From: Ideonella oryzae | GTDB lineage: Bacteria; Pseudomonadota; Gammaproteobacteria; Burkholderiales; Burkholderiaceae_C | Direction of reading: 5' to 3' | Assembly (NCBI RefSeq): GCF_024055665.1 | Contig: NZ_JAMXMC010000001.1 | Location: forward strand, 434,001 to 498,000 | Length of the DNA stretch: 64,000 nt | Shown: positions 1-64,000 of the stretch, in pieces | Layout of the letters: the number at the start of each line of letters is the position of its first letter | Numbering within the stretch: the stretch's first letter is position 1 | Position numbers and translations under genes: made by a program | The notes under the pieces: generated by a model | The model's database searches: none | What the model saw: only the letters and a program-made list of their open reading frames with translations | Told to the model about the DNA's origin: nothing

Positions 1-1833
1 TTCGAAGCCCAGCACCGCCTCCTCCGCGAGCGGCGAGTTCACCACGGTCAGGCTGGCTGCGCCTGAGCCGAGCTGTTGCAGCGGTACATGCGTGCGCGAG
101 TTGGTCTGGTCGTGCCAGACGGCATGCCGGTGGAAGAAGGTTCCGCGCTGCACATCCATGCCCGAAATCCGCACCGGCACTCCCACAGCCAGCAGGGAGG
201 CATAGGCCAGGTTTTCCGCCAGGCACCAGTCCACCGGAGCGGCCTCGTCCCCGGCGGCACGCAGCCAGCGCTGGCGCAGATCCTCCACCTTGGCATGTGG
301 TCGAAAGTCTGCCGGCAGGGCAGCCATGGACCGCAACCAACCCTGGAGTTGGTCCAGCGCGGGCAAACCCGCGCGGGTGGGCAGCTGTGGTGCGGCCGCC
401 TGGCAGGCGCCGACCAGGCTCTGGTGGTCGGACGCGCTGCGACCCCAGCTTGCCAACGCCGCCGCCCTGGCACGGTCTACGCACTGCACCAGCGCCTCCC
501 GGGACGCGACGCCGGCGCGCACCGCCCGCTCCACATAGGCCTGCACCACGCCGGGCCGCTCCAGTGTCCGCTGCGCCATCTGCGGGCGGGTGAGCTCCTG
601 GACATCGTGCTCGGAATGGCCATGCCGTCGGTAGCCCACCAGGTCGATGAGTACATCGGCCTTGAACCGGGCCCGATAGGCCAGGGCAAAGCCGACGGCA
701 CGGTCCAGTTGATCGGGGGCATCGGCGTTCACCCGCAGCACCGGTGCGTCCACCATGCGGGCGATGTCGGTGCAGTAGCGATGCTGCGCACCGTCCATGG
801 GGTGCGGCGCGGTGAAACCCACCTGGTTGTTGATCACGATGTGCACCGTGCCGCCGATGTCGTAGCCAGGGTGACGGGTCAGGTGCAGGGTTTCCATCAC
901 CACCCCCTGGCCGGCAAAGGCTGCGTCGCCGTGCAAGGCGATCAGCAGGGCGCCTGGCCCGTCTTCCCCCGCTGACGAACGGGCAGCATGCGCCATGCCG
1001 CTGACCACCGGAAAGACGCTCTGCAAATGGGATGGATTGAAAGCCAGGGTCACGTCGACCTTGCCCTCAGCGGTCTCCACGACATGTCGGCGCCCCAGGT
1101 GATAGACCAGGTCCTGCGGCCAGCCTGCCTGATCGACCCCCGCGAAGTAGCCCAAGACCTCCTGGGCGGGCAGGCCCATCACATTGACCAGCAGGTTCAC
1201 CCGCCCCCGGTGGGGCATGCCCAGCACCACCTGATCCACGCCCTGCTGCGCGGCACCAGCCAACAACAGGTCCACCAGGGGAATCAGAGACTCACAGCCT
1301 TCCAGGGAGAAGCGCTTGCCATGAGGATGCTGCTCGGCCACCCGTTCCTCCCAGGCCTGTGCCGCAACCAGGCGGTCAAGCAACGCCCTGCTGATCACGG
1401 AGGGCTGCATCGGCTCGGCCATACCCGCTTCGAACGCTTCGAAGCACCACGCGGCACGCGCCGCATCCCGCACGGCACTGCAATCCAGGGCCAGATCACC
1501 GCAATAGATGGCCTTGAGCCGCGCATCCAGCCCCTCCACATCCGGCACGCCGTAGCGCTCGGCATCGTCGGCCGAGAGGGCCTGATGGGGGTAGAGGCCG
1601 AACAACTGGGGGCGCAGCGTCCGGTGATCCGCGCGGGCCGACAGACCCAGCGGATCGACCCGGGCGCTGGAATGCCCACGCTGTCGGTGCCCTTCGGCGA
1701 AGTCACGCACGGCCTTGGCCGGCGCCTGCATGGGCAAGGCATGAGGGGTCTGCGTGCCCTGAGGCGGGGGGACATAAGCGGTCCATCCCTGCGGCAGAAG
1801 GGACTCAGAAAATGAGGATGAGGAGGTCGACAT
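1..1833 (-). CDS. 2-oxoglutarate dehydrogenase E1-like protein, N-terminal 611 residues (3' end outside window)
   Basis: Thiamine-diphosphate-dependent 2-oxoacid decarboxylase of the SucA family, which decarboxylates 2-oxoglutarate in the TCA-cycle dehydrogenase complex. Visible SucA landmarks in order are VDPLGL, HGKRFSLEGCESLIPL, GMPHRGRVNLLVN, AFNPSHL, the ThDP motif HGDAAFAGQG...INNQVGFT, YRRHGHSEHD and RGTFFHRHAVWHDQ. ATG at 1833 is chosen because the frame is open from there to the edge. The protein starts with a short Ser/Pro-rich stretch and reaches VDPLGL by about residue 60. Typical SucA proteins first carry a PYVEELYEDYL-like E2-contact segment, which is not visible here. YRRHGHSEHD also departs from the usual YRRHGHNEGD. 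So this may be a divergent paralogue acting on another 2-oxoacid. It is divergent from the chemoreceptor gene to its right; whether sucB/lpd follow is outside the window. Confidence 0.88.
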   Translation of the reverse strand, partial: MSTSSSSFSESLLPQGWTAYVPPPQGTQTPHALPMQAPAKAVRDFAEGHRQRGHSSARVDPLGLSARADHRTLRPQLFGLYPHQALSADDAERYGVPDVEGLDARLKAIYCGDLALDCSAVRDAARAAWCFEAFEAGMAEPMQPSVISRALLDRLVAAQAWEERVAEQHPHGKRFSLEGCESLIPLVDLLLAGAAQQGVDQVVLGMPHRGRVNLLVNVMGLPAQEVLGYFAGVDQAGWPQDLVYHLGRRHVVETAEGKVDVTLAFNPSHLQSVFPVVSGMAHAARSSAGEDGPGALLIALHGDAAFAGQGVVMETLHLTRHPGYDIGGTVHIVINNQVGFTAPHPMDGAQHRYCTDIARMVDAPVLRVNADAPDQLDRAVGFALAYRARFKADVLIDLVGYRRHGHSEHDVQELTRPQMAQRTLERPGVVQAYVERAVRAGVASREALVQCVDRARAAALASWGRSASDHQSLVGACQAAAPQLPTRAGLPALDQLQGWLRSMAALPADFRPHAKVEDLRQRWLRAAGDEAAPVDWCLAENLAYASLLAVGVPVRISGMDVQRGTFFHRHAVWHDQTNSRTHVPLQQLGSGAASLTVVNSPLAEEAVLGFE

Positions 1834-2267
1834 AAATACTTCCTGAACAGATGGAAGGAATTTCCTACGGTCTGCGTTTTTTCTTGTCTCCTCACCCCCG
1901 AACCCATTCCCGGTGAATTCAGTGCGTCGGTGTTGATTCTGTAAATATTCACCCGGCAGGTCTGTCAAGGATTCACCAAGATCGGCGACGAACACCCTGT
2001 CAACTCTGACAGAGTAAGGCGGCCCGTTCCTTGCTCAAGGTGGCCGCTCATCAGCGCCGATTTCGAATTTCCGGGGGCGCAAACCGTCCACTTTTTGGCT
2101 TAAGCCACTGGGCAAACAGTCGATACTGCCGACAACACAAAGACAACCGCGACAGTCGCAGGCCCGGGGTTTGTGTGGCGCATCTCCTCAGACTTACCCC
2201 TGTCCAGCGGCGGCCGGAAGTTCAGTTTCCAGATTCGGCAGATACCAAACCTTGATTGGGAGAAAGA
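1834..2267. other. gene-free stretch between divergent E1-like and chemoreceptor genes
   Basis: About 430 bases hold both upstream regions. No conserved small ORF, RNA gene or repeat is evident. The only recognisable element is the FliA-like promoter at 2099-2126. The AT-richer part (about 1835-1990) lies just upstream of the E1-like gene and may contain its promoter, but I cannot assign -35/-10 boxes with confidence. Confidence 0.5.
2099..2126 (+). promoter_or_regulatory. sigma-28 (FliA)-type promoter for the chemoreceptor gene
   Basis: The sequence reads CTTAA, exactly 15 bases, then GTCGATAC. The flagellar sigma-28 consensus is CTAAA-N15-GCCGATAA, so this is 4/5 and 6/8 with perfect spacing. 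It lies about 140 bases upstream of the chemoreceptor start on the same strand, as expected for a class-3 flagellar/chemotaxis gene. This is a motif match only; no transcription start is known. Confidence 0.7.
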
Positions 2268-3809
2268 ATGCGCTTTGCCAACATGAAAATCGGAACTCGC
2301 CTGGGGCTTGCATTTGCCCTCATCATCGGTCTGATGCTGATCGTGATGTTCAGTGCCACCTCGGTGCTCAGCCGCACCTCGGATGCCATGAACGACCTGC
2401 TCAGCCAACGGTACGCACAGATCTCACTGAGCAACGACATCAAGGCTGTCGGCGATCGCGGCGCCCTCACCCTCGGCAAAATTCTTCTCAGCAGCAATCC
2501 AGACAAGATCAAGAAACTTCTTGACGAATATGCCAGCTTGAAAAAACTGAACGGGGAGAACCTGAGCAAGCTGGAAAACGCACTCCACTCGGATGAGGAG
2601 AAGGCCCTCTATGCCGAGCAGGGCGAAGCCCGAAAGGCCTATGGAGTCGTGGTGCGCAAGGTGTTTGATCTGCAAAAGCAGGGCGCCCACGAAGAGGCGA
2701 TGGCGACCTATGCGGAGGAACTCCCCGCACCGCAGGCCAAGTACTACGCATTGATCGACAAGATGGTCGCGCTGCAAGCCCAGAAGATGCAGGAAAGTGC
2801 CAACAATGCCCAGCAGCAGGTGAGCACCTTCCGAAGCCTGATGCTGGTGACAGCCGTGGTGCTGATGGGTTTGGCCGTGACGGTGGCCATCTATATCACC
2901 CGGTCCATCACCCGTCCCATTCAGCAGGCCATCACGCTGGCCGAACAGGTGGCCTCCGGCAACCTGACCGCACGACTGAATGCGGTGGGACAGGACGAAG
3001 TCGGCCGACTCACCCAAGCCCTGCAAAGCATGGTCGCAGGCCTGCATCGGATCGTCACCCAGGTGCGCCAGAGCGCGGAATCCATCACCGTGGCCGCACG
3101 CGAGGTGGCCCAAGGCAACCAGGACCTCTCGACCCGCACCGAACAGCAGGCCAGCGCGTTGGAGGAGACGGCCTCCGCAATGGAGCAACTGACCTCGGCC
3201 ATCCGTCTGAGCGCCGACAGTGCCGGTCAGGCCAAGCAGTCCGCGGTCTCCGCATCGACCGTGGCCAGCCGTGGCGGTGAAGTCATGGGCGAGGTGGTCA
3301 GCACCATGAGCAACATCGCCGAATCCTCCAAGCGCGTGGTGGAAATCATCAGCGTGATCGACGGTATCGCCTTCCAGACCAACATCCTGGCGCTCAACGC
3401 GGCTGTGGAGGCGGCCCGGGCCGGTGAACAGGGCCGCGGTTTTGCCGTCGTGGCGGGCGAGGTGCGCAGCCTGGCCCAGCGCAGTGCCCAGGCGGCCAAG
3501 GAGATCAAATCCCTGATCGACGCCTCAGCCACCCAGGTGGACGAAGGCACCCGCATGGTGGCCGGCGCCGGCCAGACCATGCAGCAGGTGGTCTCCGGCA
3601 TCCAGCAGGTCACCACGCTGGTGACCGAGATCAGTGGCTCGGCCCGCGAACAGAGCACCGGCGTGGAGCAGGTCAATGTCGCCATCACCGAGATGGACGA
3701 CTCGACCCAGAAGAACGCCGCGATGGTGGAACAGAGCACCGCGGCGGCACGGTCCCTGGAAGATCAGGCCCACCAGCTCAACCAGCTCGTGCAATCCTTC
3801 GTACTCTGA
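2268..3809 (+). CDS. methyl-accepting chemotaxis protein
   Basis: Transmembrane chemoreceptor of 513 residues that would signal to CheA/CheW. It has a short cytoplasmic start, TM1 at about 11-31, a periplasmic four-helix-type sensor to about 188, TM2 at about 189-211, a HAMP linker and a long coiled-coil signalling domain. The hairpin tip is the conserved [20 protein letters not shown] block followed by [25 protein letters not shown] at 2268 is preferred over an in-frame TTG at 2256 because GGGAGA sits just before it. The C-terminus (VQSFVL) lacks the NWETF-like pentapeptide that recruits CheR/CheB in some receptors. The gene stands alone behind a FliA-like promoter, consistent with the flagellar regulon. 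Its ligand cannot be predicted. Confidence 0.95.
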
Positions 3810-3833
3810 GAGGCCGTCCCGTGGCGAGTGCCG

Positions 3834-4757
3834 TCACGGGCGCGCCATCCGCCCCGCGTCCACCACCGCACACAGGCGCGCGCAGCGCACCCACACCACC
3901 AGCAGCAGGCCCGCCTGGCCCAGCAGCCAGGCCAGGGCCAGGCCGCCGGTGGGCAGACCGGCCAGGCGCCAGCGCAGGCCGGTGCACAGGGCCAGCCCCA
4001 CGGCGGCCAGCAGGCCCAGCCCGAGAAAGAGTCCCAGCACCCGGCCCCGGTCGCGGCCCAGCATGCGCAAGCCCCGCCACCAGGCCAGCACTGCCGACCG
4101 GCGGCGCGGCTCCAGCACCAGCAGCGCCCGACCCGCTTCCGCGCTGGCCAGGGCCAGCAGTGCCAGGAACCAGGTCAGGCCCTGCGCCAGCCGCTCCCAG
4201 AACAGGGCGTCGGACTCCAGCACCATGTGCTCGCCACGCCGCTCAGCCAGGTGGGTCAGCCCATTGCCCAGGGCCATGGCCAGCGCCAGCAGCAGCAGGC
4301 TCCAAACCAGCGCACGGCCCATGCGGCCATAGTCGGCCAGACCGGCGCGCAGCAGCTCATTCCAGCGCAAGCGGGTGGGCTGACGGACCGCCACGCCGGC
4401 CATGGCGGTCAGCCAGGGCGTGAACAGCAGGGTCCAGACCAGGCCAAAAGCGCCCAGCACCGGCACAGGCACCAGGCTGGGCGCCAGGAAGACCTGGCCC
4501 AGAGCCTCCGCCAGCAGCGACAGGTCAATGCCCCTGGCCAGGGCCGGCGCCAGCAGCGAATGGTCCAGTTGGCGGGACAGGGCCTGCCAGACTGGCAGCC
4601 CCACCACGATCGCGGGCACGGTCAGCACCGCCCACCAGGCCAGCAGCAGCCGCCACTGGGCCATCCGGCGCAGCGCGCGGCCCATCTGGCCGAACCAGCC
4701 CATGCGGGGCACGGCGGGCAGATCACCCGCGATATGGAGCGTCAAGGACACGGTCAC
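3834..4757 (-). CDS. polytopic membrane protein, unknown function
   Basis: A 307-residue Leu/Ala/Trp-rich protein with about six predicted transmembrane segments (roughly 38-60, 95-118, 150-172, 190-210, 243-262 and 275-295) separated by Arg-rich loops. I do not recognise a named family. The start codon overlaps the stop of the upstream M1-type metallopeptidase gene (ATGA, four shared bases), so the two are translationally coupled. That suggests a membrane partner for the peptidase, but no catalytic or transport motif is visible. Confidence 0.8.
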   Translation of the reverse strand: MTVSLTLHIAGDLPAVPRMGWFGQMGRALRRMAQWRLLLAWWAVLTVPAIVVGLPVWQALSRQLDHSLLAPALARGIDLSLLAEALGQVFLAPSLVPVPVLGAFGLVWTLLFTPWLTAMAGVAVRQPTRLRWNELLRAGLADYGRMGRALVWSLLLLALAMALGNGLTHLAERRGEHMVLESDALFWERLAQGLTWFLALLALASAEAGRALLVLEPRRRSAVLAWWRGLRMLGRDRGRVLGLFLGLGLLAAVGLALCTGLRWRLAGLPTGGLALAWLLGQAGLLLVVWVRCARLCAVVDAGRMARP

Positions 4758-7003
4758 AGCGTGCTCACCAAGGCAAAGAGGGTTTGGGCCAGACCCGTGA
4801 TCTCATGGGCCCAGCGGCGGGCGGCGCGGCCATCGGCCTCCAGGCGCCAGCTGTTGTCGATCAGCTTGGTGTCCAGGCGGTTGCGGCCTTCCGGGTCGAT
4901 CTCCACCGAGACGGCCTGGCTGGGCCGGATCCAACTGATCCGCTGCCAGGGTTGCTCGCCATCCCAGGTGATCTTCTCGGTGCTGCCGTCGGCAAAGCGC
5001 ACCTTCACCGTCTGCGGCACGGCCACGCCGTCCCGGCGCAGCATCACCGTCGTCTTCCAGGGGAAGGGCCCCTCGCCGGCCTGGGCCTTGGGATGGGCCT
5101 TGGTCCAGGCGGCGCGCTGCGCCTGCACTTCGCGATCCACATCCTCGCTACGGCGCAGGGTCCAACGGCCGTTCACCTGGCGCCAGCCGGCGTCGGGCAG
5201 CATCTCCTCGCTGGTGAGCGAATCGACCTTGTCGTCGAGCTTGCGCACCGCATAGACCTGCTGCTCGAAGAGGCGGTTGACCACCTCGGGCCGCCCCGAG
5301 ACCTCGGACAGCACGGCCTGCAGATCGCCAATGGCCGGGTGGCGGTACTTCCAGCGCGCGTAATAGACCTTGAAGGCCTTCTCGATCACGGGCTTGCCCA
5401 GCGTGGCTTCCAGGTCGCGCATCACCGTGGCGGTGCGGCCATAGACGCTGCCATAGCCTTCGCTGCTGTAGCGGTCCCAGGCATTGGCGCCGATGGCGTC
5501 GGTGGCGCGCCCCATCACGCTGAACATGCGCTCCATGTCGAAGACGGCGATCTCTGGCGCCCAGCCCAGGGCCCGCAGGCGCTGGCGGGTGACCGGGATC
5601 TTCTGGCCCCGGTCGCGGATCATGCGCAGGTCCCAGTACTCGTTGAGGCCCTCGTCCAGCATGGGCTCCTCGAACTCGTTGGAGCCCAGGAGGCCGTAGA
5701 AGTAACCGTGGCCGAACTCGTGGATGGTCACGAAGTCCAGGTCGTAGGCGTTCCAGGTGCCCGGCTCGGCATGGGCGTAGCTGCTGGCAGTGAAGAAGGT
5801 GGGGTACTCCATGCCCCCGGCCTCCTCCGCGTTGAAGGGCGGAATCACCGCCGTCACGGTCCGGTAGGGGTAGGGCCCCAGCGTCTGCGAGAAGTAGGTC
5901 AGCGAATCCAGCGTGGCCTGCAGCACCGGCTGGGCGTTGGCCTGGTATTCGGGCGGGTAGAGCACGGTCACCGTCACCGGCGGGCTGCCCGGGCCGGTCC
6001 ATTGCGCGGTCAACGGCTTGGCGGTGCGGCGGTCGGCCGTCCAGGCGAAGTCATGCACATCGCCCTGCACGAAATGGTAGGTCTTGCGCCCGCCCTGCAC
6101 CACCGGCTCGCCCTGAAGCTCGCCGACGGCGCCCACCGTCACGTCCTGCGGCACGTCGATCTTGACATCGAAGAGGCCGTAGTCGGCGTAGAACTCGCTG
6201 TGCAGATGGAATTCGTGGGCGTTCCAGCGCACTTCCTTGGCGCCACGCTCGCCGGGCAGCTCCAGCACCGCGATCTTGGGGAACCACTGGCCCACCAGGT
6301 GGAAGCTGCCGAAGTAGCCGGTGCGGGCCAGCACGCGCGGCAGCTTGTCGAAGAAGTCAATGTCCAGCGTGGTGCTGGCGCCCGGGCCCACCGCCTGCGG
6401 CAGGTCCAGCCGCACGACGGTGTGGTCGGTGGCGGGGCCGCCGTCGGGCTGCACGAAGCGCCAGGGCACAGCCTGACCGCCCTGCTGCACCTTGCGCAGC
6501 TCGGTGTAGCCCCAGTCGTCGTCCTCCACGTCCACCGCGCTGCGGAAGGAAAAGCCCTGCCGGCGCTCGGTCATGAAGGTGCTGCCCTCGCCCTCAAAGG
6601 CGTTGAGGTACAGGTGCAGATAGACCGACTGCACGGGGCGGTCCGAGCGGTTGCGCCAGGTCAGCTTCTGGCGGCCGTCGACCGTGTGCTTGTCGGGGTC
6701 GAGCTTGGCCTCGATCTGGTAGTTCACCACCCGGTCGGACAGCGTGGGCTCGGTGCCCTGACGCGGGCCGCCCCAGGCGCCCGGCGCACTGGGCTCACGC
6801 ACGGCCGCCGCGTGGGGCAGGGCCAGCGCGATGCCGTCGGGCGACGGCGGCAGAGCCCCGTTCGGGTGGATCGTCGGCGCGGCGGAGGCGAGGCTGGTGG
6901 CCTGCCTGTCGTCGCCGTGGGAAGAGGACCACCAGAGTCCCCCGCCCAGGGCCAGCGCCAGCACGGCGCCCAGCCCCAGAAGTGCTTTGGTCTTGCCCAG
7001 CAT
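4754..7003 (-). CDS. M1-family zinc metallopeptidase, membrane-anchored
   Basis: Aminopeptidase-N-like protein of 749 residues. An N-terminal hydrophobic segment (about 8-26) acts as signal or anchor and is followed by a Ser/Pro-rich linker. A beta-rich N-domain begins near residue 90 (VVNYQIEAKLDP). The catalytic domain carries the exopeptidase loop EEAGGMEYP, the usual variant of GAMEN, and HEFGH at about 428-432. The third zinc ligand, Glu in LDEGLNEYW, follows after exactly 18 residues, giving the gluzincin pattern HEXXH-X18-E. All metal and catalytic residues are therefore present and the enzyme should be active in the periplasm. Substrate is unknown. It is the first gene of a two-gene operon with the overlapping membrane protein. 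Confidence 0.93.
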   Translation of the reverse strand: MLGKTKALLGLGAVLALALGGGLWWSSSHGDDRQATSLASAAPTIHPNGALPPSPDGIALALPHAAAVREPSAPGAWGGPRQGTEPTLSDRVVNYQIEAKLDPDKHTVDGRQKLTWRNRSDRPVQSVYLHLYLNAFEGEGSTFMTERRQGFSFRSAVDVEDDDWGYTELRKVQQGGQAVPWRFVQPDGGPATDHTVVRLDLPQAVGPGASTTLDIDFFDKLPRVLARTGYFGSFHLVGQWFPKIAVLELPGERGAKEVRWNAHEFHLHSEFYADYGLFDVKIDVPQDVTVGAVGELQGEPVVQGGRKTYHFVQGDVHDFAWTADRRTAKPLTAQWTGPGSPPVTVTVLYPPEYQANAQPVLQATLDSLTYFSQTLGPYPYRTVTAVIPPFNAEEAGGMEYPTFFTASSYAHAEPGTWNAYDLDFVTIHEFGHGYFYGLLGSNEFEEPMLDEGLNEYWDLRMIRDRGQKIPVTRQRLRALGWAPEIAVFDMERMFSVMGRATDAIGANAWDRYSSEGYGSVYGRTATVMRDLEATLGKPVIEKAFKVYYARWKYRHPAIGDLQAVLSEVSGRPEVVNRLFEQQVYAVRKLDDKVDSLTSEEMLPDAGWRQVNGRWTLRRSEDVDREVQAQRAAWTKAHPKAQAGEGPFPWKTTVMLRRDGVAVPQTVKVRFADGSTEKITWDGEQPWQRISWIRPSQAVSVEIDPEGRNRLDTKLIDNSWRLEADGRAARRWAHEITGLAQTLFALVSTL

Positions 7004-7137
7004 CTGCGGTCACGGTTTACAACAATCGGCGGATGATAGGTGGGGCCGGCCTCCAGCAAGCCGGGCACAAGCCCCACCCCCCAGTTCGAGGGGGTGAGTC
7101 ATCCTCAAAATGTCGCTGAGGGTCGAGCTTCGGCGTT

Positions 7138-7632
7138 TCAGCCGGCCTCCTCGTCTCGCCAGATCCGGGGCGGCTGCAGGCCCCGGCGGGCAATGGGCGT
7201 GGAAAAGACGATGGAGGTGCGGGTTTCGCCAAAGCCATTGATCCGGGCCAGCAGCCGCTCCAGATCCTGCAGGCTGCGCGCCACCACCGTCATCAGGTAG
7301 GAATCCGCGCCGCTGACGTGGTGGCATTCCAGCACCTCGGGCAGCGCCCGCAGGGTGTCCAGCAGGGCTCGCTTGCCCGGCTGCGGCACATGGATGCCCA
7401 CGATGGCCTGCACCCCATAGCCCAGGGTCGCCGGTTCCAGCACCGCCTGCACGCCGCGGATCACCCCGGCCTCCTGCAGGCGCTTGAGCCGTTCGGCCGT
7501 GGCCGGCAGCGACAAGCCCGCCGCCTCGGCCAGCACCTTCAGCGGCGCCCGCCCATCGGCTTGCAGGACCTGCAGCAGGGCCCAGGCCTTGTCATCGAGC
7601 TGAATGCCCGGAGCAGTTTCGGTATTGGCCAT
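7138..7632 (-). CDS. Lrp/AsnC-family transcriptional regulator
   Basis: A 164-residue regulator with an N-terminal winged helix-turn-helix (LAEAAGLSLPATAERLKRLQEAGVI) and a C-terminal RAM ligand-binding/oligomerisation domain (IVGIHV...VLECHHVSGADSYLMTVVA...). ATG at 7632 is chosen over an upstream in-frame start because AGGGGAA precedes it. It is divergent from a LysE-type exporter gene with 87 bases between them, the classic layout for an amino-acid-responsive regulator controlling an exporter. The effector amino acid is not evident. Confidence 0.93.
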   Translation of the reverse strand: MANTETAPGIQLDDKAWALLQVLQADGRAPLKVLAEAAGLSLPATAERLKRLQEAGVIRGVQAVLEPATLGYGVQAIVGIHVPQPGKRALLDTLRALPEVLECHHVSGADSYLMTVVARSLQDLERLLARINGFGETRTSIVFSTPIARRGLQPPRIWRDEEAG

Positions 7633-7719
7633 GCTTCCCCTGAAAAATCGCAAGTCAATTCAGCTTCTCACCTTATCTTGCCACTGGAGCGCTCGGGGAC
7701 TGGCCCCTACCATCCCAGC

Positions 7720-8361
7720 ATGGACACCGCTTCGCTGCTGCTCTTTGGCCAGGCCATGCTCGTGGGCCTGTCGATCGCCGCCCCCGTGGGGCCGATCGGG
7801 CTGCTGACCATCCAGCGCACCCTGGCCCAGGGACCCCGCGCCGGCTTGGCCACCGGCCTGGGCGCCGCCGCGGCCGATGCCTGCTATGGCGCCCTGGGGG
7901 CCTTCGGCGTGCAACTGGTCATCGGCACCCTGGTGAGCCTGCGCGGACCGCTGTCCCTGCTGGGTGGCGGGGTGCTGGGCTGGATGGCCTGGCGCACCTG
8001 GCGCCAGCCGGTGGCCGAGCGTGCCGCCGAACTGGCCACCGGGGGTGACCTGCTGCGCAACTTCGGGGGCACCTTCCTGCTGACCCTGTCCAACCCGGCC
8101 ACCATCTTCTCCTTCCTGGCCGTGTTCAGCGCCCTGGCTGGCGGCACGGTGCGACCGCTGTCACCGCTGTGGATGGTGACCGGCGTGGGCCTGGGCTCGG
8201 CCCTGTGGTGGTGGCTGCTGACCTGGACCGTGGGCCGGCTGCGCCACCGGCTGGACACCGTCTGGCGGCAGCGGATCAACCGCGTCTCCGGCGCGCTACT
8301 GGGCGCCATCGCCTTGTGGGCCCTGGCGCAGGCCGCGGTCAACGGGCTCGGCCTCGGCTGA
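7720..8361 (+). CDS. LysE-family amino-acid exporter
   Basis: A 213-residue inner-membrane protein with about six hydrophobic segments and the LysE/RhtB signature near the N-terminus (AAPVGPIGLLTIQRTLAQG, with GLATGLGAAAADACYG following). The family exports amino acids or derivatives by proton exchange. The gene starts at the only good ATG after the divergent Lrp-type regulator gene, which probably controls it. Substrate cannot be read from the sequence. Confidence 0.93.
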   Translation: MDTASLLLFGQAMLVGLSIAAPVGPIGLLTIQRTLAQGPRAGLATGLGAAAADACYGALGAFGVQLVIGTLVSLRGPLSLLGGGVLGWMAWRTWRQPVAERAAELATGGDLLRNFGGTFLLTLSNPATIFSFLAVFSALAGGTVRPLSPLWMVTGVGLGSALWWWLLTWTVGRLRHRLDTVWRQRINRVSGALLGAIALWALAQAAVNGLGLG

Positions 8362-8516
8362 AGGCCTGGGGGGCCGGCCCATTCATCGGCGCCGGTCACC
8401 GTTCATCCACGCCCTGGCGCGCTTCGTCGCAAGCGCATGGCGGCGCTGGAAGGGGCTCCCTACAGTCCACTCCAACGCAACACGACGGCACCGCCGCCAA
8501 CCCCAGGAGCCATACC

Positions 8517-8744
8517 ATGAACACCGCCTTCACCGCCTCGACCGCCTCCACCCGCGCTGGCCTGCTGGGCCTGGCGTTCGTGACCTGCCTGACCCTGCTG
8601 GGGGGCGTCTCCCGCATCGCCGACCACCAGGTCCGCGACGTGCAACTGGCCCAGGCCGCCGCCACGCCGATGGCCCTGGCCAACACCGCCGAGGTGCCGG
8701 TGCAGGTCATCCACATCGTCGGCAAGCGCATCGCCAACACCTGA
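8517..8744 (+). CDS. small membrane or exported protein, unknown
   Basis: A 75-residue product with a Thr/Ala-rich start, one hydrophobic stretch at about 15-31 (LLGLAFVTCLTLLGG) and a polar tail ending VQVIHIVGKRIANT. It could be a single-pass membrane protein or an exported peptide. AGGAG stands eight bases before the ATG. A strong factor-independent terminator lies about 110 bases downstream at 8853-8878, supporting a short independent transcript. Similar small proteins with a VVxxxGKR-like tail occur in Burkholderiales, but I know of no function. Confidence 0.72.
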   Translation: MNTAFTASTASTRAGLLGLAFVTCLTLLGGVSRIADHQVRDVQLAQAAATPMALANTAEVPVQVIHIVGKRIANT

Positions 8745-8852
8745 CCCCATGCCGCGGGCGGGCCGACCGGCGACCCCGGGGAGCCCGTCAACGCATCGCG
8801 TGTTCCCTGCGTTAAGGGAATGGCTTTCGAGCCACTGACTCCTCCAATATTC

Positions 8853-8878
8853 GGCCCCGCCTCGGCGGGGCCTTTTTT
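8853..8878 (+). terminator. factor-independent terminator
   Basis: GGCCCCGCC at 8853-8861 pairs with GGCGGGGCC at 8864-8872 and is followed at once by six T. It ends the transcript of the small gene at 8517-8744. Confidence 0.9.
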
Positions 8879-8937
8879 CATCTGCCCCCGTCCCCGGCCA
8901 TCGCTATGATGCGGTGCAATATCGCGATCCCGCCCCG

Positions 8938-9627
8938 ATGACCCTCTGGCTCTTGATCACCCGTCTGGGCGAAGCCCAGATCCTGCTGCCCGCCGCCGGC
9001 CTGGCCCTGCTGCTGCTGGCGCAGCGGCAGGACAGCCGCGCCGCCGCCCTGCGCTGGGCGCTGGCCTTGGGCCTGGGCACGCTGGTGACCACCATCAGCA
9101 AGGTCGCCTTCCTGGGCTTCGGGCTGGGCATCGCTTCACTGGACTTCACCGGTTTCTCTGGCCACTCCATGTATGCGGCCGGCGTGGACATTCCACTGCT
9201 GGCCATCTGCGCACTGGCCTTGATCGGCCGTGGGCGCTGGGCCGGCGCCGTGCTGGGCACCGGGCTGGCTGTGCTGATTGCCGTCTCGCGGGTGGAGGTG
9301 GGCGCCCATTCCGTGTCGGAAGCCATCGCCGGCTTTGTGCTGGGTGGCGCCCTGGCTGCCTGGGTGGTGGCCGCGCTGCCAGCACGCTGGCCCGCCCAGC
9401 CGGCGCTGCGCACCGCGGTGGGCCTGGCCCCGCTGGGCCTGACCCTGTGGCTGGCTGCCGGCGTGGCCTGGGCGCCGCCGCCGGTCACCCATTCACTGGT
9501 GGTCCGCCTGTCCCTGGCCCTGTCGGGCCGGGAGCACCCCTACACCCGCGCCCACCTGCACGCGGCACCCAAGGCGCATCTGCCCCCGCGATCCTGGCCC
9601 CCGGCGGGCGAGACCGATCTGGCCTGA
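8938..9627 (+). CDS. PAP2-like integral membrane phosphatase, motif 1 degenerate
   Basis: A 229-residue protein with about six hydrophobic segments. It shows PAP2/phosphatidate-phosphatase motif 2 (FSGHSM, in place of PSGH) and motif 3 (SRVEVGAHSVSE, i.e. SR-X5-H), which carry the two catalytic histidines. Motif 1, KX6RP, is not intact: a Lys occurs in TISKVAFLGFG but no RP follows. The C-terminal 70 residues are Pro-rich and extend beyond the core fold. ATG at 8938 is used; an in-frame GTG at 8914 is possible and neither has a clear ribosome-binding site. Likely role is lipid or isoprenoid phosphate dephosphorylation, but activity is uncertain. Confidence 0.75.
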   Translation: MTLWLLITRLGEAQILLPAAGLALLLLAQRQDSRAAALRWALALGLGTLVTTISKVAFLGFGLGIASLDFTGFSGHSMYAAGVDIPLLAICALALIGRGRWAGAVLGTGLAVLIAVSRVEVGAHSVSEAIAGFVLGGALAAWVVAALPARWPAQPALRTAVGLAPLGLTLWLAAGVAWAPPPVTHSLVVRLSLALSGREHPYTRAHLHAAPKAHLPPRSWPPAGETDLA

Positions 9628-9693
9628 GGGCGCCTGAGGCACGCCCAGGAGCTGATGATCCAAAGCGCGCCGCGCCCGCTTCCATAATCGGGC

Positions 9694-12267
<2,574 letters not shown>

Positions 12268-12303
12268 AGTGGGATTGAGCCGTCATGCGGCGGGAGCCGT
12301 TCC

Positions 12304-12927
12304 ATGGCACACATCGAATCCACAGAGACGCCTCCTGCAGACCTGCGATTGCGCGCAGCGTTGCGCCTGGACGGCAGGGCCAGCCCCAAGGCGTCGGTCA
12401 GCATCGGGTTCGATGCGCTGTCGGTGCTCCATGCGCTGGCCTCCACGCCGGAGAGGGCGGCCGACGCGCTGGCCCTGCTGCATGAGTTGCAGGTGCATCA
12501 GGTCGAACTGGAGCTCCAGGCCGAGGAACTGCGAGAGTCCCGGCAGGCGCTGGAGCTGGCGCTGGCGCAGCAGGCACAGCGCTACGACCACCAGCCGGTG
12601 GCCTGCTTCACCCTTGACCAGAACCTGCTCGTGCACGAGCTCAACCGGATGGCCGCCCGCGCGCTGGGCCTCGATCAGGACGATGCCTGTGGCCAGGCGA
12701 TGGACAGCTTTCTGTCCCCGCAGGGTGGGCAGACGATGCGCGCGCTGATCGCCGCCTGCCGTGATCGCGATCCGCCCGTGGCGGCGGCCACGCTGACATT
12801 GCAACCCCGCAGCGGCACGGCACAGACCTTCAGGGTGTCCCTCGGCCCGCTGCCCGACGAAGCGTTGTTCCTGGCGACCTTCTGCGAAGAGTCCGCCACC
12901 GATCCCGCGCACCAGGCCGGAAGGTGA
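12304..12927 (+). CDS. PAS-domain protein
   Basis: A 207-residue protein with a helical/coiled lead (LLHELQVHQVELELQAEELRESRQ, about 58-82) and a PAS-fold domain (about 95-195). This lead is typical of PAS sensors paired with CheB/CheR hybrids. No kinase, GGDEF or DNA-binding output is present, so it probably acts as a sensor or adaptor for the protein encoded just upstream. GGGAG precedes the ATG. It faces a diguanylate cyclase gene with a 20-base gap. Confidence 0.85.
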   Translation: MAHIESTETPPADLRLRAALRLDGRASPKASVSIGFDALSVLHALASTPERAADALALLHELQVHQVELELQAEELRESRQALELALAQQAQRYDHQPVACFTLDQNLLVHELNRMAARALGLDQDDACGQAMDSFLSPQGGQTMRALIAACRDRDPPVAAATLTLQPRSGTAQTFRVSLGPLPDEALFLATFCEESATDPAHQAGR

Positions 12928-12947
12928 TCCAGCGGGCGCTGGGCGGC

Positions 12948-13829
12948 TCAGCCGCCCGGTCCGTCGAAGAAGGCGTGGCGGCACTGGTCACGCTTGGCCC
13001 GGTACATGGCAGTGTCGGCATGCCGCAGCAACTCGTCCACACTGCGGCCATCCTGCGGGCACAGGGCGATGCCGATGCTCGGGCGCACCGACAGATTCAG
13101 CGTGCCGATCTGCATCGGGGCCGCCACGGCGTCGAACAGCTTGTCGGCCAGGTGACCGATCTGCTCGCGGCTGGACATGCCATCGCACAGGCAGGCGAAT
13201 TCATCCCCGCCCAGGCGGCTGACCATGTCGCCGGAGCGGAGCAGACGGCCCAGCCGGGCGCCCACGATCTGCAGCAACTCGTCACCCACATGGTGGCCAT
13301 GGGCGTCGTTGATGGGCTTGAAGGCGTCGAGGTCCAGGAACAGCACGGCCAGCGCACCCGGATGCGCGTCACGCTGGGCCAGCGCCTGTTCGAGTCGCTC
13401 GACGAAAAAGCGCCGGTTGGGCAGCTGAGTCAGGCTGTCATGCAAGGCCAGATGCCGGGCGTGCCGCTCCCCGTCGCGGGTGCCGGTCAGTTCCGCATGG
13501 ATCCGGTCCAGCGTCGCCTGGGTCTCCAGGACATGCCGCTCCAACTCCCGCGAGCGAGCCAGTTCCTGCATCAGCATCTGATACAGCTGGCCCATGGTCT
13601 GCACGCACTCCACCAACTCGGTGCGATGGCGCGAGGTGTTGTGGGCGATCGCCGTGCCGGTCTTGCGGGGGAGCACCAGCCCCTCCAGCTGCGCGGTGAC
13701 GCTGCCGAACAGAGTGTCCAGATGCGCTGTCGTTGATGGCGCCTTCATGCGGTCCGAGGCGCCCATGCGGGCCCCTCTCAGGCCTTTGCGCCCCTGGACC
13801 GGATGGCTTTGCCACATGGTGTGCCCCAT
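12948..13829 (-). CDS. GGDEF-domain diguanylate cyclase
   Basis: A 293-residue protein that would make cyclic di-GMP. The N-terminal about 120 residues are helical and contain no transmembrane segment. The GGDEF domain runs from about 130 (LALHDSLTQLPNRRFF) to the end, with the intact active site RLGGDEF. An RSGD inhibitory I-site lies five residues upstream, so product inhibition is expected. ATG at 13829 is chosen because GGGGAG is correctly placed. The frame stays open for another 80 codons upstream, but that part overlaps a separate small gene and lacks a start signal. It is convergent with the CheB-CheR-PAS/PAS pair. Confidence 0.92.
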   Translation of the reverse strand: MGHTMWQSHPVQGRKGLRGARMGASDRMKAPSTTAHLDTLFGSVTAQLEGLVLPRKTGTAIAHNTSRHRTELVECVQTMGQLYQMLMQELARSRELERHVLETQATLDRIHAELTGTRDGERHARHLALHDSLTQLPNRRFFVERLEQALAQRDAHPGALAVLFLDLDAFKPINDAHGHHVGDELLQIVGARLGRLLRSGDMVSRLGGDEFACLCDGMSSREQIGHLADKLFDAVAAPMQIGTLNLSVRPSIGIALCPQDGRSVDELLRHADTAMYRAKRDQCRHAFFDGPGG

Positions 13830-13879
13830 CGGCCGTCTCCCCGTCAAAGTCAGCCCGCGCAACCCTGCCCGCAAGGGCT

Positions 13880-13987
13880 TCAAGACTTCTGTCGGGGGGG
13901 CGCTGCAGCACCTCCTGCCGGGGGTGCGGGCGGGGGTGCCTTCTTGGGCTTCTTGGCTTCCTTGTTGCCGCGCTGTGGCTTGCTCAT
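13880..13987 (-). CDS. 35-residue Lys/Pro/Ala-rich small protein
   Basis: The product begins MSKPQRGNKEAKKPKK and continues with Pro/Ala/Gly repeats to PPRQKS. Very small basic proteins starting MSKxxxxNKEAKKxKK are annotated as conserved hypothetical in many proteobacteria. AGAGA precedes the ATG at a suitable distance. It lies in another frame inside the non-coding 5' extension of the diguanylate cyclase frame. Function unknown; an RNA-associated role is only a guess from its charge. Confidence 0.65.
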   Translation of the reverse strand: MSKPQRGNKEAKKPKKAPPPAPPAGGAAAPPRQKS

Positions 13988-14088
13988 GGTGTCTCTCTGG
14001 CTGAACGGCAGGGCGGCTCCGAGCATCTCTGAGATCCGCCTTGCCGACCGCTGCAGTATGGTCAGCCATGGCGGGTGCTTTCTGTGCG

Positions 14089-14805
14089 CTAGCGAACGCT
14101 GGGATTCAGCAGACGGTCGTACTCGCGCTTGACCACCGCATAACACTCGCAGGTCCGCGCCTCCAGGCCGGGCCGGTCCAGCACGGTGATGTGTCCCCGC
14201 GCATAGCGGATCAGGCCAGCCGACTGGAGCTTCAAGGCAGCCTCGGTCACACCTTCGCGCCGCACCCCCAGCATGTTGGCGATCAGCTCCTGCGTCATCA
14301 CCAGTTCGGGGCCCGGCAGGCGATCCAGGCTCAGCAGCAGCCAGCGGCACAGCTGCTGGTCCAGCGAGTGGTGGCGGTTGCAGACGGCCGTCTGCGACAT
14401 CTGCGTGATCAGGGCCTGGGTGTAGCGCAGCATCAGGTGCATCACGGAGCCCGCCCGCTCGAACTCTTCCTTGAGCAGCTGCGCGCGCAGGCGAAGGCCC
14501 TGGCCGGCGCTCTGAACCACACCGCGGCTGGGTGTGGAGTCGCCCCCCATGAACAGCGAGATGCCCACCAGGCCCTCGTTGCCCACCATGGCGATCTCGG
14601 CCGAGGCCCCGGTCTCCGTCACATAAAGAATGGAGACGATGGCCGTGGTCGGGAAGTACACATGGCTCAGGGTGCGCCCGGGTTCGTAAAGTGCCATCCC
14701 CAGGGGCAGGTCGACCGACTCCAGGTGCGGCAACCAGCGGGCCTTTTCTGCCGGGGCCAGGCGCGAGAGCAGGTGGTTTTGCTCGCAGGCGAAGACCAGA
14801 GCCAT
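14089..14805 (-). CDS. Crp/Fnr-family transcriptional regulator
   Basis: A 238-residue regulator with an N-terminal cyclic-nucleotide-type beta-roll (SVDLPLGMALYEPGRTLSHVYFPTTAIVSILY...) and a C-terminal winged helix (TQELIANMLGVRREGVTEAALKLQSAGLIRYARGHITVLD). It has no FNR-type cysteine cluster, and the cAMP-contact sequence is replaced by AEIAMVGNEGLVGISLFMGG. It is therefore neither a classical Crp nor an FNR oxygen sensor but belongs to the large orphan group common in Burkholderiales. An upstream half-palindrome CGCACCGAC (14836-14844) recurs at two genes in the 25-26 kb region, which suggests that it may autoregulate and control that group. Confidence 0.92.
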   Translation of the reverse strand: MALVFACEQNHLLSRLAPAEKARWLPHLESVDLPLGMALYEPGRTLSHVYFPTTAIVSILYVTETGASAEIAMVGNEGLVGISLFMGGDSTPSRGVVQSAGQGLRLRAQLLKEEFERAGSVMHLMLRYTQALITQMSQTAVCNRHHSLDQQLCRWLLLSLDRLPGPELVMTQELIANMLGVRREGVTEAALKLQSAGLIRYARGHITVLDRPGLEARTCECYAVVKREYDRLLNPSVR

Positions 14806-14825
14806 GGGGGTTCTCCAGGATACCT

Positions 14826-14844
14826 ACGGTTGCGGCGCACCGAC
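14826..14844 (-). promoter_or_regulatory. possible operator half-site shared with 25.0 and 26.2 kb
   Basis: On the minus strand it reads GTCGGTGCG followed by a degenerate second arm. The intact arm equals the arm of the perfect palindrome at 25015-25036. It is 20-40 bases upstream of the Crp/Fnr-type regulator start. Confidence 0.4.
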
Positions 14845-15050
14845 AGAACACCCGCGTAGAAGCGAGGACCATGCGCTCTCTTCTGGCTCACTATACGCGC
14901 CATCTGCGTGCGGCAGCGCACAGATCGCGCGGGGGGCAGCGCCTATCGTGAGCCACAGCGGGTGTTGGTCGGTCAAGGCCCTGGCACTCCCTCTTTGCTC
15001 CCTGTGTCCCATTTCCGTGTGGCGGCCACGCCAGGCGGGCGGAGTTGATC

Positions 15051-15293
15051 ATGAACCACCAGGCCACCTCCGGAATGCACTGGCTCACTTCGTCCTTCGG
15101 CGACAGCGCCGAGGCCTCGCCGCGCGAGCTCAGCGAGCTCGGCGAGCACCTGGCCCGCTGCCGGCACAGAAACCACCGCCTGTTCACGCTGCGCCACGGC
15201 GCCGGGGTGCTGGGCGGCTTCATGCTGGCGCGCATCGTCACCAGCGCGCTGGTGCTGGTGCTGCTGGTGGCGGCCTTGCTGTCCGTCCTCTGA
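15051..15293 (+). CDS. 80-residue single-pass membrane protein coupled to the glucan synthase gene
   Basis: The N-terminal 50 residues are polar (ASPRELSELGEHLARCRHRN...). One hydrophobic helix occupies about 58-79 (MLARIVTSALVLVLLVAALLSV) at the very C-terminus. GGAG stands six bases before the ATG. The stop codon is three bases from the start of the 2,820-residue cyclic glucan synthase, so both are surely co-transcribed. That position suggests an accessory or assembly subunit for the synthase; no motif supports a more specific role. Confidence 0.78.
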   Translation: MNHQATSGMHWLTSSFGDSAEASPRELSELGEHLARCRHRNHRLFTLRHGAGVLGGFMLARIVTSALVLVLLVAALLSVL

Positions 15294-15296
15294 CGC

Positions 15297-18200
15297 ATGC
15301 CTGCTGCCGATCTGGCCCGCCTGTTCCCCGATGTCCCGCCGACGCTGGCCCTGCTGCTCGACGCCAGCGCCGGGCCCCTGCAGCCCCCCATCCGTTCCGA
15401 AGTGTTCGGACCGGAGCGCTTTGCACAGCATGGCCGCAGCCTGGGGTTGACGCACCGAGCGGGCCGCGCCAGCTGGCGCCAGACCGGCTTCTACCCGCGT
15501 CTGCGCAGCAACATCGAGACGCTGCGCGCGGCCCAGCGCTACATCGGCGCGCGGGCCGCCAGCGGACACGATGTCAGCCCGGCCGCCGAGTGGCTGCTGG
15601 ACAACGTCCACCTGATCGAGACTCAACTCAGGGAGGTCCGTGATGGCCTGACCCGGCGCTACTTCCACAGCCTGCCAGTGCTGCTCGACGAGCCGCTGGC
15701 CGGTCTGCCCCGCATCTACGGTGTGGCCTGGGCCTTCGTGGCCCACACCGACAGCGCCTTCGACGAGACGCTGCTGGCACGCTTCCTGGTGGCCTACCAG
15801 GAGACCCGCGAGCTCGGGCTCAGCGAGATCTGGGCCCTGCCGACCACCTTGCGCGTGGTGCTGGTGGAAAACCTGCGCCGGCTGGCCGAGCGCGTGGCCA
15901 CCCAGAAGGCCGCCTGCGAGCTGGCCGACCTGTGCTGCGACCGCCCCGAGCCCTGCTCGGTCGACACCCTGGCCGCGCTGCTGGCCCGGCTGACGCCGCG
16001 CGGTGTCGGACACGTCTTCCTGGCCCAGCTGGGGCTGCGCCTGCGCGAGCGCGGCGACCGCCACCTGGCCACGCTGGCCTGGCTGGAGGCGGTGGTGCCC
16101 GACCTCCCCGCGGCGCTGGCCCAGCACAGCGCGGACCAGACGGCGGACAACCTCAGTGTCAGCAACGCAGTCACCTCGCTGCGCCTCATCGGCGAGGCCG
16201 ACTGGCCCGATATCGTGGCGGCCAGCAGCGCCCTGATGCGCCTGATGCTGGCCTCGCCGCTGTTCCAGGTCGAGCACCCCAGCACCCGTGACCAGACCCT
16301 GCTCGCCATCGAACGCCTGGCCCGCCGCAGCAGCCTGAGCGAGCTCACCGTCGGCCACCGGCTGCAAGGGCTGATGCAGCATGCAGCCGATCCCGGCAGC
16401 ACCGAGGCGGTGGCCAGCCACTGGCTGCAGGGCCCGGGCCACCCGGTCCTGCTGCGCAGCCTGGGCCTGGATGCGCGGCCCTTCCTGGTATGGCGCGCCG
16501 CCCGCCGCCACCTCACCTTGCCGCTGTACCTGGGTGCCCTGCTGCTGGGCAGCCTGGGACTGACGACCGGGCTGCTCTGGCATGCCGGCCTGGGCCTGGC
16601 CCACGCACCGGCCTGGCTGGCCCTGGGCGGCGCGGCCCTGCTGCTGCTGCCGGCTTCCGAGGCGGTGGTGGCCCTGGTCAACCGCATCATCAGCGAGTCG
16701 GTGCGGCCGCAGCATCTGCCGCGGCTGGCCTTGGCCGAAGGCATTCCCGCCGAACACCGGGTGATGGTGGTGATCCCGGCGATGCTCAGCGATCCCCCGG
16801 CCATTGCCGCCCTGGCCCGACGCCTGCTGCTGCACCACCTGGCCAATCCGGAGCCACAGGCCCAGTTCGCCCTGGCCACCGACTGGACCGATGCCGACAG
16901 CCCGCAAACCCCCGGCGACGAGGTCCTGCTGGCCCAGGCCCGCGAGGCCGTGCGCGCCCTGAACACCGAGCATGGTGGCACCCCCGATGGGGTGGCCCCC
17001 CGCTTCATCCTGCTGCAGCGCGAACGGCGCTACTGCCACACGGAGCGACGCTGGATTGGCTGGGAGCGCAAGCGCGGCAAGCTCGAGCAGCTGATCGCCG
17101 CGCTGGCCACCGGCCACAGCAACGCCTTTCTGGACCTCGGGCCGGACTCGCGCATGGCCACCGGCATCCGCCACCTGCTCACGCTGGATGCCGACACGGC
17201 GCTGCCCCCTGGCCGGCTGCGGGAACTGGTGGGGGTGGCGGCCCATCCACACAACCAGCCCCAGCTGGACGCGCAGGGCCGCGGCGTGCGGCGCGGCTAC
17301 GCCATCCTGCAGCCCCGGGTCGTCACGCCGCTGCCGACCGCGCAGGAGCTGACGGGCTTTCACCGGATCTTCTCGGGGCAGTGCGGCATCGACCCCTACA
17401 GCGCCGCCAGCTCCGAGGTCTACCAGGACCTGTTCGGCGAAGGCAGCTTCAGCGGCAAGGGCCTGCTGCATGTGCAAGCCCTGCACCAGATCCTGGGCAG
17501 CCGCCTGCCCGAGGACCTGGTGCTCAGCCACGACCTGCTGGAGGGGGCGCTGACACGCTGCGCGGCGGTGACGGACCTGATGCTGGTCGAGGCTGCCCCT
17601 TTTCACGCCGACGTGGCCGCGGCCCGGATACACCGCTGGACACGCGGCGACTGGCAGCTGCTGCCCCTGCTGCTGCAACCCCGGCGCTTCCCGCTGCGCG
17701 CCATCAACCGCTGGAAGCTCTTCGACAACCTGCGGCGCTCCCTGGTGGCACCGGCTTCGCTGCTGCTGCTGGGGTTGACGCTGGGCGGCTGGCTGCTCTC
17801 GCCCTGGGTGGCCCTGGCCCTGGTGTTCGTGGCCTTCACGGCCGGCCCGCTGGTGGGGGCGCTGGCGGGCTTCCTGCCCGGGCGTGGTGGGCTGGCGCTG
17901 CGCCGCTTCTACCGCCTGGCCGGGACCGACCTGGCGCGTGCCGGGCTGGGTGGCCTGTGGCACCTGGCTCAGCTGGCCGAGCAGGCCGCGATGGGCTGCG
18001 ACGCCATCGGGCGCGCGCTCTACCGGATGACCATCAGCCACCGCCACCTGCTGCAATGGACCACCGCGGCCAGCGCCCAGGCGGGTGCCCGCACCGGCCT
18101 GGGCGCGCTATGGCGCCAGCACTGGCGCACGCCCCTGCTGGCGCTGGCGCTGGGCGGGTTGGCCTGGGCTGGCGAAGCGCCCCACCTGGACCTGGCCCTG

Positions 18201-21200
18201 GGCCTGTGCCTGTTCTGGGCGGCTTCACCGCTGTGGACATGGTGGGGCAGCCTGCCCACGGGCGCACGGCGGGCCGCGGCATTGCCGGCGCCCGCGCAGG
18301 CCTACCTGCACGGGGTGGCACGCGACACCTGGCGCTACTTCGAGCGCTGCGTCGGCCCCGGGGACCGGCACCTGCCGCCCGACAACCTGCAAGTGATGCC
18401 GGCAGACCAACTGGCACACCGCAGCTCGCCGACCAACATCGGCCTGTACCTGCTGAGCACCGCCTGTGCCCGCCAGTTCGGCTGGATCGGTACCGGCGAG
18501 CTGATCGACCGGCTGCAGGCCACGCTGGCCACGCTGCAGACCCTGGAGCGCCACCGTGGGCACTTCCTGAACTGGTATGACACCCAGAGCGGCCAGCCGC
18601 TGATGCCGCGCTACGTGTCCAGCGTCGACAGCGGCAACCTGTGCGGCCACCTGCTGGCCGTGGCCGAGGCCTGTCGCGCCCTGGCCGAGCGGCCGCTGGA
18701 CCCCCAGGCCCAGCAGGACGCGCTGGCGCGTGGCCGCCAGCGGCTGCGCCAGCAGCTGGCCGGCCGCCGCGGGCTGGACGCGGCGCAACGCAGCGCCCTG
18801 CGGCTGGGGCTGGCCGACCTGCACGCCACGCGGCGCTCGATCGCACAGGATGCGCAGATGGACGCCAGCGCCGTCAGCCATGACCTGCGGGGCTTGGCCC
18901 GGGACCTGGAGCAGCTGGCGCTGCAGGCCGACTTCGGCTTTCTCTTCCACCGCAAGCGCCACCTGCTGCACCTGGGCTTCCGAGTGGCCGAGCAGCAGCT
19001 CGATGCGGGTCTCTACGACCTGCTGGCCTCGGAGTCGCGTCTGAGCAGCCTGCTGGCCGTGGCCGGCGGCGGTGCACCCGTACGCCACTGGGCGGCGCTG
19101 GGGCGGCCGTTCTTCGCCCAGGGCACGCGGGCAGGGCTGCGCTCCTGGTCGGGATCGATGTTCGAATACCTGATGCCCAGCCTGGTGCTGATCGAGCCGC
19201 CGGGCAGTGCGCTGCACGAGGCCTGCGAGGTCGCGCTGACCGAACAGCGACGCTTCACTCGGGCGCGCGGACTGCCCTGGGGCATCTCCGAGTCGGCCCA
19301 CGCGGGCCGCGATCTCAGCCTGACCTACCAGTACGCCCCGCAGGGTGTGCCTCAGCTGGCGCTGCGCCGCACGCCGCCCGGCGAACTGGTGGTCGCCCCC
19401 TATGCCACGGCCCTGGCCGCCCAGATCGCGCCGGTGGCGGCCTGGCGGAACTTCATGGCCCTGGAAGGCCTGGGCGCCCGCGGTGCCTGCGGCTTCTTCG
19501 AGGCCCTGGACTTCACGCCGGCGCGCCAGACCTTGGACCAGCACGTGACGCCGGTGGCCACCTTCATGGCCCACCACCAGGGCATGAGCATCGTCGCCCT
19601 GGCCAATGTGCTGCTGGGGAACGTGGCCCAGCGCTGGGGCATGGCCAATGTGCACATCGAGGCGGTCAGCTCGCTGCTGCATGAGCGCGCGCCGCGCGAG
19701 ATCTCGAACCTGCTGGTCTCGCCCGCACCGGCGTCGGCGCTGCCGTCCAGCCATCTGCCCAGCATGATGCACGAGGTCGTGCCCGGCCTGGCCGCGGTGG
19801 AGCCCAGCCATCTGCTGTCCAACGGCCGCTACCGGGTGGCCCTGCGTGCCAACGGCGCCGGCTGGAGCCGCTGGGGCGACCTGGACCTGACACGCTGGCG
19901 CGACGACGCGCTGCGCGATGCCTACGGCAGCTTCTTCCACCTGCGCCGCGGACCTGACCGGGCGCTGGTCTCGCTGACCCAGCACCCGGCGCCGGATGCG
20001 GCGGCCGAGTACCACAGCGTCTGGCACGCCGACCGCGTCTGCCTGAGCGCGCGCTGGCTCGACCTGCACAGCGAGATCACGGTCTGGGTCAGCCCCGAGG
20101 ACGACATCGAGTTTCGCCAGGTCGAGTTGCGCAACCTGAGCGCGCAGGCCCTGGAGCTGACGCTGGTCTCGGCCTTCGAGCCCACCCTGACCTCCGCACG
20201 CGCCGACGAGGCTCATCCGGCCTTCAGCCAGCTGTTCCTGCGGGCCCAGGGGCAGCCCGCGCAACAGGCCCTCGTGTTCGAACGGCGGCCTCGCCTGGAC
20301 ACCGAGACCGGACTGCTCGCCGCGCACTTCCTGGCCCACAGCGAGCCGCCTGTGCGCGAGCTGTTGGTGCAGACCGATCGCCAGCGCTGGCTGGGCCGCA
20401 ACCGGGCGCCGCACCAGCCGCAGGGCGAGCTGGACACCCTGCGGCCCGGCGAGCTCGACACCGGGCGGGATCCCGTCTGCGTGCTGGCGGCGCGCCTGCG
20501 CATCGAGCCGCATGGCAAGGCCTTGCTGACCTTTGCGACAGCCGCGGCCGACCAGGCCTCCACGCTGGGCGCAGTGATCGACAAGTACCGCGAGCCCAGC
20601 CACACCGAACGTGCGGCACTGATGTCGGCCACGCTGGCCAGCATCCGGCTGACCGCCCTGGGCATCAGCCCGGATCACTTTGCCGCCACGCAAAGGCTGA
20701 GCACCGCACTGCTGCTGAGCCTGGCCCGGCCGCGCCCCGGCGAGGGCGAGCGTCGCGACGGGAGCACCCCCAGCCAGCAGGCGGTCTCGCCGGACTGGGA
20801 CCGGCGCGTGCTGTGGCGGCTGGGCTTGTCGGGCGAGCGGGCCATCGTGCTGGTGAACATCGGCATCCCCTCGGGCATGAACCTGCTGCGTGCACTGGCC
20901 CAGTCCCTGCGCCTGTGGGCCTGGGCCGGGGTAGGCTGCGATCTGGTGATCGTCAACGACCAGCCGACCTCCTACCTGACGGAGCTGCACCATGCCCTGG
21001 CCGCACTGCAGGAACGCCACCAGGCCGACATGGGCGTGTCGACAGGGCCGGAGGGCACCGGCATTCACCTGCTGCGCGCCGACACCCTGCTGCAGGCCGA
21101 GCTGACGACGCTGCAGCACCTGGCGCGCCTGCACTTCCATGCCGACGGCCGGCCCCTGCTGCAGCATGTCCAGGCCTGGATGGCGGGGCATGAGCAGGCC

Positions 21201-23759
21201 CGTGAGCGGCGCCAGGCCACGGCCTGCACCGTGCTGGCCACGCGGGTCATGGCGGCCCGCCGCGCACCCGATGGGCGGTTTGCCGCCGAGGGGACCGAGT
21301 TCCACTTCGACGTGGGCCCGGGCTGCCGGCCGCAGCGGCCCTGGATCAACGTGCTGGCCAATCCGGGCTTCGGGGCCATGGTCTCGGAAGCGGGCGGCGG
21401 CGGCAGCTGGGCCCTCAACAGCCAGCTGAACCAGCTCACCGCCTGGTCCAACGACCCGGTGGCCGACCCGCCCAGCGAGTGGTGGCTGCTGCAAGACCTG
21501 CACAGCCGCGAGGTCTGGAGCGTCGCGCCCTCGGCCTGGGGCGCGCCCGAGGCCATCTACCAGATCCGCCACGGACAGGGTTACACCCACATCGCGCATC
21601 GCCACGGCGACCTGAGCATCACGGCCCGCTGGTGCGTGGATGCCACGGTGGCCGTCAAGCAGGTGGTCATCCGCGTGCACAACCTCGGCTCGCGCACGCG
21701 GCGGCTGCGCCTGGTGGGCATGGTCGAGTGGCTGATCGGCGCCCGCCGCCAGGACCGGGCCAGCGTGGAGAGCGCGCTGCACAGCCAGCGCCTGCCGCAG
21801 AACGCCCGCCTCACGGCCCTGCTGGCCACCCAGCGGGAACTGGGGACAGGCCTGGGCCCGGGCACCGCCTTTCTGGCCCTGGCCGGGGGCACGCCGGACG
21901 ATCTGCCCGAGTGGAGCGCCGACCGGCGGGAGTTCTTCGATGCGCGGGGGCGCCTGGTGCTGCCCGACCATTTCGGCCGGCGACAAGGCCCGGGCCTGGA
22001 CCCGTGCGCGGCGCTGGCGGACACGCTGAGCCTGGCGCCCGGCGCATCCACGCGCCGCGTCTTTCTGCTCGGCCATGCCGCCAGCCCGGACGCGGCCCGG
22101 CAGCTGGCGCTGCGCGCCGCGGTGGTGGACGCCGACACCCGCCTGGCGCAGGTGCGTGCCCGCTGGGTCGCGCTGCTGAGCGCCACCACGGTGAGCACGC
22201 CCGACCCGCTGTTCGATGCCCTGGTCAACCGCTGGCTGCTCTACCAGAGCATCTCCAGCAGGCTGTGGGCCAAGGCGGGCTTCTACCAGGCCGGCGGCGC
22301 CACCGGCTTTCGAGACCAGCTGCAGGACACCCTGGCCCTGGCCTGGACCGCGCCGACCTTGTTGCGTGAGCAGATCCTGCGTTGCGCCTCGCGCCAGTTC
22401 CCGGAGGGCGATGTACAGCACTGGTGGCACGAGCCTGGCGGCGCTGGCGTGCGCACGCACTTCTCCGACGATCTGCTGTGGCTGCCCCATGCCTGCAGTC
22501 ACTACCTGGACCGCTGCGGCGATGCCGGCCTGCTGGATGAGTCGGTGCCTTTCATCGAGGGCCCGGCCATTGCCGAGGGGGCCGACGATGTCTATGGTGT
22601 GCCGGAAACCAGCACACTGTCGGCCAGCGTCTACGAGCATGCGGCCAGAGCCATCGACCACAGCCTGCGCGTGGGCGCCCACGGCCTGCCGCTGATGGGC
22701 GGCGGCGACTGGAACGACGGCATGAACCGGGTCGGCCACCGGGGCCGGGGGGAATCGGTCTGGTTGGGCTGGTTCCTCTGCCGCGTGGTGGCCGACTTTG
22801 TGCCGCTGGCACGTGCACGTGGCGACCTGGAACGGGTGGCACGCTGGGAGCAGGCGGCGCAGGGCTGGACCGCAGCTCTGCAGGGGCCGGCCTGGGACGG
22901 CCAGTGGTTTCGGCGGGCCTTCTTTGACGACGGACAGGTGCTGGGCTCGGCCTGCAATGCCGAGGCCCGCATCGACCTGATCGCACAAGCCTGGGCCGTG
23001 TTGTCCGGCGCGGCACCGCTGGCGCGACAGCAGCAGGCCATGGCCGCGGTGGAGGCCGCGCTGGTGGATCCGCAGGCGGGTCTGATCCGGCTGCTGACCC
23101 CGCCCCTGGCGCAGGCCGAACCCAGCGCCGGCTACATCCAGGCTTACCCCCCTGGGGTGCGGGAGAACGGCGGCCAGTACACGCATGCCGGGGTCTGGGC
23201 CCTGATGGCACAGGCCCGTCTGGCGCGGCAGACACCGGGTTCGACCGAGACCACAGCGCGGGTCTACCGCGACTTCTGCCTGCTGAGTCCGGCCCACCGC
23301 AGCCAGCACCCGCAGCAGGGTCCGGTCTATGGGCTGGAGCCCTATGCGGTGGCCGGCGACGTGTGCAGTGCGCCGCCCTGGGTGGGACGGGGCGGCTGGA
23401 GCTGGTACACCGGAGCCGCGGCCTGGTTGCACCGTGCCGCCGTCGAGTCGATCTTCGGCCTGCACCTGCAGGCGCAGGTGCTGCACTTTTCACCCTGCCT
23501 GCCGGCGCACTGGTCCCGCGCCGAGCTGATCTTGCGGCGCGGGGACCGCCGCATGCGCTTCATCTGCCTGCGCGGCAGGCCGCAGCAATTGCAGGCGGTG
23601 CTGGATGAGGAAGGGGCGCAGTGGCTGCGCCCCGACCAAGTCCTGGAATGGACCCTCCTGGGTCCGGAGAGTTGCTTCGTGATTCCCCTGCCGGATCAGC
23701 GGGGCGCGATGGCCGACGCATCCCTCGAGACCACGATCTCGACGCGGCGGTTGAGCTGA
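15297..23759 (+). CDS. ndvB: cyclic beta-1,2-glucan synthase (NdvB/ChvB/Cgs family)
   Basis: A 2,820-residue inner-membrane synthase that makes cyclic beta-1,2-glucans from UDP-glucose, usually for the periplasm in hypo-osmotic adaptation or host interaction. The length matches rhizobial NdvB/Cgs (about 2,830-2,870). An N-terminal region is followed by TM segments near 405-465. A GT84 glycosyltransferase block has the nucleotide-sugar DxD in LTLDADTALPPG (about 629) and HRWTRGDWQ (about 780). More TM helices (about 815-870 and 945-990) precede two GH94-type phosphorylase halves. The last half contains GGGDWNDGMNRVGHRGRGES (about 2,468), where the catalytic Asp of GH94 lies. No ndvA-type glucan exporter gene is adjacent. 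Its last 64 bases overlap the convergent OmpA-lipoprotein gene. Confidence 0.95.
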   Translation: MPAADLARLFPDVPPTLALLLDASAGPLQPPIRSEVFGPERFAQHGRSLGLTHRAGRASWRQTGFYPRLRSNIETLRAAQRYIGARAASGHDVSPAAEWLLDNVHLIETQLREVRDGLTRRYFHSLPVLLDEPLAGLPRIYGVAWAFVAHTDSAFDETLLARFLVAYQETRELGLSEIWALPTTLRVVLVENLRRLAERVATQKAACELADLCCDRPEPCSVDTLAALLARLTPRGVGHVFLAQLGLRLRERGDRHLATLAWLEAVVPDLPAALAQHSADQTADNLSVSNAVTSLRLIGEADWPDIVAASSALMRLMLASPLFQVEHPSTRDQTLLAIERLARRSSLSELTVGHRLQGLMQHAADPGSTEAVASHWLQGPGHPVLLRSLGLDARPFLVWRAARRHLTLPLYLGALLLGSLGLTTGLLWHAGLGLAHAPAWLALGGAALLLLPASEAVVALVNRIISESVRPQHLPRLALAEGIPAEHRVMVVIPAMLSDPPAIAALARRLLLHHLANPEPQAQFALATDWTDADSPQTPGDEVLLAQAREAVRALNTEHGGTPDGVAPRFILLQRERRYCHTERRWIGWERKRGKLEQLIAALATGHSNAFLDLGPDSRMATGIRHLLTLDADTALPPGRLRELVGVAAHPHNQPQLDAQGRGVRRGYAILQPRVVTPLPTAQELTGFHRIFSGQCGIDPYSAASSEVYQDLFGEGSFSGKGLLHVQALHQILGSRLPEDLVLSHDLLEGALTRCAAVTDLMLVEAAPFHADVAAARIHRWTRGDWQLLPLLLQPRRFPLRAINRWKLFDNLRRSLVAPASLLLLGLTLGGWLLSPWVALALVFVAFTAGPLVGALAGFLPGRGGLALRRFYRLAGTDLARAGLGGLWHLAQLAEQAAMGCDAIGRALYRMTISHRHLLQWTTAASAQAGARTGLGALWRQHWRTPLLALALGGLAWAGEAPHLDLALGLCLFWAASPLWTWWGSLPTGARRAAALPAPAQAYLHGVARDTWRYFERCVGPGDRHLPPDNLQVMPADQLAHRSSPTNIGLYLLSTACARQFGWIGTGELIDRLQATLATLQTLERHRGHFLNWYDTQSGQPLMPRYVSSVDSGNLCGHLLAVAEACRALAERPLDPQAQQDALARGRQRLRQQLAGRRGLDAAQRSALRLGLADLHATRRSIAQDAQMDASAVSHDLRGLARDLEQLALQADFGFLFHRKRHLLHLGFRVAEQQLDAGLYDLLASESRLSSLLAVAGGGAPVRHWAALGRPFFAQGTRAGLRSWSGSMFEYLMPSLVLIEPPGSALHEACEVALTEQRRFTRARGLPWGISESAHAGRDLSLTYQYAPQGVPQLALRRTPPGELVVAPYATALAAQIAPVAAWRNFMALEGLGARGACGFFEALDFTPARQTLDQHVTPVATFMAHHQGMSIVALANVLLGNVAQRWGMANVHIEAVSSLLHERAPREISNLLVSPAPASALPSSHLPSMMHEVVPGLAAVEPSHLLSNGRYRVALRANGAGWSRWGDLDLTRWRDDALRDAYGSFFHLRRGPDRALVSLTQHPAPDAAAEYHSVWHADRVCLSARWLDLHSEITVWVSPEDDIEFRQVELRNLSAQALELTLVSAFEPTLTSARADEAHPAFSQLFLRAQGQPAQQALVFERRPRLDTETGLLAAHFLAHSEPPVRELLVQTDRQRWLGRNRAPHQPQGELDTLRPGELDTGRDPVCVLAARLRIEPHGKALLTFATAAADQASTLGAVIDKYREPSHTERAALMSATLASIRLTALGISPDHFAATQRLSTALLLSLARPRPGEGERRDGSTPSQQAVSPDWDRRVLWRLGLSGERAIVLVNIGIPSGMNLLRALAQSLRLWAWAGVGCDLVIVNDQPTSYLTELHHALAALQERHQADMGVSTGPEGTGIHLLRADTLLQAELTTLQHLARLHFHADGRPLLQHVQAWMAGHEQARERRQATACTVLATRVMAARRAPDGRFAAEGTEFHFDVGPGCRPQRPWINVLANPGFGAMVSEAGGGGSWALNSQLNQLTAWSNDPVADPPSEWWLLQDLHSREVWSVAPSAWGAPEAIYQIRHGQGYTHIAHRHGDLSITARWCVDATVAVKQVVIRVHNLGSRTRRLRLVGMVEWLIGARRQDRASVESALHSQRLPQNARLTALLATQRELGTGLGPGTAFLALAGGTPDDLPEWSADRREFFDARGRLVLPDHFGRRQGPGLDPCAALADTLSLAPGASTRRVFLLGHAASPDAARQLALRAAVVDADTRLAQVRARWVALLSATTVSTPDPLFDALVNRWLLYQSISSRLWAKAGFYQAGGATGFRDQLQDTLALAWTAPTLLREQILRCASRQFPEGDVQHWWHEPGGAGVRTHFSDDLLWLPHACSHYLDRCGDAGLLDESVPFIEGPAIAEGADDVYGVPETSTLSASVYEHAARAIDHSLRVGAHGLPLMGGGDWNDGMNRVGHRGRGESVWLGWFLCRVVADFVPLARARGDLERVARWEQAAQGWTAALQGPAWDGQWFRRAFFDDGQVLGSACNAEARIDLIAQAWAVLSGAAPLARQQQAMAAVEAALVDPQAGLIRLLTPPLAQAEPSAGYIQAYPPGVRENGGQYTHAGVWALMAQARLARQTPGSTETTARVYRDFCLLSPAHRSQHPQQGPVYGLEPYAVAGDVCSAPPWVGRGGWSWYTGAAAWLHRAAVESIFGLHLQAQVLHFSPCLPAHWSRAELILRRGDRRMRFICLRGRPQQLQAVLDEEGAQWLRPDQVLEWTLLGPESCFVIPLPDQRGAMADASLETTISTRRLS

Positions 23760-24568
23760 CGGCCCTGCGCACTGTCGTCGCTGGCCACCGGATGGCCCTC
23801 GCCGTAGCCCCGGGCCATCACGTGGTCGCCACCGACACCCTGGGCCAGCAGGGCGTCGCGCACCGCTTCGGCCCGCAGGCGCGAGAGCCGCAGGTTGGCG
23901 GCCTCGCTGCCGACGTTGTCGGTGAAGCCCTCGACCAGCACCTGGCGCTCGGGATGGCGCTTCATGAAGTCGGCCAGCTTCTCGACCCCCCGCAGGCCCT
24001 CGGGCTTGATGGCCGCGCGGTTGGTGTCAAACAGCAGGTCGCCGATGGTGATCACCAGCCCGCGCTCGGTCTGCTTGGCGTTCATGTCGCGAAGCTGCGC
24101 CTCCAGCTCGGCATTGCGGGCCTGGCTGTCGCTGACCTCCAGGCGGGCCGTCTGCGCATCGGCCCGGGATGCATCGGCCTCCCGGGTGCGGGCGCTGAGC
24201 CGCTGCTGGTCCCGCTGCGCGTTGGCCGTGGCGACCACCTGTTCGGCGGCCCGCTGCCGGGCCACCGCCTGGGCCAGCGCCGTCTGCTGCTTGGCCAGAT
24301 AGGCCAGGTGGGTGACCTGGGCCGGTTCGTCCCGGCGGGTGGCGGCCTCGTTGGCCAAGGTCAGGGCCGTGCCGGCCTGGCTGAGCTCGGTGGCGGCGTA
24401 CTGGCGTGTCTGTGGCGAGCCCTGCGCGACGCGGTAGTCACTGCGCGCCTGTTCGAGCACGGCGTTGCCGGGCGACACGCTGCTGCAGGCGGACAGGGCG
24501 GCAATGGCGGCCGAGGCGATCAGCCCCGGGACGGAGAGACGGAAGCAAGGGAAGTGGGTCATGGCCAT
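23696..24568 (-). CDS. OmpA-family peptidoglycan-binding lipoprotein
   Basis: A 290-residue outer-membrane-type lipoprotein. A signal peptide ends in a lipobox (AALSAC, Cys at about 28). A DUF4398-like helical part (LEQARSDYRVAQ...) and a long coiled region follow, rich in Gln/Ala/Arg (about 85-175). The C-terminal OmpA/MotB domain (about 180-285) has the peptidoglycan-contact motif VEGFTDNVGSEAANLRLSRLRAEAV. It would tether the outer membrane to the wall. It is followed after nine bases by a DUF4398 lipoprotein gene reading in from upstream, forming a two-gene operon. Its 3' end overlaps the ndvB 3' end by 64 bases in convergent orientation. Confidence 0.92.
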   Translation of the reverse strand: MAMTHFPCFRLSVPGLIASAAIAALSACSSVSPGNAVLEQARSDYRVAQGSPQTRQYAATELSQAGTALTLANEAATRRDEPAQVTHLAYLAKQQTALAQAVARQRAAEQVVATANAQRDQQRLSARTREADASRADAQTARLEVSDSQARNAELEAQLRDMNAKQTERGLVITIGDLLFDTNRAAIKPEGLRGVEKLADFMKRHPERQVLVEGFTDNVGSEAANLRLSRLRAEAVRDALLAQGVGGDHVMARGYGEGHPVASDDSAQGRQLNRRVEIVVSRDASAIAPR

Positions 24569-24577
24569 CCTTGGGAG

Positions 24578-24961
24578 TTACGGGGTCTTGCGGTTCATTT
24601 CGTCGCGCAGTGCGCGGCTGTCTTCGCCCAGCACGGCGGCGGCCTTCTCGGCCTTGTCGGCCTCGGTCTTGGCCTCGGCCAGGCGTGCGTCGGCCCGTGC
24701 TTCCTGCGCCAGCAGGAGCGCCGATTCGTGATGGCCGCTGCGCAGGGCCGCGCGGGCCTGGACCATCTTGTCGCTGGCCAGGGCCATCTCGGCCGGCGCG
24801 CCCGCCATGGCGCCAGCGCCCAGGGCGTGGTTGAGCGCAGCCTCCGAGACCGCCATGTCCGCCGTGGGCGCCGGGATCTGGGCGCAGGCTGCCAGCAGCA
24901 ACGCGCTGATGGCCATCAGGACCGCTGCGCGCGGCCGTGGAAGTGAAGTGCGTGTCTTCAT
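24578..24961 (-). CDS. DUF4398-type lipoprotein
   Basis: A 127-residue lipoprotein with lipobox LLAACAQ (Cys at about 26) and an all-helical mature part with two repeated motifs (ASDKMVQARAALRSG and SALLLAQEARADARLAEAK). AGGAG precedes the ATG. It is the first gene of an operon with the OmpA lipoprotein. Such pairs are common in Burkholderiales envelopes. Function is structural or stress-related by inference only. Confidence 0.87.
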   Translation of the reverse strand: MKTRTSLPRPRAAVLMAISALLLAACAQIPAPTADMAVSEAALNHALGAGAMAGAPAEMALASDKMVQARAALRSGHHESALLLAQEARADARLAEAKTEADKAEKAAAVLGEDSRALRDEMNRKTP

Positions 24962-25014
24962 CGTGGATCTCCTGGTTGGTTCCAGCGCGCAGCCTGTGCT
25001 GATCACCCAGGCGG

Positions 25015-25036
25015 GTCGGTGCGTTGGCGCACCGAC
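25015..25036 (+). promoter_or_regulatory. perfect palindrome, probable operator
   Basis: GTCGGTGCG, four bases, CGCACCGAC: nine-base perfect arms. It lies in the 133-base space between the divergent DUF4398-lipoprotein gene and the gene at 25095 and could control both. The core recurs at 26150-26168 and as a half-site at 14836-14844. Confidence 0.6.
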
Positions 25037-25094
25037 GCTGTGCGGCCCCAGGGTCAGCATCCATTCATCCACAACAGGCCACACAGGGATTGAC

Positions 25095-25547
25095 ATGAAC
25101 ATGACGTGGATGCGGGGCCGCGAGAGCCAGGTTGGCGATGACACGCGGACACAAACTCAGCGGACCAATCACGAGTGCTGCTTGGTGCCAGACAGCGGAT
25201 CGCAGCGTCGTGTCCAGAACGACCCGTCGCCCTGGTCAGGATCAGGCGATGATCCTGGCCCTACCGCCGCGGAGATCGCCGCCGAGGACTGGGATCTTCT
25301 GTTTCGCGCTGCGCTGGCCCTGCTGGTGCGCGTGGCCATGGAGAAACCAGATCCCACCCGCTCCCACACGTGCCTGCAACTGCAGGCGCCAGGCACCGTG
25401 TTGCGAGAGTGCATGTCGGCACTGGACCAGTTGCGCCGCGAGCGCCCGTGCGGCCCACTGCGCCGGAGGCCTTGGCCCCCCGGCGCCGCAGGGGAGATCA
25501 GCGCCGGGGCGCCGACGGTGGATCGGAATGCCCGCACCGGGGCCTGA
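25095..25547 (+). CDS. hypothetical protein with conserved-looking helical core
   Basis: A 150-residue product not assigned to any family. The first 60 residues are polar and low in structure. Residues about 62-118 (EIAAEDWDLLFRAALALLVRVAMEK...LRECMSALDQLRRE) are amphipathic helical and look like real protein; the tail is Arg/Pro-rich. Its leader and start (CACACAGG...TGACATGAAC) closely match those of the gene at 26219, and both have a GGTGCG-N4-CGCACC palindrome upstream. That shared control region is the main support for translation. The stop is six bases before the next lipoprotein gene. Confidence 0.55.
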   Translation: MNMTWMRGRESQVGDDTRTQTQRTNHECCLVPDSGSQRRVQNDPSPWSGSGDDPGPTAAEIAAEDWDLLFRAALALLVRVAMEKPDPTRSHTCLQLQAPGTVLRECMSALDQLRRERPCGPLRRRPWPPGAAGEISAGAPTVDRNARTGA

Positions 25548-25553
25548 GCAGGC

Positions 25554-26147
25554 ATGCCGTCCTCGCACGCAGTCGCCCGTGTCGCCACCTTGTTGATGGC
25601 CTTGGGAGCTTGCCTGCTCATCGGAGGCTGCGCCACGTTGCTGCCCAGCACGCGGATCGAGGTCGTCTCGGATTGGAACAGCTATGACGACGCCGTGGCA
25701 TCCCTGGCTGCGATAGAGCCCTACACATCCACCCGACAGAGCGTGCATGCCCACGGCTTGGATCCAGGCCGAAGCTCGGCCATCACCATCTTGCACTTTG
25801 CCGACCTGCTCCAGCGATTCGCCGCCGCCACGCTCGTCAAGCCCAAGGACGTCGACCCGGGCATCCGCGACTGCCTGCAAGCCGGCCAGCGGTGCAGTGG
25901 TTACGCCATCGCCGTGGAGAAACTGCATCGGCATCGCGTAGGCAGCTTCTGGCTCGACTCGCTGAACTTTCGACGCGAAACCGTCACCACCGGCTGGCGG
26001 GTGGATGTTCTGCTGGTGTTCGTGGACGATGCCCTGGTCTACAAGCTGGTGGGTGGACGGCCGACCATCGACGAAGTGGAGCTGCGGCGCAACCCTCTGG
26101 GTCCGCTGCAGGCCTGGGGCGAACAGCCGCTGCGTTCGATCAGGTAA
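25554..26147 (+). CDS. lipoprotein, unknown function
   Basis: A 197-residue protein. Signal peptide residues about 8-24 end in lipobox LIGGC. The mature part is alpha/beta in character with a Cys pair (CLQAGQRCSGYAIAVEKLHRHRVGSFWLDSLNFRRE) and a beta-rich end (WRVDVLLVFVDDALVYKLVGG). I know it only as a conserved hypothetical type. It follows the gene at 25095 by six bases and precedes the CsbD-like/DUF1488-like gene, so the three may form one transcription unit with an internal palindrome at 26150. Confidence 0.8.
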   Translation: MPSSHAVARVATLLMALGACLLIGGCATLLPSTRIEVVSDWNSYDDAVASLAAIEPYTSTRQSVHAHGLDPGRSSAITILHFADLLQRFAAATLVKPKDVDPGIRDCLQAGQRCSGYAIAVEKLHRHRVGSFWLDSLNFRRETVTTGWRVDVLLVFVDDALVYKLVGGRPTIDEVELRRNPLGPLQAWGEQPLRSIR

Positions 26148-26149
26148 AG

Positions 26150-26168
26150 GGTGCGCTGGCGCACCGAC
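26150..26168 (+). promoter_or_regulatory. second copy of the GGTGCG...CGCACC palindrome
   Basis: GGTGCG, CTGG, CGCACC, followed by GAC: 18 of 19 bases equal the copy at 25018-25036. It begins three bases after the lipoprotein stop and 51 bases before the CsbD-like gene start, a normal place for an activator or repressor site. Confidence 0.55.
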
Positions 26169-26218
26169 ACCCCAGCGCAACGGAGCACAGCATGTCGATC
26201 CGTCACACAGGAGTCGAC

Positions 26219-26812
26219 ATGAACTGGCATCGGATTCAGGGGCAGTGCAGGCGTGCCATCGGCGAGGTCAAGGGACGGTGGCTGCGCAGCCATCCGGGCG
26301 AGACAGCAGACCGGCATGCACAGTCCCCCCGCATGCCCCAAACGCAACAAGGCCTCTTTCCGGAGGAGTCCGAAATCATCTGGCTGAGGACCGAGGACGC
26401 TCAGCCGGAGAGCCCCAGTTCAGACTCCGGAGGATCGGATGCATCCGCCGAACTCCCGCCCGGCCCGCCAGCGCCGGTCGCCACTGAGGTCCTGACTTCC
26501 TCGACATCTCACACGGAAGCCTCCCCTACCATGGACGGAGCGCCCTCGATGAAACCGGAGACCTTCTTTCATCTGCCTTCGGGCACCGTGCGTTTCTGGG
26601 TTCCGGTCGGCCAGCGGTTCGTAGGCGCCAGCATCCACAGCGTGGACCTGCACTATCGCTACTGCGCCCACGAAACGACCGACCAGCCGCTGGCCACCTT
26701 TCTGGCCCATGCAGGCGAAATCGAGGTGGCCGTGCGGCGCCGGCTGGATGCCGGTGCGCTTGAGCCAGTGATTCTGAGAGGGCCAGACTTGCAGCCCGTG
26801 CCCTCGCCCTGA
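26219..26812 (+). CDS. CsbD-like N-terminus fused to a DUF1488-like domain
   Basis: A 197-residue protein. The first 22 residues (MNWHRIQGQCRRAIGEVKGRW) match the start of CsbD stress proteins (MNWDxIxGxWKQxKGKVKxxW). The rest of the CsbD fold is missing and is replaced by a Ser/Pro-rich linker (about 45-105). Residues about 115-190 (FFHLPSGTVRFWVPVG...LATFLAHAGEIEVAVRRRLDAGALEPVIL) resemble small DUF1488-type proteins. AGGAG precedes the ATG. An alternative is that the second domain is translated separately from an internal ATG near 26531 or 26549. The upstream palindrome suggests control together with the gene at 25095. Confidence 0.65.
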   Translation: MNWHRIQGQCRRAIGEVKGRWLRSHPGETADRHAQSPRMPQTQQGLFPEESEIIWLRTEDAQPESPSSDSGGSDASAELPPGPPAPVATEVLTSSTSHTEASPTMDGAPSMKPETFFHLPSGTVRFWVPVGQRFVGASIHSVDLHYRYCAHETTDQPLATFLAHAGEIEVAVRRRLDAGALEPVILRGPDLQPVPSP

Positions 26813-26828
26813 GCGGCACGGGGCGCGC

Positions 26829-27149
26829 TCAGACGCCCCAGACGATGGCCTCGCCGGCGGCGTGGGCCCGCCGCATCATCTCCACCAGAGGCCAGGCGTG
26901 CTGCCGCAGCGACACGGCGTCGCCCCCGTCTTCGGCCTGCCGCGCATCGGCGACCGCACGGCCCACCGGCTGCTGCGACTCTTCCTGCGCCAGCGCGGCC
27001 TCGATCGCCCGGATCGCCGAGGGCATGGCGTCCGGGGCGATGATGCCCTGGGCGGCTGGTTCTCGGCCCATCGCGTTGAACACCTTGTCGCCGTCGGGGC
27101 CGAGCATCAGCACGTCGCCGGCAGCCTTGGATTGAAACCGGTAAGTCAT
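26829..27149 (-). CDS. DUF1840-family protein
   Basis: A 106-residue cytoplasmic protein, beta-strand at the start (MTYRFQSKAAGDVLMLGPDGDKVFNAMGRE) then helical (AIRAIEAALAQEE; PLVEMMRRAHAAGEAIVWGV). The pattern matches DUF1840, found chiefly in Burkholderiales. ATG at 27149 is preferred over an in-frame TTG nine bases upstream because of GGAG spacing. It is monocistronic and convergent with the CsbD-like gene. Function unknown. Confidence 0.85.
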   Translation of the reverse strand: MTYRFQSKAAGDVLMLGPDGDKVFNAMGREPAAQGIIAPDAMPSAIRAIEAALAQEESQQPVGRAVADARQAEDGGDAVSLRQHAWPLVEMMRRAHAAGEAIVWGV

Positions 27150-27189
27150 GGATATCAACTCCGTGCAGGTTGAATGGCCAGGATGGCGC

Positions 27190-27218
27190 GGTGCCCATGA
27201 CCCGCAGGCGTGGGCACC
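27190..27218. repeat. inverted repeat upstream of the DUF1840 gene
   Basis: GGTGCCCA at 27190-27197 and TGGGCACC at 27211-27218 form perfect eight-base arms around 13 bases, 40-70 bases upstream of the DUF1840 start. Could be an operator or an RNA hairpin. It has no T-run, so it is not a factor-independent terminator. Confidence 0.45.
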
Positions 27219-27278
27219 CTGTCAGGGGAACTTAAGCCCGTTGCGAACTTGACGTCAAGCCGCGGCCTGCGGCCAGGC

Positions 27279-28580
27279 TCAGGAGGGGCGTTGGGCGAGG
27301 TAGCGTCGCATCAATGGCCGCGCCGTCAGGCCATGCACCACGATGGATGTCGCGACCGTCCACAGCGTCAAGGACACGAGCGTGTCGGCCACTCGACCGT
27401 CAAGACCATGGTGCAGCGCAAAGGCCAGGTAGTAGACGGAACCGATCCCGCGGATGCCGAACCACGAGATCATCGAACGCTGCGAGCGCGTCAGCCGCTC
27501 GCCCAAGGTGGCGGGCAGCGCGGACATCGGCCTGAGCACGATCAGCACCAGGGGGACGAACCACCAGGCAGCCGTCAGTGGCTGCGCATAGGGCAGCATG
27601 GCACCCACCAGCAGCACCAACGTCAATTCGACCAGCTTCTCCAGTTGCCCGTTGAACAGCTGCACCGAGTCGCGCATGGTCTCGCTGGCGTGGTGCGAGT
27701 GCGTCGCGCGGATTTCGTAGGAATGACCGGCCGCCGCAGGCGAGCGCCCCAGCGGCTTGCTGCCCACCATGGGATGCTCGCGCACGCGTTGAAGAGCCAG
27801 GCCGCTGGCGAAGACCGCGAGAAACCCGGAGGCTTGAAGAAACTGGGCCAGTCCGTAGGACAGCGCAATCAGCCCGAGCCCGAGGAAGACATCCAGCCCC
27901 AGGGCCTCGCCATGGCGGGCGCGCAGATAGACGACCAGTTGCCCTGTCACCGCGCCGACAGCCAGGCCGATGGCGACGCCGCCGGCCGTCGCCCACCCCA
28001 GGGTCAGAAGCCACCAATGCGACGGGCTGAACCCCGTGCCGTGAAGGCCGAGCAGACCCAGGCCCAGCATTGCGAATGGAAACGCCGCGCCATCGTTGAG
28101 CCCGCCTTCGCCCCCCAGGCTGAACCCCACCCGATCCGGATGACTCCCGGCTTCGGCTTGTACGCCGGAGGCCAGGACGGGGTCTGTCGGGGCGAGGATG
28201 GCGCCAAGAAGCACGGCTCCGCCGAGCGGCAGCCCGAGGCCCCAGACCCCGACCAGGGTGATCAGCCCGACCATGACCGCCATCGAGACGAAGGCCAGTC
28301 GCAGCGGCAGACGCCAGCGCCGGTCCCGAAGGGGCACCCCCAGTTGCAGTCCCACGGCGAACAAGGACACGAGCAGAGCGACTTCGCTGACGACTTCCAG
28401 CAAGGCCGCGTACCGCGTCGGATCGGGCGTCAGCACGTTCAGCGCCGCGGGCCCTAAGAGCCACCCAAGCGCCAGATACACCATGGCGCTGCTGAGCGGA
28501 AGCCGCCCCAGCCAGGTGCCCAGCAGCACCAGCGCGAGCAGAAGCACCCCGGCGAACAAAGACCAGCCCGCGAACGACAT
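27279..28580 (-). CDS. CPA1-type Na+/H+ antiporter
   Basis: A 433-residue inner-membrane cation/proton exchanger with about 12 hydrophobic segments. Family landmarks are the unwound-helix region GAILAPTDPVLASGVQ, with the transport Asp in PTDP, and the EGGLNDGAAFPFAMLGLGLL block with the ND pair. GIRGIGSVYYLAFALH occurs near the C-terminus. No C-terminal RCK/TrkA domain is present. ATG at 28580 follows GGGAAGGA. Likely role is Na+ (or K+) export and pH balance. It stands alone. Confidence 0.93.
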   Translation of the reverse strand: MSFAGWSLFAGVLLLALVLLGTWLGRLPLSSAMVYLALGWLLGPAALNVLTPDPTRYAALLEVVSEVALLVSLFAVGLQLGVPLRDRRWRLPLRLAFVSMAVMVGLITLVGVWGLGLPLGGAVLLGAILAPTDPVLASGVQAEAGSHPDRVGFSLGGEGGLNDGAAFPFAMLGLGLLGLHGTGFSPSHWWLLTLGWATAGGVAIGLAVGAVTGQLVVYLRARHGEALGLDVFLGLGLIALSYGLAQFLQASGFLAVFASGLALQRVREHPMVGSKPLGRSPAAAGHSYEIRATHSHHASETMRDSVQLFNGQLEKLVELTLVLLVGAMLPYAQPLTAAWWFVPLVLIVLRPMSALPATLGERLTRSQRSMISWFGIRGIGSVYYLAFALHHGLDGRVADTLVSLTLWTVATSIVVHGLTARPLMRRYLAQRPS

Positions 28581-28735
28581 GTGTTCCTTCCCATCAGGGT
28601 GGCGCCGGGTCCTGCGACCGGGTAGGAGACAAACCGACAGGGTGGAGCGCGCTACGCTTGGATGGGGTTGAGCATACGCCGAGGAGGCATCCTGGCGCCG
28701 CACGCGGCGTCAGGCTTGACTCTCAAGACGGTTGC

Positions 28736-29692
28736 TCAGTCCCCGGCCTCAGGCCGCTCGCCCCGCCACTCGCTGCGGCGCTTTTTCTGCATCGCCTCCT
28801 TGCGCGCCTGATGGGCGGCCTCCACCCCCTCGGCGGCCTGCTGCCAGGCGGCAAAGCCATCCGGTGTTTCCAGGGTCAGGCGGCCAATGATGCCGGTGCG
28901 GAAGTCGTTGATGACCAGCTCGGCCGCTTTCTGCAGGTTCGCCCGGCCACCGGCCTGCACCGCGCCGCGCTGGCGGGCGATGGCCTCCAGCAGCGCCTCG
29001 GCCTTGAGCGCGGCGGTGCCGGCAGGCAGCTTGTAGCGGGCCTCGATCAGGCCGGGGTAGTCGGGCTGCAGGGTCTCCAGCAGTTCCAGCGCCACCTCTT
29101 CGTCGTCGTAGGCGTTGTGGCCCACCGAGCCGGCCGCGGCCAGGTGAAAGCCGCTTTGGGGCACGATGATCTTGGGCCAGAGCATGCCGGGCGTGTCGAA
29201 CAGGTAGGCGCCCTTGTCCAGGTTGATGCGCTGCTCGTTTTTGGTGATGCCAGCCTCGTCCCCCGTCTTGGTGGCCTTCTTGCCCACCAGGGTGTTGATC
29301 AGCGTGGACTTGCCGACGTTGGGCACGCCGCAGATCAGGATGCGCAGCGGCTTGTCCATGGTGCCGCGGTTGGGCATCAGCTCGCGGCAGGCCCCGGCCA
29401 GGCGCTGGGCTGGCGCGCGCTCGCTGGCGTCCAGGGCAATGGCGCGGGTGTCCGGCTGGGCGTTGAAGTGCGCCAGCCACAGCGCGGTGCGCTCTGGGTC
29501 GGCCAGATCCTGCTTGTTGAGCACCTTCAGCGCGGCCTTGCCGCGGGTCATTTCGGCCAGCAGGGGGTTGCTGCTGGAGCCCGGCAGGCGGGCATCCAGC
29601 AGTTCGATCACCACGTCGATGCCGGCCTTCAGCCGCTCGCCGATGGCCTTGCGCGTGGCATGCATGTGTCCGGGGAACCACTGCACGGTCAT
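28736..29692 (-). CDS. ylqF: ribosome biogenesis GTPase YlqF/RbgA-type
   Basis: A 318-residue circularly permuted GTPase that acts late in 50S subunit assembly. G motifs occur in permuted order: G4 NKQD (about 60), then G1 GVPNVGKST (about 121), then G3 DTPG (about 167). The N-terminus VQWFPGHMHATRKAI and the C-terminal RNA-binding helical domain (LQKAAELVINDFRTGIIGRLTLE) are typical. Length agrees with RbgA/YlqF (about 280-320). The tail is Lys/Arg-rich. Monocistronic. Confidence 0.95.
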   Translation of the reverse strand: MTVQWFPGHMHATRKAIGERLKAGIDVVIELLDARLPGSSSNPLLAEMTRGKAALKVLNKQDLADPERTALWLAHFNAQPDTRAIALDASERAPAQRLAGACRELMPNRGTMDKPLRILICGVPNVGKSTLINTLVGKKATKTGDEAGITKNEQRINLDKGAYLFDTPGMLWPKIIVPQSGFHLAAAGSVGHNAYDDEEVALELLETLQPDYPGLIEARYKLPAGTAALKAEALLEAIARQRGAVQAGGRANLQKAAELVINDFRTGIIGRLTLETPDGFAAWQQAAEGVEAAHQARKEAMQKKRRSEWRGERPEAGD

Positions 29693-29781
29693 GGGTGTCG
29701 CTCCAGTGCCCGCACCGGTGCCCGGGTGGGCGCGGTCAGGCAGAAAAACCTCGTATTGTCCCTGTCGCCGTGGCGATGCGT

Positions 29782-30276
29782 TCAGGGGCGGTCGTCGTGG
29801 TCGCAGACCGGGTCGAGCCCGTGGGCGCTGTCTTCCACGATGCCTTCGGGTGTCAGCCCCACATGGAAGACCTGGCAGAACGGGTTGTCATAGCGGTAGG
29901 ACCAAACCGTCTGATGGTGGTAATGCACCTGCCACGTCCAGGACGGCGGGCCCAGCAGTTCCCGCAGCTGGTCCTGGGTCATGCCCGGGCGCACCTGCAG
30001 AAAGTGGGCCTCGTCCAGCACGTTCTCGGCCTTCTGCATCCGGCCCTGGGCGTCAAAGTCGACCATGCAGGCCTGCCGCGCATAGGCGCCGAACCAGTAC
30101 GTCCAGCGCTGGCTGCCGTCGGCGTGCGGCCAGGTTTCGGTGGGTGCGCCCAGCCGGGTCCGCACGCTGTCCGTCGTCTGGCCCACCTGCGGATCCAGCC
30201 CGCAGGTGGCACAGCCGGTCAGACCCAGCACAGCCAGCAGGCCGGTGCTGCTCAACACGCGGTTCAGCATCTTCAT
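29782..30276 (-). CDS. SmpA/OmlA-like outer-membrane lipoprotein
   Basis: A 164-residue lipoprotein with lipobox VLGLTGCATC. Two repeated segments resemble the BamE/SmpA fold: VGQTTDSVRTRLGAPTETWPHADGSQRWTYWF and VRPGMTQDQLRELLGPPSWTWQVHYHHQTVWSYRY. BamE is a small accessory of the Bam complex; this tandem-domain form is a distinct lipoprotein whose role is not known. ATG at 30276 is preferred to GTG at 30288, which would directly abut the GGAG. The tail is Asp/His-rich. Confidence 0.85.
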   Translation of the reverse strand: MKMLNRVLSSTGLLAVLGLTGCATCGLDPQVGQTTDSVRTRLGAPTETWPHADGSQRWTYWFGAYARQACMVDFDAQGRMQKAENVLDEAHFLQVRPGMTQDQLRELLGPPSWTWQVHYHHQTVWSYRYDNPFCQVFHVGLTPEGIVEDSAHGLDPVCDHDDRP

Positions 30277-30312
30277 GATGACGCTCACTCCTTGTCGTCG
30301 CAGGTGCCGGGC

Positions 30313-30759
30313 TCAGTCTGCCCGCGCCAGCGCATTGCGCAGTTGCACCAGGGATTCGCGCAGCCGCACCACCTCGTCCAGCGAACAGCCCGTGGCCTCC
30401 CCCACGCAGGCCGGAATGCCCTTGGCGAGTTCGCCCAGTTGGCGGCCGCTCTCGGTCAGGTGGATGAGGACTTGGCGCTCATCACGCTGCGCCCGTTGCC
30501 GTTCCAGCACGCCCTGAGCGGCCAGCCGTTTGAGCAAGGGGGTCAGCGTGGCCGAATCCAGGAACAGCCGCTCGCCAATCTGCGAGACGGTCAGCCCATC
30601 TTGCTCCCACAGCACCAGCATCACCAGGTACTGCGGATAGGTCAGCCCCAGCGGCTTGAGCAGGCGCCGGTAGATCTTGTTGAGCGCCAGCATCGTGGAG
30701 TACACGGCAAAGCACAGCTGATCATCCAGCCGCGGTGGCACGGCAAGAAGGGGAGACAA
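30313..30759 (-). CDS. ohrR: OhrR-type MarR-family peroxide-sensing repressor
   Basis: About 148 residues. The family signature [42 protein letters not shown] includes the reactive Cys in QLCFA that senses organic hydroperoxides. The winged helix follows ([22 protein letters not shown]) with the wing Arg-Asp-Glu-Arg. No ATG start exists: TTG at 30759 puts the Cys at residue 16 as in known OhrR proteins, while GTG at 30741 or GTG at 30783 remain possible. No clear ribosome-binding site precedes any of them. No ohr peroxiredoxin gene is adjacent, so the target lies elsewhere or expression is purely autoregulatory. Confidence 0.88.
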
Positions 30760-30776
30760 AGACAGAGAGTTTTTAG

Positions 30777-30788
30777 ATCGCACGCGAT
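30777..30788. promoter_or_regulatory. probable OhrR operator
   Basis: ATCGC-AC-GCGAT is a perfect palindrome just upstream of the proposed ohrR start, embedded in an AT-richer stretch. Its position fits an autoregulatory operator. Family sites in other bacteria differ, so this is inference. Confidence 0.45.
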
Positions 30789-30863
30789 ATTCTAGGGCGA
30801 ACCCAGGCAATGGCCTTTGAACCAGGTCGGGATTAGGCCCTCCAAGAGATCCACATCCGCACT

Positions 30864-31125
30864 GGACAAGCTTGTGGACAAGCCGTGACCGGCGATTGCA
30901 AGTGGCTGATTCTGCTCATCTTCTGTCACATTGCCTTAAAAATCGGCAGGCCCGGACGGCCCATTCCAGCACCGGTCCACACAGACACTGCACAAGCCTG
31001 TGGATAAGCCGGTGACGGCCCACGCAAACCCTTGTCAGCCCAGGCTCTCCAACGAAATGCCTCATAAACAGGCACCCCACTGTCCAGGAACCGCTGCTTC
31101 ACAGCGTGCTTGTCAAGACTTGACA
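30864..31125 (+). repeat. DnaA-box-bearing repeat, copy A (gene-free 30760-31237)
   Basis: The gene-free stretch of about 480 bases holds a structured repeat. Elements in order are TGTGGACAA (30873, one mismatch to the DnaA box), TTCTGTCACATTGCC (30921-30935), TGTGGATAA (30999-31007, a perfect DnaA box on the minus strand) and the palindrome TGTCAAG-A-CTTGACA (31111-31125). The same elements at the same spacing recur 2,801 bases to the right. Internally it looks like two tandem units, each containing an ACAAGCNTGTGGA box. No ORF is conserved within it. Confidence 0.85.
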
Positions 31126-31237
31126 GGCCGATGTCGGCCGATGCGCGTGCCAGATAAGCAGGCGCCGAAATCTTCGTTGGCCCCCACCGTGGCGCCCCGC
31201 AAGATCACGCTCCTCGTTCCCCCTGGAGCTCGCCACC

Positions 31238-31831
31238 ATGTCTTCGTCGCCCATGCGCTTGATCCTTGTTCCGGGCCTGCATGGCAGCGAGCCCCAGCAC
31301 TGGCAGAGCTGGCTGGAGCAACGCCATCCCGAGGCGCGGCGCCTGTCCGTGCCCGATTGGGACACCCCGGCGTTGGATGACTGGGCCGAGCGGCTCGACC
31401 AGGCCATCCAGCAGGCTCCGGGCAGCGACTGGATCCTGGTGGCGCACAGCTTCGGCTGCCTCACCACGGCCCGCTGGGCCAGCCGCCATGCCACGGCGCG
31501 GGTGCGTGCCGCGCTGCTGGTGGCACCGGCCAACCCGGCGCGCTTCCAAATCGATCCCGAGTGGCTGAACAGCCCGCTGCCCTTCCCGGCCACCGTGGTG
31601 ACCAGCCGCAACGACCCCTGGTTCGACGGCGCCGAAGCCACGCAGCTGGCCCGGCGCTGGGGCGCCAGCACCTGGGATGCCGGTCATGTGGGCCATGTGA
31701 ACGTGGCATCGGGCCACGGCCCGTGGCCGCTGGCCGAGGCGCTGCTGGAGGCACTGGCGCACGGGCCCGGCACAGCGCGGCACCGTGACTTCCTGCCGGA
31801 CCAGCACGAACTCGTCGCCAGCTCCCCCTAG
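31238..31831 (+). CDS. RBBP9/YdeN-type serine hydrolase
   Basis: A 197-residue alpha/beta-hydrolase of the RBBP9/YdeN group. The oxyanion strand LILVPGLHGSEPQHWQSWLE is followed by the nucleophile elbow VAHSFGC (Ser about 70). The acid is Asp in VTSRNDPWFD and the base is His in GHVNVASGHGPWP, so the triad is complete. Family members cleave small esters or peptides; substrate is unknown. It is the first of three genes bracketed by the twin repeats. Confidence 0.9.
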   Translation: MSSSPMRLILVPGLHGSEPQHWQSWLEQRHPEARRLSVPDWDTPALDDWAERLDQAIQQAPGSDWILVAHSFGCLTTARWASRHATARVRAALLVAPANPARFQIDPEWLNSPLPFPATVVTSRNDPWFDGAEATQLARRWGASTWDAGHVGHVNVASGHGPWPLAEALLEALAHGPGTARHRDFLPDQHELVASSP

Positions 31832-31926
31832 ACCAAGGGGACCACCCGCCCAGGTCGGACACACACGGGCGGTAACAACTGGTTAACCTTCGGGCTGCCC
31901 CTGTTCTTGATCCAGCCGAGGTTGCC

Positions 31927-33180
31927 TTGAAGTTCCGCCCCACCACCCTGCTCTGCGCCGTCACCCTGGCCTGCGCCTTCGCCGCGCCGGCCCATGCCGT
32001 CTCTCAGGTGAGCCAGACCACGCTGAGCAGCAACGCCAAGCGGCTGATCTCCTACCGCCACCAGCGCCACCTGTTCGTCACGGCGGACGGCCGCTTTCAC
32101 ATCATCGCCAATCTGTCGGGCCAGAGCGGCTCCACCGCGGCGCTGAACCTGCAGTCCTCGGACGACGGTCTGGTGTGGACGCAGCAGCGCAAGCTGGGCT
32201 ACACCGACAACAGCAGCGTTTCGGACAGCGCGCTCGACGGCAACGTGCTGACCGTCGTCTACCAGTGCAATGATGGCCTGGTGCGCCTGGCCACCGCCAC
32301 CTACGACCCCGCCAGCAAGAGCTGGTCGAATTTCACGGTCGAAAAGGTGCCGCGTGTGGACAGCAGCTACAACGCGGTCAACCCGAGCTTCGCGGTGGAC
32401 GGCAACGGCAACCTCTGGGTGGCCTATGTGCAGGAAGAGATGAGCACCGGCAACGTCGGCATCGTGGCCTACCGCAAGTCGGCCGACAAAGGCACCTGGG
32501 CCAGCGCCAAGCAGTTCTTCGGTGATGTGAATGCCAGCGCGCCCTTCGGCAGCGACAAGCGCAGCGCCCGTCTGGTGAGCCTGCCGGACGGGATCGGCAT
32601 GCTGTTCAGCTACGGGCCGAACATCTACTGGACCGAGCGCAAGCTCAAGGGCGGCGCCGACCTGGTCTGGAACAGCCCCACGCTGATGCTGGCGGGCACG
32701 CCGGATGGGGACCCGATGTCCAGCCACTTCAGCACGGTGGTCGATGGCGTGGGCAATGTGTTCGCGGCCTTCACCGATGCCGGCAACCTCTACGTCAACC
32801 GGCGCGATGCCATCACCCGCCAGTGGTACAGCGCCCCGCAGACGGTGCTGAGCTCGACCAAGAATCCCACGGCCAAGCCGGTCTATGCCCAGCTGGCCTG
32901 GTTGGGTGGCACCCGGCTGGCACTGGCCACCAACCTGGCGGCCAACACCGGCATCTACCTGGCCCAGACGACGGCCGGCGCCGGCTTCAAGTGCGCCGAG
33001 CTGGCCAGGCACGACGGTTTCGACACCACGGTCTACAAGTTCGACGAACCTCGCATCGAACTGCCGGCCTTCCCGGCGGGCACCGTGCCGCTGCTGCAGC
33101 AGTTCCAGACCTTGGACGAATCGGTCCAGTACGCCGCCGGCTTCCGCTTCGACCCGGCCGCCCCCAAGGGCTGCAACTGA
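31927..33180 (+). CDS. secreted sialidase-like beta-propeller protein, unknown function
   Basis: A 417-residue exported protein. The signal peptide is cleaved after about residue 24 (FAAPAHA-V). The mature part contains repeated beta-propeller blades with BNR/sialidase-like features (LQSSDDGLVWTQQRKLGY; SFAVDGNGNLWVAYVQEE; VVDGVGNVFAAFTDAGNLYVNRRD). The Arg triad needed for sialidase activity cannot be assigned, so catalysis is doubtful; it may bind carbohydrate. Translation starts at TTG 31927, with GAGG five bases upstream and no nearer ATG before the signal peptide. It is convergent with the lipoprotein gene, only seven bases apart. Confidence 0.8.
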   Translation: MKFRPTTLLCAVTLACAFAAPAHAVSQVSQTTLSSNAKRLISYRHQRHLFVTADGRFHIIANLSGQSGSTAALNLQSSDDGLVWTQQRKLGYTDNSSVSDSALDGNVLTVVYQCNDGLVRLATATYDPASKSWSNFTVEKVPRVDSSYNAVNPSFAVDGNGNLWVAYVQEEMSTGNVGIVAYRKSADKGTWASAKQFFGDVNASAPFGSDKRSARLVSLPDGIGMLFSYGPNIYWTERKLKGGADLVWNSPTLMLAGTPDGDPMSSHFSTVVDGVGNVFAAFTDAGNLYVNRRDAITRQWYSAPQTVLSSTKNPTAKPVYAQLAWLGGTRLALATNLAANTGIYLAQTTAGAGFKCAELARHDGFDTTVYKFDEPRIELPAFPAGTVPLLQQFQTLDESVQYAAGFRFDPAAPKGCN

Positions 33181-33187
33181 GACCGCC

Positions 33188-33571
33188 TCAGGGCGTGGCA
33201 GGGGCGCTGGCGCCCGGCGCCTTCAGCCGCCAGACCGTCTGGGCGGCAGACACGGCCGCCGGGGCTGCGCAACGACCGTCCCCGCGGCCGGTGATGCCCC
33301 CCGAGGGTGCACACAGGCGCCGCCCTGTGGCGTCGTACAGCACATTGAACTGGTCGCAGCAGGGGGCCACGAACAGGTAGGCCGTGGCACCGGCATGCGG
33401 CAAGGCCAGGATCTCCACCGCCTCGGCCTCTTGGGGCGCCTGCTCGAAAGCGGCGATGCGCTGCGAGAGCCAGTCTGGCAGCGCCGGGCCCGACGCCGGC
33501 TGGGCGCAGGCGCCCAGGCTGCCGGCCAGGCACAGGCCGGCACCCCAACGAAGGAGGACTTTGCTGTTCAT
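33188..33571 (-). CDS. small lipoprotein with Cys-rich conserved motif
   Basis: A 127-residue lipoprotein with lipobox LAGSLGACAQ. The mature part has a Trp-Leu helix (PDWLSQRIAAFEQAP) and a conserved Cys-rich stretch (VAPCCDQFNVLYDATGRRLCAPSGG, then GRGDGRC). The latter resembles the DUF6970 type found in envelope proteins of Bacteroidetes and Proteobacteria. The four mature cysteines suggest disulfides. Function unknown. Confidence 0.75.
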   Translation of the reverse strand: MNSKVLLRWGAGLCLAGSLGACAQPASGPALPDWLSQRIAAFEQAPQEAEAVEILALPHAGATAYLFVAPCCDQFNVLYDATGRRLCAPSGGITGRGDGRCAAPAAVSAAQTVWRLKAPGASAPATP

Positions 33572-33664
33572 CGCGCCATCTTCGTGCCGGTGAGGCGCCA
33601 GGCGGCCGCAATTCCCGACTTTTTCAATCGAGTATCGTCGGCCACAGTGCTCCACATCCAGCAG

Positions 33665-33927
33665 GGACAAGCCTGTGGAAAAGCCCTGACCCAAGGCCGC
33701 AAGCCCTTGATCTGAAAGCGCTTCTGTCACATTGCCGCAAAAAACGGCACCCCGCTGTCTGGGCAGGACCGTCCACTCCACAGCCAGGCTGGACAAGCCT
33801 GTGGATAAACCCGGGAGGGACCACGCAAGCCCTTGTCAGGTCAGGAGGCCGCTTGGATTGCCGCAAAAGACAGCACGGCCGTTCGTCAGTCCCGGCCCCC
33901 GATTGCCAGCCTTGTCAAGGCTTGACA
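33665..33927 (+). repeat. DnaA-box-bearing repeat, copy B (gene-free 33572-34061)
   Basis: The gene-free stretch of about 490 bases contains the second copy: TGTGGAAAA (33674), TTCTGTCACATTGCC (33722-33736, identical to copy A), TGTGGATAA (33800-33808, perfect DnaA box) and TGTCAAG-G-CTTGACA (33913-33927). The first three elements sit at offsets 0, 48 and 126 in both copies, so they align without gaps; the palindrome is shifted by one base. A further ACAAGCCTG word at about 33957 may be the remnant of another unit. Confidence 0.85.
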
Positions 33928-34061
33928 GGGCCCGCCGGAGCCCGGTCTGGCCTAGCACAAGCCTGCCCGAGAGGTGGGCCGCGGGGGCATGCGGGCCCGG
34001 GCTACAGTGGCGCGCACAGCGGCCGGTGGTTCGGCCGCGTCCAACCCCCTCACACTCCACC

Positions 34062-34700
34062 ATGTCCGATCTGCTGACCCAGCTCCAGTGGCGTTACGCC
34101 ACCAAGAAGATGGACCCGGCCCGCGCCGTGCCCGCCGAGAAAGTCGACCGCATCCTTGAGGCCATCCGCCTGACCGCCAGCTCCAGCGGCCTGCAGCCCT
34201 ACTCGGTGCTGGTGGTGAGCAACCCCGAGGTGCGCGCCAGGATCCGCGCCCATGCCTGGGACCAGGCGCAGATCACCGACGGCTCGCACCTGCTGGTGTT
34301 TGCCGCCTGGGACCACTACACGCCCGAGCGCATCAATGCGATGTTCGACCTCGTCAACGAGGAGCGCGGCATCCGCAACGAAGGCTGGGAAGCCTATCGG
34401 CAGAAGCTGCTGTCCACCTACCCGCTGCGCAGCCCGGAAGACAACTTCCAGCACGCCGCGCGCCAGGCCTACATCGGCCTGGGCACGGCCTTGATCGCCG
34501 CGGCCGAGCAAGGCGTGGACGCCACGCCGATGGAAGGCTTCGAGCCCCACAAGGTCGACGAGATCCTGGGGCTGAAGGCCAAGGGCCTGCGCTCGGTCGT
34601 GATCCTGCCGCTGGGCTACCGCGCCGCCGAAGGCGACTGGCTGGTCGACCTCAAGAAGGTGCGGCGCCCGCGCAGCGAGTTCGTGATCGAGGTGAAGTGA
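34062..34700 (+). CDS. nitroreductase-family NAD(P)H-dependent oxidoreductase
   Basis: A 212-residue FMN enzyme of the NfsB/NfnB group, which reduces nitro compounds or quinones with NAD(P)H. Landmarks are the FMN-phosphate region RYATKKMDPAR, the segment ILEAIRLTASSSGLQPYSVLVVSN, the AARQAYIGLGTALIAAAEQGVDATPMEGF block and LPLGYRAAEGDW near the end. No SD-like sequence is evident before the ATG. It is convergent with the second chemoreceptor gene, four bases apart. Confidence 0.92.
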   Translation: MSDLLTQLQWRYATKKMDPARAVPAEKVDRILEAIRLTASSSGLQPYSVLVVSNPEVRARIRAHAWDQAQITDGSHLLVFAAWDHYTPERINAMFDLVNEERGIRNEGWEAYRQKLLSTYPLRSPEDNFQHAARQAYIGLGTALIAAAEQGVDATPMEGFEPHKVDEILGLKAKGLRSVVILPLGYRAAEGDWLVDLKKVRRPRSEFVIEVK

Positions 34701-34704
34701 GGCG

Positions 34705-36273
34705 TCAGGCCGCCAGGCGGAAGGTGGCCACCAAGGCCTGCATCTCTGCCGCCTGGTGGCGCAGGCTCTCCGCGGCCGCGGCGGTTTCTTCCACCATGGC
34801 CGCGTTTTGCTGGGTGCCCTGGTCGAGCATGCCCACGGCCTCGTTGATCTGCCGGATGCCCGAGGCCTGGTGGTCGGTGGCCTGGTCGATCTCGCGGATC
34901 AACGCATTGACCTTCTCCACCCGCCCGACGATGTCGCGCATGGCCTCGCCGGCCTCGCTCACCAGCTGATTGCCGGCATCCACCTTCTCGACCGAGGTGG
35001 CGATGAGGGTCTTGATCTCGCGGGCGGCCTGGGCCGAGCGGCCGGCCAGACTGCGCACCTCACTGGCCACCACGGCAAAGCCGCGGCCTTGCTCTCCGGC
35101 GCGAGCCGCTTCCACGGCCGCATTCAAGGCCAGGATGTTGGTCTGGAAGGCGATGCCGTCAATCACACCGATGATGTCGGAGATGCGGGCGCTGGACTGG
35201 GCGATGTCCCGCATGGTGTCTTCCACCCGGCCCATCACCTGCCCGCCGCGCGAGGCGGCGGCGGCCGTGTCGCCGGCCAGGCCATTGGCCTCCCGGGCGC
35301 CCTGGGCGCTGGTCTGCACGCTGCCGTTCATCTCTTCCATCTGGGCACTGGTCTGCTCCAGCGCCGAGGCCTGGGTCTCGGTGCGGCTGGACAGGTCATG
35401 GCTGCCGGTGGAGATCTGTGCGGAGGCCGAAGCCACGCTCTCGGCGTTCTGGCGGACCGCGCCAATCAGGCGGACCAGGCTCGATTGCATTTGCTGCATC
35501 GAGGCCATGACACTGCCGGCCGGCACGGCGCCGCTGTGGGTCTGGCTGAGGTCACCCTCGGCCACGCGGCGGGCCACGGCGCTGAGCACGGTGGGCTCGG
35601 CGCCCAGCGCATTCAGCAGATGCCGCACGATCCAGATGCTCATCCCCACCGACACGGCCAGCGACAGCAGGGCCAGGATGGAGAAGCCCGTCTGCAGCCG
35701 TTCGACCAGTTGCATCGCTCCGGCGGTCAGCGCCTGTCGCCGGTCCTCGGTCAGCCCCTGGTACTCCCGCAGCGTCTTGTCCAGGCGCGCCAGCAGGGGC
35801 ACGCACTCGGCGTTGAGCTTGCCCACCGCTGCGTCACGCTCGCCGCGGGCGGTCAGGTCCAGGATGGCCAGGGCCACCGGGGCATAGCTGGCTTCCACAT
35901 CGATCAAGGCCTGGGCCTTGGCCTTGGCCGTGTCGGACATCTCATGCGCATCACGGACGAGCCCCTGGAACGCCGCCAGGTGCTTTTGCACATCCTCGTG
36001 GGCCGACCGCGCCTTGTCCAGGGCCTGCTGACGTCCCGCGGCATCGGTGGCCAGCAAGGCGTTGCGGGCCTCGATGGCACGCTGCTCCATGGCCTGCCCC
36101 AGCTGCGCCGCAGCACGGGAGCGCTGGTCCACGCCCGAGAAATAGCCCGAGAAGGTTTCGTGAACGTCGTGCAGCCCCCACATCGCGGTGGCCGCCACCA
36201 GCAGGCACAGCGCCGCCAGCGTGCCAAAGCCTCCCCGCAGCTGAGCACGCACGCTCCAGCCTTGTTTGCTCAT
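34705..36273 (-). CDS. methyl-accepting chemotaxis protein
   Basis: A 522-residue chemoreceptor with TM1 at about 13-33, a four-helix periplasmic domain (repeated [23 protein letters not shown]-type helices), TM2 at about 190-212, HAMP, and a signalling domain with the tip sequence [20 protein letters not shown]. The C-terminus VATFRLAA lacks a CheR-binding pentapeptide. ATG at 36273 follows AGGAG. A perfect inverted repeat TTGTCCGAT-N10-ATCGGACAA begins 32 bases upstream, so it probably has dedicated regulation rather than the FliA-type promoter seen at the other receptor gene. Ligand unknown. Confidence 0.95.
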
Positions 36274-36600
36274 TCCGTACTCCTGAATCGGTGATTGGAC
36301 ATTCTTGTCCGATAGATCCATCCATCGGACAATGGTCAGAAATGCCTGACGCATCTTCGGCAGAAACCTCGCCGGGGAAGAGGCCGAAATGCACCGCGAA
36401 ATCGGCCCTTCTGGCAACAAGTCACAGATCCCCCAAAGAATGCATGCGCCAGGCGACTGACACACATCAACCCTCCCCCGTTTCAGAGGGCTGACCAGCA
36501 TGGACAGGGTCGACGACCTGGGGTGTCATGCCGCGGGCCCCCTGTGCTCTCTGTGCCCCTCCTTTCTGTGCCCTCAAGCCCCTTGATTCCCGCAGTTCCC
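36274..36600. other. gene-free stretch between divergent chemoreceptor and TonB receptor genes
   Basis: About 330 bases contain the inverted repeat at 36305-36332 and otherwise no recognisable RNA, repeat or conserved small ORF. No Fur-box-like AT-rich palindrome is evident ahead of the TonB receptor gene. Confidence 0.5.
36305..36332. promoter_or_regulatory. nine-base inverted repeat, probable operator of the chemoreceptor gene
   Basis: TTGTCCGAT at 36305-36313 and ATCGGACAA at 36324-36332 are perfect inverted arms with a ten-base centre, one helical turn plus, typical for a dimeric regulator. Located 32 bases upstream of the chemoreceptor start. Confidence 0.5.
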
Positions 36601-38805
36601 ATGCACACCATGTCCTTGCCTTCTTCCCGTTCCGCCACGATGCCCGCGCCAGGGCGGCACCGGTCCACCGTGCCCCACCCTGTGCTGGCCGTGGCCATCG
36701 CCTGCGCGGTCCTGTGCGCGCAAGCCCGGGCCCAGGTCCAGACCCATGACCTGGGCACCGTCGTGGTGACGGCCACCCGCACCGCCCAGCCCGCGTTCGA
36801 CATCCCCGCCTCGATCGACGCGCTGGACGCCGACGTCCTGAACGCCAGCCAGTTGCAGGTCAACCTGTCGGAGTCGCTGGCCCGGGTGCCGGGCATCGTG
36901 GCCCAGAACCGCCAGAACTACGCCCAGGACCTGCAGATCTCCTCGCGCGGCTTCGGCGCCCGCTCCACCTTCGGCGTGCGTGGCCTGCGCCTGTTCGTCG
37001 ATGGCATCCCCGCCACCATGCCCGACGGCCAGGGCCAGACCTCGCACATCGACCTCACCTCGGCCGAACGCATCGAGGTGCTGCGCGGTCCCTTCTCGTC
37101 GCTGTACGGCAACTCCTCGGGCGGCGTGGTCAACGTCTTCACCCAGGACGGTGGCCCGGACACGGTGGCCGAGCTGTCGGCCGCCTTCGGCAGCGACCAC
37201 GCGCACCGCGTGGGCGTGCAGCTCAGCGGCCAGCAGGGCGCCGCCCAGTACCTCATCAGCGCCAACCACTTCCAGACCGATGGCTACCGCGACCACAGCG
37301 CGGCCGAGCGCACCACCTTCAACGGCAAGTTCAGCCTGGCCACCAGCGAGGACACCCGCTGGACCCTGGTGCTCAACAGCGTGGACATGCCCGAGGCCCA
37401 GGACCCGCTGGGCCTGACCCGCGCCGACTGGCAGGCCGACCCGCGCCAGGTGGCCAGCGTGGCCACGCTCTACAACACCCGCAAGTCGGTCAACCAGAGC
37501 CAGGCCGGCCTGATCCTGAACCAGCGCCTGGGCCGCGACGACCGCCTGCAGTGGACCAGCTACTACGGCGAACGCGAGACGGTGCAGTACCAGTCCATCC
37601 CGCCCACCAGCCAGCAGGCGGCCAGCAGCCCCGGCGGCGTCATCGATCTGTCGCGCAACTACTGGGGCCAGGACCTGCGCTGGACCCACAGCGGCACACT
37701 GCTGGCGCGGCCGCTGGAGTTCACCGCGGGCCTGAGCGACGACATCCTCAACGAGCACCGCCTGGGCTTCCAGAGCTTCACCGGCCCGGCGGCCGACCCC
37801 GACGCGCTGGGCGTGGAAGGCACGCTGCGCCGCAATGAGCTCAACCGGGTGAGCAGCTTCGACCAGTACCTGCAGGCCAACTGGGCCTTTGCCAGCGACT
37901 GGAACGCGCTGCTGGGCCTGCGGCATTCCAAGGTCGGCTTCGTCTCGTCCGACCGCTACCTGAACAACGGCAACGACAGCGGCAGCACCACCTACGAGGC
38001 CAGCACCCCGGTGGCCGGCCTGATGTACAAGCTCTCGCCGGACCTGCACCTCTACGCCTCCTTCGGCCGCGGCTTCGAGACGCCCACCTTCAACGAACTG
38101 GCCTACCGGCCGGGCGGCGGTGGCCTGAACTTCGGCCTGTCGCCGGCCACCAGCCGGCAGTGGGAACTGGGCGCCAAGACCCGCTGGGACGGCTGGGCCG
38201 GCCCCTGGCTGGCCAACATCGCCTACTACGAGGCCCGCACCAACCACGAGATCGCGGTGCTGACCAACAGCGGCGGCCGCTCCACCTTCCAGAACGTGGG
38301 CCGCACCCTGCGCCAGGGCCTGGACGCCAGCCTGACCGGCCCGCTGGGCCACGACCTGTGGTGGTACGCCGCGCTGGCCACGCTGGACGCCCGCTACCGC
38401 GACAGCTTCCTCACCTGCACGGCCGCGCCCTGCACCACGCCTTCGGTCGAAGTGGCCGCTGGCAAGCGCATCCCCGGCATCCCGGACCTCACCTTCTACA
38501 CCGAGCTGCAGTGGCGCCCGCAGGCCAGCGGTTTCGAAGGCGCCGTGGAGTTCCGCCAGGTCGGCAAGGTCTCTGTGGACGACCGCAACACCGATGCCGC
38601 GCCGGCCTACGGTGTGGTCAACCTGCGGGTGTCCTGGACCCAGAAGGCCGGTGGCTGGACGCTGCGCGAGTTCGCCCGCCTGGACAACGTGGCCGACCGG
38701 CACTATGCCGGCTCGGTCATCGTCAACGAGGGCAACAGCCGCTTCTTCGAGCCCGCGCCCGGCCGCACCTGGCTGCTGGGCCTGAACGCCGGCTACACCT
38801 TCTGA
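36601..38805 (+). CDS. TonB-dependent outer-membrane receptor
   Basis: About 734 residues. Signal peptide to the AQARAQ site (about 45). The TonB box region LGTVVVTATRT is followed by the plug domain (to about 180) with ISSRGFGARSTFGVRGLRLFVDGIPATMPDGQGQ and IEVLRGPFSSLYGNSSGGVVNVFT, the classic plug signature. A 22-strand barrel ends in aromatic Phe (LGLNAGYTF). It imports a substrate such as a ferric siderophore or other large ligand using TonB energy; PDGQGQ resembles FecA/PupB-like receptors, but the ligand is not assignable. No FecIR-type sigma/anti-sigma genes are adjacent. The start is uncertain (ATG 36601 or 36610); an NsrR-type regulator follows. Confidence 0.93.
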   Translation: MHTMSLPSSRSATMPAPGRHRSTVPHPVLAVAIACAVLCAQARAQVQTHDLGTVVVTATRTAQPAFDIPASIDALDADVLNASQLQVNLSESLARVPGIVAQNRQNYAQDLQISSRGFGARSTFGVRGLRLFVDGIPATMPDGQGQTSHIDLTSAERIEVLRGPFSSLYGNSSGGVVNVFTQDGGPDTVAELSAAFGSDHAHRVGVQLSGQQGAAQYLISANHFQTDGYRDHSAAERTTFNGKFSLATSEDTRWTLVLNSVDMPEAQDPLGLTRADWQADPRQVASVATLYNTRKSVNQSQAGLILNQRLGRDDRLQWTSYYGERETVQYQSIPPTSQQAASSPGGVIDLSRNYWGQDLRWTHSGTLLARPLEFTAGLSDDILNEHRLGFQSFTGPAADPDALGVEGTLRRNELNRVSSFDQYLQANWAFASDWNALLGLRHSKVGFVSSDRYLNNGNDSGSTTYEASTPVAGLMYKLSPDLHLYASFGRGFETPTFNELAYRPGGGGLNFGLSPATSRQWELGAKTRWDGWAGPWLANIAYYEARTNHEIAVLTNSGGRSTFQNVGRTLRQGLDASLTGPLGHDLWWYAALATLDARYRDSFLTCTAAPCTTPSVEVAAGKRIPGIPDLTFYTELQWRPQASGFEGAVEFRQVGKVSVDDRNTDAAPAYGVVNLRVSWTQKAGGWTLREFARLDNVADRHYAGSVIVNEGNSRFFEPAPGRTWLLGLNAGYTF

Positions 38806-38848
38806 GGCCGGCGCCCGCCCTGGTCACAATCGCATCCAGGAGACTGTG

Positions 38849-39313
38849 ATGCGACTGACCGCGATGACCGACTATGCCCTGCGGCTGCTGATGCACCTGG
38901 GGCAGCACCCGCAGCGCCTGTGCACCATTGCCGAGGTGGCGCAGGTGCACGGCATCTCGCAGGCCCACCTGATGAAAATCACCCACCTGCTGAGCCAGCA
39001 GGGCTGGGTCACCACGGTGCGCGGCAAGGGCGGGGGGATGCGGCTGGCACGGGCGCCGCAGGACATCGTGCTCGGCGCCCTGGTGCGCTCGATCGAGCCG
39101 GATTTCCAGTTGGTCGAGTGCATGGGCCCTCCGCACGAACATGGCTGCCTGCTGACCGGTCAATGCCGGCTGGCCGGCGTGTTCGACAGCGCGCTGGCGG
39201 CCTTTCTCGCCTGCCTGGATGCGCAGACCCTGGCCGATGTGCTACCCCCCACCCACCCGGCCAAGGCCGGTGTGCGCGTGGCCCTGCCCGTGGCGGGTGC
39301 ACATCGGCGCTGA
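38849..39313 (+). CDS. nsrR: NsrR-type Rrf2-family iron-sulfur regulator
   Basis: A 154-residue repressor with an N-terminal winged helix (MRLTAMTDYALRLLMHL...TIAEVAQVHGISQAHLMKITHLLSQQGWVTTVRGKGGG). Three Cys at 91, 100 and 106 in VECMGPPHEHGC...GQCRL fit the NsrR pattern ECFxxxxxxCxxxxxCxL that holds a nitric-oxide-sensitive Fe-S cluster. Expected targets are NO-detoxification genes; none adjoins it. AGGAG precedes the ATG; a GTG three bases upstream is an alternative. It follows the TonB receptor gene by 43 bases, so a role in iron uptake is also conceivable. Confidence 0.85.
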   Translation: MRLTAMTDYALRLLMHLGQHPQRLCTIAEVAQVHGISQAHLMKITHLLSQQGWVTTVRGKGGGMRLARAPQDIVLGALVRSIEPDFQLVECMGPPHEHGCLLTGQCRLAGVFDSALAAFLACLDAQTLADVLPPTHPAKAGVRVALPVAGAHRR

Positions 39314-39331
39314 CTTTCGGCCCGACAGGCC

Positions 39332-42013
39332 TCAGGGCGCCAGGTGCCGCAGCGGCACGCCCATGTCCTGCCAGTCCTCGGGGTGGCAGGTGAACAGCAG
39401 CACCTGGTGGCGCTGCGCGGCATCGAACAGCACCCGCTTCATCTGGGCCAGCCGGCCGGCGTCGCTGTGCACCAGCGCGTCGTCCAGGATCAGCAGCGTG
39501 GGCCGGCCGGCCTCGCGCAGCAGATCGGCATAGGCGAAGCGGGCAATCAGGCCCAGCTGCTCGCGCGCGCCGAAGCTCAGCTCGTCCACCGCCCCGGCCT
39601 CGGGCTGGCCCTGCGGGCCCGGGCGCAGCAGCTGGCCCGGCGCCAGCGCCTCGGTGATCTCCACCCGCGCCCCCGGCAGCAGCAGCGGCAGGTAGTGCTG
39701 CAGGCGCTGCTGCAGCGGCGCCTGCAGTCGGGCCAGCGTGGCCTGGCGCTTGGCATCCAGCGTGCGGCACAGCCAGTCCAGCGCGCGGGCGCGGCGCTGC
39801 AGCTCGGCCACGCGCCGGGCCACCCGGGCCTGCTCGCCGGCCAGGGTGTCGCGCTGTTCTTCCAGCCCCAGCGCGCCGGCCTGCTGCAGCGTGGCGGCGC
39901 GCACCTGCAGATCGGACGCGCGCTGCTGGTGCTGGCCCAGGCGCTGGCCCACGCTGGCCTGCAGGCGGGCGATGTCCTGGGCCACGATGTCCGGCCGGGC
40001 CTCGGCCAGCGCGGCCTGGGCCTGGGCGATGCGCGCGGCCAGCGCCGCCTCCTCGCCCTGCACGGCCAGCAGCTGCTGCTGGGCCTGGGCCTGGCGGGCC
40101 TGGCGGGCCGGGTCGTCCAGGGCGGCCTGGGCCGACTGCTGTTCCTGCCGGGCCGTGGCCAGGCGGGACTGGGCCGCCGCCAGCGCGGCCTGGGCCTGGG
40201 CCAGGTCTTGCTGGGTGCGCTGCTCGGCCTGGCGTGCGGCGTCCAGCCGGGCTTCGGCGGCCTCGGGGCTCTCGGCCGCCTCGATCGACTCGGTGGTGGC
40301 CTCGGCCGGCAGCGGCGCCAGCCGGCCCAGGGCCTGCTCGGTCGCCTCGGCCCGCCCTTCGGCCTGGGCCAGCGCCGCGCGCAAGGCCTCCAGCCCCTGA
40401 GGCGCCACATTGGCCAGGGCCTGCTGGGCCAGCTGGTGGCGGGTCTGCCATTCGGCATGGGCCAGGGCGCGGGCCTCGGCCTCGGCCAGGTCGGCCAGGC
40501 CCAGACGCTGCAGCGCGGCCTGCAAGGCCGCCTGGGCCTCGGCCTGGGCGGCGGCGCGCGCGGCCAGGTCCTGCCCGCCGGGGGTGATGGTGAGCTCGCC
40601 ACCGCCCGGCAGGGTCAGCGTGGCCGGTGCGTCCAGCAGCTGCTCGCCCTGGCCTTGCAGGGCCTGGGTGCCTGCGGCCGTGCGCAGGGCCAGCGGCGGG
40701 CCCGGCGGCAGGGTGAACTGCAGGCGGGTGGCCACGGCCTGGCGGCGCAGCTCGGCGTCGCGCCAAGCGCGTTCCAGGCCGCGCAGCTGCTGGAGCTGGG
40801 TGGCGCCGAAGGGCTGGGCGGCCGGCTGGCGACGCAGTTCGTCCAGCACCGCCTGGGCGGTCTGGGCCTGGTCCAGGGCGGCGCGGCCCTGGGCCAGCTG
40901 CGTGCGGGCCTCGTCGCGCTGCCGGGCCAGCAGGGCTCGTTGTTGGGCCTGGCGGGCGCGGTTCAGCGCGTCGCGGGCGGCGGCGCTGGCGGCCTGCGCG
41001 GCTTGCCAGGGGGCCTGGGCGGCCCGGGCCGCGGCCTGGGCATCGGCCTCCTGGCGGGTGGCCTCGTCCAGGGCCTGCTGGCGCTGGGCCAGCGCGGCCT
41101 GCAGCTGGGTGCCCTGGGCCAGCTGGGTCAGCAGCAGCTCGCGGGTCTGCGCCAGCTGGGTCTGGCGGGCCAGGTCGGTGGCCAGCTGGGCCTGCTGGGC
41201 CTGCAGCTCGGTCTGGCGGGCCCGCGCCGCGTCCAGCTGGGCCTGCAGGGCCTCCCAGGGGCGGGCAGCCTCGTCGGCGGCATGCTGCTGGCGCAGCGCG
41301 GCCAGCTCGTCCACCTGCTGGCGGTAGGCCTGGATCTGGCGGTCCAGCGCCTCGCGCTCGGCGGCCAGGGCCTCGCCCTGCCTGATCAGCTGGGCGAGCT
41401 CGCCGGTGGGGGCGCCGCCCTTGGGAGTCAGCAGCAACTGGCGCTGGGCGCGCAACCGTTCCAGCAGTTCGTCGCCGCCGCTGGCGGCCAGGGCGCCGCC
41501 GGCCTGGCCAGCCTGACCAGCCAGGGCGTCGTGCAGGTAGTCGCGCGCGGGGTCCACATCCAGGCGCTGGCCCTCGCCCTGCTCCACCCACAGCAGGCCG
41601 GGGATGCCCCAGTTCTGCGGCTTGCTCTCGCCCTTGAGGGCGTAGGAGAAGCCGAAGCGCTGGGCCAGCCAGTCCTCGGCCTCGGCGCCTTCGTGGCGCT
41701 GGCCGGCCCACTGCAGCTCGCAGCGCTTGCGGGCCAGGAAGGTCTTGCGCAGCTGGCCGGCCTGGCCGTCGAGCAGGAAGTCCAGCTCGATGGTGGGCGC
41801 GGCGGCGCTGTCGCCGTGCGGGCGCAGGTGCTCGGCCGCGTTGGAGCGGTGGCGTTCGAAGAAGGCGGCGCGGAGGGCCCGCACCAGGGTGCTCTTGCCG
41901 GCCTCGTTGGGGCCGGCCAGGATGTTCAGGCCCGGCGTCAGGCCGGCCAGTTCGAAGGGCTGGCGGAAGCGCCGCAGCTGCTCGACGCGCAGGCGGGTGA
42001 GTTGCAGCGTCAT
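39332..42013 (-). CDS. SbcC/RecN-like AAA ATPase of a DNA repair nuclease pair
   Basis: An 893-residue ATPase. The N-terminal half-site begins LTRLRVEQLRRFRQPFEL and has Walker A GPNEAGKST (about 31). An extremely Ala/Gln-rich coiled-coil arm of about 600 residues follows. The C-terminal half-site has the ABC signature-like DELSFGAREQLGLIARFAYAD and Walker B LLILDDALVHSD. No central CxxC zinc hook is evident. This is the YhaN/SbcC-like layout for ATP-driven unwinding or tethering of DNA ends. It lies one base after the metallophosphoesterase gene, forming an Mre11/Rad50-type operon. Confidence 0.9.
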   Translation of the reverse strand: MTLQLTRLRVEQLRRFRQPFELAGLTPGLNILAGPNEAGKSTLVRALRAAFFERHRSNAAEHLRPHGDSAAAPTIELDFLLDGQAGQLRKTFLARKRCELQWAGQRHEGAEAEDWLAQRFGFSYALKGESKPQNWGIPGLLWVEQGEGQRLDVDPARDYLHDALAGQAGQAGGALAASGGDELLERLRAQRQLLLTPKGGAPTGELAQLIRQGEALAAEREALDRQIQAYRQQVDELAALRQQHAADEAARPWEALQAQLDAARARQTELQAQQAQLATDLARQTQLAQTRELLLTQLAQGTQLQAALAQRQQALDEATRQEADAQAAARAAQAPWQAAQAASAAARDALNRARQAQQRALLARQRDEARTQLAQGRAALDQAQTAQAVLDELRRQPAAQPFGATQLQQLRGLERAWRDAELRRQAVATRLQFTLPPGPPLALRTAAGTQALQGQGEQLLDAPATLTLPGGGELTITPGGQDLAARAAAQAEAQAALQAALQRLGLADLAEAEARALAHAEWQTRHQLAQQALANVAPQGLEALRAALAQAEGRAEATEQALGRLAPLPAEATTESIEAAESPEAAEARLDAARQAEQRTQQDLAQAQAALAAAQSRLATARQEQQSAQAALDDPARQARQAQAQQQLLAVQGEEAALAARIAQAQAALAEARPDIVAQDIARLQASVGQRLGQHQQRASDLQVRAATLQQAGALGLEEQRDTLAGEQARVARRVAELQRRARALDWLCRTLDAKRQATLARLQAPLQQRLQHYLPLLLPGARVEITEALAPGQLLRPGPQGQPEAGAVDELSFGAREQLGLIARFAYADLLREAGRPTLLILDDALVHSDAGRLAQMKRVLFDAAQRHQVLLFTCHPEDWQDMGVPLRHLAP

Positions 42014-42014
42014 C

Positions 42015-43166
42015 TCAGCGTCCCTCCCCGCCAGAGGCACCGGCCGCCGGCCGGGCCAGCAGCTCGGCGGCCAGCAGGGCCAGCGCGTCCTGCGCGGTTT
42101 CGCGGGCGGCCTCGTCCAGGCCCGGGGCGGCCAGGGTCTGGCGCAGCTCGGCCAGCACCTCGCCCAGGTAGCCGTCGGCCTGCAGGGCGGCCAGGTCCTC
42201 CTCGGTGGGCTGCAGGCGCAGCGCACCCAGGTCGGCCTGCAGGTGCCGGGCCTGGGCCTCGGCCCGGGCCAGGGCGGCCTGTAGCCGCTGCAGGCCGGCC
42301 AGGTCGGTGGCGCCGCTCACGCTCAGGTCGATCACGTCCTGCGGGCCCAGGGCGTCCAGCCGGGCCAGCAGGGCGTCCAGGTCGCTGGGCACCTGCAGGG
42401 CCACCGGCCAGGCGGCCCAGCGGAACTGGCCCACTGGCAACGGCGTGATCCGCGGCTCGGCGCCGGGTGCGTCGATCTCCACCAGCAGGGCCTGACCGGC
42501 CTCGGCCGAGCGGAAGCGGTCGGGCTCGGGCGTGCCGCTGTAGGCCAGGCGGGGGCTGACGATCTTGCAGCCGTGCCAGTCGCCCAGGGCCAGGTAGTCC
42601 AGCCGGGCGGTCCGGGGTCGGTCCGGGGCGATGGGGTTGGGCGCGTCGATGTCCTCGGCCAGCAGGCCCTGCACGCTGCCGTGGGCCAGGCCGATGCGCA
42701 GCAGGCCGGCGGGCGTCTCGGCGCTGTCGAACCACTGGGTGGTGTCGGCGAAGGTGTGGCGCTGGGTCAGCGGCGCGGGCAGCACCGCAAAGCCAGCATC
42801 CGGGAAGACCCGCACTTCGGGCGTGAGAAGCAGATGAATGTTCGGTGACAGCACGCCCATCCGTTCGGCCCGGGTCCAGACGCTTTCCGTCAAGGCGGCG
42901 TCATGGTTGCCCGGCAGCAGCAGCCAGGGGCCGCGGTAGCCGGCCATGGCGTTGAACAGCCGGCGCACGGTGCGCTCGCTGACGGTCTGGGCGTCGAAGA
43001 CGTCGCCGGCCACCAGCACGGCGTCGACGCAGTGCGTGGTGGCCAGGGCCGCCAGGCGCTCGACGGCACTCAGCCGCGCCTCGGCCAGGGGGACGGCGTT
43101 GTCGGCATGCAACGTCTGGAACAGGCGGCCGATCTGCCAGTCGGCGGTGTGGACAAAGCGTGACAA
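42015..43166 (-). CDS. SbcD/YhaO-like metallophosphoesterase, DNA repair exonuclease
   Basis: A 383-residue Mre11-type nuclease. Metal-binding motifs occur in order: HTADWQIG (Asp-His region), AGDVFD, LLPGNHD, LAHGSVQG and ALGDWHG. All five calcineurin-like motifs are present, so it should be active on DNA ends with Mn2+. The C-terminal about 140 residues are helical and likely contact the ATPase partner encoded immediately downstream. It begins MSRFVHTADW, with a good match to YhaO/SbcD starts. Confidence 0.92.
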   Translation of the reverse strand: MSRFVHTADWQIGRLFQTLHADNAVPLAEARLSAVERLAALATTHCVDAVLVAGDVFDAQTVSERTVRRLFNAMAGYRGPWLLLPGNHDAALTESVWTRAERMGVLSPNIHLLLTPEVRVFPDAGFAVLPAPLTQRHTFADTTQWFDSAETPAGLLRIGLAHGSVQGLLAEDIDAPNPIAPDRPRTARLDYLALGDWHGCKIVSPRLAYSGTPEPDRFRSAEAGQALLVEIDAPGAEPRITPLPVGQFRWAAWPVALQVPSDLDALLARLDALGPQDVIDLSVSGATDLAGLQRLQAALARAEAQARHLQADLGALRLQPTEEDLAALQADGYLGEVLAELRQTLAAPGLDEAARETAQDALALLAAELLARPAAGASGGEGR

Positions 43167-43252
43167 ATGAACGGGCTCCGGGCTGAAACGCCCCTCAACA
43201 TAACTTCACAGAGGACGAAACAAGGGTCAGCGGAGGATTCTCGATGGTCAGG

Positions 43253-43269
43253 GGCTCAGGCCCTGAGCC
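43253..43269. repeat. short palindrome
   Basis: GGCTCAGG-C-CCTGAGCC is a perfect eight-base-arm palindrome in the 276-base space between the SbcD-like gene and the small gene at 43443. Possible operator; nothing else recognisable is in this spacer. Confidence 0.35.
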
Positions 43270-43442
43270 AGCAGGAGGGGGTGAGACCCAACGTGTCAGG
43301 CAAATTCCTACATCCGCTTTGGGGATGAGCCGACTCGGAAGTGGTCAAGTCGCTTCTACAGTGGAACCATCGAGCTCTGCAGTACTCCCTCGATTTGACA
43401 CCACGAACACAAACCGACCGCCAACCGCCACAGGAGACCGCC

Positions 43443-43640
43443 ATGACTCTGCCCGCGAACCGCCCCGATACCGCTCCGGCCGCGCCCAAGATGCAGCGGC
43501 GCTGGTGGTCCCGCAGCAAGCCGGTGGTCGTCGGACCGGCCGACAGCACCGAGTTCGAGCTGGGCTACGAGTCGGCTCAGCCCTGGCTGTTGGGCGCCGA
43601 TCTGGCCGATGCGGCCCCGCAGATCGAGTTGCCGCGCTGA
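43443..43640 (+). CDS. 65-residue hypothetical protein
   Basis: A small basic-then-acidic soluble protein with a Trp pair (QRRWWSRSKP) and a terminal segment TEFELGYESAQPWLLGADLADAAPQIELPR. AGGAG stands correctly before the ATG. A 17-bp terminator follows 32 bases after the stop, so it has its own transcript. I do not recognise a family. Confidence 0.72.
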   Translation: MTLPANRPDTAPAAPKMQRRWWSRSKPVVVGPADSTEFELGYESAQPWLLGADLADAAPQIELPR

Positions 43641-43671
43641 ACCCGGGCTGATCCGCTTCTGAACTGTTTCC

Positions 43672-43714
43672 CGCGAGGGGGCCGGTGCGTCATGCACCGG
43701 CCCCCTCGCGTTTT
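43672..43714 (+). terminator. very strong factor-independent terminator
   Basis: A perfect 17-bp stem (43672-43688 with 43694-43710), a five-base loop and then TTTT. It ends the transcript of the small gene at 43443-43640 and insulates gspA. As the stem is symmetrical it could also act on the opposite strand, but that lacks a run of T. Confidence 0.92.
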
Positions 43715-43752
43715 GGGGTATCCCCTGCGGCGGGCCGGTTATCCTGCGTGCC

Positions 43753-45405
43753 ATGTACGCCGACTTTTTCGGGCTGAAGCAGGCGCCCTTCTCGATCGCC
43801 CCCGACCCGCACTACCTGTTCATGAGCGAGCGCCACCGCGAGGCGCTGGCCCACTTGCTCTACGGGCTGGACGGCGGGGGCGGCTTCGTGCTGCTGACCG
43901 GCGAGATCGGCGCAGGCAAGACCACCGTCTGCCGCTGCTTCCTGGAGCAGGTGCCGGCCCACTGCCAGGTGGCCTACATCTTCAACCCCAAGCTCAGCGT
44001 GCTGGAGCTGCTGCGCACCGTGTGCGACGAGTTCCACGTCGCGGTGCCGGCCGCCGCACAGACGGTCAAGGACTACGTCGACCCGCTCAACGCCTTCCTG
44101 CTGGGCCTGCACGCGGCCGGGCGCAACGCGGTGCTGATCATCGACGAGGCCCAGAACCTGTCGGCCGACGTGCTGGAACAGCTGCGCCTGCTGACCAACC
44201 TGGAAACCAACGAACGCAAGCTGCTGCAGATCATCCTGATCGGCCAACCCGAGCTGCGCAGCATGCTGGCCCGGCACGAACTGGAACAGCTGGCCCAGCG
44301 GGTCATCGCCCGCTTCCACCTGGAGGCCCTGTCCGAACCGGAAACCGGCCAGTACATCCAGCACCGCCTGCGGGTGGCCGGCCTGGCCGGCCCGGTGCCC
44401 TTCACCCCGGCCGCCGTGCGCCGCATCCACCAGATCACCCGGGGCGTGCCGCGGCGCATCAACCTGCTGTGCGACCGCGCCATGCTGGGCGCCTATGCCA
44501 CCGGCACCCGGGCCATCGGCCCGGACATCGTCCTCCAGGCCGCCCGCGAGGTGTTCGACCACGCCCGGCCCGCCCCTGAGCCTCCCCGGCGCCGAGCCCA
44601 GGCCCTGGGCCTGGCCCTGCTGGGGAGTGCGCTGCTGGGCGCCGGCCTGCTCTGGGCCTGGCAGCGGGCCCAGGCGCCGGCGGCCGTTGCGCCCCACGCA
44701 CCGGCATCCACCGCTGCCCCGGCCCTGGCCGCCAGCCGGGCCGTGTCCGCCTCCGCGGCAGCGGTGTCTGCCGCCGCCATCGCATCGGCCGCAGCGTCCA
44801 CCGCTTCCGTCCCTCCGCCCTTGGTGCACCTGGCCGAGCTGCCAGCCGACAGCGCCCGCACGGCCTGGGACGGCCTGCTGCGGCAATGGGATCTGGCCCC
44901 GGTCAATGGCGAATCGGCCTGCGACACCGCGGCCCGGCACGGCCTGGGCTGCCACCTGGCGCCCAGCGGCAGCCTGGACCTGCTGGCCAGCCTGGACCGG
45001 CCGGCCGTGCTCACCCTGCATCCCCCCGGTCGGCCTGAGACAGCGGTGCTGCTGACCGGACTGGACGCGGCGGACGCCACGGTGACACTCGATGGCCAAG
45101 CCCGCCGCCTGCCACTGGGCGAGCTGGCCCTGGCCTGGCAGGGCGAGTTCGGCGTGCTCTGGCGCCTGCCGGAAGGCTATGCCCCCGGCAGTGCCCGCAG
45201 CCCCGCTTTCAGCCATTGGCTGGACACCCAGCTGACAGCCGCCCTGCCCGCGGCGGCAGCCAGCAGCCCGCTGAACACGCGCCTGCGGGCCTTCCAGATC
45301 CGCCACGGCCTGAAGCCGGACGCGCTGGTGGGCCCGGTCACCCTGATGCAGCTGAACCGGGCGGCCGGCGCCGCCGAGCCCACCCTGTCTCACCCCAAGC
45401 CCTGA
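43753..45405 (+). CDS. gspA: GspA/ExeA-type ATPase with peptidoglycan-binding domain
   Basis: A 550-residue membrane ATPase that, with GspB, helps the type II secretin cross and assemble on the peptidoglycan. The start MYADFFGLKQAPFSIAPDP is diagnostic. The AAA domain has Walker A GEIGAGKTT (50-58) and Walker B AVLIIDEAQNL, with a sensor region IGQPELRSML. One TM helix lies at about 282-300. The periplasmic part is Ala/Pro-rich and ends in a PG_binding_1 domain (LRAFQIRHGLKPDALVGPVTLMQLNR, about 510-540). gspB follows after three bases. The rest of the type II system is not in the window. Confidence 0.94.
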   Translation: MYADFFGLKQAPFSIAPDPHYLFMSERHREALAHLLYGLDGGGGFVLLTGEIGAGKTTVCRCFLEQVPAHCQVAYIFNPKLSVLELLRTVCDEFHVAVPAAAQTVKDYVDPLNAFLLGLHAAGRNAVLIIDEAQNLSADVLEQLRLLTNLETNERKLLQIILIGQPELRSMLARHELEQLAQRVIARFHLEALSEPETGQYIQHRLRVAGLAGPVPFTPAAVRRIHQITRGVPRRINLLCDRAMLGAYATGTRAIGPDIVLQAAREVFDHARPAPEPPRRRAQALGLALLGSALLGAGLLWAWQRAQAPAAVAPHAPASTAAPALAASRAVSASAAAVSAAAIASAAASTASVPPPLVHLAELPADSARTAWDGLLRQWDLAPVNGESACDTAARHGLGCHLAPSGSLDLLASLDRPAVLTLHPPGRPETAVLLTGLDAADATVTLDGQARRLPLGELALAWQGEFGVLWRLPEGYAPGSARSPAFSHWLDTQLTAALPAAAASSPLNTRLRAFQIRHGLKPDALVGPVTLMQLNRAAGAAEPTLSHPKP

Positions 45406-45408
45406 GCC

Positions 45409-46134
45409 ATGTCCTACATCCTTGATGCCCTGCGCCGGGCGGACGCCGAGCGCGAACGCGAGCGCCAGCCCGTGCCCGGGCTGCACAGCCAGGGCGGCAG
45501 CCCGTCACCGGCCGCCCCCGCGCCAGTGGCCGCGCCCTGGTGGCCCTGGGCCCTGGGCGCCGTGCTGATGGTGGGCAGCGGCCTGGCCGCCGGCTGGTGG
45601 TGGACCCGCGCCCCATCGCCTCCCACCCCCGTTCCCGCACCCGTTCCCGCGCCGGAAGGCACCGCGCCCCGGACGCAAGCGTTGCCAACGGCCGCCCCCA
45701 CGACACCGGCCCCTGCACCGGTCCCGGTGCCGCCGCCAGCCCGCCAGACCACGGAGGGACCCACGCCCACGCCGCCCCCGGTGCGCCCGGCCTCCGCCGT
45801 CGCAGTGCCCACCCCGGCCCCGAAGCCCGCGGCGCCCAGCCCGTCACCTGCACCGATACCCGCCCCCACACCGACGCCATTGCCCATGCCGGCCACGGCC
45901 GCACCGGCGGTGGCGCCGATCCAGGAGGCCAGCGCCGCCCTCAAGCGCGAGGTGGCCAAGCTGTCCATCAGCGGCTCGGTGTATTCGGACGACCCGGCCA
46001 GCCGCTTTGTGATCGTGCACGGGGACGTGGTGCACGAAGGTGCCACGCTGGGCCCGGACCTGGTGCTCGAGCAGATCCGCCCGCATGAACTGGTGCTGCG
46101 CTACAAGGGGCAGCGCATGCACCACCCCCTGTGA
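45409..46134 (+). CDS. gspB: GspB, type II secretion assembly protein
   Basis: A 241-residue single-pass protein. The cytoplasmic start MSYILDALRRADAERERER is the GspB/ExeB signature. A TM helix at about 43-62 leads to a long Pro/Ala/Thr linker through the periplasm and a C-terminal T2SSB domain (about 175-241; ISGSVYSDDPASRFVIVHGDVVHEG...LVLRYKGQRMHHPL). It partners GspA and is translationally coupled to it. Confidence 0.93.
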   Translation: MSYILDALRRADAERERERQPVPGLHSQGGSPSPAAPAPVAAPWWPWALGAVLMVGSGLAAGWWWTRAPSPPTPVPAPVPAPEGTAPRTQALPTAAPTTPAPAPVPVPPPARQTTEGPTPTPPPVRPASAVAVPTPAPKPAAPSPSPAPIPAPTPTPLPMPATAAPAVAPIQEASAALKREVAKLSISGSVYSDDPASRFVIVHGDVVHEGATLGPDLVLEQIRPHELVLRYKGQRMHHPL

Positions 46135-46153
46135 GGGGCGGTCCCGCCGGGGC

Positions 46154-48292
46154 TCACCCCAGCGGGACGTAGGCCGAGGCGGTGAATTCCACCGGGTCCT
46201 GGCCGTCGGAGGTCAGCAGGCCGCCGGCCACCAGGGCCTGCACGCTCATCGGGCGGGCGAAGAAGAAGCCCTGCAGTTCGTCGCAGCCCAGCGCCAGCAG
46301 CACCTCGGCCTGGTCACGCGTCTCCACCCCCTCGGCCACCACCGTCAGGCGCAGGGCCCGGGCCAGGTGGATGATGGCGTCCACCACCGCGCGGGCGTCG
46401 GCACTGGTCTCCAGGTCCTGCACGAAGCTGCGGTCGATCTTCAGCTCCTGGGGCCGCAGCTTGCAGAGGTAGGACAGGCTGGAATAGCCGGTGCCGAAGT
46501 CGTCGATCGACAGCTTCACGCCGGCGCGCGCCAGCCCCGCCAGCATGGCCTGGGTGGCCGCCGTGTCCTCCATGGCCACCGACTCGGTGATCTCGCAGGT
46601 CAGCTGCTCGGCGGCCACGCCATGCTCGCGCAGCGCGGCCTCGATCTGCTCGACCACATGGCCCTGGCGCACCTGGTGCACCGAGAGATTGACCGAAACC
46701 CGCAGCCGCAGCCCCTGACGTGACCAAACCCCAAGCTGCCGGCAGGCCTCGCGGATCACCCAGCCGCCCAGGGCATTGATCAGCCCGAAGCGCTCGGCCA
46801 CCGGGATGAACTGCCCCGGCCCGAGCAGGCCGTGGCGGGGGTGCTGCCAGCGCACCAAAGCCTCCAGGCTGCGGATCTGGCCGTTGCCGGCGTCCACCTT
46901 CGGTTGGTAGTGCAGCAGCAGTTCGTTGCGCTGCAGCGCGGCGCGCAGGTCTTCCTGCAGTTCGATCTGGGCCCGCACGTCGGCGCCCATGGCCTGGTCG
47001 AACAAGGCCCAGCCCCCGCCGCCGGCCCGCTTGGCCTGGTGCATGGCCGCCTCGGCATGGGACAGCAGACGGTCGCGCCGGCCATGGTCCGGGTAGATGA
47101 CGATGCCGATGCTGCACGACAGGGTGAGCGGCCGCTCGCCCAGGTCCACCGGCTGGCCCACCGCCTCCTGCACCCGCTGCGCCACGGCCAGGGCATCGGC
47201 CTCGCCGGCCATGTCCTCCAGCAGCAGCACGAACTGGTCGGCGCCGACGCGGGACACCGAGTCGGCGTCGCGCAGGCAGCCGCGCAGCCGCAGCGCCATC
47301 TCCTTGAGCACCCGGTCCCCGGTGCCATGGCCGAAGCTGTCGTTGATGGCCGCGAAGCCGTCCAGATCCACGAACAGCAGGGCCAGGCGGGCCTGGGCCA
47401 TGCCGGCTCGCCGGCCTTCGTTGGCGCGGTCGGCGCGGTCCACCGCGTGACCCAGCCGGTCTTCCAGCAGCATCCGGTTGGGCACCCCCGTGAGCGGGTC
47501 GGCCAGCGCCACCTGGGCCAGCTGACCATTGGCATGGTGCAACGAACGGGCCAGGCGCTGGGCCTTGGCGCTCAAGCGGGCATCGAGCACCGAGGTGAAC
47601 AGCGAAATCAGCAGCAGCACGCCGGTGGCGGCGCCCACCCACCAACCCAGGCTCTGGCCCCCCAGGCCGTCGCCGCTGAGACAAATGGCATCCGACGGGA
47701 ACCGCGCTGCGGCCATGCCGCTGTAGTGCATGCCGGCGATGGCCGCGCCCATGACCAGGGCCGCCGCGCCCTGGGCCAGACGGAACTGGGCGCCGCGCAG
47801 GCCCCGCATCCAGAAAAAGATCAGGAGCGCCGCGGCCGAAGCCCCGCAGGCGATCACGGCCGACAGGGCCGCCCAGGCAGGGTCGATCTGGAGGGCCGGC
47901 ACCAGCTCGATCGCCAGCATGCCGGTGTAATGCATGGTGCAGATGCCCGCGCCCATGGCCAGTGCGCCGCCGCCCAGCAGCAGCGCGTCCAGGCGCTCAC
48001 GGGTGGCGATGTACAGCGCCAGCGCGGACGTGGCCACCGCGGCCGCCCAGGACAGCAGGGTGATGCCGGGCCGGTAGCCGATCTCGATGGGCAACTGCAT
48101 GGCCAGCATGCCCACGAAGTGCATGGCCCAGATGCCCGAGCCCATCACCAACGCCCCCGCCCCCACCCAACCGACCGAGGCCATGCGGTCGTGGGCGCGC
48201 ACCCGGCTCGCCAGGTCCAGGCTCACATAGGATGCAAAGGCGGCAATCAGAATGGACAAGGCCACCGTGCCGGGGTGGTAGACAGGCTGCAT
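46154..48292 (-). CDS. MHYT - degenerate GGDEF - EAL c-di-GMP phosphodiesterase
   Basis: A 712-residue membrane protein. The N-terminal MHYT sensor (about 1-245, seven TM) has three M-H-[FY]-x-G-M motifs (AMHFVGM, TMHYTGM, GMHYSGM) proposed to bind copper and sense gases. The GGDEF-like domain (about 265-430) has RVGADQF in place of RxGGDEF, so it should not make c-di-GMP and may bind GTP as a regulator. The EAL domain (about 445-700) is intact (SLEALVRWQHP, CEITESV, DDFGTGYSSLSYL, KIDRSFV), so the protein should hydrolyse c-di-GMP. It is convergent with gspB, 19 bases apart. Confidence 0.93.
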   Translation of the reverse strand: MQPVYHPGTVALSILIAAFASYVSLDLASRVRAHDRMASVGWVGAGALVMGSGIWAMHFVGMLAMQLPIEIGYRPGITLLSWAAAVATSALALYIATRERLDALLLGGGALAMGAGICTMHYTGMLAIELVPALQIDPAWAALSAVIACGASAAALLIFFWMRGLRGAQFRLAQGAAALVMGAAIAGMHYSGMAAARFPSDAICLSGDGLGGQSLGWWVGAATGVLLLISLFTSVLDARLSAKAQRLARSLHHANGQLAQVALADPLTGVPNRMLLEDRLGHAVDRADRANEGRRAGMAQARLALLFVDLDGFAAINDSFGHGTGDRVLKEMALRLRGCLRDADSVSRVGADQFVLLLEDMAGEADALAVAQRVQEAVGQPVDLGERPLTLSCSIGIVIYPDHGRRDRLLSHAEAAMHQAKRAGGGGWALFDQAMGADVRAQIELQEDLRAALQRNELLLHYQPKVDAGNGQIRSLEALVRWQHPRHGLLGPGQFIPVAERFGLINALGGWVIREACRQLGVWSRQGLRLRVSVNLSVHQVRQGHVVEQIEAALREHGVAAEQLTCEITESVAMEDTAATQAMLAGLARAGVKLSIDDFGTGYSSLSYLCKLRPQELKIDRSFVQDLETSADARAVVDAIIHLARALRLTVVAEGVETRDQAEVLLALGCDELQGFFFARPMSVQALVAGGLLTSDGQDPVEFTASAYVPLG

Positions 48293-48399
48293 GCGAAGGC
48301 CGGAAGGGATCAGGAACAGCGCGGATCTCGCACTGTGTCAGGTCGAGGCCTTGTTTTCGGTCGAGTCCCGGCCAGCTTGAACCTCTGCACCGTGCCGCC

Positions 48400-51018
48400 A
48401 TGGACAAATTCACGCCTCTGTCAGCCCCCGACCACCATCTGGACAGCCCCGAGGCGGTCGCCCGCCGGCTCCAGGTGGACCCAGCACAGGGCCTGGCCAT
48501 GGACGAGGTGCAGCGCCGCCAGGCCCGCCATGGCCCCAACCGCCTGGCCGAAGCCGCCCCGCGGCCCTGGTGGATGCGCCTGCTGACCCCCCTGCTCGAC
48601 ACCATGACGCTGGTGCTGCTGGCCGCGGCCCTGGTGTCGGGCCTGATCGGCGACCTGGCCGACACGGTGGTGATCGCCGTCATCGTGGTGCTCAACACGG
48701 TGATCTCCGCGGTGCAGGAGTGGCAGGCCGACCAGGCCCTGGCCGCCCTGCAGCGCCTGGCCACCCACGACGCCCAGGTGCGCCGCGACGGCCAGGTGGG
48801 GCCGGTGCCGGCGGATCAGCTGGTGCCGGGCGACGTGGTGCTGCTGGAGGCGGGCGACCAGGTGCCCGCCGACCTGCGCCTGCACCAGGTGGCTCAGCTG
48901 CGGACCGATGAATCCGCCCTGACGGGGGAATCGCAGGCCGTGGACAAGCAGCCCGCCGCCCTGCCCCCGCCCGCCGAGGGCCAGGCCCATGCGCTGGGCG
49001 AACGCAACAACATGGCCTGGAAGGGCACCCTGGTCACCCACGGACGGGCCACCGGCCTGGTGGTGGCCACCGGCGCCGGCACGGAGCTGGGTCGCATCGC
49101 CGGCCTGCTGGCCCAGGCCGAGCGCCGCAGCACGCCCCTGCAGCAGCGGCTGACCGCCTTCGGCCGGCGGCTGTCGATGGGGGTGCTGGGCCTGTGCGCG
49201 GTGGTCTTCGCCATCGGCGTGCTGCGCGGCGAGCCGGTGCTGCTGATGGGGCTGACCGCCATCAGCCTGGCGGTGGCCGCCATCCCGGAGGCCCTGCCTG
49301 CGGTGGTCACCGTGCTGCTGGCCCTGGGGGCGCGCCGCCTGGTGCGGGTGCAGGCCCTGGTGCGCCAGCTGCCGGCGGTGGAGACGCTGGGCTCGGTCAC
49401 CACGATCTGTTCGGACAAGACCGGCACCCTCACCCGCAACCGGATGCAGGTGGAGGTCTGGCGGTCGGCCCACCCGGCCGGGGACGCCCTGCTGCGCGAG
49501 GCCGCCCTGCGCTGCAACGACGCGCGGGCCCACCCGCAGGGCTGGCAGGGCGAACCCACCGAAGTGGCGCTGGCGGAGTGGGCCGGCCCCACTGGGGACA
49601 GCCCCCCGGCCGCGCCCCGCCTGCGCGAATGGCCCTTCGACGCCGAGCGCCGGCGCATGAGCACCCTGACACCGGCCACCTCCGCTGCGGACGAGGCTGC
49701 CGCCTGGCTGTGGGTCAAGGGCGCCCCGGAAACCCTGCTGCCCCGCTGCACCCAGGCCCCCAGCCCCTGGCTGGCCCAGGCCGAGGCCCTGGCCGGCCAG
49801 GGCATGCGGGTGCTGGCCCTGGCCCGCCGCCGCCTGGACCCGCAGACCCTGGCCACCCAGGCCGGCGCCGACGAGGTCGAACGCGACTTGACCCTGCTGG
49901 GCCTGGTGGGCCTGATGGACCCGCCGCGGCCCGAGGCCGCCGCCGCCGTGGCCGAATGCCGGGCCGCCGGCATCCGACCGGTGATGATCACCGGCGACCA
50001 CCCCGGCACCGCGCGCGCCATCGCCCAGGCGGTGGGCATCGTGGACGACGCGCAGGCCCCGGTGCTGACCGGCGCCGAGCTGGCCCGGATGGACGACGCC
50101 CTGCTGGGCGCGCGGGTGGCCGAGGTGGCGGTCTATGCCCGCATGGACCCGGCGCAGAAGATCCGCATCGTGCAGGCCCTGCAGGCGCGCGGCGAGTTCG
50201 TCGCAATGACCGGCGACGGCGTCAACGACGCCCCCGCGCTCAAGGCCGCCGACATCGGCGTGGCCATGGGTCTGGGCGGCACCGACGTGGCCCGCGAGGC
50301 CAGCAGCCTGGTGCTGCTGGACGACCACTTCGCCACCATCGTGGCCGCAGTGCGCGAGGGCCGGCGCATCTTCGACAACATCCGCAAGTTCATCCGCTAC
50401 GCGCTGACCGGCAACTCCGGCGAGATCTGGGTGCTGTTTCTGGCCCCGCTGCTGGGCCTGCCGGTGCCGCTGCTGCCCATCCACATCCTGTGGGTGAACC
50501 TGGTGACCGACGGCCTGCCCGGCCTGGCCCTGGCCGGCGAACCCGCCGAGCGCGGGGTGATGCAACGCCCGCCCCGCCCCCCCACCGAAAGCATCTTCGC
50601 CCACGGCCTGTGGCAGCACGCCCTGTGGGTGGGCCTGCTGATCGGCGGCCTGTGCCTGGCCCTGCAGGCCTGGGCCCTGCAGGTGGGCGACACGCACTGG
50701 CAAAGCATGGTCTTCACCGCGCTGACCCTGACCCAGATGGCCCACCTGCTGGCCATCCGCTCCGAGACCGAGCCGCTGTGGCGCCTGGGCCTGGGCAGCA
50801 ACCGCCCGTTGCTGGGGGCCGTGCTGCTGAGCGTGGCCCTGCAGCTGGCCACGCTCTATGTGCCGGCCCTGCAGGCCATCTTCCACACCCAAGCCCTGGA
50901 CGCCGCCGAACTGGGCCTGTGCTTTGCCGCCGCGGGCCTGGTCTGGGCGGTGGTGGAGGTGGAGAAGGCCTGGCGGCGACGGACCGCCCGAAGCCAGCCG
51001 CCGACTCAGAACCGGTAG
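48400..51018 (+). CDS. P2-type cation-transporting ATPase (Ca2+-like)
   Basis: An 872-residue P-type ATPase. The actuator has TDESALTGES. M4 has IPEALPAVVT, as in Ca2+/Mn2+ pumps. The phosphorylation site is CSDKTGTLT (Asp about 339). The N-domain has KGAPE, and the P-domain has MTGDGVNDAPALK. The C-terminal six-helix part (LPIHILWVNLVTDGLPGLALAGEPAE) matches P2A-type enzymes. Expected role is export of Ca2+ or Mn2+ from the cytoplasm. The 3' end overlaps the end of the convergent MipA-type gene by 13 bases. Confidence 0.94.
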   Translation: MDKFTPLSAPDHHLDSPEAVARRLQVDPAQGLAMDEVQRRQARHGPNRLAEAAPRPWWMRLLTPLLDTMTLVLLAAALVSGLIGDLADTVVIAVIVVLNTVISAVQEWQADQALAALQRLATHDAQVRRDGQVGPVPADQLVPGDVVLLEAGDQVPADLRLHQVAQLRTDESALTGESQAVDKQPAALPPPAEGQAHALGERNNMAWKGTLVTHGRATGLVVATGAGTELGRIAGLLAQAERRSTPLQQRLTAFGRRLSMGVLGLCAVVFAIGVLRGEPVLLMGLTAISLAVAAIPEALPAVVTVLLALGARRLVRVQALVRQLPAVETLGSVTTICSDKTGTLTRNRMQVEVWRSAHPAGDALLREAALRCNDARAHPQGWQGEPTEVALAEWAGPTGDSPPAAPRLREWPFDAERRRMSTLTPATSAADEAAAWLWVKGAPETLLPRCTQAPSPWLAQAEALAGQGMRVLALARRRLDPQTLATQAGADEVERDLTLLGLVGLMDPPRPEAAAAVAECRAAGIRPVMITGDHPGTARAIAQAVGIVDDAQAPVLTGAELARMDDALLGARVAEVAVYARMDPAQKIRIVQALQARGEFVAMTGDGVNDAPALKAADIGVAMGLGGTDVAREASSLVLLDDHFATIVAAVREGRRIFDNIRKFIRYALTGNSGEIWVLFLAPLLGLPVPLLPIHILWVNLVTDGLPGLALAGEPAERGVMQRPPRPPTESIFAHGLWQHALWVGLLIGGLCLALQAWALQVGDTHWQSMVFTALTLTQMAHLLAIRSETEPLWRLGLGSNRPLLGAVLLSVALQLATLYVPALQAIFHTQALDAAELGLCFAAAGLVWAVVEVEKAWRRRTARSQPPTQNR

Positions 51019-51749
51019 GCCAGCCCGAGCAACACCGTCGAGCGCACCCGGTCCCCCGTCGACAGCGGGCTGCGGCGGATGGCGTCATCCAGGAACTGCG
51101 CGCGCCAGTAGGCATGCAACTCAATCCGGTCCGTGAGCGGCGTCTCCACCAGCAGCCCCAGGTGCGGGTTCAGGGCGGCCCCGGGCCGGTAGGCCGGGCC
51201 GACCGTCGCCAGATCCGACCCCGAGACGCCCGCGTAGTACCGGACGTAGGCGGCATCCTCGAACTCCAGACCGAGTTCGGGAAAGAGCGTGGTCCGCCCC
51301 AGGCGGAACCGGGCCAGGTAGCGGGCCTGCACGATCAGCCCGCCGGAGGGGCCGAGGTCCCCCAGGACGTTCAGACCGAATGCGCCGACCGGCGTCACCT
51401 GCAGCGTGCCCAGGCCCAGGGGGATCGCGTCATCGCGCCGGCGCAGGCCCGACACCCGGTAGCCATCGCCACGGTACTGGCCCACGAGCTCCAGCGCACC
51501 ATCGCCCAGCGGCGCCAACTGCACACCGAAGGTGTCGATGCGTGCGAAGACCGGGCCCCAGGTGAAATTCAGGTAGGGCATGGGATCGGTGCTCGTGCGA
51601 ACACCCCGGATGTCGTGCGGCGACCGGACCGCCCCAATGCCGACATCCCCGGACAGGTCGGCGGCCCCCGCCGCCCCGGCCAGGGCCAGCGTCGCCACAC
51701 CGGCCCACACCCTCACCCGACGCAGGAAGGTCCGAACAGGCGCGCTCAC
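51006..51749 (-). CDS. MipA/OmpV-family outer-membrane protein
   Basis: A 247-residue beta-barrel with signal peptide (AGVATLALAGAAGA-AD) and alternating beta-strands ending STVLLGLAYRF (C-terminal Phe). The MipA/OmpV family holds murein-synthesis scaffolds and porin-like proteins. The start is GTG at 51749, overlapping the stop of the upstream membrane-protein gene (GTGA), with AAGGA upstream. It is the last gene of the 13-kb minus-strand run and could be its outer-membrane channel. Confidence 0.82.
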   Translation of the reverse strand: MSAPVRTFLRRVRVWAGVATLALAGAAGAADLSGDVGIGAVRSPHDIRGVRTSTDPMPYLNFTWGPVFARIDTFGVQLAPLGDGALELVGQYRGDGYRVSGLRRRDDAIPLGLGTLQVTPVGAFGLNVLGDLGPSGGLIVQARYLARFRLGRTTLFPELGLEFEDAAYVRYYAGVSGSDLATVGPAYRPGAALNPHLGLLVETPLTDRIELHAYWRAQFLDDAIRRSPLSTGDRVRSTVLLGLAYRF

Positions 51750-52467
51750 CAGAGATCCTTCCCGCGCTTCCACGCCATCCCGCCCGCCCAGGCCACCCAC
51801 AGCGGCACCACGATCATGTAGACGTTCAGGGCGTTGTCGGCCAGCCCCCGCAGCGAGAACAGCTCGCCCACGCCCGACAGCACCGAGCCCAGCGCGCCGA
51901 TGAAGCCCACCACGGCGAAGGCCTTGTGGTCGCGCCAGGTCAGCGCGCTGACACAGGCGCCCCAGACGCCCACCAGCAGGTACTCCACCCGCCCCCACAG
52001 GCCGGTGTAGACCAGCTGGGTGACCAGCTTGAACTGCTCGGTGAGGATCTGCAGCCGCGCCGGGTCCTGGCCGCTTGGACGTGATCCCGGATCAGGCTGG
52101 GCCACAGCACGGACAGGATGCCGCCGCCCAGCGCCCCGGTGAGGATGTAGAGCAGCATGCAGACAGTGGCCACGGCCATCACGAAGGGGTTGCGCTCGCG
52201 CAGCCAGTGCCAGAGGTAAAGCGTCGCCGGGATCATCAGCAGGTAGAAGCCGAAGATGTCGCACAGCATCGCCCCCTCGATCAGATCGGCCTTCTCCAGG
52301 CTGGCCCGCCGCAGCTGGTTGAGCGGATCGGTCATCGCATCCAGGTCGAAATCGACCGTGCGCAGGGCCAGGTACAGACAGGCGAAGCCCAGGAGAACGC
52401 CCAGCCAGGTGATGAGGGCCACCGCGCGCGGGTACAGCGGCGGCGAGGAGAGTTGTGTCGGAGTCAT
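51746..52467 (-). pseudogene. integral membrane protein gene with one-base frameshift
   Basis: Reading from ATG 52467 gives four TM-rich segments (AVALITWLGVLLGFACLYLAL; DIFGFYLLMIPATLYLWHWL; VAT...LYILTGALGGGILSVLW) up to SLIRDHVQ. The coding sense then continues in another frame: SGQDPARLQILTEQFKLVTQLVYTGLW...VVPLWVAWAGGMAWKRGKDLW to 51746. The two parts overlap and join smoothly if one base is restored near 52075-52079 (minus-strand CAC GTC CA. AGC GGC CAG). The whole would be about 240 residues with six TM. It is either a real mutation or a sequencing error; no slippery homopolymer is present. Family not recognised with confidence (DUF4386-like at best). Confidence 0.85.
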
Positions 52468-52550
52468 GCCAGGGTCAAAAGGAGAGACAGGAAGCCAGGG
52501 AAACAAGGAGATGCAGGTCAGCGGTGCACGCCAGACGCCGGGCCGGCGTC

Positions 52551-53222
52551 TCAGGGCTGGGCCAGGGCACGGGCCAGCGCATCGATGTCCTGATCGCTCA
52601 GGCTGCGGCTGACCGCCTGCATCTGCCCGGACGGATCGACGCGGTCGCCGGCGCGGAAGGCACGCAGCTGGCGCGCCAGATAGCCCGGCGACTGCCCGGC
52701 CAGGCGCGGCGCGGCCACGGGGCCGGTGGCGGACGTCGCGCTGCCGCCCTGCAGCTGGGCGCCATGGCAGGCGGTGCAGGATGCGAGCTGCGGCAGCAGG
52801 ACCATGGCGCGGCCCGGCGTCAGCCCGGCCTCCGAGGCCGAGAAGTAGGCCACCAGGGCATGGATCTGGGCCTCGCTCAGGGACGCGGCCAGGGGCTCCA
52901 TCTGCGGGTTGCGGCGCTCACCGCTGGCGAAGCGCCGCAGCTGGGCCTCGAGGTAGGCCGCGGGCTGACCGGCCAGGCGCGGATAGGCGGGGTTGAGACT
53001 GGCGCCACCGAAGCCATGGCAGCCCACGCAGGCCTGGGCCCAGGCACTGGCCTGCGGTCCGCGCGCGGCCACCTGGGCGGCCTCCCGGTCCAGCGCCTGC
53101 TTGAACTGCCACAGGCCCCAGACGTCCCGGCCCCAGTAGAGCCCGGCCCCCAGGGCCAGGGCCAACAACAGCAGCCACAGGCGCGAGATGCGGCCGCGCA
53201 TCGAAGTCCGAGAGGCGTTCAT
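52551..53222 (-). CDS. di-haem cytochrome c (c4-like)
   Basis: A 223-residue periplasmic protein anchored by an N-terminal helix (about 15-30). Two class-I cytochrome c domains follow: CVGCH (65-69) with the axial Met in NPQMEPLA, and CTACH (149-153) with Met in GQMQAVS. Both repeats share the PRLAGQ motif of c4-type cytochromes. Its start overlaps the amine-oxidase stop (ATGA), so it is the obvious electron acceptor for that enzyme or passes electrons from it to an oxidase. Confidence 0.93.
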   Translation of the reverse strand: MNASRTSMRGRISRLWLLLLALALGAGLYWGRDVWGLWQFKQALDREAAQVAARGPQASAWAQACVGCHGFGGASLNPAYPRLAGQPAAYLEAQLRRFASGERRNPQMEPLAASLSEAQIHALVAYFSASEAGLTPGRAMVLLPQLASCTACHGAQLQGGSATSATGPVAAPRLAGQSPGYLARQLRAFRAGDRVDPSGQMQAVSRSLSDQDIDALARALAQP

Positions 53223-54742
53223 GCCGACACCTCCCGCCCGGCAAGGCGGGACTGAAGGGCCTGCAGGGCCACCAGCGCCGCGGTGTGGCCGGAGCGCACC
53301 GCGCCGTCCATGTAGCCGTACCAGAGGTCGGCCGTTTCCGTGCCGGACCAGATGAGCGAGCCCAGGTTGCGGGTCAGGGCCGGCATCAGGCCGCTGGTGA
53401 GAAAGCCCGGCGCCATCGGCGACACGCAGCTCAGGGTGTAGGGCTCCTGTCCCCAGTCCTGCAGATGGAACTCCAGCGGCGCGAGGAAGCGCTTGTCCTG
53501 CATCGCCTCGGCGTAGATCGTGGCCAGCCGCTGTCGGGCCGCCGCAGGGTCGCCCGGCATCTCGCCGATGCGCACGAAGGCGTTGATCACGCCCAGGCGC
53601 TGGTCGGGCGGCGAGTTGTCGTAGGACCAGATGACCGGCCCGTCCACGCAGCCGATCTGGCCGTTGTAGCCCTTGGCGAACCAGAAGGGCTCGGGGTAGA
53701 CCATGGCCGTCTTGGCGAAGGGCCCGTGGGTGGGCCACAGGCGTTGCAGGCGCTGCCGGTCGGCAGGCAGCGCGGGCTCGAAGGCCAGCCGGTGGCACAG
53801 CGAGGGCGACAGCGCCACGATCACCCGGCGGGCGCGGAACACGCCCTGGGGCGTGTGCACCTCGGTGACGGGCTGGTCCCAGTGGGCGATGCGCGTCACC
53901 GGCGTCTTCAGGCGCACGAAGTCCTTCAAGGCCTCGGCCATCCGAATGCTCAAGCGCTGCGAGCCGCCGATGAAGCGCGTCTCCTGTGCCGCATCCTTCT
54001 GGCCCTCCAGCGTCTGGAAGCCGCCGGCATAGCGGATCAGCGAGAGGTATTGCAGCAGGGACACCTGGGCCAGCGAGGTCCCCATGGTGAGCACCGAGGC
54101 GAACTGCCAGGTCAGCATGTCCTGCTCGCTCACGTGGCGACGGGCCAGCCAGTCGGCCATGCTCAGCTTGTCCAGCGCCGCCGCCTCGGGCGCGGCCCAG
54201 GGCCGCACGGGGCGCAGGCTGCGCGCCAGCGCATCCACCTCGGCCACGAGCGTGGGGTCCATGTCCACCTGGCCGTGGGTGTCCTCGACCACCCTCCCCT
54301 GCCCCATGCAGTACACCCCGCGCCCGCGGTAGTCGGACTTGAAGGTGCCGATCTCCAGCTCGCGGGCCAGGTCGGCCACGGCGGTCTGGCCCGGCCCGAT
54401 CCACTGCCCGCCCGCCTCGCTGATCTGACCATCGCGCAGCTGGTGGTTGAGGGTGCGCCCGCCCACCCGGTCCCGCGCTTCGAGCACCAGGAAGCGGCGA
54501 TTGCCGGCTCGGTGCAGGTCGCGCGCGGCCGTCAGGCCGGCCAGACCGGCGCCGATGATCAGCACATCCAGCACCTCGCCGTCGCCATCGCCCTGGGTGG
54601 CCGGCCGAGGGCCCGCCCCCGCGGGGGCGGTGGCCGCCAGGCCCGAGGCCAACACGGCGGCCCCTTGCAGCCAGCGGCGGCGGCCGGTGTCGGGTGGCTC
54701 TACCGCGGGGTGGGCCCGGGGTCCTGCTGTGTCAGCGCCCAT
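53219..54742 (-). CDS. Tat-exported flavin monoamine oxidase-like protein
   Basis: A 507-residue FAD enzyme. A twin-arginine signal (GRRRWLQGAAVLASGLA, Arg 21-23) implies export in folded form. The Rossmann motif VLIIGAGLAGLTAARDL (about 60-77) and LEARDRVGGRT are amine-oxidase hallmarks. The C-terminal FAD contact is IWSGTETADLWYGYMDGAVRSG. Monoamine-oxidase-type enzymes oxidise amines; with a coupled cytochrome c it may work as a dehydrogenase. No aromatic-cage or Cys-FAD motif (SGGC) is visible, so the flavin is probably noncovalent. ATG at 54742 has GAGGAG upstream. Confidence 0.92.
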   Translation of the reverse strand: MGADTAGPRAHPAVEPPDTGRRRWLQGAAVLASGLAATAPAGAGPRPATQGDGDGEVLDVLIIGAGLAGLTAARDLHRAGNRRFLVLEARDRVGGRTLNHQLRDGQISEAGGQWIGPGQTAVADLARELEIGTFKSDYRGRGVYCMGQGRVVEDTHGQVDMDPTLVAEVDALARSLRPVRPWAAPEAAALDKLSMADWLARRHVSEQDMLTWQFASVLTMGTSLAQVSLLQYLSLIRYAGGFQTLEGQKDAAQETRFIGGSQRLSIRMAEALKDFVRLKTPVTRIAHWDQPVTEVHTPQGVFRARRVIVALSPSLCHRLAFEPALPADRQRLQRLWPTHGPFAKTAMVYPEPFWFAKGYNGQIGCVDGPVIWSYDNSPPDQRLGVINAFVRIGEMPGDPAAARQRLATIYAEAMQDKRFLAPLEFHLQDWGQEPYTLSCVSPMAPGFLTSGLMPALTRNLGSLIWSGTETADLWYGYMDGAVRSGHTAALVALQALQSRLAGREVSA

Positions 54743-54827
54743 TGCGCATCTCCTCGGTTGCGTGCGTCGTTCGCCATTCTTCCGAGGGGGGCGGCGCCGG
54801 GCACGGTCCGTGGCCGCCAGAAACCGG

Positions 54828-55874
54828 TCAATCGGCGCCAGCCGACAGGGGCGCCCGCGGCGGGCGGCCGGTCCAGCGCTGGTAGGCCCGCCGGAAGTTG
54901 CTGGGGTCGGAGAAGCCCACCGCCGCGGCCACATCGGCCACCCGGGCCGCGCGGCGGGCCAGCAAGGCATCGGCCTGCTCGCGGCGCAGCTGGTCGAGCA
55001 GGCCCTGGAAGCTCACGCCCTGCTCGCCCAGGCGCCGGGTGGCGGTGCGGCAGCTCAGGTTCAGGGCCTGCGCCAGGTCACCCAGGGTGACCGGCTGCTG
55101 CAGCTGGGTCCGCAAAAAGGTGGTCGCGGCCACCAGAAAGTCGCTCTGGGGCGGCGCGGGCACCAGCAGCCGGTCGAGCTGCCCGCGCAGCAAGGCCCCG
55201 GCCAGCGGATCGTGCACCGGCAGGGTGTGCTCCAGCCAGTCCAGGTCACAGCTCAGCCGATGGGCCGGGGCGTCGAAGCGGACCGGGCACTGGAAGGCGG
55301 CGGCGTACTCGGCCGCATGCGCCGGGGCGGGATAGGCCAGCGTCAGCGCCGCCGGACGGAACTGCGGCCCGATCAGGCTGCGGACCACCGCCACGATGCT
55401 GGCAAAGCTCTCCTCCACCAGGAAGACGATCAGGTCCGGGTCGTCGAAGCGCGGCCGCTGCTCGATGACGAAGTGCGCCCCCTCGCGGTGGGAGACATGG
55501 TCCAGCGCCGCGCCGGCCGCCAGCTGATGCTGCAGCCCGTACTGCGCCGCCTCGCCCACGGTACGGCAGGTGAGCATGCCGACACCGGCCAGGCCCCAGC
55601 TCAGCGGGGTCTGCTGCAGGCCGACCGACAGGCCCGAGACACGGTGGCCCACGGCCCGCTGGAAGCGGCGGATCAGCGCCCCCGTCTGGCGGTAGGACAG
55701 GCGCAGCTCGGGCCGCTGCTGCAGATCGCTGGGCTCGAAGCCCAGGCCGCGGCACAGGCGCTGCCCGTCCACGCCATGGCGCTGTGCGCAGCGCAGGACG
55801 GCGCGGGCCAGGCTGGGCGAGAACACGGCCGCCCCGGGGTCGGGCCGGTCCGCGGGCCTTGCCGGGTCCGGCAT
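54828..55874 (-). CDS. AraC-family regulator
   Basis: A 348-residue regulator with an N-terminal Arabinose_bd/OruR-like domain (about 20-210; LCRGLGFEPSDLQQRPELRLSYRQTGALIRRF, GLAGVGMLTCRTVGEAAQYGLQH). Two C-terminal HTH motifs follow (TLGDLAQALNLSCRTATRRL and RVADVAAAVGFSDPSNFRRAYQRWTGRPP). The layout matches OruR/ArgR-like AraC proteins that bind small metabolites. It lies inside the 13-kb run, its start overlapping the DUF2147 stop by one base. It is the likely local activator. Confidence 0.93.
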   Translation of the reverse strand: MPDPARPADRPDPGAAVFSPSLARAVLRCAQRHGVDGQRLCRGLGFEPSDLQQRPELRLSYRQTGALIRRFQRAVGHRVSGLSVGLQQTPLSWGLAGVGMLTCRTVGEAAQYGLQHQLAAGAALDHVSHREGAHFVIEQRPRFDDPDLIVFLVEESFASIVAVVRSLIGPQFRPAALTLAYPAPAHAAEYAAAFQCPVRFDAPAHRLSCDLDWLEHTLPVHDPLAGALLRGQLDRLLVPAPPQSDFLVAATTFLRTQLQQPVTLGDLAQALNLSCRTATRRLGEQGVSFQGLLDQLRREQADALLARRAARVADVAAAVGFSDPSNFRRAYQRWTGRPPRAPLSAGAD

Positions 55875-56356
55875 CACATGCCCCCGCCCACCAGGGCCGA
55901 GCCCGGCTGCACGCCCTCGCAGCCCGTGGGCACCTCGGTGACGCGGGTGAAGATCTCGGTCTCGCCGTTGACCTCGCTGCCCACGTAGGCGCGCACATGC
56001 ACATGGCCATCCTTGAGCCGCAGCTTGGCGTTGTAGGCCTTGCGCTTGCGGGTGTCGAAGGCCCAGCCGTCCTTCCAGACGCCGTTGTCGAAGCGGGCCG
56101 CTTCGAAGATCTTGCGGTTGCAGTCCACCGGAGAGGTCCGGTTCGGCTTGCCGACCTCGGACTCCCAGACGATCACGCCGCACAGCCCGGTGGGCGGGCC
56201 GCCGTGGTAGATGGCGCAGCGCTGCAGCTGGATGACGGCGTCGCCCTGGGCGGTGCGCCAGGTGCCGAGGAAGTCGTCCCCGCTGTCGGCCGCGCGCAGC
56301 GCGGGGCTCAGCGACAGGGTCAGCGCCAGGACGGCAGCGGTGCGGGCGATGGGCAT
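55874..56356 (-). CDS. DUF2147 periplasmic protein
   Basis: A 160-residue exported protein with signal peptide (LALTLSLSPALRA-AD). The DUF2147 fold is recognised from DDFLGTWRTAQGDAVIQLQRC, then GLCGVIVWESEVGKPN and GNKAYNAKLRLKDGHVHVRAYVG-like strands (here RKAYNAKLRLKDGHVHVRAYVG). The lipocalin-like family is associated with lipid or short-chain ligand genes in Gram-negatives; role uncertain. SD GGAGAGG precedes the ATG. Confidence 0.88.
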   Translation of the reverse strand: MPIARTAAVLALTLSLSPALRAADSGDDFLGTWRTAQGDAVIQLQRCAIYHGGPPTGLCGVIVWESEVGKPNRTSPVDCNRKIFEAARFDNGVWKDGWAFDTRKRKAYNAKLRLKDGHVHVRAYVGSEVNGETEIFTRVTEVPTGCEGVQPGSALVGGGM

Positions 56357-56370
56357 GGGAGACCTCTCCT

Positions 56371-57192
56371 TCAGTGTTCAGCGCCGCGGGCGGCCAGGCC
56401 GACCGTCGGGCCCACCTGCTCGCGCGGCAGGTCCGGCAGCTCCTTGCGCAGAATCCAGCTGGTGATCCCCTTGGGCAGCAGCTGGGCCAGGCGGGTCAGC
56501 CAGCCGGTGGACCAGGGGAAGCGGGTGTCCATGCGTTCGCGCCGCAGCGCCCGCACGATGTGGGCCACCGCCTGGGCTTCGGAAATCTCCATGGGCGCGG
56601 GCATGCCGTCGTGGGCCGTGGCCTCGGTGGCCACGAAGCCGGGGTAGACCGAGGCGAAGCGGATGCCGTAGGCCCCGAACTCGATCCGGCAGGTGTCGAT
56701 GAGCAGGGGCAGCGCCCCCTTGGCCGCCGAATACGGCCCCTGCAGCGGCACGCCCAGAAAGCCCGCCAGCGAGTTGGTCTGCGCCACCAGGCCGCCGCCC
56801 TGACGCACCATCTGCCGCAGCACGGGGAAGAGGTAGTTCACCGCCACGTCGTAGTTGCCGCGCATGCAGGCGGCCACCTCGCGTGCGCCCAGGGTGCGCA
56901 TGTCCAGGGCCGGCGCACCGCCGGCATTGAGCACCAGCAGATCGATGCGGCCGAAGGCCTGCACGCAGGCCTGCACCGCCTGCTCGGCGGCCGCCGGGTC
57001 CTGCGCGTCGGCGGCCAGCGCCAGCCCCTGCGCGCCCCGTGCCCGCATCTGCGCCACCAGGGCGTCCAGCCGCTCTTGCCGCCGGGCGGTGACCGCCACG
57101 CGCGCACCCTCGGCCGCCAGCCGCAGGGCCAGCGCGTGGCCGATGCCCGACGACGCGCCCACGATCAACACCGCCTTGCCAGCGAACTCCAT
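56371..57192 (-). CDS. short-chain dehydrogenase/reductase
   Basis: A 273-residue SDR. Cofactor motif VGASSGIG (about 11-18), with TARRQER favouring NADP(H). Catalytic Asn, Ser (TNSLAG) and YSAAKGA (Tyr-X3-Lys) are present, so it is active. The C-terminal 60 residues are extended with an Arg-rich amphipathic part typical of membrane-associated SDRs acting on hydrophobic substrates. It is in the run with the DFR-like reductase ten bases upstream. Confidence 0.92.
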   Translation of the reverse strand: MEFAGKAVLIVGASSGIGHALALRLAAEGARVAVTARRQERLDALVAQMRARGAQGLALAADAQDPAAAEQAVQACVQAFGRIDLLVLNAGGAPALDMRTLGAREVAACMRGNYDVAVNYLFPVLRQMVRQGGGLVAQTNSLAGFLGVPLQGPYSAAKGALPLLIDTCRIEFGAYGIRFASVYPGFVATEATAHDGMPAPMEISEAQAVAHIVRALRRERMDTRFPWSTGWLTRLAQLLPKGITSWILRKELPDLPREQVGPTVGLAARGAEH

Positions 57193-57202
57193 GGGGGTCT
57201 CC

Positions 57203-58261
57203 TCAGGCCCGTGCCGCGGGGATGGCGCGCTGCGCGGCCCAGCTGCGGTAATGGTCGACCAGGGTCTCGCGCACCGGTCGGTAGACGATGCCCAGCTCCG
57301 CGATGCTGCGGTGGTTGTCCACCGCGAAGCGGATGCCCAGGTGCTTGCGGATGTAGTCCTGCGTGAGCCCGAAGAGGGGACCGATCAGGCGCACCAGCAG
57401 GTCGGGGATCTGGTGCCGGGGCAGCAGCCAGGGCCGGTGATGGACCTCGCGCAGCAGCTTCGAAATGTCCACGAAGGACAGCATCTGGCGCTCGGCCAGG
57501 ATGTAACGGCCATGGGCTTCTTCCCGGCGCGCGGCCTGCACATGGGCCTGGGCCACCTCGCGCACGTCCACCGTGGTCAGGCTCAGGTCGGGCATGCCGT
57601 AGAAAAAATAGCCCTTGAGCATCTCGTCGAGCAGGAACAGGCTGCCCGACTCGGACCCCGGGGTCAGCGAGGGCCCCAGGATCATGCCGGGGTTGATCGT
57701 CACCAGGCGCCAGCGCTGCTGGGCCTCGCACAGCCGCCAGGCCTCCTTCTCGGCCTCGGTCTTGGCGTAGTGGTAGGGGTTGTTGTCCAGCGTGCTGCTG
57801 GTGTTGAAGCAGGCCTCGCTGAGCGTGGCGTTCTTCATCTGCAGCACGTCGGCGTAGTCGCCGAAGATGGCGCCCACGGTGGAGGTCATCACCACCCGCC
57901 GCACCGAGGGCGTGCGCTCGACGCTGCCCAGCACGTTGCGGGTACCCTGCAGCGCCGGCTCCAGCATCTCGCGCCGGCCGTCCTTGATCTTCTCGGGCAG
58001 CATGAACGGCGAGGCCACATGGTGGACCACGCTGCAGTCGGCCATGGCCCGGTCGAAGGAGCCGGGGGCCAGCAGATCGGCCTCGAAGAGCTGCAGCCGT
58101 GCGCCATGGCGCTGCTGCAGTTGGCGCAGCGGCCGCAGCTTGAGCTCGTTGCGCAGGCTGCGCACGGTGGCATGCACCGTGTCGCCGGCCTCCAGCAGCT
58201 GCTGGACCAGATGGCAGGCCACGAAGCCGCTGCCTCCGGTGACCAGGGAGGTCGTTGGCAT
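57203..58261 (-). CDS. NAD(P)-dependent reductase, dihydroflavonol-4-reductase-like extended SDR
   Basis: A 352-residue extended SDR. The N-terminal SLVTGGSGFVACHLVQQLL is a TGGxGF cofactor site. Catalytic YHYAKTEAEKEAW (Tyr-X3-Lys) is present, and the substrate loop carries NPGMILGPSL and DVREVAQAHVQAA. The family reduces ketones or aldehydes to alcohols (DFR, cinnamoyl-CoA reductase, some sterol dehydrogenases). Start at 58261 has AAGGA upstream; an in-frame ATG nine bases earlier is less well placed. Confidence 0.91.
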   Translation of the reverse strand: MPTTSLVTGGSGFVACHLVQQLLEAGDTVHATVRSLRNELKLRPLRQLQQRHGARLQLFEADLLAPGSFDRAMADCSVVHHVASPFMLPEKIKDGRREMLEPALQGTRNVLGSVERTPSVRRVVMTSTVGAIFGDYADVLQMKNATLSEACFNTSSTLDNNPYHYAKTEAEKEAWRLCEAQQRWRLVTINPGMILGPSLTPGSESGSLFLLDEMLKGYFFYGMPDLSLTTVDVREVAQAHVQAARREEAHGRYILAERQMLSFVDISKLLREVHHRPWLLPRHQIPDLLVRLIGPLFGLTQDYIRKHLGIRFAVDNHRSIAELGIVYRPVRETLVDHYRSWAAQRAIPAARA

Positions 58262-58274
58262 GGAGAACATCCTT

Positions 58275-59435
58275 TCAGGCGGATGGCGGGGTGGAACCGT
58301 GGCGGCGCGCGGCCCACAGCACGCCTGCAGACAGCAGTGCGAAACCGCTGCTCAGCAGGGGCACCGGGCTGGCGTCGTCCCCTTGCACGAGGAAGGACGC
58401 GGTCAGCGGCCCAAAGGCCGCGCCCAGCAGCTGGGCCGCGGGCACCAGGCCGGCCACCCGGCCGCTGCGGTCGGCCCGGAAGGCCAGGGCGATGTGGAAG
58501 GGCAGCATGAACAGCCAGACGAAGCCGAACACGGCGCAGCCCAGCATGAAGTGCAGCGCATGGCCACCCGGCAGCTGGTGCACGCCCAGGGTGATGGCGC
58601 CCAGCAGCGCCGAGCAGACCAGCAGCGTGGGCACCGTGGGCAGGCGGCGCACGGCCGTGGTGGCCACGCTGCCGCCCAGCACCTGCATGAACAGCACGCC
58701 GGCGATCAAGGACTGCGCGGCCCGGGCATCCAGCCCGGCGGCCTGGCCCAGCGGCTCCAGATAGGCCCAGAAGGCGCCCAGGGCGGCCAGATGGAGCAGG
58801 ACCGCCGGCAGGGGCAGCATGGTGCGCAGCGACCAGCGAAAACCCGTCACCGAGGGCGGCGACAGCGGCGCCAACCGCGTCGGCTGCGCGAAGGCCAGCG
58901 GCAACGCCAGCAGCGTCAGCAGGGCCAGGGTGGCGAAGCCGCCCTGCCAGCCCCAGCGCGGCAGCACCGCGTGGGCCAGCAGCGCGCCCAGGGCGGCCTG
59001 CCCCAGGGTCTGCACCACGAAGAAGATGCCGGCCACCCGAGCCGGGTTGGCGCAGCGCACCACCACGCCGGTGGTGCCCCAGACCAGCACGCCCTCGGCC
59101 AGGCCGGCCCCCGCGCGCAGCGCGGTCATGCTGCCGTCGCCGGTGGCCTGCAGGCTGAGCAGGTCCAGCCCGGCACCCAGCAGCCCGGCCAGCAGCGTGA
59201 TCAGGCGCAGGCGCGCCACCGGCAGCAGGGCGTCGCCCAGCGCCACCCCCAGGCCCAGGGCGATGATCTCGGCCATCGCCACCAGGCCCACGCCTTCGAG
59301 GCTGACCTGGTGGGCATCGACCAGCTCGCCCAGCAGGATGGGCTGGATGCCCACCATCAGCACGCCGATACAGCCCACCGCCAGGGCCGACACCATCTGG
59401 CCCGCGGTGAATTCGGTGGAAGAGACAGTTGACAT
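58275..59435 (-). CDS. MFS transporter
   Basis: A 386-residue permease with about 12 hydrophobic segments. It is shorter than classical MFS proteins and has weak A-motif-like loops (FRADRSGRVAGLVP). Possible sugar- or drug-type substrate; not assignable. It lies between the two aldolase-like genes and the reductases, and probably moves the pathway substrate across the inner membrane. Confidence 0.88.
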   Translation of the reverse strand: MSTVSSTEFTAGQMVSALAVGCIGVLMVGIQPILLGELVDAHQVSLEGVGLVAMAEIIALGLGVALGDALLPVARLRLITLLAGLLGAGLDLLSLQATGDGSMTALRAGAGLAEGVLVWGTTGVVVRCANPARVAGIFFVVQTLGQAALGALLAHAVLPRWGWQGGFATLALLTLLALPLAFAQPTRLAPLSPPSVTGFRWSLRTMLPLPAVLLHLAALGAFWAYLEPLGQAAGLDARAAQSLIAGVLFMQVLGGSVATTAVRRLPTVPTLLVCSALLGAITLGVHQLPGGHALHFMLGCAVFGFVWLFMLPFHIALAFRADRSGRVAGLVPAAQLLGAAFGPLTASFLVQGDDASPVPLLSSGFALLSAGVLWAARRHGSTPPSA

Positions 59436-59487
59436 GGCAAGGGTCCTCGGGTCGTGGCCAGGGGTGATCGCGTCAGGCGGGGCCATG

Positions 59488-60153
59488 TCAGTAGCCCTTG
59501 GCCTCTTCGGGCAGCAGGCCCTGGGCCCAGCGGGCCACGGCCGCGCGCCGGTCCTTGCGCAGCCGGCCATTGGCCACCCGGCGCACCAGCCACGGCAGGG
59601 GCCGCACCGGCCCGCCGCTGGCCGCGGCCAGCACATAGGCCTTGGCGCATTTCTCGAACAGTTCGGTGTTCAGCGCCAGGCGGGTGGCCGTCATGGCCAG
59701 GCACAGCGGCCGGCCCTGCAGCAGCTGCACCTGGCCGCCGGCCTGCAGCGCACGGGCGGCCTCGGTCAGGTCGGCAGCCGGCGCGCCCATGGGGCCGAGG
59801 TGGCGGGCCTGCTCGTCGAAGACCTGCGGCAGCACACCGCCCACATCGGCCAGGCGATGGCCGAAGACACCGCCGCCCCAGGCCACCGCGCCGGCATCGT
59901 CACGGTGGCGGTAGACCATGGCGTGCAGGTCCTGCAAGGCATCAGCCGCCGCCGCGGGGCGAGGCTGCGGGTCCCAGCTCACCCGCCGGGGTGCCGCGTC
60001 GTCGGCCGCCCCCACCCACATGGCCGGCTGGCCCGGGATTCGCAGGGACAGGCTGGCGCCCGGCCCGTCCAGCAGCCGCTTGGCCTGGAGCCGGTCGCGC
60101 AGGGCCAGCCACGGGGTGTGCGAGAGGGGGTCCACCTGGGTGTCGGTCGTCAT
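59488..60153 (-). CDS. class II aldolase/adducin-like protein lacking metal ligands
   Basis: A 221-residue protein whose first 150 residues follow the class II aldolase fold (WLALRDRLQAKRLLDGPGASLSLRIPG; DLHAMVYRHRDDAGAVAWGGGVFGH). Where true aldolases have the zinc-binding HxH after the AV, this one has AWGGG, and the NHG motif is absent. It is therefore probably non-catalytic in the usual way, perhaps a partner of the intact aldolase encoded 1.5 kb upstream in the same run. The C-terminal tail (RPLPWLVRRVANGRLRKDRRAAVARW) is strongly basic. Confidence 0.78.
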   Translation of the reverse strand: MTTDTQVDPLSHTPWLALRDRLQAKRLLDGPGASLSLRIPGQPAMWVGAADDAAPRRVSWDPQPRPAAAADALQDLHAMVYRHRDDAGAVAWGGGVFGHRLADVGGVLPQVFDEQARHLGPMGAPAADLTEAARALQAGGQVQLLQGRPLCLAMTATRLALNTELFEKCAKAYVLAAASGGPVRPLPWLVRRVANGRLRKDRRAAVARWAQGLLPEEAKGY

Positions 60154-60167
60154 CGCTGCGGGCCTCC

Positions 60168-61655
60168 TCAGACCAGCTTGAACACGTCTTCGAAACGGTT
60201 CAGGGCATCGTCGATCACGGCGTCGGTGTCGGCCAGGCTGGTGTAGATGCGGCTGCCGGCCAGGGTGATCAGGCCGTGGGCGGTGTAGGCCGCGCCCATG
60301 GCCTCCATCATGTGCTTGCGCTGCGTGGCCTCGTTCTTCACACGCAGCAGCTTGAAGATGTTGCTGGTGTCCAGCAGCAGCACGCCCGAGGTCTGCAGGT
60401 GCACGATGGAGCCCATGTTGTAGACCACATAGGGCAGGCCCAGGCGATGGATGATGGCTTCCAGGCCCTGGCGCAGCCGGTCACCGGCCCGGCCGGCCAC
60501 GCCCGCGGCACCAGTGCGCTGCGCTTCCAGCAGCGCGTGGTAGCCGGCCACGCAGGACAGCGGGTTGGCCGAGAGCGTGCCGCCCACGAAGGCCCGCCGC
60601 GTGGTGGTGCCGATGCCGCCCACCAGCAGCATCATCACGTCCTTGCGGCCACCGATGGCGCCGGCCATGGGGTAGCCGCCGGTCAGACACTTGCCCAGCA
60701 CGGTGAGGTCGGGCTTGACGTTGAAGTAGGCCTGGGCGCCGCCCATGCCCAGGCGGAAGCCGGTGACCACCTCGTCGAAAATCATCAGCGCGCCGAACTC
60801 GTCGCACAGCTGGCGCACCTGGCGGTTGTAGTCGGGGTGGACCGGCCGGGTGCCGCTCTCCGGGCCCAGCGGCTCCAGCAGGACGGCGGCGGTGCCCCCG
60901 CGCAGCCGGTTGAGCTGCAGCTTGCGGCGCAGGGCGTCCAGGTCGTTGGGGTGGCACTCCTGGGTGTTGCCGGTGGCCCCGCGCGGGATGCCCACCGCCT
61001 CCATGCGGCCGGTGCTGGGCAGGCGCATGCCGTAGACCAGCTGATCGCTCCAGCCGTGGTAGGCGCCGCCCACCTTGATGATCCACTTCTTGCGGGTGTA
61101 GGCGCGGGCCAGGCGCACCGCGCCCATCACCGCCTCGGTGCCTGAACCCAGCAGGCGCACCATCTCCACGCCGGGCATGCTCTGGCACACCAGCTCGGCG
61201 AGCTTGACCTCGTACTCGTGCAGCAGGCCGGTGACCGGGCCGCAGCTGTCGAGCACCTCGTTGACCTTCTGCCGCACCACCGGGTGGTTGGAGCCCAGCA
61301 GCGTGGGGCCGCCGGCCTGCAGGAAGTCGATGTAGCGGTTGCCGTCCACATCGGTCATGTGGGCGCCTTCGGCCTGGGTGATGGCCAGCGGGAAGGGGTG
61401 GTTGAAGGCCAGGTTGTGCTGCACACCACCCGGAATCACCGCCTTGGCCCGCTCGGCCAGGCGGCGCGAGCCCTGGCAGCGCTCGTCGAAGTAGCGCATG
61501 ACCTGGGGCAGCTTGTCGGCCCGGATGGGGCGCATGGGCTGCTTGACCAGCGCGTCGAAGCGGCGGTAGAGCTCGGCCACATCGGGCCAGGCGGAGATGG
61601 CGGGGCGGGCCGGCAGGCCGGCGACAGGGGGAGGACAGGGGCTCATGGAAGGCAT
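60168..61655 (-). CDS. PLP-dependent class III aminotransferase, glutamate-1-semialdehyde aminomutase-like
   Basis: A 495-residue fold-type-I PLP enzyme. HemL-like features are AVIPGGVQHNLAFN, TDVDGNRYIDFLQAGGPTLLGSNHP, GSGTEAVMGAVRLARAYT (phosphate-contact), GGAYHGWSDQ, the PLP Asp in LMIFDEVVTGFR and the Schiff-base Lys in LTVLGKCLTGGYPMAG (about 320). It is about 65 residues longer than HemL, with an extra N-terminal segment. Likely transaminates or isomerises an amino-carbonyl substrate of the local pathway rather than serving tetrapyrrole synthesis. ATG at 61655 or 61646. Confidence 0.9.
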   Translation of the reverse strand: MPSMSPCPPPVAGLPARPAISAWPDVAELYRRFDALVKQPMRPIRADKLPQVMRYFDERCQGSRRLAERAKAVIPGGVQHNLAFNHPFPLAITQAEGAHMTDVDGNRYIDFLQAGGPTLLGSNHPVVRQKVNEVLDSCGPVTGLLHEYEVKLAELVCQSMPGVEMVRLLGSGTEAVMGAVRLARAYTRKKWIIKVGGAYHGWSDQLVYGMRLPSTGRMEAVGIPRGATGNTQECHPNDLDALRRKLQLNRLRGGTAAVLLEPLGPESGTRPVHPDYNRQVRQLCDEFGALMIFDEVVTGFRLGMGGAQAYFNVKPDLTVLGKCLTGGYPMAGAIGGRKDVMMLLVGGIGTTTRRAFVGGTLSANPLSCVAGYHALLEAQRTGAAGVAGRAGDRLRQGLEAIIHRLGLPYVVYNMGSIVHLQTSGVLLLDTSNIFKLLRVKNEATQRKHMMEAMGAAYTAHGLITLAGSRIYTSLADTDAVIDDALNRFEDVFKLV

Positions 61656-61671
61656 TCGTGGGGATGGAACA

Positions 61672-62322
61672 TCAGCCCGCGAGCGCGTCCAGGACGCGGC
61701 GCAGGGGCGCTTGCAAGGAAGGGGTCTGGGTGGCGCGCCGGGCGATGCGCTGGCGCAGCAGGTCCTGGCACAGGGTCTCCAGGTCCTCCACGGCCTGCAG
61801 GGCCTGCTCGACCGTGGGGCCGCAGCACAGCACGCCGTGGTTGCGCATCAGGTAGGCCTGGGTGTCCGGGCGCAGGGCCCGGCCCAGCTTGCCGGCCAGC
61901 CAGCCGCTGCCCGAGGGGGCATAACCCACCACAGGCACGCGACGCCCGAGCGTGCGCTGCCACGGCGGCGGCACGTCCAGGCCGGCGCCCAGCAGGGCGC
62001 AGGCGCTGGCCACCGGCTGGTGGGTGTGGATGCTGGCCCGCACATCGGGCCGGGCGCGCAGCACCCGGGCGTGCAGGCTGCTTTCGACCGAGGGCGGGCG
62101 CACGCCTTCGAGCTGCCGCAGGTCCGACAGGCGCAGCACGCACACATCGGCGGCCGTCATGGTGGGGTAGTCGGTGGCCGAAGGCGTCACCACGATGCGC
62201 TCGGCGTCCACGCGCAAGGCGATGTTGCCGCCGGTGCCGGAGAAGTGGCCGCGCTGCGAGAGCCGGTGGCACAGGTCCACCACGGTCTGGCGCAGCGCCT
62301 GGGTGCTGGCGTCGGTGTTCAT
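61672..62322 (-). CDS. class II (fuculose-phosphate-type) aldolase
   Basis: A 216-residue zinc-dependent aldolase or epimerase. The phosphate-binding loop is HFSGTGGNIALRV, the catalytic acid is Glu in PSVESSLHARVL, zinc ligands are in ASIHTHQP, and MRNHGVLCCG supplies the third His. All required residues are present. The family cleaves sugar 1-phosphates such as L-fuculose-1-phosphate into DHAP and an aldehyde. Its ATG overlaps the stop of the FGGY kinase gene (ATGA), so kinase then aldolase act in sequence. Confidence 0.93.
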   Translation of the reverse strand: MNTDASTQALRQTVVDLCHRLSQRGHFSGTGGNIALRVDAERIVVTPSATDYPTMTAADVCVLRLSDLRQLEGVRPPSVESSLHARVLRARPDVRASIHTHQPVASACALLGAGLDVPPPWQRTLGRRVPVVGYAPSGSGWLAGKLGRALRPDTQAYLMRNHGVLCCGPTVEQALQAVEDLETLCQDLLRQRIARRATQTPSLQAPLRRVLDALAG

Positions 62323-63938
62323 GCGGGGCTCCCTTGGGGCCGGTTGAGGCGGTGGTACAGCGGCGCCAGGCGCGCGCGCACCTCCTTGAAGGTCTGGAAC
62401 TGGTCGTCGTAGAGGCGGCGCAGCGCGCGGGCGGGCTCGTAGACGCGCTGGACCTGGCGCAGCTCGCCCAGGTCGGCAAAGCGCAGCGCCCCCAGGCCCA
62501 CGGCGGCGATGTAGGTCGCGCCGATGGCATTGGCCTGGATGGAGTTCACCAGCTGGCGGATGGGCTGGCCGGTGATGTCGGCGATGATCTGGCACCAGAC
62601 GTCGGACTGCGCCCCGCCGCCCACGGCGGTGATGGTGCCCACATCGCGCCCGAGGAAGCGGGCGAAGGGCTCCAGCATCCAGCGGGTGTTCAGGGCCACG
62701 CCCTCCAGGAAGGCGCGGAAGATGTCCTCGCGCGAGTGCTCCAGCGAGAGGTTGATCAGCCCGGCGCGCAGCCGGGGGTCGTCCACCGGGGTGCGCTCGC
62801 CGGCCAGCCAGGGCGTGTAGATCAGCCCGCGCGCACCGGGCGGCACCCGGGCCGCGATGCGGTTGAGCACCTGGTACACGGCGGGGTGCTCCTCGTCGCT
62901 GGCCAGCTCGTCGGGGTGGTAGAGGATGCGGTCGCGCAGAAAGGACAGGTTGGCCCCGGCCGTGGACTGCAGGGCCATGGCCAGGTAGCGACCGTCCACC
63001 GCGCTGGGAATGGCGGCGATCTTGTGCCGCACATCGGTCTTCATGGCGGGCACATGGGCGCCCAGCCAGGACGAGGTGCCCAGGTAGAGGTGGCTCTCGA
63101 AATCGTTGACCGCGGCGCCCACCGCCACGGCGGAGTTGTCCACCGCCCCGGCCACCACCACGGTCTTCGCCGCCAGGCCCAGGGCCTGAGCCACCGCGGG
63201 CAGCAGCGGACCCAGCACGTCGGTGGAGTGCACGATCTCGGGCAGCTTGTCGGCGTCCAGACCCAGCATGCGGATCAGGCTGGCGTGGTAGCGCACCTGG
63301 TGCGCATCCCGGTTGTCCGTCACCCAGGCCGTGACCGCCGAATCCTGGGTGGCGCAGCAGCGGCCGGACAGGCGCAGGTTCAGGTAGTCCAGCACATTGA
63401 GGAACTTGTGGGTGCGCGCATAGCGCTCCGGCTCCTCGTCACGGATGTAGACCATGTGCCCCGCCGAATCGCGGCCCGACAGCGAGGGCGCGCCGCCGGT
63501 CAGGCGCAGCCAGCGCCAGAGCTTGAGCGGGCCATAGCCCTCGATGCTGCCGAACCGGCCGCGGGCGCGCCGCGCCATGGCCTGCGCGCCGCGCGCATCC
63601 AGCCAGGTCAGGGCGCGGCCCAGCGCACGGCCCTCGCGGTCCACGCAGACGGTGCCCTCGGTCTGGGTCGAGCAGCACACGGCCACCACGCGGGCGCGCA
63701 GGCTCGGATCACCTGCCAGCACCTCGCCGGCCGCCTCCAGAAAGGCTGTCCACCAGTCCTCGGGGGCCTGCTCGGCCAGCGCGCCCTGCACATGCAGCTG
63801 CACCGGCCGGAAGGCCCAGGCCTGCACGCTGCCGTCCAGGGACACCAGGGCGCATTTGCAGCCCGAGGTCCCCAGGTCGACCGCCAGCACCAGGCGCTCG
63901 TCCACCGTGCGGGGGCGGAATGTCGCGGACAGGGTCAT
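62319..63938 (-). CDS. FGGY-family carbohydrate kinase
   Basis: A 539-residue sugar or polyol kinase. The N-terminal ATPase motif is LAVDLGTSGCKCALVSLDG, followed by QTEGTVCVD, the metal/substrate Asp region AGAVDNSAVAVGAA, and the FGGY adenosine motif ITAVGGGAQSDVWCQIIADITGQPI. Closest in feel to xylulokinases and less so to glycerol kinase. It would phosphorylate the substrate before aldol cleavage. It starts one base after the stop of an outer-membrane protein gene and overlaps the aldolase gene by four bases. Confidence 0.93.
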   Translation of the reverse strand: MTLSATFRPRTVDERLVLAVDLGTSGCKCALVSLDGSVQAWAFRPVQLHVQGALAEQAPEDWWTAFLEAAGEVLAGDPSLRARVVAVCCSTQTEGTVCVDREGRALGRALTWLDARGAQAMARRARGRFGSIEGYGPLKLWRWLRLTGGAPSLSGRDSAGHMVYIRDEEPERYARTHKFLNVLDYLNLRLSGRCCATQDSAVTAWVTDNRDAHQVRYHASLIRMLGLDADKLPEIVHSTDVLGPLLPAVAQALGLAAKTVVVAGAVDNSAVAVGAAVNDFESHLYLGTSSWLGAHVPAMKTDVRHKIAAIPSAVDGRYLAMALQSTAGANLSFLRDRILYHPDELASDEEHPAVYQVLNRIAARVPPGARGLIYTPWLAGERTPVDDPRLRAGLINLSLEHSREDIFRAFLEGVALNTRWMLEPFARFLGRDVGTITAVGGGAQSDVWCQIIADITGQPIRQLVNSIQANAIGATYIAAVGLGALRFADLGELRQVQRVYEPARALRRLYDDQFQTFKEVRARLAPLYHRLNRPQGSPA

Positions 63939-63939
63939 G

Positions 63940-64000
63940 TCAGAAGCGGTAGGTGGCCGAGGCCAGCACCTTGCCCTGGTCCGTCGCACGCCAGTGGTCG
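63940..64000 (-). CDS. C-terminus of an outer-membrane beta-barrel protein (5' part outside window)
   Basis: The last 19 codons read HWRATDQGKVLASATYRF then stop. The aromatic C-terminal Phe and alternating hydrophobic pattern are typical of an outer-membrane barrel end. It is one base upstream of the FGGY kinase, so the 13-kb run probably begins further right with an uptake porin or TonB-type receptor. Which family cannot be said. Confidence 0.6.
   Translation of the reverse strand, partial: DHWRATDQGKVLASATYRF

What the first reader, a model, noticed from the sequence alone, without database searches (positions are those of the whole stretch)
51006..64000. Thirteen-kb single-direction gene run that looks like an undescribed kinase/aldolase/amine-oxidase pathway
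Directly visible: at least fourteen genes on the minus strand, with gaps of 1-85 bases and five overlaps (for example ATGA at 62319-62322 and 53219-53222). In order they are outer-membrane protein, FGGY kinase, class II aldolase, HemL-like PLP enzyme, degenerate aldolase, MFS transporter, DFR-like reductase, SDR, DUF2147, AraC regulator, Tat amine oxidase, di-haem cytochrome c, membrane protein and MipA. Family knowledge: kinase plus aldolase split phosphorylated sugars; flavin amine oxidase and PLP enzyme handle an amino group; cytochrome c takes electrons. Inference: an uptake, oxidation and cleavage route for an amino-sugar, amino-polyol or similar compound, or alternatively a biosynthetic route. 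I know no described pathway with this set.
Basis: partly seen in the sequence, partly recalled or inferred. Interest (0 to 1): 0.85.

Follow-up and report, generated by a model that had tools for sequence, protein, structure and literature searches.

The report
Candidate sphingoid-base degradation operon, split aldolase
A conserved bacterial gene set (a sugar-type kinase, a zinc aldolase apparently split into two partner proteins, and a vitamin-B6 enzyme) looks like an undescribed route for breaking down sphingolipid backbones such as phytosphingosine, whose fate in bacteria is still unsolved.

Summary
The run is real, from 65321 (beyond the window) to 51006, but is two things. (1) A conserved core: divergent TetR | DUF2147–porin–FGGY kinase–ald1–HemL-like PLP enzyme–ald2–MFS, plus DFR-like and SDR genes. 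FGGY and HemL-like occur in the same 12 of 299 family genomes; FGGY–ald1–HemL–ald2 order holds in 32 of 35 loci; Chloroflexi, Spirochaetales and Butyrivibrio have single-aldolase versions. (2) A loose tail (amine oxidase, cytochrome c, frameshifted membrane gene, MipA), seen only in this genome and, on a separate contig, relative G008. The "degenerate aldolase" is no relic: 34 of 34 ald1 keep the zinc site and catalytic Glu but not FDEQ; 34 of 34 ald2 keep FDEQ but not the HxH metal pair. FDEQ's Asp sits at FucA Tyr113', which acts across the subunit interface, so the two probably form one split aldolase. Substrate clues: Pseudomonas sphBCD homologues beside 6 of 36 cassettes, SphR-like regulators before 7 kinases, aldehyde dehydrogenase in 12 of 36, one Mpo1-like gene. 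Best reading: phytosphingosine-type 2-amino-1,3,4-triol → 2-ketone → 1-phosphate → DHAP + long-chain aldehyde. Inferred, not assayed.

The parts
63940..64000 (-). 3' end of TorF/Gcw_chp family putative porin (gene runs 64872-63940, mostly beyond the window; preceded by DUF2147 65321-64869 and divergent TetR 65377-66084)
   Evidence: L009 read beyond the window; PF09694 E 6e-11 over cut-off, TIGR02001 37 bits, below its cut-off 47; clustered in 15 of 36 loci
62319..63938 (-). FGGY carbohydrate kinase (core)
   Evidence: PF00370+PF02782; best NCBIfam XylB 253 bits, below equivalog cut-off 380; same 12 of 299 family genomes as HemL-like
61672..62322 (-). ald1: class II aldolase subunit carrying the zinc site, catalytic Glu and most of the phosphate site (core)
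   Evidence: PF00596 E 7.5e-42; 34 of 34 keep FucA E73, H92, H94, H155 equivalents; model pLDDT 91.7, best PDB fold match is the DHAP-bound aldolase 6btg
60168..61655 (-). HemL-like class III PLP enzyme, proposed sphingoid-base C2 transaminase (core)
   Evidence: PF00202 E 6e-53; closest solved GSAM 243 bits and D-phenylglycine aminotransferase 212 bits; lacks the GSAM SPVRAF motif
59488..60153 (-). ald2: class II aldolase-fold partner subunit without the HxH metal pair but with invariant FDEQ and the C-terminal helix (core)
   Evidence: 34 of 34 keep FDEQ, 0 of 34 either His of HxH; hhalign to single aldolases prob 99.7; model pLDDT 93.2 matches FucA/AraD folds
58275..59435 (-). MFS transporter (core)
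   Evidence: PF07690; an MFS within five genes of HemL in 30 of 35 loci
57203..58270 (-). DFR/HpnA-like extended-SDR reductase (accessory)
   Evidence: PF01370/PF01073; clustered in 6 of 36 loci incl. Rhizobium alvei; also a cut copy at the end of L017
56371..57192 (-). classical SDR (accessory)
   Evidence: PF00106; 3 of 36 loci; an SDR also on the B. ambifaria plasmid
55874..56356 (-). DUF2147 protein (accessory)
   Evidence: PF09917; DUF2147-cluster genes in 17 of 36 loci
54828..55874 (-). AraC regulator, in one clade with P. aeruginosa SphR
   Evidence: 34% identical to SphR over 333 aa and best of 11 SphR matches in the genome; tree clade 100/99 that also takes in one unlinked own-genome paralogue
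53219..54742 (-). flavin amine oxidase, MAO/putrescine-oxidase type, twin-arginine-like N-terminus by eye (lineage-specific addition)
   Evidence: PF01593; nearest PDB monoamine oxidase 8p84 E 8e-73; in 0 of 36 cassette loci as held, 2 of 16 genus and 2 of 299 family genomes
52551..53222 (-). di-haem cytochrome c, 4-base overlap with amine oxidase (lineage-specific addition)
   Evidence: PF00034, two stretches; overlap
51746..52467 (-). membrane-protein gene, interrupted by a frameshift in this genome
   Evidence: three-frame translation; intact in one frame in G008
51006..51800 (-). MipA-family outer-membrane protein (start codon uncertain), convergent with an ORF at 48232-51018 (+) that looks like a P-type ATPase by eye
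   Evidence: PF06629 E 8e-29

Best explanation
The core (FGGY kinase, ald1, HemL-like PLP enzyme, ald2, MFS, plus regulator and envelope proteins) is a mobile catabolic cassette for sphingoid bases with a 2-amino-1,3,4-triol head, phytosphingosine being the obvious natural one. Proposed route: the HemL-like enzyme transaminates the C2 amine to a ketone; the FGGY kinase phosphorylates C1, as fuculokinase and rhamnulokinase do with ketoses (recalled); the ald1/ald2 heteromer then cleaves C3-C4 of this long-chain ketose-1-phosphate into dihydroxyacetone phosphate and a long-chain aldehyde (pentadecanal), which an aldehyde dehydrogenase oxidises. It is the fucose/rhamnose logic (isomerase, FGGY kinase, class II aldolase, transporter, aldehyde dehydrogenase) with a transaminase in place of the isomerase. 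The aldolase active site is shared: ald1 supplies zinc, catalytic Glu and phosphate contacts, ald2 the acid/base from across the subunit interface. In this genome an amine oxidase/cytochrome c pair is appended, perhaps as a stand-in for the periplasmic SphC/SphB oxidation found beside other cassettes. Shown by sequence: cassette conservation, residue partition, sphBCD/SphR homology. Inferred: substrate, order of steps, products, heteromer, role of the tail.
For: Cassette: FGGY and HemL-like in the same 12 of 299 family genomes (this genome among them) with none discordant at E 1e-100; FGGY-ald1-HemL-ald2 order in 32 of 35 loci, an aldolase directly upstream of HemL in 34 of 35 and FGGY within two genes in 34 of 35 (some of the 12 genomes and the 35 loci are the same DNA); Chloroflexi and Spirochaetales versions, Butyrivibrio and conjugative Burkholderia plasmids; a minimal version. 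Split aldolase: 34/34 versus 34/34 residue partition, both sets present in the single aldolases L044 and L045; ald2 aligns with the singles into the C-terminal tail, ald1-ald2 only to about residue 187; both model as class II aldolases; FucA Tyr113' from the neighbour deprotonates C4-OH and Glu73 acts at C3 (PMC11841055, passages); the FDEQ Asp aligns with Tyr113. Of the five FucA phosphate contacts named, Asn29 is kept in 34/34 ald1, Thr43 is Ser 34/34, Ser71 is Ser 30/Thr 4, Gly44 is Ala 31/Gly 3, Ser72 is Val 33/Ile 1. Substrate: a cytochrome/oxidase/PLP trio beside 6 of 36 cassettes is 37-59 / 39-48 / 42-53.5% identical to true SphB/SphC/SphD (genuine sph locus); SphC-like proteins are uncommon (6 of 274 class genomes at E 1e-60) and no SphB/C/D/R match at E 1e-8 lies in the 41 non-orthologous loci L053-L093 (unmatched controls, largely other phyla); SphR-like AraC (36-41%) upstream of the kinase in 7 loci; aldehyde dehydrogenase in 12 of 36 loci (family tested on one member) and on both plasmids; an Mpo1-like 2-hydroxypalmitate dioxygenase gene next to one cassette. 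Precedent: a class III aminotransferase makes 2-keto-HFB1 from the sphingoid analogue HFB1 (PMC9025740, PMC9858248, passages).
Against: No assay, expression or growth datum. sphBCD-like genes are beside only 6 of 36 cassettes, several of them related, and none is over cut-off in this genome; an alkaline ceramidase search also found nothing, but it rang in no control genome, so it proves nothing. Most cassettes have TetR rather than the SphR-like gene next to the kinase (26 versus 4 of 35). No aldehyde dehydrogenase lies in this genome's run. The Mpo1-like gene is beside one locus only, on the opposite strand. The SphR clade also holds an own-genome AraC unlinked to the cassette. Archaeal relatives at 40-43% sit beside other genes, one an L-fucose isomerase, which could mean sugar substrates; L042 has HemL without kinase or aldolase. 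The Butyrivibrio aldolase has the zinc site but not FDEQ. The HemL-like enzyme is closer to GSAM than to the HFB1 transaminase FumI (243 versus 96 bits). P. aeruginosa needs sphBC for growth with phytosphingosine, and the passages read mention no such cassette there.
Confidence: 0.42

Rival explanations
1. Same chemistry on a soluble substrate: a 2-amino-2-deoxy-alditol, amino-ketose or similar amino-sugar derivative is transaminated, phosphorylated and cleaved to DHAP plus a short aldehyde.
For: FGGY kinases and FucA-type aldolases classically act on sugars (families); an L-fucose isomerase gene lies beside a distant archaeal HemL-like gene; genes that look by eye like sugar-acid catabolism lie beyond the minimal cassette in G015; an ABC transporter (by eye) and a glutamine-synthetase-domain gene precede the Rhizobium alvei cassette.
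Against: SphR-like regulators, sphBCD homologues and TonB receptors near cassettes fit a hydrophobic substrate better; I saw none of the sugar-related neighbours recur in the cluster list.
Confidence: 0.25
2. The HemL-like enzyme is a vicinal aminomutase rather than a transaminase: it moves the amino group between C2 and C1 of an alpha-amino aldehyde made by a periplasmic oxidase (SphC-like or the amine oxidase), feeding the kinase and aldolase.
For: Closest characterised relatives are glutamate-1-semialdehyde 2,1-aminomutases; an SphC oxidase could supply an aldehyde (the authors of PMC11893366 mention a reactive aldehyde aldol as a possible product).
Against: The GSAM SPVRAF motif is missing and a conserved GSR segment stands near the C-terminus in 38 orthologues (that Arg32 and Glu406 are GSAM active-site residues is recalled, not from a call); the minimal cassette has no adjacent oxidase.
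Confidence: 0.12
3. A biosynthetic cassette: the aldolase condenses DHAP with a long-chain aldehyde and the PLP enzyme aminates the product to make a phytosphingosine-like lipid or signal.
For: The aldolase and transaminase steps are formally reversible; DFR-like reductase and SDR could act on sphingoid ketones (inference).
Against: Porin, TonB receptor, MFS and aldehyde dehydrogenase neighbours, patchy and partly plasmid-borne distribution and the kinase direction argue for catabolism.
Confidence: 0.06
4. ald2 is a decaying duplicate with no catalytic role, and ald1 works alone.
For: ald2 has lost both His of the HxH pair in 34 of 34 (the third His position is His in 4, the Glu position Glu in 8) and is not recognised by Pfam or NCBIfam.
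Against: FDEQ is invariant in 34 of 34 and 35 columns are invariant in the 30 ald2 aligned; ald1 has lost exactly what ald2 kept; ald2 directly follows HemL in 32 of 35 loci.
Confidence: 0.1

Closest known systems
L-fucose / L-rhamnose catabolism (FucI-FucK-FucA, RhaA-RhaB-RhaD)
   Same: FGGY kinase then class II aldolase of a ketose-1-phosphate giving DHAP and an aldehyde, with MFS transporter and aldehyde dehydrogenase (pathway recalled; families)
   Different: No isomerase seen in the cassette; a class III PLP enzyme stands in its place; aldolase split over two genes
Pseudomonas aeruginosa sph regulon (sphA, sphBCD, sphR)
   Same: Homologues of SphB, SphC, SphD beside 6 of 36 cassettes and SphR-like regulators beside 7 kinases
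   Different: The 13 kb of the P. aeruginosa sph locus shown has no FGGY kinase, class II aldolase or HemL-like gene; this genome has no SphC-like protein over cut-off
Sphingopyxis fumonisin cluster, FumI aminopentol aminotransferase (PDB 6hbs)
   Same: Class III PLP enzyme removing the C2 amine of a sphingoid analogue
   Different: Only 96 bits against 243 for GSAM; no kinase or class II aldolase step in the passages read
DHAP-type class II aldolases 6btd/6btg (5-deoxyribose disposal, as recalled) and L-fuculose-1-phosphate aldolase
   Same: Best fold and sequence matches of ald1 and top matches of the single Chloroflexi aldolase
   Different: One gene product carries the whole site; here the acid/base residue is on a separate gene product
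Glutamate-1-semialdehyde 2,1-aminomutase (HemL)
   Same: Fold family, conserved GK motif at the PLP lysine, 37% identity to this genome's paralogue that has the GSAM motif
   Different: SPVRAF motif absent, different C-terminal segment, about 60 extra N-terminal residues

Membership tests
FucA-type class II (zinc) aldolase | three His metal ligands and catalytic Glu | tested here: met
   ald1 34 of 34 have all four; ald2 0 of 34
FucA-type class II (zinc) aldolase | acid/base residue from the neighbouring subunit (Tyr113' in FucA) | tested here: inconclusive
   FDEQ absent from 34 of 34 ald1 (one has Asp at that column); ald2 has Asp of FDEQ there in 34 of 34; heteromer not shown
FucA-type class II (zinc) aldolase | phosphate-binding residues | tested here: inconclusive
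   In ald1 Asn29 kept, Ser at 43, Ser/Thr at 71, Ala/Gly at 44, Val/Ile at 72
FGGY carbohydrate kinase | both FGGY domains | tested here: met
   PF00370 and PF02782 well over cut-off; none of the 12 NCBIfam models listed reaches its cut-off
Glutamate-1-semialdehyde aminomutase | curated score and substrate-carboxylate motif SPVRAF (role of the motif recalled) | tested here: not met
   hemL 290 bits versus 527, NF000818 308 versus 398; invariant QHNLAF instead of the motif in 38 orthologues
P. aeruginosa sphingosine (sph) regulon | SphC-type oxidase with lipoprotein cytochrome c and SphR | tested here: not met
   Window genome: no SphC-like over cut-off; AraC 34% to SphR. The trio is present only in some related cassettes
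L-fucose/L-rhamnose pathway | aldose-ketose isomerase with the kinase and aldolase | tested here: not met
   none among the ten window proteins scanned or the recurring neighbour clusters scanned; other neighbours judged by eye
Sphingoid-base catabolic pathway | acts on sphingoid bases | not testable with these tools
   needs enzyme assay or growth data
Fumonisin (fum) cluster | FumI-type aminotransferase | tested here: not met
   6hbs only 96 bits, 35 other solved sequences score higher

The most novel reading that the evidence does not exclude
A new bacterial pathway that treats phytosphingosine as if it were a long-chain amino-sugar: transamination to a C18 ketose, FGGY phosphorylation, and retro-aldol cleavage by an obligate heteromeric class II aldolase whose active site has been partitioned between two duplicated genes, yielding DHAP and pentadecanal; carried in part on plasmids and found in Proteobacteria and, with an undivided aldolase, in Spirochaetes, Chloroflexi and Firmicutes.
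Probability: 0.38. Interest if true: 0.88.

Novelty: new variant of a known kind. Interest (0 to 1): 0.72.

Why it matters
[quoted passage not shown] The same text notes that these antimicrobial lipids are on mammalian epithelia and are released by plants into the rhizosphere. A defined enzymatic route to central metabolism, with three assayable enzymes, would make the question directly testable. Separately, the ald1/ald2 pair would be a clear natural case of an interface active site divided between gene duplicates, readable from sequence alone because the undivided form survives in Chloroflexi and Spirochaetales loci.

Tried and rejected
Rejected: amine oxidase as a core step; GSAM function; hopanoid biosynthesis, considered because DFR scores on HpnA (99.7 versus cut-off 368) and AO weakly on HpnE (39.7 versus 283); an autoinducer-2 (LsrK) role, because the kinase is far below that cut-off (137 versus 528). 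Led nowhere: Rfam and tRNA scans (0 hits); promoter/terminator scan (0 promoter-like sites against 0.4 expected, 4 terminator-like against 2.4); order-wide searches (1 of 349 genomes each, only this one); literature searches for the pathway and for a bacterial ceramide reductase link to DFR (listing only, not followed). First, cruder neighbour gene calls were replaced by those. Loci left out of the call-36/97 counts: L047 (4.2 kb), L048 and L049 (archaeal, 40-43%), and the non-orthologous L053-L093; itself kept the best 80 of 104. Not independent: L015 and G015, L017 and G008, and L018, L027, L033, L043, L052 and five of the 12 family genomes are the same DNA.

Corrected on re-check: the counts of residues kept by ald2, the invariant C-terminal segment (GSR), the gap range, the order count (32 of 35), and the statement on the tail genes in L017/G008.

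Full report
WHAT IS THERE. The window is G000:C1:434001-498000. Reading on past the window (L009) shows that the porin gene (64872-63940) and a second DUF2147 gene (65321-64869) precede the kinase, and that a TetR gene (65377-66084) is divergent. The other end is a convergent ORF that looks by eye like a P-type ATPase (48232-51018). The membrane-protein gene is frameshifted here; an intact copy exists in G008.

A CONSERVED CORE AND A LOOSE TAIL. A scan of bacterial and archaeal genomes with the HemL-like protein kept the best 80 of 104 loci. Of those, 36 with 65-94% identity and usable length were given gene calls (L047 and the archaeal L048, L049 left out). HemL is called in 35 of 36 (L050 starts inside it). 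Among the 35: FGGY-ald1-HemL-ald2 in that order in 32; an aldolase directly upstream of HemL in 34, an ald2 directly downstream in 32 (not L042, L044, L045), FGGY within two genes in 34, an MFS within five genes in 30, TetR nearby in 26, AraC upstream in 4. Across all 36: DUF2147 17, porin 15, aldehyde dehydrogenase 12, TonB receptor 7, DFR-like 6, sphBCD-like trio 6, SDR 3, flavin monooxygenase 2; amine oxidase, the window's cytochrome c, membrane protein and MipA 0 (flanks reach at most 10 kb and some loci are short). One of the 36, L017, is the same DNA as G008 and its contig ends inside DFR; G008 carries AraC, amine oxidase, cytochrome c, membrane protein and MipA in the window's order at the end of another contig, so the tail probably follows the cassette there as well. 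In 299 genomes of the family, FGGY and HemL-like searches at E 1e-100 ring in the same 12, this genome included, on the same contig about 1 kb or less apart; in 349 of the order only this genome rings; 4 of 60 relatives, all of this genus and including this genome, have HemL-like at E 1e-100. The amine oxidase is in 2 of 16 genus genomes (this one and G008) and not in G011 and G015, which have the cassette; in the family sample it is in 2 of 299, one of them without the cassette. G015 shows a minimal cassette, TetR | FGGY-ald1-HemL-ald2-MFS, with genes on the other strand beyond the MFS. It can be mobile: a conjugative Burkholderia ambifaria plasmid and a Butyrivibrio plasmid carry it.

THE SPLIT ALDOLASE. 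ald2 has no Pfam or NCBIfam hit but aligns by profile with the single aldolases of Chloroflexi L044 and Spirochaetales L045 (99.7% probability) and models confidently (pLDDT 93.2) as a class II aldolase (FucA 1fua TM 0.69-0.74). In 34 ald1 (32 loci, L128, window) all keep the equivalents of FucA Glu73, His92, His94, His155 and Asn29; none keeps FDEQ (one has Asp at that column). In 34 ald2 all keep FDEQ; none keeps either His of the HxH pair; the third His position is His in 4 and the Glu position Glu in 8. L044 and L045 have both sets; the Butyrivibrio aldolase L129 has the zinc site but SPEE in place of FDEQ. The FDEQ Asp aligns with FucA Tyr113. Passages of PMC11841055 state that Tyr113' (from the neighbouring subunit) deprotonates the C4 hydroxyl and Glu73 acts at C3; passages of PMC11274987 state that each FucA centre is built from residues of two adjacent subunits. 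ald2 also aligns with the single aldolases into the C-terminal tail, whereas the ald1-ald2 alignment stops at about residue 187. The plain reading is a heteromer in which each active site takes zinc, Glu and phosphate contacts from ald1 and the acid/base from ald2. Oligomerisation was not tested.

THE PLP ENZYME. Its nearest solved relatives are GSA aminomutases (243 bits) and D-phenylglycine aminotransferase (212 bits). In 38 orthologues it has invariant QHNLAF where GSAM has NSPVRAF, an invariant ESGTRP, and an invariant GSR near the C-terminus. I recall, without a call, that the Arg of SPVRAF binds the GSA carboxylate and that a C-terminal Glu lies at the GSAM active site. A glutamate-semialdehyde role is therefore unlikely; transamination is preferred.

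WHY SPHINGOID BASES. A cytochrome c / FAD oxidase / alanine-racemase-domain PLP trio lies near 6 of 36 cassettes (families). Compared with the genuine P. aeruginosa sph locus (annotated sphR beside argB), the three are 37-59%, 39-48% and 42-53.5% identical to SphB, SphC and SphD, in the same order. Passages and sections of PMC3900636 and PMC11893366 give sphBC a needed role in sphingosine metabolism, sphBCD as induced through SphR, and the product as unidentified. SphC-like proteins are uncommon (6 of 274 class genomes at E 1e-60), and no SphB, C, D or R match at E 1e-8 lies in the 41 non-orthologous loci L053-L093 (these are largely from other phyla and are not matched controls). AraC genes upstream of the kinase in L038-L041 and L109-L111 are 36-41% identical to SphR; with the window AraC (34%) they fall into one supported clade with SphR, although that clade also takes in one unlinked own-genome AraC; the window AraC is the best of 11 SphR matches in this genome. 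An aldehyde dehydrogenase lies near the cassette in 12 of 36 loci and on both plasmids. On the B. ambifaria plasmid a gene of the Mpo1-like 2-hydroxypalmitate dioxygenase family (PF06127, E 2.8e-23) lies beside it; that yeast Mpo1 acts in phytosphingosine breakdown is recalled. A class III aminotransferase making a 2-keto product from the sphingoid analogue HFB1 is known (passages).

MECHANISM. Phytosphingosine is HOCH2-CH(NH2)-CH(OH)-CH(OH)-R. Transamination at C2 gives a long-chain 1,3,4-trihydroxy-2-ketone, chemically a ketose. FGGY phosphorylation at C1 gives a ketose-1-phosphate, the normal kind of substrate of FucA-type aldolases, whose cleavage gives DHAP and R-CHO. The order of transamination and phosphorylation is open. 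Sphinganine and sphingosine lack the C4 hydroxyl and could not be cleaved this way, which may be why some cassettes sit near sphBCD. The window's amine oxidase (nearest solved: a monoamine oxidase) and di-haem cytochrome c may replace SphC/SphB as a periplasmic oxidation step, but nothing here shows it.

AGAINST. No functional datum; sphBCD adjacency in a minority; this genome lacks an SphC-like protein over cut-off and an aldehyde dehydrogenase in the run; a fucose isomerase beside a distant archaeal homologue; one orthologue (L042) without kinase or aldolase; regulator mostly TetR. These keep the substrate at moderate confidence (0.42); the existence of the core cassette is near certain and the split aldolase is, in my estimate, about 0.8.

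NOVELTY. Searches (open-access full text only; listings) showed no paper that I recognised as describing this gene set or such a route. All enzyme families are known; the combination, the proposed substrate and the partitioned aldolase are not described in what I saw.

Noticed in passing
window 51746-52467: Membrane-protein gene carries a frameshift in this genome; the same gene is intact in relative G008 (L099).
   Followed up: partly
L127 (NZ_CP070468.1): A 93-kb record labelled as a P. aeruginosa plasmid holds ordinary chromosomal genes in the stretch shown (argB, pyrE, rph, gmk, sph locus), so it may be a mislabelled chromosomal piece.
   Followed up: no
L048 3305-5119 and 6083-7504: Helarchaeota MAG: L-fucose isomerase gene just upstream of a 43% HemL-like homologue; no kinase or aldolase of this cassette matched in the locus.
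   Followed up: partly
L042 5745-8867: A 71% HemL orthologue with a divergent regulator but no matching kinase or aldolase, followed directly by a type-B carboxylesterase (the family I recall for fumonisin esterase FumD).
   Followed up: partly
L041 1-5997: Rhizobium alvei cassette is preceded by what looks like a branched-chain-type ABC transporter (by eye) and a glutamine-synthetase-domain gene.
   Followed up: partly
L044 8114-9157, L045 6758-7975: Chloroflexi and Spirochaetales cassettes use a different MFS family (FLVCR-like by recalled resemblance) from the proteobacterial ones.
   Followed up: no
L128 16509-17574: Mpo1-like gene (83 aa) beside an IS5 transposase gene on a conjugative plasmid; another IS5 and a Tn3 transposase gene lie on the other side of the cassette.
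   Followed up: partly
window 48232-51018: Convergent ORF, P-type ATPase by eye, whose end overlaps the end of MipA by 13 bases.
   Followed up: no
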